From positions 1 to 21,811 of the IMG/VR virus record IMGVR_UViG_3300032665_000218: a DNA stretch of 21,811 nucleotides; one strand, 5' to 3'. Shown here piece by piece: positions 1-21,811 of this stretch (within the stretch, counting starts at the first letter, position 1; each line of letters starts with the position of its first letter). The DNA comes from a virus. Below the pieces are notes generated by a model. That model was given only the letters and a program-made list of their open reading frames with translations, was not told the DNA's origin and ran no database searches. The position numbers and the translations under genes are program-made.

Positions 1-1
1 A

Positions 2-3000
2 TCATATGATAATAAATTAGATAATCAATTTATAACTAAAACAGATATAGTTCCAGCTGTAGAGTGTCCTTGTTATTATGTAGCTACATATAGTCAATTT
101 TATAACGGACCTTCGGTTATACCTGGATATGAATGTGTGAATATAGATAAAGCTACTGCTCCTGCTTCATTTTCAACTGCACAAAGAGTTCAAAGTAATG
201 CATGGAATAGAGATTATTGGTCAGGTACATATGAAAAACCTAGATTATATAATTTAGGGTTTTCTAATAATGGTTCTGGGATATTTAAAGAATTTGGATT
301 TACTACATCTTCATATGGTGGTTTTGTGAGAGGTTATACAGACACATCTAATTATTTTAATACTGTATGGGTAAATGCTGATAATAATACTACAGAAGGT
401 AGAATGAACTCGACTGCGGTTTGGGTAACTAATCAATTTTATACAATTACATCTACATCGTCTTTAGTTAATGGTTATTATACAAATGCTACACCTGTTG
501 CTTATACAGTATCTAATTCTGTATGGGAACCATTAGATACATGGATTGGATTTTTATATACATTTATTCCTGTTTCAAATAAAACATATTACTTTGGGGT
601 AAGTGGAGATAATTTAGTTAGGGTTAAAATAAATGGAACTACTCTAATTGATAGTAGTTTAGTTGGTAATGATGGAGGTGGAGGATTTCCACAATGGTGT
701 ATTTATCCAATTATATTAAATTCTGGAGTAAATTATACTTTTTCTTTTGAAGTTAAAAATGCTTCACAAGTATTAAGTTATGATATTTTAGGAAACCCAG
801 CAGGATTTTCTGCTGAATTATATGATTTTACAGGTTTAACTGTAAGTTCAGGTTATCCTATTTTAACAGATGCTTTAACATATGGTATTACATCAACTGC
901 TTCTTTACAACCTTATATTTTATTTTCTACAAAAGATATGAGTGGTCGCCAATGGGATTATGGTCAATCTGTTGGTTATTATTGTAATAATGGAGGTAGT
1001 TTATATCAAGATCCTAATACAGGATTATATATGTGTTTAGCGGTGGCTACACAATCATCATATAGTAATAATTGTTTAACTATTCCTTATTTCACTATGG
1101 ATATAGATCAAACTATTAATTCATTAACAGCTTCTTTTAGATTTGGTGTTAATACTACTTATTATTCTGTAGATTGGGGGGATGGTTATATAGAAGGTTC
1201 TACAAGTAGTATAACTTTTACTCCAATTACGAGGACTATAATACCGGTAAGTGCTACTGCGGTAAATGCAAATTTAGGATATTCGCAAGCGTATTCTGAT
1301 AGTGGTGCAGGTGGATTTTTGAATGGTAAATGTCGATTTAGTCATAAATATGCAAACCCTGGAATTTATACAATTAAATTTATATTTCAGAATGGAAGTG
1401 GACAAGGAATTCAAATGGATTTAAATGGGGTAAAAATTAAAAATTTAAAATTTTATAATAATTGGGCATCATCTGGTTCAATACCTGGAATTATTTATTT
1501 AAATAATAGTGAAATATCTATACCAAGACAAAATTTAATTATACCTCAAGTTGCATCTCCTACATTAACATTAGAAAATAATAATATTACAGTTTTTGAT
1601 GTAGATAATTATTCAAGTTATATACAATTAGATTTAACATATAATTTTATAACTAATTTTAACCCAAGTTATCAAATAAATTCAGCTGGTTTATTATTAG
1701 ATCATAATTCAATAACTAATTTTTTACCTAGTGCCACACTTAGTTTTTATTATGCAAATGGAAATGCAGGAATGAATAATGTATTATCATTATCATATAA
1801 TAATTTAGTTAATTTTAATCCTTCTTTATTAGTTGGTTTATACCAATTAGGACTTAATAATAATAATATTACTACATTTAATCCAACTACACAATTACCA
1901 ACAACTTTAGCTACATTAAATCTTCAACGTAATTCAATAAATAATTTTTCATTATTAAATAATCCAATTATATTAACATCAAATACATATTTTACATCTA
2001 CCTTATATTTAGATTATAATACCACACTAACCTCTTTTAATCCATATTGTATAATAGGAGGTGTATCTCAGTCAGCTTTAAGTGCTAAAAATATTTCCAT
2101 AACAAATTGTGGATTAACAGGTTCTTTTAGTCCAGATTACTTAATTACGATAACAGGGTCATCAATTGCATTGGACCATAATAATTTAACAAATTATGAT
2201 CCAAAAACTTATTTAACAGGATTAGCTTATTTGAGTCTTACTTATAATAAAATATCTAATTTTGATCCTTCATATCAACCTTTACCAAGTACATTATTGT
2301 CATTAAATTTAAATAATAATTTAATAACTAATTTTAATCCTGTAAATTATACCTTACCTAATAGTTTACAATATTTATATTTAAATAATAATAATATATT
2401 AGGAATTTCAGGATCTAAAATTCCTAATAGTTTACAATATTTGTATATAAATAATAATTATTTAGGAACTTCATCCACTTATTTTTATTTAGATTCTTTA
2501 CCAAGTAATTTATTATATTTAGATATATCTAATAATCCATTAATAGGAATTAGTGCAAGCTCATTTGCTAATGTAAATGGATTACAAACATTAATAATAA
2601 ATAGTTGTCCTAATTATCATTATATGACACCTGATTTTAATTTAATTAAATTTACTGCAAGTAATTCTAGTCTTTCTATACAAAGCGGTAATGGATTTAC
2701 AGTTTCATCAAGTGTTAGCTTTGATAATAACCTAACTTCAATTACTATAAATAATGCATATGTTAATAATGCATTATTTTATTTTAACCCATCATCTTTA
2801 CCTACTAAATTAGTAAGTTTTAATTTTACACCAGGAGATAATTATGGATTATATTTATATAACTTTAATTTTGATTTATTTTTAAATACACAAATAAATA
2901 ACTTTACTTTTAAAAATACATATATAACATCCGCTTCCCCTAGCTCATTATTACCTAGCACATTACAAAGTGTTAGTATTTATGGTACTTATTTATCTAC

Positions 3001-3280
3001 AATACACCCATTATCTTATGTAAGTAATAATTTATTACCACCAAGTGTAACTAATCTTAATTTACAATTTGGATCTTTAACATCTTCTGTGTTAGAAAGT
3101 ATTCTAACACAATTAGTTACTAATAACACATCTAATGGTAAAGTTTATATAAATAACCAATTTGGTATCACTACATCGGTAACCCCTGGTATGTCTGCGT
3201 CTTTACATACATTAATGAATAGAGGTTGGAGTTGTTATGCTACTGGTATTATAGGATATAACCCAATATTATTTGTATAA
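2..3280 (+). CDS. Phage tail adhesin with PKD-like and leucine-rich repeat domains (5' partial)
   Basis: The frame is open from base 2 with no stop, so the gene starts left of the window; the GTG at 137 is not a credible start. About 1092 residues are visible. Counting from base 2, residues ~196-218 (TYYFGVSGDNLVRVKINGT) resemble a PA14/GLEYA-type carbohydrate-binding strand, a weak match. Residues ~375-470 form a PKD-like domain (VDWGDG, then FSHKYANPGIYTIKF). Residues ~520-870 are irregular leucine-rich repeats of the type LPxSLxxLxLxxNxI with many NNN and FNP elements. The last ~60 residues (ILTQLV...NRGW) are the terminal module common after LRRs in Bacteroidota surface and phage tail proteins. 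The likely role is receptor binding at the virion surface. The accessory block starts 18 bp downstream. I am confident that it is a tail or surface adhesin, but not which fibre it is. Confidence 0.75.
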   Translation, partial: SYDNKLDNQFITKTDIVPAVECPCYYVATYSQFYNGPSVIPGYECVNIDKATAPASFSTAQRVQSNAWNRDYWSGTYEKPRLYNLGFSNNGSGIFKEFGFTTSSYGGFVRGYTDTSNYFNTVWVNADNNTTEGRMNSTAVWVTNQFYTITSTSSLVNGYYTNATPVAYTVSNSVWEPLDTWIGFLYTFIPVSNKTYYFGVSGDNLVRVKINGTTLIDSSLVGNDGGGGFPQWCIYPIILNSGVNYTFSFEVKNASQVLSYDILGNPAGFSAELYDFTGLTVSSGYPILTDALTYGITSTASLQPYILFSTKDMSGRQWDYGQSVGYYCNNGGSLYQDPNTGLYMCLAVATQSSYSNNCLTIPYFTMDIDQTINSLTASFRFGVNTTYYSVDWGDGYIEGSTSSITFTPITRTIIPVSATAVNANLGYSQAYSDSGAGGFLNGKCRFSHKYANPGIYTIKFIFQNGSGQGIQMDLNGVKIKNLKFYNNWASSGSIPGIIYLNNSEISIPRQNLIIPQVASPTLTLENNNITVFDVDNYSSYIQLDLTYNFITNFNPSYQINSAGLLLDHNSITNFLPSATLSFYYANGNAGMNNVLSLSYNNLVNFNPSLLVGLYQLGLNNNNITTFNPTTQLPTTLATLNLQRNSINNFSLLNNPIILTSNTYFTSTLYLDYNTTLTSFNPYCIIGGVSQSALSAKNISITNCGLTGSFSPDYLITITGSSIALDHNNLTNYDPKTYLTGLAYLSLTYNKISNFDPSYQPLPSTLLSLNLNNNLITNFNPVNYTLPNSLQYLYLNNNNILGISGSKIPNSLQYLYINNNYLGTSSTYFYLDSLPSNLLYLDISNNPLIGISASSFANVNGLQTLIINSCPNYHYMTPDFNLIKFTASNSSLSIQSGNGFTVSSSVSFDNNLTSITINNAYVNNALFYFNPSSLPTKLVSFNFTPGDNYGLYLYNFNFDLFLNTQINNFTFKNTYITSASPSSLLPSTLQSVSIYGTYLSTIHPLSYVSNNLLPPSVTNLNLQFGSLTSSVLESILTQLVTNNTSNGKVYINNQFGITTSVTPGMSASLHTLMNRGWSCYATGIIGYNPILFV

Positions 3281-3283
3281 TAA

Positions 3284-3298
3284 TTTAATATATAAATT
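3284..3298 (+). promoter_or_regulatory. TTTAATATATAAATT start-abutting element
   Basis: This 15-mer directly precedes the ATG at 3299. The identical 15-mer precedes the 403-aa and 134-aa genes on the other strand. It contains TATAAAT, resembling the T4 late promoter core TATAAATA, but it could instead be a translation-initiation element. If it is a promoter, transcription would begin at or near the ATG. Confidence 0.5.
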
Positions 3299-4078
3299 AT
3301 GATTTACAATTTTAATGAGTATAAATTATTTGAATATTTGACACCAAGAGGTCTTGACCTGTATCATTATTTTAATCAAAGTATAGAGGATAAGAAAAGT
3401 TATTTACCTCATGTATATTATTACTTTTGGAAAAAATTTTTTAATGAAAAAGGTATTCAATATGATTCATCTGATTTAGAAGATTTTGAAATAACTGATA
3501 ATATACAAGAAAATAATCCTAATTTATATAAAGAGTTTTGTGAATGGTTATATGAAAAAATTATAAACCATACTTTAAATATTCATAGTGCAGATTATCC
3601 AGCATGGGCTTATTATGACTCTCCACAAATAGTTAAAAATACTTGGTTAGTTCATTTTACAGATAATGCGGATAGTATAGTTAAAAATGGATTTACTAAA
3701 GGAGTAAGTGAGATTGAAAAATTAGCTTTAACAACACACTTAGGAGAATTTGATAAAAAATATGGTGGGTATAATTTTTGTTATACTCTAAATGATTATA
3801 AATCATATGCTAACAATATTAATCAAGAATATAAATACGGAAATCAAGTAGTTATATTTAAGGCATCTGGACTTAGAGTTTATCATAAAAGGGATAAAGA
3901 ATATCAAACTATATTTTGGGGTAAAGAAGCTACTTGTGTCAATGCTATTGAGAATGAATATGGAGATTGGGTTATTAGGAGTAAGGTAGGTAAGAAATTA
4001 TATGAAAATGAGAAATTAGAAAAGGTAGTTGATTGGGTGGTTAATAACTATGATCAATATAGAAAAGTTTTGAACTAA
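3299..4078 (+). CDS. Putative capsid-packaged ADP-ribosyltransferase-like protein
   Basis: This 259-aa protein begins MIYNFNEYKLFE, a variant of the shared N-terminal tag with a potential L-F-E cleavage site at residues 10-12. Residues 117-132 (LVHFTDNADSIVKNGF) match the H-x-T...I...G[LF] start of ART-fold enzymes such as KptA/Tpt1 and DarT. LALTT (142-146), GYNFCYTL (157-164) and an EYQTIFW segment (201-207) follow in the order seen in related phage hypothetical proteins. Tagged ART proteins have a precedent in T4 Alt, which is packaged and injected to modify host proteins. The gene stands alone between the adhesin and a strong terminator, on the opposite strand to the genes beyond. The fold assignment is from motif recognition only, and the target is unknown. 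Confidence 0.5.
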   Translation: MIYNFNEYKLFEYLTPRGLDLYHYFNQSIEDKKSYLPHVYYYFWKKFFNEKGIQYDSSDLEDFEITDNIQENNPNLYKEFCEWLYEKIINHTLNIHSADYPAWAYYDSPQIVKNTWLVHFTDNADSIVKNGFTKGVSEIEKLALTTHLGEFDKKYGGYNFCYTLNDYKSYANNINQEYKYGNQVVIFKASGLRVYHKRDKEYQTIFWGKEATCVNAIENEYGDWVIRSKVGKKLYENEKLEKVVDWVVNNYDQYRKVLN

Positions 4079-4083
4079 AAAAA

Positions 4084-4108
4084 GCAACTCTTAAGAGTTG
4101 CTTTTTTT
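4084..4108. terminator. Bidirectional rho-independent terminator
   Basis: An 18-nt perfect palindrome (GCAACTCTTAAGAGTTGC, 4084-4101) is followed by seven T and preceded by a run of A that includes the end of the stop codon. It can end transcription of the 259-aa gene on the plus strand. It can also stop minus-strand transcripts that pass the 253-aa gene. Confidence 0.9.
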
Positions 4109-4170
4109 GTAATAACAATAAACAATAAAACTTATTACAAATATACGAAAAATATTTATAATTAAAAAAT

Positions 4171-4932
4171 TTAAATTATATTATCTAATAATTTTTCAGG
4201 TAAAATAAATCCATTACTTATATAACTAAAATTTAAGGAATCTTCTAAATCAATAATAACTAATTCACCATTTTTATTTAATCCATAATTATCTTGATTA
4301 GTATCACTAATAATTATGTTATTATTTTTACATAATGTATAAGATTTTACTAAATCATTATATATACTTAATAAATTTACATCTAATGTTTTTTTAAATT
4401 CATCTAAATATTTTCTTAAAATAGATATTTCTTTATAATCAAAACTTTCTAAATAAAGTCCCCATTTATCGTATATTATAATTTGTAAATCATATAATAT
4501 ATCACCTGTTCCTTTATAATTAAAATTTAATTTCCAATGACTATATAAACTAAGTAGTTTTTCTATATCTTTTGTTAATTTAGAAGAAATATTTATTTTT
4601 TCTTCTATAATATAATATATATCATTTATATTTTGGTTAAATATACTTTCAGGTAATTTTTTATAAAGATCAATAAACCAAGTATCTTTTCTTTTTTTAA
4701 TTTTACCTATTTCATATATTTTTGGTAAAATAGGTAAATTAATATTTTTTTGTTTTATACAATTAAGTATTTCATAAGAACTATCTTCTATAGATAAAAA
4801 TTTAATAATTTTATTATTATATTCAAATACTAATTTATAAGTTCCTTTATAAGAAGGATAAGTTAAAATGGTTTTTATTTCATTTTTTGTAAGTAAGTTT
4901 CTAAATGTTTCAAATAATTTTATATAATTCAT
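4171..4932 (-). CDS. Kinase-like protein with packaging-type N-terminus
   Basis: This 253-aa protein starts MNYIKLFETF, a short variant of the shared tag with possible cleavage after L6-F7-E8. The body has a protein-kinase-like layout. GTYKLVF (30-36) resembles a glycine-rich strand, KIIKF (41-45) could carry the ATP-binding lysine, and E54 lies in a helix-C-like segment. IIISDTNQDNYG (206-217) matches a catalytic loop D-x-x-x-x-N (D210, N215). LVIIDLED (224-231) matches the metal-binding DFG region (D228). It is closer to aminoglycoside-kinase-like or other atypical kinases than to eukaryotic Ser/Thr kinases. Its ATG overlaps the TGA of the 271-aa gene by four bases (ATGA), implying translational coupling. 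It might phosphorylate a host component after injection, but no substrate can be inferred and it could be a pseudokinase. Confidence 0.5.
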   Translation of the reverse strand: MNYIKLFETFRNLLTKNEIKTILTYPSYKGTYKLVFEYNNKIIKFLSIEDSSYEILNCIKQKNINLPILPKIYEIGKIKKRKDTWFIDLYKKLPESIFNQNINDIYYIIEEKINISSKLTKDIEKLLSLYSHWKLNFNYKGTGDILYDLQIIIYDKWGLYLESFDYKEISILRKYLDEFKKTLDVNLLSIYNDLVKSYTLCKNNNIIISDTNQDNYGLNKNGELVIIDLEDSLNFSYISNGFILPEKLLDNII

Positions 4933-5744
4933 TTATTTAATTTCTTTTTTAATCTATCTAATTCATATTGATTTAAATCAAATTCTATACTTTCATCACT
5001 ACCTATTCTAGACCTATAAGCAATACTGACATTACCTTTTTCTACTTGCTTTGTATAATATACAAGTTTTTGTTCATCTGTTAATGTATCTATTTGATCA
5101 TGTTTTAATTCTCCACCTTTTTCAATACATGCATTAATATAATAATTAGTATAATATATTCTATCTTCTTCAGGTTCAATCCAAGATAATTCTTTACTAC
5201 TTATAGGAGATTTATATTCAATACATTTATCCATATAAAACTTCTTAAATTTATCTGATAAAAATATGAAAGCTTTATCACTAAGATGTTGTTTCTTTTT
5301 AATATAATTAACTAAATACACATACATTTGTTTATCTGAAAATAATTTTAGAAAATCTAATTTAATATAACTAGATCTAGCATTTTTTGCACAACTATCT
5401 AAAAATAAATTTTTTTGATTTGGGGTTAAACTATCAATCTCATTTAGAGGTATGCCTAATCCTTTATCAATACAAATCTGAATATATTTATTTTTTATTA
5501 ATTTAGGACATAAGGAAAATTCATAATCTGTAAAAGGAAAATATTCAGTTCTATAACCATTTTTGGTTAAACCATGTGTGATACTTAGATCATCAAAGTC
5601 CGAAGTTTCAAAATAATAAAGTCTATTTTCAAAATATTTTAATCTTTCTTCTCTATTTAAATGGAGGATTTGATACTCTGTTTTCATAAATGAAGAATCA
5701 AATATTGTAGATTCATTAATGAATATTTTAAATTTTTTAATCAT
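4929..5744 (-). CDS. Tagged helical-repeat protein of unknown function
   Basis: This 271-aa protein begins MIKKFKIFINES, one of the clearest copies of the shared tag (F5-x-x-F8-I9-N10-E11, then S). After it come roughly 35-residue helical repeats built around [YF]-x-x-x-C-[IA]-x-K followed by a short linker and L-[TS]-x-x-[QK]-K. Examples are YIQICIDKG (~108), SLTPNQKNLFLDSC (~125), FYMDKCIEY (~188), YYINACIEKG (~216) and TLTDEQKLVYY (~232). Similar repeats occur in hypothetical proteins of large phages. No catalytic motif is visible, so a protein-binding role is the simplest guess. A TATATATA-containing stretch at about 5765-5775 may hold its promoter, just past the terminator of the upstream endonuclease gene. 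It is coupled to the downstream kinase-like gene by an ATGA overlap. Confidence 0.6.
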   Translation of the reverse strand: MIKKFKIFINESTIFDSSFMKTEYQILHLNREERLKYFENRLYYFETSDFDDLSITHGLTKNGYRTEYFPFTDYEFSLCPKLIKNKYIQICIDKGLGIPLNEIDSLTPNQKNLFLDSCAKNARSSYIKLDFLKLFSDKQMYVYLVNYIKKKQHLSDKAFIFLSDKFKKFYMDKCIEYKSPISSKELSWIEPEEDRIYYTNYYINACIEKGGELKHDQIDTLTDEQKLVYYTKQVEKGNVSIAYRSRIGSDESIEFDLNQYELDRLKKKLNK

Positions 5745-5773
5745 TTTTACAATTTTTTACTATACCTATATAT

Positions 5774-5810
5774 AAAAAAAGGTGATAGATTTTTATCTAT
5801 CACCTTTTTT
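5774..5810. terminator. Rho-independent terminator overlapping the endonuclease stop codon
   Basis: The stem GGTGATAGAT (5781-5790) and ATCTATCACC (5795-5804) is a perfect 10-bp hairpin with a TTTT loop. It has T6 on the plus-strand side and, read on the minus strand, a seven-base T run (5774-5780). The last codons of the homing endonuclease gene form one arm and its TAA uses the loop. It isolates that gene from the 271-aa gene. Confidence 0.9.
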
Positions 5811-7376
5811 AATATCTATTTCAAATAAAAAACTACCACAATCATATACTTTATTATATCCTAAACTTTCCATAATCTCAAATTCTGTTAAATTAGGATC
5901 ATAACCTTTTTTAATTAATTCAGATTTTCTCCAATTAAAACGTGAACTTCTTTTATTATTCACTACATAAAAATAATTTGGCTTAGTTACATTTTTTAAT
6001 TCAAATCCTAATTTTTCATATAAATTACCAATAGACCAAAATCTATCACAATAACTTATTATTTTTATTGGTTGATACTTTTTAATAAAATAATTCATTA
6101 ATTTAGAAGCACCACCTACAACATTAGTATTAATCAAATTACAATAACGTGTTAATTCATAAACATCTTCTTTATTTTTATTTCCAGTAGATATTCTTAA
6201 TTTGGAAAAAGTCATACAATTAACTAATTTATTATTAAAATAAAGACCTAATCTAATTAAATCATTACAATCTCCTTGAATATGATTATTTTCTAAAAAA
6301 TCTTTACTTATATTTTTATCAATTTCTTTAATAACACATTTTCTAGCCCATAATTTATTATGAATTTTTTTCAAAATGTTTAAAACACGAGATTTAATAA
6401 TTTCTTTTTTAAAAAGAAAATCATCCTCCCATATTTGTATCAAATGTATATTTTTCTCAATACATTTATTCATTTTTCTTAAATGATATTCATCATCTTT
6501 GAATTTATCACTATGCCAAAATATACCATTATATTCAAACCCAATATTTAATTCAGGTAAAAATATATCAATTTCATAAGGATAAATTATTTTTCTTGAA
6601 TTAAAAATAATTTCCCCTTCATAGTTGTTTTTAATAAATTCAAATAACTCTTTTTGAGATTCTGAACAAGAATTAATTTTATTACATTCAGTACAAATAG
6701 TTATATTAGCTTTTATTCTATCGTTTAACATATTTTTATGGATTATAAATATATGATCATTATGATAAAATTCATAAATAGATGTATCTAATATCGAATT
6801 GAGTATTAAATTATAATTTTTAACTTTTTCCATAATATATTTTTTAAGATTTTCTTTTTGAATATTATTCAATTCTTTAGATTTTAAAATCATTCTATCA
6901 CTTAAAATTTTACGAACTTTATCTGTCTGAGTTACATATTCTTTGCCAAATTTTTCTAAATTAGTTATTTTAATTTTTTCTTTAATAGAATCTAATTTAG
7001 ATATATTATCAACTCCATATTTTTCTAAAATATTAGATATGTAAATTTTCTGAATATCTTTATTTTGCATTGGATTTTCACACCCAAATTTTTTTATATT
7101 AGTTTTAATTCTTTTTTGTTTTATATCATCACTATTAGCTTGACATTTTTTAGAACAAAAAACTAACCAACCATCTACACCATTTTTAAATTTAACATTA
7201 TTCCCACAATAACATTTAGGTACTGCTGATAAATTATTAAAATAATAATATACTTTTTGTATCCAAGGTATATCATGAGATATACCTAAAATAGAAAAGT
7301 GAAGATTAGGATAATTTTTCTTTATCCAATCTTCACTTTTTCCCTTTATTTTTTCTCTTAAAATATTTAATTCCAT
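5793..7376 (-). CDS. Vsr-like (EDxHD-type) homing endonuclease with zinc finger and GNAT-like tail
   Basis: This is a 527-aa multidomain mobile endonuclease. Residues 55-78 carry a CxC...CxxxC zinc-finger pattern. Residues ~90-155 hold three short repeats (KKFGCENPMQ, EKYGVDNISK, EKFGKEYVTQ) typical of the DNA-binding arms of phage homing endonucleases. A CxxC (228-231) precedes the nuclease core. IYPYEIDIFLPELNIGFEYNG (from 264), then W287-H288 and IQIWEDD (313-319), fits the Vsr/PD-(D/E)XK-related EDxHD fold. Residues ~345-525 (NNHIQGDC, TRYCNLINTNVVGGASKLM, YEKLGFEL) form the GNAT-like C-terminal domain often fused in this family. It lies just downstream of the tail tube gene and ends in its own terminator, as expected of an intergenic homing element. 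No intron is evident. Recognition of the family is firm; the cleavage site is unknown. Confidence 0.8.
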   Translation of the reverse strand: MELNILREKIKGKSEDWIKKNYPNLHFSILGISHDIPWIQKVYYYFNNLSAVPKCYCGNNVKFKNGVDGWLVFCSKKCQANSDDIKQKRIKTNIKKFGCENPMQNKDIQKIYISNILEKYGVDNISKLDSIKEKIKITNLEKFGKEYVTQTDKVRKILSDRMILKSKELNNIQKENLKKYIMEKVKNYNLILNSILDTSIYEFYHNDHIFIIHKNMLNDRIKANITICTECNKINSCSESQKELFEFIKNNYEGEIIFNSRKIIYPYEIDIFLPELNIGFEYNGIFWHSDKFKDDEYHLRKMNKCIEKNIHLIQIWEDDFLFKKEIIKSRVLNILKKIHNKLWARKCVIKEIDKNISKDFLENNHIQGDCNDLIRLGLYFNNKLVNCMTFSKLRISTGNKNKEDVYELTRYCNLINTNVVGGASKLMNYFIKKYQPIKIISYCDRFWSIGNLYEKLGFELKNVTKPNYFYVVNNKRSSRFNWRKSELIKKGYDPNLTEFEIMESLGYNKVYDCGSFLFEIDIKKGDR

Positions 7377-7411
7377 ATTATTATATATAAAAATATAATA
7401 ATTGTTTTATT

Positions 7412-8023
7412 TTATCCATATACATTCGGATTATCAATAACATAGTTACCATCAATATATTCATCAATCCAAAAGTCAGCTACAAATTTAGCAGTTACAT
7501 CCCAGATATCAGCTGTTCCCCAATCTAAAGCAATACTTTCAACTCCATAAATTTGTGCATTTTGAAAAGTAACTCTTCTTAATACATAACCTTTTCTATC
7601 ATGTTGATTAACTATAACAGTTCCGATTGTATCTGATTTGTAATGTAAAGTACCGTTTTGAGAGTTCCATTGTAAATCGTACCAAGATTTTAAAGTATTC
7701 CAAACATCCATAGCGCCTTTGTTACTTACGTTAACTTGAAATTTAATATCAAATTCCTTTGTAGTAGTAGAAGGCATTGTTACAAATGCTCTTGTAGAAT
7801 ATTTGTATCTTTGTTCTTTACGGTCAATATCTATAGTTAAATCTAAAGTAACTGAAGTTGCTTCTTGTAATAAAAGAGCTACATCTCTTCCTTGAGCTTG
7901 TAATATAATTGGTAATACAAAGCTAATCTCAAAGAGGTTTTTATATACTGGTTCTTGAGGTAACGTACCTGGTCCTGCTGGATCATCTAAAACTGGTAAT
8001 TGTGTATAATGTGGTAATGGCAT
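7412..8023 (-). CDS. 19: Tail tube protein, T4 gp19-like
   Basis: This 203-aa protein should polymerise into the inner tube of a contractile tail. Its start, PVYKNLFEISFVLP (25-38), and its final part, SIALDWGTADIWDVTAKFVADFW (from ~163), are typical of the gp19/T4-like tail tube family, where the second segment forms the last beta strands. At 203 residues it is somewhat longer than T4 gp19 (163), with extra residues at the proline-rich N-terminus (PLPHYTQLP). By eye its codon use is less AT-extreme than its neighbours, as expected of a highly expressed, conserved virion gene. No sheath gene is next to it in this window. Instead it lies between the tagged 403-aa gene and a homing endonuclease. 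A TTTTAATATATAAT element lies 17 bp upstream of the ATG. Confidence 0.85.
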   Translation of the reverse strand: MPLPHYTQLPVLDDPAGPGTLPQEPVYKNLFEISFVLPIILQAQGRDVALLLQEATSVTLDLTIDIDRKEQRYKYSTRAFVTMPSTTTKEFDIKFQVNVSNKGAMDVWNTLKSWYDLQWNSQNGTLHYKSDTIGTVIVNQHDRKGYVLRRVTFQNAQIYGVESIALDWGTADIWDVTAKFVADFWIDEYIDGNYVIDNPNVYG

Positions 8024-8040
8024 ACAATTAATTATTTTTT

Positions 8041-8054
8041 ATTATATATTAAAA
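8041..8054 (-). promoter_or_regulatory. Spaced TTTTAATATATAAT element upstream of the tail tube gene
   Basis: On the minus strand this reads TTTTAATATATAAT and ends 17 nt before the ATG at 8023, leaving room for a short leader. Its spacing resembles that of the 190-aa gene and the giant structural gene. It is probably a phage late promoter core. Confidence 0.5.
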
Positions 8055-8077
8055 TATTTTATCTTCCAATCAAAAAA

Positions 8078-8125
8078 CATTTGTAATACATGGTATATAT
8101 TAGTTTTATAAACTGATTTTTTTCT
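8078..8125 (-). repeat. 48-bp cassette-border repeat, copy 1
   Basis: This matches 9351-9398 at 45 of 48 positions, including CATTTGTAATACATGGTATA on the plus strand. It covers the last codons and the 3' flank of the 403-aa gene, while copy 2 lies just after the 134-aa gene. It is therefore a shared 3' border of two otherwise unrelated tagged genes. Confidence 0.85.
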
Positions 8126-9317
8126 TTTCTAGAATATTAAAACTTGATTCATCTACTTCATTAAATTCATCATTATAATATCTACCTGAATCTAAATATT
8201 GAATACTAAAAAATAGCGAATTATCTTCATTTTTACTTATATCTTTAATAACTCCTATTTTTTTATTTTTTAGTAAATAAACAATAAAAGTTATTTTTCC
8301 ATTTTGGATATTTTTTATATCTTCATCTGTTATTTTATAACTTTTATATTTATTAATTAATTTATTTAGATTATCTAAATAATAAGACGAATCAACAAGT
8401 TTTGTTTTCCATTCTTTATACCAATTTCCTAATTTATTTTCTAATTCAGAATCTATTTTAAATTTATTTTTAGTACATGTTTTAGAATTTAAAAACTTTT
8501 TAACTATATTATCAATATCACCTGTATAATTTTTAGAAAATACAATAATATCATGATTACAAATAATACTATTAACACTATTATCTACAAGAATTTTTTC
8601 CCATATTTTTCTTATTGATGAGGATGAACTTGTACTAGAAGTTAAGTAACCTACTTTATGTATAAATGCTTTGTAAATAAAAAAAGATATTCCATTACCT
8701 CTTAAAGTAGTTGGTATTCCACTTAGTTTATACGAATACCAATTCCTAACTTGTCTTCCTGGAAAATGAACTCTATTTAGATGATCAGTTTCTAATGTAA
8801 GATACATATATTTATCTGCTTTATTAAATTCCGGATTTTTTTCAATAAGGTCATTTATTTCCTTAGTAAAAAGTATTTGATATATTTCAAAATTATCTCC
8901 ATAGCCCCTGTTTAACTCTCCTGTTTGTTTATACATTGGGGAACTTTTATCTACTTTTTTAAAATCTATATCAAATTCTTTTTTATCTTTTTTAATTGGA
9001 GTTATATTTAGATATTTATTTTTAATAAAATTTTCAATCCACTTTTTTAATCCTTCTTTATTAATAGAATTATTAATATTATTTCTAAATTTATTTAATA
9101 AGTCTTTATCGTTATTTAATAATTCTTTAATTTTAATAAAATTTTTATCACCCACTTTTTCTGGATTTTGAATTTGATTTAAAGTTATTTTATCATCTAT
9201 AATAGTTTTTAATTTATTTTCTAATTCTAAATTAGTTTCATAATCATTAAGTAAATAAGAACCTTTTAAATCTTCCTTTTTCAATTCTAAGATAAAGTCT
9301 AAATATTTTTTTATCAT
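8106..9317 (-). CDS. Tagged protein with a GNAT-like acetyltransferase segment
   Basis: This 403-aa protein begins MIKKYLDFILE, a near-perfect match to the T4 capsid-targeting peptide, with a potential cut after I9-L10-E11. Residues ~10-130 are charged and mostly helical. Residues ~168-265 look like a GNAT fold: YMYLTLETDHLNRVHF (170-185), then TLRGNGISFFIYKAF (204-218) as the acetyl-CoA-binding [RQ]-x-x-G-x-[GA]-like loop. The stretch GYLTSSTSSSSSIRKIWEKI (223-242) resembles the 'gy.L.S...S.....IW..L' strand-helix of GNAT-like phage proteins. The C-terminal ~60 residues (VYLLKNKKIGVIKDI, SIQYLDSGRYYNDEF) look like a small beta barrel. The final codons lie in the 48-bp border repeat and the first codons in the 69-bp leader repeat. 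I infer a packaged enzyme; the acetyltransferase call is from pattern recognition only. Confidence 0.55.
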   Translation of the reverse strand: MIKKYLDFILELKKEDLKGSYLLNDYETNLELENKLKTIIDDKITLNQIQNPEKVGDKNFIKIKELLNNDKDLLNKFRNNINNSINKEGLKKWIENFIKNKYLNITPIKKDKKEFDIDFKKVDKSSPMYKQTGELNRGYGDNFEIYQILFTKEINDLIEKNPEFNKADKYMYLTLETDHLNRVHFPGRQVRNWYSYKLSGIPTTLRGNGISFFIYKAFIHKVGYLTSSTSSSSSIRKIWEKILVDNSVNSIICNHDIIVFSKNYTGDIDNIVKKFLNSKTCTKNKFKIDSELENKLGNWYKEWKTKLVDSSYYLDNLNKLINKYKSYKITDEDIKNIQNGKITFIVYLLKNKKIGVIKDISKNEDNSLFFSIQYLDSGRYYNDEFNEVDESSFNILEKKKISL

Positions 9318-9353
9318 AATTTATATATTAAAACTATTAAATATAATTTTCAT
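9285..9353 (-). repeat. 69-bp leader-plus-tag repeat, copy A
   Basis: This differs from 9777-9845 at only two positions. It spans the first ~11 codons of the 403-aa gene (the MIKKYLDFILE tag) and 36 bp upstream, including the TTTAATATATAAATT element. Both the regulatory leader and the tag have therefore been duplicated as one unit. Confidence 0.9.
9318..9332 (-). promoter_or_regulatory. TTTAATATATAAATT start-abutting element
   Basis: Read on the minus strand, this exact 15-mer is joined directly to the ATG of the 403-aa gene. It is identical to the sequences before the 259-aa and 134-aa genes. No Shine-Dalgarno sequence is present. Confidence 0.5.
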
Positions 9354-9398
9354 TTGTAATACATGGTATATATTAGATTTATAAATTGAATTTTTTCT
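9351..9398 (-). repeat. 48-bp cassette-border repeat, copy 2
   Basis: This is the partner of 8078-8125, with three mismatches. It starts 6 bp after the stop of the 134-aa gene and meets the upstream edge of the 69-bp leader repeat of the 403-aa gene, overlapping it by three bases. It is thus the junction between two tandem gene cassettes. Confidence 0.85.
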
Positions 9399-9404
9399 AA
9401 TTTA

Positions 9405-9809
9405 TTATTTAAACATTTTTTTATAAATACTAGGAGCTTTTTTTAGATCTAATATTTTAGCTTTAATATTTTTAACCTCATTATCAATAGCCTTTTTTAA
9501 TCTATGATGCCCATCTATAATCATACCATAAGTACCATCTAAATTTTTACATATGATTATAGGATATTTAAGATCTGATTTTTGTGCCCTTTCTAAAGTT
9601 TTTTTATCTTTTTTATCTAAGTGAATACATTTATCTTTAATATCTTCTACCTTAATATCAACTATTGGTTCATCTTTTAAAAATTCTTGAATCATATGGA
9701 TAGTTATAGTTTTTTCTTTACCATTTATATCCATTGTCCAACTTGTTTCATTGTAATTTTTATCAACTTCATTATCTTCTAAGATAAATTCTAAATATTT
9801 TTTAATCAT
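9405..9809 (-). CDS. Tagged ParB/sulfiredoxin-like domain protein
   Basis: This 134-aa protein starts MIKKYLEFILED, the closest copy here to the T4 capsid-targeting peptide, with possible cleavage after I9-L10-E11. The body carries a ParB/Srx-like core: a YPIIICKNLDGTYGMIIDG strand pair from residue 82, then DGHHRLKKAI (99-108) with the family's G-[HN]-H-R motif, and VKNIKAKILDL (112-122). ParB-like domains of this kind in phages may be NTPases or nucleases, so a host-DNA or nucleotide role after injection is possible. The protein is short, with the domain filling residues ~45-122. Its 5' end lies in the 69-bp leader repeat shared with the 403-aa gene and its 3' flank in the 48-bp border repeat. 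It diverges from the 419-aa gene across ~59 bp. Confidence 0.65.
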   Translation of the reverse strand: MIKKYLEFILEDNEVDKNYNETSWTMDINGKEKTITIHMIQEFLKDEPIVDIKVEDIKDKCIHLDKKDKKTLERAQKSDLKYPIIICKNLDGTYGMIIDGHHRLKKAIDNEVKNIKAKILDLKKAPSIYKKMFK

Positions 9810-9845
9810 AATTTATATATTAAAACTATTAAATATAATTTTCAT
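9777..9845 (-). repeat. 69-bp leader-plus-tag repeat, copy B
   Basis: This is the copy belonging to the 134-aa gene. It includes the codons of the MIKKYLEFILE tag, the ATG and 36 bp upstream. It matches copy A (9285-9353) at 67 of 69 positions. Confidence 0.9.
9810..9824 (-). promoter_or_regulatory. TTTAATATATAAATT start-abutting element
   Basis: On the minus strand this 15-mer ends at the base before the ATG of the 134-aa gene (9809). It is part of the duplicated leader. The divergent 419-aa gene has only a looser version (TATATTTATAA) before its ATG at 9869. Confidence 0.5.
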
Positions 9846-9868
9846 ATAAATAAAAAATATATTTATAA

Positions 9869-11128
9869 ATGGAAAAAAATCAAAATGAAGAAAACCTAAA
9901 TTTAGAAGAATTAATAAAGAATATAGTAGGTAATCCTAAATTTTTCGAACAAAATAATGTCTCTAACGAATTTTTATTAGAAATTATAGATGATATTTTA
10001 GTACTAGACCAATACTATTTATTACACAGTATAACACCTGTTTATACTTTTGAATTAGATACCGTTAAGGCTTTAATAGCTAAAGGACATCTTGAATTAG
10101 AAGAATTACAATACTTAACTTTAAATACTTATTTTAATTTTGATAAAGACTTTATTACTGAATATCAAGATCATCTTAATTGGAATAAAATTATTTTAAG
10201 AAAAGCAAATGTAACTGGTTTAGTTAGTTTTAATAAATTAGAAAGACAAAAAATAGAAGAATTAAATCTTTGGGATTTAGCTAGCTCTTTTCAATTAGAG
10301 AAAAAGTTTATTAAAAGAAATAGACAATTTTTAAATTGGGAAATTATTAGCATAACTAATGACTTCAAACAAGAAGAATTATCTGACTATCCAGAATTAA
10401 TTAACTACAAAGCAGATGGTATTAAAGAACCAGTAACTATTATTGAAACACCTTCTTTAAATGAAGATGGATTCTTAGCATTTGATAATGTTAAACCTAT
10501 TGATAATGAAGTAACTGAAAATTTTCATGATTTAAGAAGAGAATTATTACAAAGACAAAAAGATCCAAATGCTGATACCAAAGAGATAATAGAAAAAATG
10601 GCAGCTATTAGAAAAGAAAAATTTAAGGATATTACACCTAATCAACTAAAATCTGAGATAAAAGCAGAAGATATACCCGAAACTCCGAATATGGTTAAAT
10701 TTGAAGATGATGTTTATGAAATAACTAAACCAAAAACTACAATAAAAGAAGAAATTATTGAATATTCTAAAATACTTAGTCATAATATATTAAGTCATAC
10801 TTTTTCTCAAAAGTTCACAATACCTGTTGGAAATACAGATCCTGAGTTAGCTAAACAAGCTTTAGCAGAATTAATTAATAATTGTCAACAAGATGTTAAA
10901 TTTGATGAAGATAAAGGAGAATTAATTTTAGATGGTAAGACACAAATTCCTTATCAAAAAGATATTTGGTTCCCTTCACCAAATGAAGAAACTTCAAAGG
11001 TAGAGTTAATAACAGATACTCCAACAACTCCATTAACGGATGTTTATGTACCAGTTAAAGAAGAAAAGAAAACATCTACAATTGGTAAATTTTTTAACAA
11101 AATAAAAAACATATTTAATGGCAAATAA
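9869..11128 (+). CDS. Phage protein with helical repeats and a possible portal-like (gp20) segment
   Basis: This 419-aa protein has no tag. Residues ~1-170 are helical and contain two copies of an F-I-x-x-[YR]...L-N-W-x-x-I repeat (FITEYQDHLNWNKII near 95 and FIKRNRQFLNWEIIS near 148), a type seen in hypothetical proteins of large phages. Residues ~200-300 are charged, with a likely coiled coil around EIIEKMAAIRKEKF. Residues ~316-380 (FTIPVGNTDPELAKQALAEL, then VKFDEDKGELILDG and DIWFPSPN) recall, in order and spacing, the stretch of T4-type portal proteins that reads I-D-V-G-N-x-P...A...Y-D-x-x-T-G-E...W-L-P. The rest of a portal is missing. The C-terminus is basic (KFFNKIKNIFNGK). The gene overlaps gp47 by 11 bp, so the two are co-expressed. 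Function is unknown; the portal resemblance is from memory and unverified. Confidence 0.6.
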   Translation: MEKNQNEENLNLEELIKNIVGNPKFFEQNNVSNEFLLEIIDDILVLDQYYLLHSITPVYTFELDTVKALIAKGHLELEELQYLTLNTYFNFDKDFITEYQDHLNWNKIILRKANVTGLVSFNKLERQKIEELNLWDLASSFQLEKKFIKRNRQFLNWEIISITNDFKQEELSDYPELINYKADGIKEPVTIIETPSLNEDGFLAFDNVKPIDNEVTENFHDLRRELLQRQKDPNADTKEIIEKMAAIRKEKFKDITPNQLKSEIKAEDIPETPNMVKFEDDVYEITKPKTTIKEEIIEYSKILSHNILSHTFSQKFTIPVGNTDPELAKQALAELINNCQQDVKFDEDKGELILDGKTQIPYQKDIWFPSPNEETSKVELITDTPTTPLTDVYVPVKEEKKTSTIGKFFNKIKNIFNGK

Positions 11129-12239
11129 AATATTTTTAATAGGAGACTTCCATCTATCCCTTGGATTTCCTAATAAAGTTGATAAATGGTTTAAGGTTTC
11201 ACAAGAGTATTGTGAAACCTTCCTTTTCCCTTTAATGGAAAAAGAATTAGATAAAGATGATATAATAGTTCAATTAGGAGACTTATTTGATAATAGAGAC
11301 GTAGTTCCTATTAATATCTTAAATTATGCTCAAGATATATTAGAACGTATGGCTTCTATTTGTCCTGTACATGTTTTGATAGGTAATCACGATATATATA
11401 CAAAATCTACAAATGATATAAACTCATTGAAAAGTTTCAAACATATTCCTAATGTTAATATTTATGAAAAGCCTGAGCGAATAGAATTTAATAATAAATC
11501 TATTTTGATGATGCCTTGGATTGAAAAGAAAAGTGATCAAGTAGAAGTTCTTAAAGAAAACTCAGGTAGTGATTTTTTATTCTGTCATTCTGATTTAAAT
11601 GGGGCAAGAATGCATTTAAATTCAGTAGCACATAAAAACCTACACAAAATAGATGTAGAGGATTTTGATGGGTATAAAGGGGTATATTCAGGACATATAC
11701 ATATTCTACAAAGAAATAAAAACTTTACTTTTGTTGGATCTGTACATGAGATGGATAGAAATGATATAGATAATCAAAAGGGTATTTTTATTTTAGATAC
11801 TGATTCAGATACTGAAAAATTTGTACCAAATAATGTATCACCTAAATTTAAGAAAGTTTATTTAAGAAAAGAGGATGATATAGATAGTTTGGATAAGATT
11901 GATAAAAAGGATTGGATTGATTTATTTATCTCTAATAGTTTATTAATCAATAATAGAAAGTTAAGAAGAAAAATTGAAGGTGTATTGGAAACTGGTAATT
12001 TTACGAGTGTAGAATATATAGATGATATTACTTCAAAAACAGAAGAGGTTGCTCAAGTAGATATAACAAGTATTTTAAATGAGGGTGATATATTAACAAT
12101 ATCAAATGATTATAAAGATATAATTCAAGGATATATTTCAAATATGGAATGGGATAATAAAAAGATTAAATCAGGAGTGTTAGATGAGTTTGGAAATATA
12201 TTAAGAATATATGAAGAGAATTATAAAAATAAAAAATAA
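11118..12239 (+). CDS. 47: Recombination nuclease subunit gp47 (SbcD/Mre11-like)
   Basis: This 373-aa protein is a calcineurin-type metallophosphoesterase. All the metal-binding motifs are present in order: GDFH (9-12), GDLFDNR (54-60), GNHD (89-92), H157 in FCHSD, and SGHIH (191-195). In T4, gp47 pairs with the ATPase gp46 to resect DNA ends during recombination-dependent replication. The length is slightly above T4 gp47 (339 aa), with the extra part in the C-terminal region that binds the ATPase coiled-coil base. The start ATG lies inside the last codons of the 419-aa gene. The usual partner gene 46 is not downstream. Instead the last 73 bp of this gene are repeated 264 bp further on, after a small ORF, indicating a rearrangement at its 3' end. 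Confidence 0.88.
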   Translation: MANKIFLIGDFHLSLGFPNKVDKWFKVSQEYCETFLFPLMEKELDKDDIIVQLGDLFDNRDVVPINILNYAQDILERMASICPVHVLIGNHDIYTKSTNDINSLKSFKHIPNVNIYEKPERIEFNNKSILMMPWIEKKSDQVEVLKENSGSDFLFCHSDLNGARMHLNSVAHKNLHKIDVEDFDGYKGVYSGHIHILQRNKNFTFVGSVHEMDRNDIDNQKGIFILDTDSDTEKFVPNNVSPKFKKVYLRKEDDIDSLDKIDKKDWIDLFISNSLLINNRKLRRKIEGVLETGNFTSVEYIDDITSKTEEVAQVDITSILNEGDILTISNDYKDIIQGYISNMEWDNKKIKSGVLDEFGNILRIYEENYKNKK

Positions 12240-12240
12240 A
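12168..12240 (+). repeat. 73-bp direct repeat, copy 1 (gp47 3' end)
   Basis: This covers the codons for the last ~23 residues of gp47 (SGVLDEFGNILRIYEENYKNKK) and its stop. Copy 2 at 12432-12504 matches at 70 of 73 positions and is 264 bp away, a multiple of three. Confidence 0.95.
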
Positions 12241-12241
12241 T

Positions 12242-12451
12242 ATGAAAGAACAAGAAGTAGAAGATGTGTTAATGAAGTATCAATGGGATTTTTGTGGTTT
12301 AGAAACAAACCAAAAGATTTATAATGAATTAGGAAAACCTAATATTAATGTTGATCTTAATATAAATTTAGGTATTAATGATTGGTTTAGATTATTAGGA
12401 ATCAATAAAGAAATAGTAGTAAATAAGGTAGAAATCAGGAGTATTAGATGA
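12242..12451 (+). CDS. Small ORF between gp47 repeats, possibly truncated gene
   Basis: This 69-aa ORF (MKEQEVEDVLMKYQWDFCGL...) begins one base after copy 1 of the repeated gp47 tail. Its last ~7 codons (EIRSIR) are read out of frame from copy 2. The natural 3' end was therefore probably replaced when the repeat arose. The interior (GKPNINVDLNINLGINDWF) is not recognisable. It has no tag and no membrane segment. It may be a small functional protein using the A-rich end of gp47 as its leader, or the remnant of a longer gene. Confidence that it is expressed is low. Confidence 0.35.
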   Translation: MKEQEVEDVLMKYQWDFCGLETNQKIYNELGKPNINVDLNINLGINDWFRLLGINKEIVVNKVEIRSIR

Positions 12452-12504
12452 GTTTGGAAAAATATTAAGAATATATGAAGAAAATTATAAAAATAAAAAA
12501 TAAA
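12432..12504 (+). repeat. 73-bp direct repeat, copy 2 (duplicated gp47 tail)
   Basis: This differs from 12168-12240 by three substitutions. In the gp47 frame it still encodes SGVLDEFGKILRIYEENYKNKK and a stop, but nothing upstream joins it to a coding frame. It ends one base before the ATG at 12505, so it also serves as the A-rich leader of the next gene. Confidence 0.95.
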
Positions 12505-12867
12505 ATGGAACATTTTAAAGTTATTAAAAAAAATAAAAGTGAAGTAGCTTTTATAATAAAAGATAATGAATGGTATGTATACGATGCTGGCTATAAAGAA
12601 ATTTTTTATAACCTTGATCCTATTAAAGTACCTAATTACGTAAATCCTGAAGAAAGTTATACTAATTATAAAATAGAAGATAAAAAGAATTATCTTTTAC
12701 AATTATTCAAATCAATTGATTGGAATAATTGCGAATATATAATACATACGGATAAAGATCCTTTTTATTCAGATATATCTGTATATTTATTTGCTGAAAT
12801 AGTTTATAAACAATATACAATATATAAACAAAGGGAAGAAACTATAAACCTAATTTTAAAAAATTAA
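12505..12867 (+). CDS. Hypothetical protein downstream of duplicated gp47 tail
   Basis: This is a 120-aa protein of unknown function (MEHFKVIKKNKSEVAFIIKD...). I chose the ATG at 12505 rather than the in-frame ATG at 12475 because the latter lies within the 73-bp repeat of the gp47 3' end. The A-rich sequence before 12505 mirrors that before the small ORF at 12242. The sequence starts with a likely beta hairpin (VAFIIKDNEWYVYDAGYKEIF), and NCEYIIHTDKDPFYSD (~75-90) is the most distinctive stretch. There is no tag, signal peptide or transmembrane segment. It is the last gene of the plus-strand run and meets the 189-aa gene at a shared terminator. Confidence 0.6.
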   Translation: MEHFKVIKKNKSEVAFIIKDNEWYVYDAGYKEIFYNLDPIKVPNYVNPEESYTNYKIEDKKNYLLQLFKSIDWNNCEYIIHTDKDPFYSDISVYLFAEIVYKQYTIYKQREETINLILKN

Positions 12868-12880
12868 AAAGAAATAAAAA

Positions 12881-12906
12881 AGCAAGGATTATCTTCCTTG
12901 CTTTTT
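12881..12906. terminator. Bidirectional terminator between convergent genes
   Basis: The stem AGCAAGGA (12881-12888) and TCCTTGCT (12895-12902) has a six-base loop. A-rich sequence precedes it and a short T run follows. It serves the plus-strand 120-aa gene. For the minus strand it includes the last codons and TAA of the 189-aa gene, as with the terminator at 5774-5810. Confidence 0.85.
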
Positions 12907-13458
12907 CCATGTTATGGTGATTTTATCTTTATTAAAATCAATTATTTTTTGAACTTTTACATCAAAAGATTCATATTGAATTTCTTCTATATCATAATTA
13001 TCAAAGTTATTTAATATTAAAGATATAATTAATTTTTGATATTCAATTGGTAATATTTCTATTATCTCAAAAGAATATGGTAATGTTTTTTTAGATTCTA
13101 AAATATTTTTTTCTATACATATTTTACATTCTTCTGGGTACTCTAACAAAATATCTTCTACTATAATAGGACCATGAAAAAAAACTGCTTTTTCTTCAAC
13201 TACCATTTTTTTATATATTTCTTTAAGTCTTTCTCTTAAATCAAGATACAATGAATCTTCTAACCATTCACCTTGTTTTAATCCTAAATCAGCTGCTTCA
13301 ATAAATTCTTCTTCATTTATATCTTCATCAAAATCTATACCTCCTAATCCATTTTTATCTATATAAGGTCTTTTTGGACCTTCCCAATCCATATTTTGTA
13401 GTTCTCCATTTTTGTCAATGTGAGCTTCAAATTGATTAAAGTTTTTTAAATTTTTCAT
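12889..13458 (-). CDS. Tagged acidic protein of unknown function
   Basis: This 189-aa protein begins MKNLKNFNQFEAHIDKNG, which fits the shared tag's F-x-x-F-E spacing, but the residue two before E11 is Q rather than L or I. It is thus the weakest tag member. Residues ~20-60 are strongly acidic (GIDFDEDINEEEFIEAADLG). The middle is helical (LRERLKEIYKKMVVEEKAVFF). Residues ~100-170 resemble the 'Yp..c..cie..i......P..y..li' helical patterns of other phage accessory proteins. The end (ITITWKKQGR) is a beta strand. There are no catalytic motifs. It shares a 22-bp palindromic start region with the divergent 234-aa gene, so the two are probably expressed together. Confidence 0.6.
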   Translation of the reverse strand: MKNLKNFNQFEAHIDKNGELQNMDWEGPKRPYIDKNGLGGIDFDEDINEEEFIEAADLGLKQGEWLEDSLYLDLRERLKEIYKKMVVEEKAVFFHGPIIVEDILLEYPEECKICIEKNILESKKTLPYSFEIIEILPIEYQKLIISLILNNFDNYDIEEIQYESFDVKVQKIIDFNKDKITITWKKQGR

Positions 13459-13484
13459 AATTAATATATATATATTAATTATGA
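13455..13484. promoter_or_regulatory. 30-bp perfect palindrome with both divergent start codons
   Basis: The region between the two start codons (13459-13480) reads AATTAATATAT followed by its exact reverse complement. The symmetry extends outward through both ATG codons by one more base on each side. Each half matches the TTAATATATA start-abutting element, so it probably acts as a bidirectional promoter or initiation site. There is no space for a normal leader or Shine-Dalgarno site. Confidence 0.7.
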
Positions 13485-14185
13485 TTATTAAAAAATTTAA
13501 TGACTTTATTTTAAATGAAAATTTAAAAACTTATCCTTTTTTAACAGTATCTAAATATTTAGATAGTTTAGGATTAGAAGAAAGATATGATTACTATAAT
13601 ATGTTTGGGGCAGATAAAATTTATATAACATTGCGTCCTACAAATAAACATTTATATAAACAAATAATTACTAAATTAGAAAATTTTTATGGATGGTATT
13701 TAGCATTTGTTAATAAAAAAGATTTTACAGATGATAAAGATGTTAATTTTTATAAAGATTTTATTGAAGAGTATATAGAAGGTAATGAAGAAAAAGATAA
13801 TCAAGATGAGCCTATAGGTAGATTATGTTTTGAACCTAAATATGATAGAATTATAGATTATAATGATATTCCTGATAAGATATATCATATAACAAATAGT
13901 AGATTTTATTTTAAAATAATGAAAAAAGGACTTATACCAAAACACTTAGATAGAATTAGTTATCATCCTGATAGAATCTTTTTTGGAACTAGTGAGGATA
14001 TTTGTATGGAATTAGCAAGACACTCAGATTTTGAATTAAGACAACCTATTATACTAACAATTGATGCTAAAGGGTTAAAAGAAAAAGGTTTTAAATTTTA
14101 TGAAGATTCTAATCTTCATGATGGAGGTATTTATGTAATCGAAAATATACATCCTAAATATATTATAGAGTATAAAAAAATTTAA
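13481..14185 (+). CDS. Putative capsid-packaged ADP-ribosyltransferase-like protein
   Basis: This 234-aa protein begins MIIKKFNDFILNENL, a good copy of the shared tag with possible cleavage after L11-N12-E13. Residues ~1-115 show no recognisable domain. The C-terminal half looks like an ART fold of the KptA/Tpt1-DarT type: KIYHIT (133-138), FKIMKKGLIPK (144-154), HPDRIFFGT (162-170), PIILTID (189-195), then FYEDSNLHDGGIYVIENI (206-223) as the last strands. An H in the first strand and the I...GL.P helix are seen; no clear second-strand catalytic glutamate can be assigned. It differs from the 259-aa protein, so two separate ART-like payloads may be carried. The gene diverges from the 189-aa gene and converges, with a 5-bp gap, on the 86-aa gene. 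Confidence 0.55.
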   Translation: MIIKKFNDFILNENLKTYPFLTVSKYLDSLGLEERYDYYNMFGADKIYITLRPTNKHLYKQIITKLENFYGWYLAFVNKKDFTDDKDVNFYKDFIEEYIEGNEEKDNQDEPIGRLCFEPKYDRIIDYNDIPDKIYHITNSRFYFKIMKKGLIPKHLDRISYHPDRIFFGTSEDICMELARHSDFELRQPIILTIDAKGLKEKGFKFYEDSNLHDGGIYVIENIHPKYIIEYKKI

Positions 14186-14190
14186 TATTA

Positions 14191-14451
14191 TTAATATTTA
14201 ATAATCTTTAATACTAACTCACCATCTCCTTTAATAAGTCTATGGTAAACTTCTGCTTTAATAAAGATTGGTTTATCAAAACAAATTGGTAATTCATTAT
14301 CTCTTTGAAATTGCCAATTTGTTTCTCCAACACATTCTATTAAACGATCTTCCCGATCTCTATGCCATTCTAAATCTTCTACATCTATATCTTTATTAAA
14401 AGTTCTGATATAGTAATTATCTTTTATTTCTTCACTAAATGGAAATTTCAT
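14191..14451 (-). CDS. Conserved phage cupin-like small protein
   Basis: This 86-aa protein matches a small family widespread in tailed phages, recognised by LEWHRDREDR (27-36), ETNWQFQRDNELP (43-55) and EVYHRLIKGDGELVLKI (67-83). The H-x-D...H-R spacing and the predicted all-beta pattern suggest a small cupin barrel that could bind a metal, but its function is not known to me. It carries no packaging tag, unlike its upstream neighbour. Its ATG overlaps the TGA of the metalloprotease gene by four bases (ATGA), so it is translationally coupled to it. Confidence 0.7.
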   Translation of the reverse strand: MKFPFSEEIKDNYYIRTFNKDIDVEDLEWHRDREDRLIECVGETNWQFQRDNELPICFDKPIFIKAEVYHRLIKGDGELVLKIIKY

Positions 14452-15431
14452 CTTAATAATTTATATATTTTACTTTCTCTAAGTAATTTTTCATCAAAAA
14501 TTACTTTTATTTCACCATTTTCAAAAGTTCTATATGCTTTATTATATAATAAAGTATCTAGTATAACTTCATCAATTATAATTTCTAATTTATTTTGAAA
14601 GTAATATCCTTTTTTCTTAAACAAAATTTTATATGATTTTAAAATATCTAAACAATCTTTATTAGTACTAGGAATTTTATTTATATTAAACTTTTTAATA
14701 ATTTTTTTATTTATTTCTGAATTATATTCTATTAAAAAATTTTTTAATAAATTAAAATCTATTTTTTTATTATTAAAATCAAAATTTAATAATTCTTCAC
14801 TATATTTCCATGCTTTAGATTTTTTTAGCTCTAAAAATAAGTCATCTTTTGAATATGTTTTTGTTTTATTTAATTCCATTAAATAAGTATAAGTTTGTGC
14901 AACTCTTGCATTTATTTCTTGATTAAAAGATAAATATAATAAATATATAAAATAGTTTAAAAATTCATTATTATATTTATTTCTTATATTATATAATATA
15001 TTAGCATTATACCATTGAATATCATAATTATTTTTATTTATCTTAGTTATTCTATTATATATCTCATATATATGAAGTAATTCATGAGTTATTACTACTT
15101 TTAAATTTGATAAATCTAAATTAGTTATTAAATCTATAATTGGGTTTTCTAATTCTTTACCATTAAATTTTCCAAATTGTGAAGTAGCATATATATCTTT
15201 TCTATTATTATCTATAGTTAGATTAATTCTAAGATTCTTTATTATAAATTTATCATAAGAAAAAGAAAAAAGATTAATATTTTTTCCATTTTCTATAAAA
15301 TCTATAATAGAATTATAGACTTCATCTATTACAGATTTTAAATCTTCAGGGATGCCTCTTCCTTCATTTATAGGTTCTAATAAAGGATCATAAGTAAAAT
15401 AATTTTCATATGATGTTATATATTTATTCAT
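14448..15431 (-). CDS. Putative capsid-packaged zinc metalloprotease (HExxH)
   Basis: This 327-aa protein contains THELLHIYE with HExxH at 116-120 inside a hydrophobic helix, the zinc-binding signature of gluzincin-type peptidases. A second helix, FNQEINARVAQTY (169-181), offers E172 as a third ligand in an E-x-x-A-R arrangement. The N-terminus MNKYITSYENYF... continues to PLLEPINEGRG. I21-N22-E23 followed by G24 is a textbook prohead-protease site, although further in than in the other tagged proteins. There is no signal peptide or membrane segment, so the enzyme would act in the cytoplasm. A TTAAATATATAAATA element abuts its ATG. It is coupled to the 86-aa gene by an ATGA overlap. It could cleave a host protein after injection; the substrate is unknown. 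Metal binding is likely, given the intact motif. Confidence 0.65.
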   Translation of the reverse strand: MNKYITSYENYFTYDPLLEPINEGRGIPEDLKSVIDEVYNSIIDFIENGKNINLFSFSYDKFIIKNLRINLTIDNNRKDIYATSQFGKFNGKELENPIIDLITNLDLSNLKVVITHELLHIYEIYNRITKINKNNYDIQWYNANILYNIRNKYNNEFLNYFIYLLYLSFNQEINARVAQTYTYLMELNKTKTYSKDDLFLELKKSKAWKYSEELLNFDFNNKKIDFNLLKNFLIEYNSEINKKIIKKFNINKIPSTNKDCLDILKSYKILFKKKGYYFQNKLEIIIDEVILDTLLYNKAYRTFENGEIKVIFDEKLLRESKIYKLLR

Positions 15432-15446
15432 TATTTATATATTTAA
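15432..15446 (-). promoter_or_regulatory. TTAAATATATAAATA start-abutting element
   Basis: Read on the minus strand, this element ends immediately before the ATG of the metalloprotease gene at 15431. It lies in the 17-bp gap after the upstream GIY-YIG gene. It is a close variant of the 15-mer before the 259-, 403- and 134-aa genes. Confidence 0.45.
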
Positions 15447-15448
15447 AT

Positions 15449-16888
15449 TTATACCTCATAACATTTCCATCCTTTATAAGTTTTTTCAGTATTTTTTATT
15501 TTTACTAAATTACCAGCATATAAATCTTTATCTTTACAATAATTTTCTAAATTATTTATTATTATTTCTTCCCCACTTGGATTTATTAATTTCCAATTTT
15601 TAGATCTTTTTATATTAGTTTCAATTCTTTTTTCTGATCTCAACTTTCTATTTTTAGATTTTTCATGTTCCGCATTAAGGTCTAATTTATTAATTAAATT
15701 TAAATAATATTCACCTATTTTAGGATTTTTATTTATAATAAGTCCAGTATCATGATAATTATACTTAATATTTAATTCTTCTAATAAATAATCGCCTGAA
15801 TTATAATCATTAAATATATTAATAATATCTTCTTCACTCAATAAATTTTTTTTCTTTCTTAAATCATATATTGTTTTTAAATCAATATATAATTGATTAT
15901 ATTTTCTTAATTGATATTTACATTCAATAATAAAATTATAGTCTTTTTCTTTTAATGAATAAAATTCTATTATTTCCTTATCTTCTTTATTGTTTAAATA
16001 TTTATGTTTAAATATTTCTCTTATAGTTTCCTCCAAAATTATATCTTTAATAATTTTTTTCCTTTCTTTAGGTAAAGTTTCTTTTTTTATTACAGACTTT
16101 CTACCTAATTCATAATTAAAGTTAATACCTAATTCTTCTTTAATATCTTTATAATTATTTTCATTTTTTATTAAATGAGTTATTGATGATTTACTAATCT
16201 CAAGTATATTAGCAATATCAGAAATTGATTTTTTCTCAATTTCGTAAAGTTCATATATTTTTTTTATATTCTCAGAATTTAAAATTTTAGATAATTTATT
16301 TTCTTCAATATTTAAATTATATTTTTCTTTAACATATTTATATTTGTCGGTTCTAGTAATAATACTAGAAACAACCTCTTTTTTTATTTTTAATTTTTCT
16401 GAAATCTCTTTGTAAGAGAAATTTTCATTAAATAATTTAATTATATTAATTATTTCATCATCAGATAAAGTTCTTAATCTTTCAAACAATTTGATTTTAT
16501 TTTCTAATGTATGTTTTACTCCTAAACAATTTCCAGCAGTTGGACTTCTATTATAGCCAAATTTTGGGCTTGATGATTTATAGAGATCAATATAATATTG
16601 TTCTCTTTCTATACATTTAACAGGGTCAACTAATTCAATAATCTCAAATTTATAATTTTCAAAATTTTTATTATTTTTATTAAAAGAATTTTGTAAATAA
16701 ACTGAATGGTGTTTATTATTTAATAAAAGTCTTATATGAGCACTAAATCTTCTTATTATTTTATTAGCAGAGCTACCTATATATACTTTATCATTTAGTA
16801 AATTGGTTATTTTATAAATTCCTGATTTATCTAAATTTTTGTATTGTTCTAATGGTAATAATTTTTTTATAATTTCTATATTTTTCAT
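15449..16888 (-). CDS. GIY-YIG homing endonuclease
   Basis: The likely product is 479 aa from the ATG at 16888, not the longer frame from 16963. That longer frame would overlap the 190-aa gene, whereas a TTTTAATATATAATATT element abuts the ATG at 16888. The nuclease domain has GIY (23-25) and YIG (36-38), R47 and H51 in RRFSAH, a glutamate in IEREQYYIDLY (~90-100) and FGYNRSPTAG. Residues ~130-260 carry two helix-turn-helix-like units (FSYKEISEKLKIKKEVVSSI and KSISDIANILEISKSSITHL) that probably read DNA. The C-terminus (WKLINPSGEEIIINNLENYC, then KGWKCYEV) is the NUMOD-like module common in phage homing enzymes. It sits as a freestanding insert between two tagged genes. No intron halves are visible around it. 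Confidence 0.85.
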   Translation of the reverse strand: MKNIEIIKKLLPLEQYKNLDKSGIYKITNLLNDKVYIGSSANKIIRRFSAHIRLLLNNKHHSVYLQNSFNKNNKNFENYKFEIIELVDPVKCIEREQYYIDLYKSSSPKFGYNRSPTAGNCLGVKHTLENKIKLFERLRTLSDDEIINIIKLFNENFSYKEISEKLKIKKEVVSSIITRTDKYKYVKEKYNLNIEENKLSKILNSENIKKIYELYEIEKKSISDIANILEISKSSITHLIKNENNYKDIKEELGINFNYELGRKSVIKKETLPKERKKIIKDIILEETIREIFKHKYLNNKEDKEIIEFYSLKEKDYNFIIECKYQLRKYNQLYIDLKTIYDLRKKKNLLSEEDIINIFNDYNSGDYLLEELNIKYNYHDTGLIINKNPKIGEYYLNLINKLDLNAEHEKSKNRKLRSEKRIETNIKRSKNWKLINPSGEEIIINNLENYCKDKDLYAGNLVKIKNTEKTYKGWKCYEV

Positions 16889-16905
16889 AATATTATATAT
16901 TAAAA
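16889..16905 (-). promoter_or_regulatory. TTTTAATATATAATATT start-abutting element
   Basis: On the minus strand this directly precedes the ATG at 16888 and supports the shorter start of the GIY-YIG gene. It shares the TTAATATATAA core with the other start-abutting elements. The remaining gap up to the 190-aa gene (16906-16949) shows nothing else. Confidence 0.45.
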
Positions 16906-16949
16906 TATTACTTTCCCTTAAAACATTTTTTATTAAATCATAAAAAAGA

Positions 16950-17522
16950 TTACCAATATCCACCAGTCTTACCAGAACCTGATAAATTTTTATATCTATT
17001 TAATCTACAAGACCAGTAGCCTGGTTTTGTTCGATCTTTTTTTGCTGCTGAGCTACAATTATGGCGTTTTGAAAAATTGGCTCTAGCCTTGGCATTACCT
17101 GTTCTAGCTCTTAATCCACCTTTTTTATCACCAAAACTAACTTTAATTACTTTTCCTGATTTAGGATTTTTAACATAAACTTGGTATTTTTTTGGACCAG
17201 AACTTCTTGTAGGATGTCCTAATTTAACTTTTTTACCATGATATTCTGCTTCATTTAATTCTTCAAAAGGTAAATCTAATGGAACTAAATAACCTTCATA
17301 ATAATCAAAGTGTCCTAAATCAGTTTCTTCAAAAAGAACTTTATCTTCGACACAAATGTTTATGGCTTTTTTATCAAAAAGTTCTCTAGATTCTTTTAGT
17401 AATTCATAGAATGAATCTGAACCTGATCTAAATATATTTTCAAAAATAGAAATATCTTTATCTATATGGTATTGTAGATTTTCAGATACTTTTACTTGTT
17501 CAAAATTAATAATGTATTTCAT
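16950..17522 (-). CDS. Tagged basic protein with conserved phage Cys/His C-terminal domain
   Basis: This 190-aa protein starts MKYIINFEQVKVSEN, a looser tag with possible cleavage after V12-S13-E14. A second, better prohead-protease site, L89-N90-E91 followed by A92, lies just before the conserved domain. That domain reads YHGKKVKLGHPTR (94-106), KYQVYVKNPKSGKVIKVSFG (112-131), then R-A-R repeats, KRHNC (152-156) and PGYWSCR (167-173). I recognise this C-terminal domain from many T4-like and marine phages, where the LNEAE-Y-x-G-[RK]-K-V stretch is also kept, but its function is not established. C156 and C172 with H154 could bind metal, and the high lysine/arginine content suggests DNA binding inside the capsid. 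The two sites suggest removal of the first ~91 residues. A TTTAATATATAAAA element lies 20 bp upstream of the ATG. Confidence 0.65.
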   Translation of the reverse strand: MKYIINFEQVKVSENLQYHIDKDISIFENIFRSGSDSFYELLKESRELFDKKAINICVEDKVLFEETDLGHFDYYEGYLVPLDLPFEELNEAEYHGKKVKLGHPTRSSGPKKYQVYVKNPKSGKVIKVSFGDKKGGLRARTGNAKARANFSKRHNCSSAAKKDRTKPGYWSCRLNRYKNLSGSGKTGGYW

Positions 17523-17542
17523 TTGTATAATTATATTTTATG

Positions 17543-17557
17543 TTTTATATATTAAAT
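17543..17557 (-). promoter_or_regulatory. ATTTAATATATAAAA element upstream of the 190-aa gene
   Basis: This reads ATTTAATATATAAAA on the minus strand and lies 20 nt upstream of the ATG at 17522. The same 15-mer occurs on the plus strand at 17578-17592, so the region is a divergent pair of identical promoter-like elements. Confidence 0.6.
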
Positions 17558-17577
17558 TTAATAACTGATTAGGTTAT

Positions 17578-17592
17578 ATTTAATATATAAAA
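17578..17592 (+). promoter_or_regulatory. ATTTAATATATAAAA element upstream of the giant structural gene
   Basis: This is an exact copy of the element at 17543-17557 in the opposite orientation, ending 19 nt before the ATG at 17612. The leader between them is A/T-only and lacks a Shine-Dalgarno sequence, consistent with a Bacteroidota host. Confidence 0.6.
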
Positions 17593-17611
17593 ATAATAAA
17601 AAAATTTTTTA

Positions 17612-20600
17612 ATGAATACACAATCTTTAGTTTTTTTTGATAAAAATGGAAATGGTTTAAATTTTGGTTGGAGCACAAATCAAAATTGTTATACAGGTGA
17701 ATTACTATTTGAAGAAAATGGTTCCGATACTTTCAAAACTTTAACAGTATATACTTTTGAAGAAGTTGATCCTTTTGATTTTCAATTATCAGGTTTATTT
17801 TTAGATAAATTTCAATTATTTAATGAACATGGTTTTAATTTTAGAACAAATCCAAATACATATTCTATTGTAGATAAGGTTGAGGCCGTAAATGAAAATA
17901 TCAACTTTTACTCAAAATGGATAAGTGGTAAAGATTTTGATAAATTATTTCCTATTGGATCTGAATTTACTTTTGTCTCAAAAGATACAGAACTTCATGA
18001 TTTTAATATAAGTAATAAAATCTATAATGTTATATCAACTAAACCAGGATCTATAATGGTATTGGGACAAACTAATAATAAAGAATTTTCTACATATACT
18101 TCAACCACTGCTAGTATAACTACAATTAGTGGAATTAACGCGATTGGTATAAAAGATTATTTAATTGGGAATTCATCAAGTATTAGTAGTTGGTCACAAC
18201 CTGATTTTTATGATAAATTATATGATAGTATCAAAACGCATGGAGAGAGAATTGTTAATGTAATTAATACAAAAAATAATGATGGAGTTTATACAGCAAA
18301 TCATATTTATAATGATAACATCTATAACAATTGGGTTATTAATTCAAATGACATACCTTCTGGAAATAATTTTATTTTAGAATATGATATACTAACACAA
18401 TCTCCCTATATTTATAGAGGGGATGGGTTAAGTTGTTCTAATCATATAATTCAACTTAATTATTCAATATTACCTGATTATAGAGCAGGTTATAAAATAG
18501 AAATAGAATCACAGGATACGTCAAATGAATTTACTATAAGTAATTTAACAATTGCTACATTTAGTAATTTTGGTATTAGAGATTTAATATTTTATAATAA
18601 AGGAGTACAATATTCATATAATGGGGTAGTTTATGAATGTATTACATCTTATACCCAATCAGCAACTTCAAGTATTTATCCAGATAATTCTACTTATTGG
18701 AGTAATCTAATTTCTTATATTAAGATAAGTGAAAATTTATTAAGTCAAAGTATTATAAATAATGGTAGTATTCGATTATTAAATAATAAATTTATTTATT
18801 CAACAAGTGGTAATTCTGCAAGTAATATTACATTAAACTCTTTTTATGAAACATATAAAAGTTATTTATTAACAGATTATATTATCCCTTCAATAATAAC
18901 TAATGATGATTTATCAAGTACTTTAACTTTAACAAGTAAATTTCCTGATAATTATTGTGATGTTAAAGCTTATTTTGGTTCAATTACGGCAAGTAATATA
19001 ATTAGTAATAATATACCAAAGAATGAATATGTTTTTGGTGTTCAAGAAAATTTAATAAATGAAGAAAATACTAATATATCTAAATTAACTAATAAAAGTA
19101 TTAGATTTGAAAATTTAGATAAATATGGTTTCTTATTTACTATAAATTCTCAAAAATATCATACTGCCGCTGATTTAACTTATAAAAATGGAATATTAGA
19201 TATACCAAAAGTTATTGAGAATACTATATTAAAATTTAGTTCAGATTATTCAAATGACTTATATAATTTAGGTATTTTATTATCATATACCCAATCTGTA
19301 TTTGCATCAGCTTCTTGTATAGATAATTTAATTTTTAATACAATATTTCCAAATACACCTTTAGTTTTATCAGTATCTACAGATAAAAATAATTATCAAA
19401 TAATAGATGATTTTTATGTTGAATTTTATAATATTTATAACAATCTGAATATAACTATTAATAATACTACTTATGGTGTACAAGCAGCTACTTCAAGCTC
19501 TACATATGTAGATCCTACTTTACAATTATGGGTAAATACTTGGGCTAGTACATTATATAATTATGGTATTATTGTTAACTACGGTGCAGGTATATATTCA
19601 AATAATTTATATTTTAGCAAAATATATACTACAACTAATATAGATATATTAATAGATTGTGGTAAATCTTCATTACCAGGAGAATATTTTTATAATATAG
19701 TTCCAATAGATATTGAGAATACAGGATCTATAATTACATCAAATGCAGTTGGTTTAATAAATGAAGAGGATAGTTTTAATCAAGCCAATTTATCATCTGG
19801 TATGATTGTTGGAGTTAATGGAAGTAATCAAGTATTGGATAATAAAGAGTATAATATATTACAAGTTACTAGCACTAATATAGTACTTAGTTATATAGGT
19901 CCTTTTAGTGGAGGTGATTATACTACACCACCATTAAGTACTTCACCATATGAATTAGATTCATTTAATACTAATTCATTTGTTGGATTAACATCAGGTA
20001 GTTATATAACACAATCTTATACATCATCTACAACTACAGGATACCAAAGTGGGTATCCTAATCAATATGGTATTTTAGATCCTTTATATAATCCAATTCA
20101 AGGAATATGGTGTAAGACTAGAAAGTTTTTAAGATATCCAAGAGATAGATATATCGGACAACCAAGTACTCAATATGTTTGGACTTGGGAAACTGATGAT
20201 AATCCTGATATTTTTTTGTATGATTTTTCAGGAGATCAGTTAGGTAATAATGGTAAATTAACTTATCAAGGTCCTAAACCTTTAACAAATATATATTTAA
20301 ATAAATCTCCAAATTCAGATATAACTAAAATATATGATTCATCAGCTCAACAAACAATATTTGGTTCAGTTTCATATACTTTAGAATACCATGATGCGGA
20401 GGATTTATCTAATGTTCCAGTTGCTTTGCCTGTGTTTTTAGGGTATAATTCTCAAAATGAAGGATATTCTAAATCTAGGTTACAATTAATTTATAAAGAG
20501 AATGTAAATTTTACTTTAAAAACTAATTTGAATAATATAATTACCTTCGAAAATATATTAGATAATTTAGGAAATAATACGGGTAAAATCTCAATCAATT

Positions 20601-21811
20601 ACAATTCTACATTAAGTTTTTTATTTGATAATAATGGAAATTCTACATGTCTTAAAGTAGGGCAAGATATTAATATTTTTGTAATTGATACTACAAACAC
20701 AAATTCTAAATATATTTCTAATAATAGTGGTCTTTCATTAAATATACTTGAAATATATGATAAAGAAATTATAGTTAGTTATAATGATGGTATTATATTT
20801 AATAATGAAACTACTATGATTACCAATTTTCCAAGATTAGGAAGTGTTACTTATTTATCTTTACAAATAAAAACTATAGATAAAGTTATTGGTAGTTTCG
20901 ATATATATGGACAAACTGAAATAGAAGATATTCGTTATAAAACAATATTGGATAATTTAGGAAATAATATTAATGCTGATGATGTATTTATATTTAATGA
21001 ATATGATATAAAAGAACAAGGTTATGATTGGGTTTATTTAAACAAGAAAAGAAAAGAAATGTTCATGTATAAAAATGAAATATTTCCTTATGTAGGTTCT
21101 TATAAAGCAATTATAAATGCTATAAGATATTTTGGATATAATGATTTGGAACTTTATGAGTATTATAGAAATGTAGATATTAATTCTCAAGAATATGGAC
21201 AATTAAAGAAAATTGAAATACCAGATATATTTGATAGTAGTGTTATAGGTTGGAATGAGATTGATTATTTAATTAATACATATCCTAATTCTAAATATGA
21301 TATTACTAATGAATTTAATTTAACTTATTTAATTACAGATAAAAAAGGTAATAATATATTAAATTATTCTTTAGAAGAAGTAATTATTAAATTACAAGGA
21401 TTAAAAAGATGGTTAGATACTAATGTTATACCTGTTACTCATAAAATTTTAGATATAACTGGAAGAGCGGATTTCTTAGATCCCACTTATATAAAACATA
21501 AATCATACAAAACAACTATATTAAATACATCACAGACAATGTCTCCAATTGATTTTAAAATTAATGAAGCATATTTAATGCCTATTAATTCTGGTAGTTC
21601 TGTATATAATGTTCATTTTGATTTTTATACTTATTCAACTATACCTGATTATTTTACTTTAAAAGTAAAAACTTATCAAACTTTCCCTGAGTGGTATCCA
21701 TTTAATACCTATAATTTAGGTGATATGGTTTCTTATTATGAAATAAATTATATTTCAAATACTAATAATAATATTTTAAATGATCCAAGAAAATATGTAA
21801 ATACAGCAACA
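17612..21811 (+). CDS. Giant phage tail/baseplate structural protein (3' partial)
   Basis: From the ATG at 17612 the frame stays open for 1400 codons to the window edge; I followed it through without meeting a stop. It starts MNTQSLVFFDKNGNGLNFGW. The sequence is rich in S, T, N and aromatic residues and mostly beta-stranded, as in tail or baseplate proteins. Residues ~325-370 (YNKGVQYSYNGVVYECITS, then a YW) resemble a CBM5/12-type sugar-binding module. A similar start (YPFNTYNLGDMVSYYEINYI) appears near residue 1360. The stretch around residues 845-900 (TWETDDNPDIFLYDFSGDQL, then YQGPKPL) and the one near 1160 (YKNEIFPYVGSYKAIINAIR) recur in large structural proteins of Bacteroidota phages. 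Near ~1260, LQGLKRWLDTNVIPVTHKI looks like a conserved helical joint. It may recognise host glycans. The exact baseplate component cannot be named. Confidence 0.75.
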   Translation, partial: MNTQSLVFFDKNGNGLNFGWSTNQNCYTGELLFEENGSDTFKTLTVYTFEEVDPFDFQLSGLFLDKFQLFNEHGFNFRTNPNTYSIVDKVEAVNENINFYSKWISGKDFDKLFPIGSEFTFVSKDTELHDFNISNKIYNVISTKPGSIMVLGQTNNKEFSTYTSTTASITTISGINAIGIKDYLIGNSSSISSWSQPDFYDKLYDSIKTHGERIVNVINTKNNDGVYTANHIYNDNIYNNWVINSNDIPSGNNFILEYDILTQSPYIYRGDGLSCSNHIIQLNYSILPDYRAGYKIEIESQDTSNEFTISNLTIATFSNFGIRDLIFYNKGVQYSYNGVVYECITSYTQSATSSIYPDNSTYWSNLISYIKISENLLSQSIINNGSIRLLNNKFIYSTSGNSASNITLNSFYETYKSYLLTDYIIPSIITNDDLSSTLTLTSKFPDNYCDVKAYFGSITASNIISNNIPKNEYVFGVQENLINEENTNISKLTNKSIRFENLDKYGFLFTINSQKYHTAADLTYKNGILDIPKVIENTILKFSSDYSNDLYNLGILLSYTQSVFASASCIDNLIFNTIFPNTPLVLSVSTDKNNYQIIDDFYVEFYNIYNNLNITINNTTYGVQAATSSSTYVDPTLQLWVNTWASTLYNYGIIVNYGAGIYSNNLYFSKIYTTTNIDILIDCGKSSLPGEYFYNIVPIDIENTGSIITSNAVGLINEEDSFNQANLSSGMIVGVNGSNQVLDNKEYNILQVTSTNIVLSYIGPFSGGDYTTPPLSTSPYELDSFNTNSFVGLTSGSYITQSYTSSTTTGYQSGYPNQYGILDPLYNPIQGIWCKTRKFLRYPRDRYIGQPSTQYVWTWETDDNPDIFLYDFSGDQLGNNGKLTYQGPKPLTNIYLNKSPNSDITKIYDSSAQQTIFGSVSYTLEYHDAEDLSNVPVALPVFLGYNSQNEGYSKSRLQLIYKENVNFTLKTNLNNIITFENILDNLGNNTGKISINYNSTLSFLFDNNGNSTCLKVGQDINIFVIDTTNTNSKYISNNSGLSLNILEIYDKEIIVSYNDGIIFNNETTMITNFPRLGSVTYLSLQIKTIDKVIGSFDIYGQTEIEDIRYKTILDNLGNNINADDVFIFNEYDIKEQGYDWVYLNKKRKEMFMYKNEIFPYVGSYKAIINAIRYFGYNDLELYEYYRNVDINSQEYGQLKKIEIPDIFDSSVIGWNEIDYLINTYPNSKYDITNEFNLTYLITDKKGNNILNYSLEEVIIKLQGLKRWLDTNVIPVTHKILDITGRADFLDPTYIKHKSYKTTILNTSQTMSPIDFKINEAYLMPINSGSSVYNVHFDFYTYSTIPDYFTLKVKTYQTFPEWYPFNTYNLGDMVSYYEINYISNTNNNILNDPRKYVNTAT

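What the first reader, a model, noticed from the sequence alone, without database searches (positions are those of the whole stretch)
3299..17522. Nine unrelated proteins share a T4-like capsid-targeting N-terminus: a putative injected effector set
The 259-, 253-, 271-, 403-, 134-, 189-, 234-, 327- and 190-aa proteins all begin with variants of M-x-K-[YF]-x-x-F-[IL]-x-E. The best copies (MIKKYLEFILE, MIKKYLDFILE, MIKKFKIFINE) align residue for residue with the T4 internal protein start MKTYQEFIAE. In T4 this peptide sends IPI-III and Alt into the prohead and gp21 cuts after [LI]-x-E. Here potential cuts are L10-F-E12, L6-F-E8, I9-N-E11, I9-L-E11 (twice), L11-N-E13, I21-N-E23 and V12-S-E14; the 189-aa protein fits less well. 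The bodies beyond the peptide are unrelated. The tag is missing from the adhesin, tail tube, gp47, both homing endonucleases and the cupin-like gene. I infer that about half the genes here encode capsid-packaged proteins.
Basis: partly seen in the sequence, partly recalled or inferred. Interest (0 to 1): 0.88.

Follow-up and report, generated by a model that had tools for sequence, protein, structure and literature searches.

The report
Cleavable capsid-packaging tag in huge phages
Over a hundred otherwise unrelated proteins of these huge bacterial viruses start with the same short peptide, which copies a repeat in the virus's own head-building scaffold and looks like a shipping label that loads proteins into the virus head, so one virus may deliver a large protein kit into the cell it infects.

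Summary
The shared N-terminus is real. A profile trained on two related huge phages (642 and 635 kb), never on the window, finds 5 of 19 window genes at p<0.001 (0.02 expected) and 8 at p<0.01 (0.19 expected). The ninth (259 aa) fails the profile but keeps the predicted cut site. The tag is genome-wide: 134 of 928 and 111 of 908 genes in those relatives, on mostly unrelated bodies, with background codon usage. Its signature [YF]xxF[IL]xE is that of the T4 capsid-targeting sequence; the same pattern in T4 hits ipII, ipIII and 61.1 only. The new evidence is in the head genes. The prohead protease (S77/gp21-type) of this group is fused to a scaffold-like tail of 10-12 repeats, YSEY[IL]AENLDKNI(A/S), with the same Y-x-x-Y-[IL]-x-E core. 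In one small family, 18 of 18 orthologues keep Glu at the tag/body boundary although tag length and type vary. Another small protein fuses the tag to a copy of the mature capsid-protein N-terminus. Cargo includes 2H phosphoesterases (Acb1-like), T4-type RNA ligase and Tpt1-like enzymes. Most likely: a scaffold-mimicking, cleavable capsid-packaging tag. Packaging is well supported; injection and effector function are inferred. No virion was examined.

The parts
3299..4078 (+). 259-aa protein; tag-like residues 1-12 (MIYNFNEYKLFE|YLTPR), tag not significant alone; ART-like by eye only
   Evidence: PWM p=0.11; E12 aligns with INE|Y of a 43% identical homologue that bears the MKLNEQ..MMG tag; exact TTTAATATATAAATT abuts its ATG
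4171..4932 (-). 253-aa protein, tag form B (MNYIKLFETF); weak kinase-like catalytic-loop similarity
   Evidence: PWM p=0.0044; PDB phmmer CDK5 E=0.025; fold model unusable
4929..5744 (-). 271-aa protein, tag form A (MIKKFKIFINE|S)
   Evidence: PWM p=8e-5
8106..9317 (-). 403-aa protein, tag form A (MIKKYLDFILE|L)
   Evidence: PWM p=1.6e-4; orthologue in G002 88% identical with tag kept
9405..9809 (-). 134-aa ParB-like protein, tag form A (MIKKYLEFILE|D)
   Evidence: PWM p=8e-5; ParB-like hits; orthologue G013_88 carries form B tag MRYLKTYENFE
12889..13458 (-). 189-aa protein, tag form B (MKNLKNFNQFE|AH)
   Evidence: PWM p=2.5e-4; G002 orthologue MKNLKNFKQFNE|AH
13481..14185 (+). 234-aa Tpt1/KptA-like (ART superfamily) protein, tag form A (MIIKKFNDFILNE|N)
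   Evidence: PWM p=1.6e-4; PF01885 E=1.4e-4; phrog_5470 E=4.6e-6; PDB tRNA 2'-phosphotransferase E=0.009
14448..15431 (-). 327-aa HELLH-motif protein (possible metallopeptidase), weak form B tag ending PINE|GRG
   Evidence: PWM p=0.0062; orthologues MKYIKPYSNFSINE|AVGLAEA and MGIINFKNFQLNE|KVGLAEP
16950..17522 (-). 190-aa protein, weak form B tag (MKYIINFEQVKVSE|NLQYHID)
   Evidence: PWM p=0.0067; orthologue G006_114 MIHLKDFNSYENISE|NLKYHID; phrog_7595
3284..3298 (+). candidate late promoter TTTAATATATAAATT directly before the 259-aa ATG
9318..9332 (-). same 15-mer directly before the 403-aa ATG
9810..9824 (-). same 15-mer directly before the 134-aa ATG
7412..8023 (-). tail tube-type virion protein, untagged control with the same TTTTAATATATAA element upstream

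Best explanation
The N-terminal peptide is a cleavable prohead-core targeting tag, working like the T4 capsid-targeting sequence. In this phage group the prohead protease (S77/gp21-type) is fused to a scaffold-like tail of 10-12 14-residue repeats, YSEY[IL]AENLDKNI. The tag reproduces the aromatic-x-x-aromatic-aliphatic-x-Glu face of one repeat. Tagged proteins are made late, dock on or co-assemble with the repeat core through that face, and are enclosed when the shell forms. The protease then cuts after the Glu in both scaffold and tags, clearing the core and freeing the cargo inside the head for delivery with the DNA. Shown by sequence: the tag, its sharp boundary at Glu, the protease, the repeats and their shared core, the MCP-junction match, and co-occurrence of tag and repeats. 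Inferred: docking, cleavage, packaging and injection.
For: Independent profile test in the window (binomial P about 7e-12). Genome-wide tag on 134 and 111 genes in 127 and 105 body clusters. Codon usage in the tag equals background, so selection is on protein. Among 418 orthologue pairs, 38 are tagged in both, 25 in one; identity is high to about 6 residues past the first aromatic, then drops to 0.1-0.3. 18 of 18 members of a KKDKFP family keep Glu at the boundary with 8-13-residue tags of both forms. W01 n168 joins the tag to a copy of the mature MCP N-terminus (FNE|DATANASTAGMGG against INE|NAYANASNVAGMG). Protease with GE[FL][ND]HP and VSSR motifs shared with T4 gp21. 76 of 76 complete proteases carry 10-12 repeats; no other protein in four proteomes has more than 3. 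Tag and repeats co-occur; PTm1 and Lak-A1 lack both, LR756500 has 2 repeats and no hits. T4 control hits ipII and ipIII. T4 literature: residues 4 and 7 target, 8 and 10 govern processing (PMC9026906). AT-rich promoter-like element enriched on tagged genes.
Against: No virion proteomics exists for this group in what I could search. The tagged share (12-14% of genes) is far above anything known for T4. Many tags end in F-x-E or E-E/E-S rather than clean [LI]-x-E. The protease domain scores below Pfam's cut-off. The TAATATA element also lies upstream of 16% of untagged genes. The repeat/tag match is a 7-residue pattern; docking was not modelled. PAU and G014 use different tags, so similarity to the T4 CTS could be partly convergent.
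Confidence: 0.82

Rival explanations
1. The peptide is a localisation signal inside the infected cell (replication compartment, membrane or phage nucleus), not a virion-packaging tag.
For: It is very common (12-14% of genes), includes proteins with transmembrane-like stretches after the tag, and no virion data exist.
Against: It matches a T4 capsid-targeting signature by spacing (PMC9026906), the repeat of the protease-fused scaffold and the MCP cleavage junction. The fixed Glu at the boundary implies removal. Phages lacking the repeat scaffold lack this tag.
Confidence: 0.1
2. The tagged proteins are structural or core components of a very complex head (as in phiKZ-like phages) that stay in the virion, not injected effectors.
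For: Some tagged genes are small and linked to head genes (KKDKFP family, n168), and PAU's tagged genes cluster round its protease.
Against: Cargo includes enzymes with intracellular substrates: T4-type RNA ligase, 2H/Acb1-like phosphoesterase, NUDIX, DHH, SET, PPK2 and a Tpt1-like protein in the window. Both classes may coexist.
Confidence: 0.25
3. The shared start is a nucleic-acid feature (translation enhancer or promoter reaching into the gene) or common descent of one gene family.
For: Tagged genes share an AT-rich upstream element, and a divergent DILxDLxDxGF sub-family exists (17 of 134).
Against: Synonymous codons in the tag follow genome background. Bodies fall in 127 and 105 clusters, and form A and form B tags exchange on one body.
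Confidence: 0.03
4. The resemblance is chance in AT-rich, Lys/Ile/Phe/Tyr-rich proteins.
For: GC is 22.6% and single weak cases (259 aa, 253 aa) could be chance.
Against: Shuffles and internal-Met nulls give 0.02-0.5 hits where 3-20 are seen; orthologues keep the tag.
Confidence: 0.01

Closest known systems
T4 internal proteins and their capsid-targeting sequence (IPI-III, gp21 processing)
   Same: N-terminal peptide of about 10 residues with [YF]xxF[IL]xE spacing; unrelated bodies; gp21-type protease; T4 cargo is injected anti-restriction protein (PMC9026906, PMC12373910)
   Different: Over 100 cargo genes per genome instead of three; two tag forms, the main one with the aromatic at residue 7; protease fused to a repeat scaffold whose unit carries the tag's core; cargo mostly untested, partly enzyme-like
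phiKZ/SPN3US ejection proteins
   Same: Large phages that load many head proteins with cleaved propeptides
   Different: Different cleavage motif, S/A-x-E in phiKZ (PMC9026906); no short uniform tag is described there in the passages read
Polyvalent proteins of phages and conjugative elements (PMC5512222)
   Same: Proposed delivery of many enzyme types with DNA; ART-PolyVal domain on a tagged protein of the related contig G014
   Different: Those are multidomain proteins; here mostly small proteins with a removable tag
Sphingomonas phage PAU tagged gene set (not described in the papers searched)
   Same: 19 genes starting MKx[LI]xx[LI][YF][ED] against 0.03 in shuffles, many round the S77 protease
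   Different: Different tag consensus (MKTLxxLYEAKLNE); phage in culture

Membership tests
T4-type capsid-targeting sequence | N-terminal peptide with aromatic at the two targeting residues (T4 4 and 7), aliphatic at 8, Glu at 10 | tested here: met
   Strict regex and independent profile; T4 positive control; met strongly for 5 of 9 window proteins, moderately for 3, not for the 259-aa protein
T4-type capsid-targeting sequence | Unrelated cargo bodies | tested here: met
T4-type capsid-targeting sequence | gp21/S77 prohead protease in the same phage | tested here: met
   Present beside a gp23-type MCP in the near-identical contig G002 and in W01, W02, G006, G010, G011; sub-threshold to Pfam but with shared catalytic-type motifs; the window itself is a fragment without it
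T4-type capsid-targeting sequence | Cleavage after Glu of the tag | not testable with these tools
   Indirect: invariant boundary Glu, MCP junction match, identity drop after the tag
T4-type capsid-targeting sequence | Proteins present inside virions and injected | not testable with these tools
   No virion data
Tpt1/KptA RNA 2'-phosphotransferase (234-aa protein) | Domain similarity | tested here: inconclusive
   PF01885 22.4 bits, below cut-off 26; phrog_5470 E=4.6e-6; PDB Tpt1 E=0.009
ADP-ribosyltransferase (259-aa protein) | Domain similarity or fold | tested here: inconclusive
   No ART family hit in Pfam; neighbours of its homologue are ART-PolyVal; fold model of low confidence

The most novel reading that the evidence does not exclude
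Huge phages of this clade run a general protein-export route through the virion: a short peptide mimicking one repeat of a protease-fused scaffold sends more than a hundred different proteins per phage into the head, and the protease clears scaffold and tags at the same motif, so that a broad counter-defence and takeover kit reaches the next host. Other lineages (PAU, G014) have evolved their own tags.
Probability: 0.6. Interest if true: 0.92.

Novelty: new variant of a known kind. Interest (0 to 1): 0.82.

Why it matters
The tag lets packaged proteins be predicted from sequence alone, for viruses no one has grown: about 130 candidates in one genome, most without any known domain. It offers a concrete, testable answer to how such a tag is recognised (mimicry of a scaffold repeat). 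The likely cargo (2H/Acb1-like, RNA ligase, Tpt1-like, NUDIX, DHH) suggests first-minute counter-defence and RNA repair. Tag, scaffold repeat and protease form a small set that can be tested with purified parts, and the analogous PAU tag in a cultured phage.

Tried and rejected
Peptidase_S77 search of the window itself: nothing, because it is a 21.8-kb fragment. DNA-level explanation: rejected by codon usage. One-family descent: rejected, with the caveat that 17 of 134 W01 proteins share a DILxDLxDxGF segment. Viral-contig search for relatives of the 253-aa protein: none. Fold models of the 259- and 253-aa proteins had mean pLDDT 43 and 38 and were not searched further. PDB look-ups for these two were uninformative or weak. 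Idea that the G014 scaffold would repeat its own MKLNEQ tag: not seen by eye in its sequence. PADLOC on tagged proteins: three hits only. A published description of a genome-wide tag in huge phages or of a repeat scaffold: not found in the literature searches made in an open-access library, which is not proof of absence.
Full report
What the window is. The 21,811-base window is a fragmentary IMG/VR virus record, 22.6% GC. It has no megablast relative among 50,697 phage records. Its gp47 leads to longer contigs: G002 (82.8 kb, 98% identical at gp47), G006 (143.8 kb), G007 (122 kb), G004. Its gp47 and tail tube lead to the metagenomic huge-phage genomes LR756502 (W01, 642 kb) and LR745206 (W02, 635 kb), and the tail tube more distantly to cultured phages PAU, PTm1, pT24 and MaF61.

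Is the motif real? Taking the T4 spacing as an a-priori regex ([YF]xxF[ILVM]xE, aromatic at residue 3-7), the window has 3 hits in 19 genes against 0.04 in shuffled N-termini; W01 has 20 in 928 (0.41 expected) and W02 18 in 908 (0.46); PAU, PTm1 and MaF61 have none. A profile trained on W01/W02 and scored against sequences following internal methionines gives the window p-values listed in the observation check. Counts in W01/W02 are partly circular because the profile was trained there; the window, G002, G004 and G013 are independent and show 5/19, 8/86, 10/87 and 16/114 genes at p<0.001 (about 0.02-0.11 expected). Two forms appear: A, M-[IK]-x-K-[KR]-[YF]-x-x-F-[IV]-x-E, and B, MK[HY][LI]KK[YF]xxF...

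Protein or DNA? Synonymous codons within the tag match the genome's usage, so selection acts on the peptide. Bodies without the first 22 residues form 127 clusters from 134 tagged W01 proteins and 105 from 111 in W02; about 17 and 13 of these share a divergent DILxDLxDxGF segment, so the number of true families is somewhat lower.

Is the tag a module with a fixed end? Of 418 reciprocal best pairs between W01 and W02, 38 are tagged in both, 25 in one (some from misplaced starts), 355 in neither (Fisher P 2.5e-32). Identity is 0.4-0.8 through the tag and falls to 0.1-0.3 just after the Glu, although bodies average 51%. One small family beginning KKDKFPN(I/L) carries tags of 8-13 residues of both forms, and 18 of 18 keep Glu at the boundary (three other pattern matches there are unrelated sequence). 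The 134-aa window protein (form A) has a form B orthologue in G013; 327-, 190- and 189-aa orthologues keep the E boundary. The 259-aa protein's homologue in a 321-kb contig (G014) has a different tag, MKLNEQLNKMKSMMGLQTINE, yet the Glu lines up with E12.

Link to the head. The near-identical contig G002 and the huge relatives encode a gp23-type major capsid protein beside a protease with T4 gp21's GE[LF][ND]HP and VSSR[GA] motifs; PF03420 matches are significant per genome but below the curated cut-off. This protease continues into a tail with 9-13 copies of a 14-residue repeat, consensus Y-S-E-Y-[IL]-A-E-N-L-D-K-N-I-[AS]. It is the only protein in four proteomes with more than 3 copies of [YF]xx[YF][LIVM]xE. 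In 76 complete homologues from IMG/VR the count is always 10-12, and 304 contigs encode the protease. The repeat core and the tag core are the same pattern. The MCP prodomain ends in xINE, and W01 n168 and its W02 counterpart join a tag ending FNE (or IEN) to a copy of the mature MCP N-terminus, as if tag and MCP prodomain were interchangeable before the same cut.

Co-occurrence. Phages with the repeat scaffold (W01, W02, G002, G006, G010, G011, LR756504, LR756501) have the tag. Lak-A1 and PTm1, with no repeats, and LR756500, with two, give no pattern hits or background levels. T4 and other gp21 proteins lack the fused repeats. In T4 the equivalent DNA pattern finds exactly ipII, ipIII and 61.1. 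PAU has its own tag, MKx[LI]xx[LI][YF][ED], on 19 genes (0.03 in shuffles), many around its S77 protease.

Expression. TAATATA within 60 bases upstream marks 65/134 tagged against 125/794 untagged genes in W01, and 49/111 against 131/797 in W02. In the window the identical 15-mer TTTAATATATAAATT abuts the ATG of the 259-, 403- and 134-aa genes, and similar elements precede the tail tube, the 1400-aa adhesin and the 190-aa gene but not gp47. In G002 the MCP, portal and adhesin have it. I read it as a late-promoter-like element; this is inference.

Cargo. Tagged proteins of W01 and W02 match 2'-5' RNA ligase superfamily/Acb1 (Acb1 above its cut-off only in W01), T4-type RNA ligase, NUDIX and Sa_NUDIX, DHH, SET, PPK2, poly(A) polymerase head, methyltransferases and M15 peptidase; most match nothing. 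An untagged sample includes RNase H, RecA, DNA methylases and glycosyltransferases. In the window: a Tpt1/KptA-like protein (234 aa), a ParB-like protein (134 aa), a HELLH protein (327 aa), a weak kinase-like protein (253 aa). RNA ligase plus a Tpt1-like enzyme would fit tRNA repair, but this is a guess from annotation.

Comparison with T4. T4 CTS residues 4 and 7 govern targeting and 8 and 10 processing (PMC9026906), and IPs are injected inhibitors of type IV restriction enzymes sharing only the leader (PMC12373910). The window's best tags match at all four positions with identical spacing. Membership in the sense of proven packaging and cutting could not be tested. The scale, the second tag form and the repeat scaffold are differences, hence a new variant of a known kind.

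Verdict. Capsid targeting is the best explanation (0.82). Delivery of the enzymes into the next host is likely but unproven (about 0.6).

Noticed in passing
T4 NC_000866 18966-19130 (L192): T4 gene 61.1 (54 aa, hypothetical) starts MKTFKEFIKE, a good capsid-targeting sequence; it may be an unrecognised internal protein.
   Followed up: no
Sphingomonas phage PAU NC_019521, mainly 100-121 kb: Nineteen genes share a different N-terminus (MKTLxxLYEAKLNE-like), many of them round the prohead protease.
   Followed up: partly
G014 (L197; 320.9-kb contig) about 215860-232187: About eight genes, five in tandem, share MKLNEQ(L/I)xxMKxMMGL-type starts; cargo includes ART-PolyVal domains.
   Followed up: partly
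W01 genes n123, n573, n788, n838 (56658, 395896, 544849, 580926): The tag is followed at once by a hydrophobic, signal- or lipobox-like stretch, as if cutting would expose an export signal.
   Followed up: no
window 9869-11128: 419-aa ORF contains about 60-100 aa homologous to the T4-like portal, while a full portal exists elsewhere in G002 (35222-36955).
   Followed up: no
window 15449-16963: GIY-YIG-type endonuclease between tagged genes; in G002 only a 54-aa remnant is left at this place (75194-75358).
   Followed up: no
G002 76641-77354: An extra tagged gene (MIKKYYQFIIEGFNTYPF, GTG start) beside the 234-aa Tpt1-like gene, absent from the window: turnover of cargo between near-identical phages.
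   Followed up: no
G004 97-10684: Tandem array of about twelve paralogues starting MKYLLESSKFNQIDQICQQYGI.
   Followed up: no
G002 22544-23934: Several short ORFs, one with the SLDFASLYP motif of family B DNA polymerase, suggesting a fragmented polymerase gene.
   Followed up: no
G014 183551-185353: Prohead protease ORF appears interrupted by an intein-like insertion.
   Followed up: no
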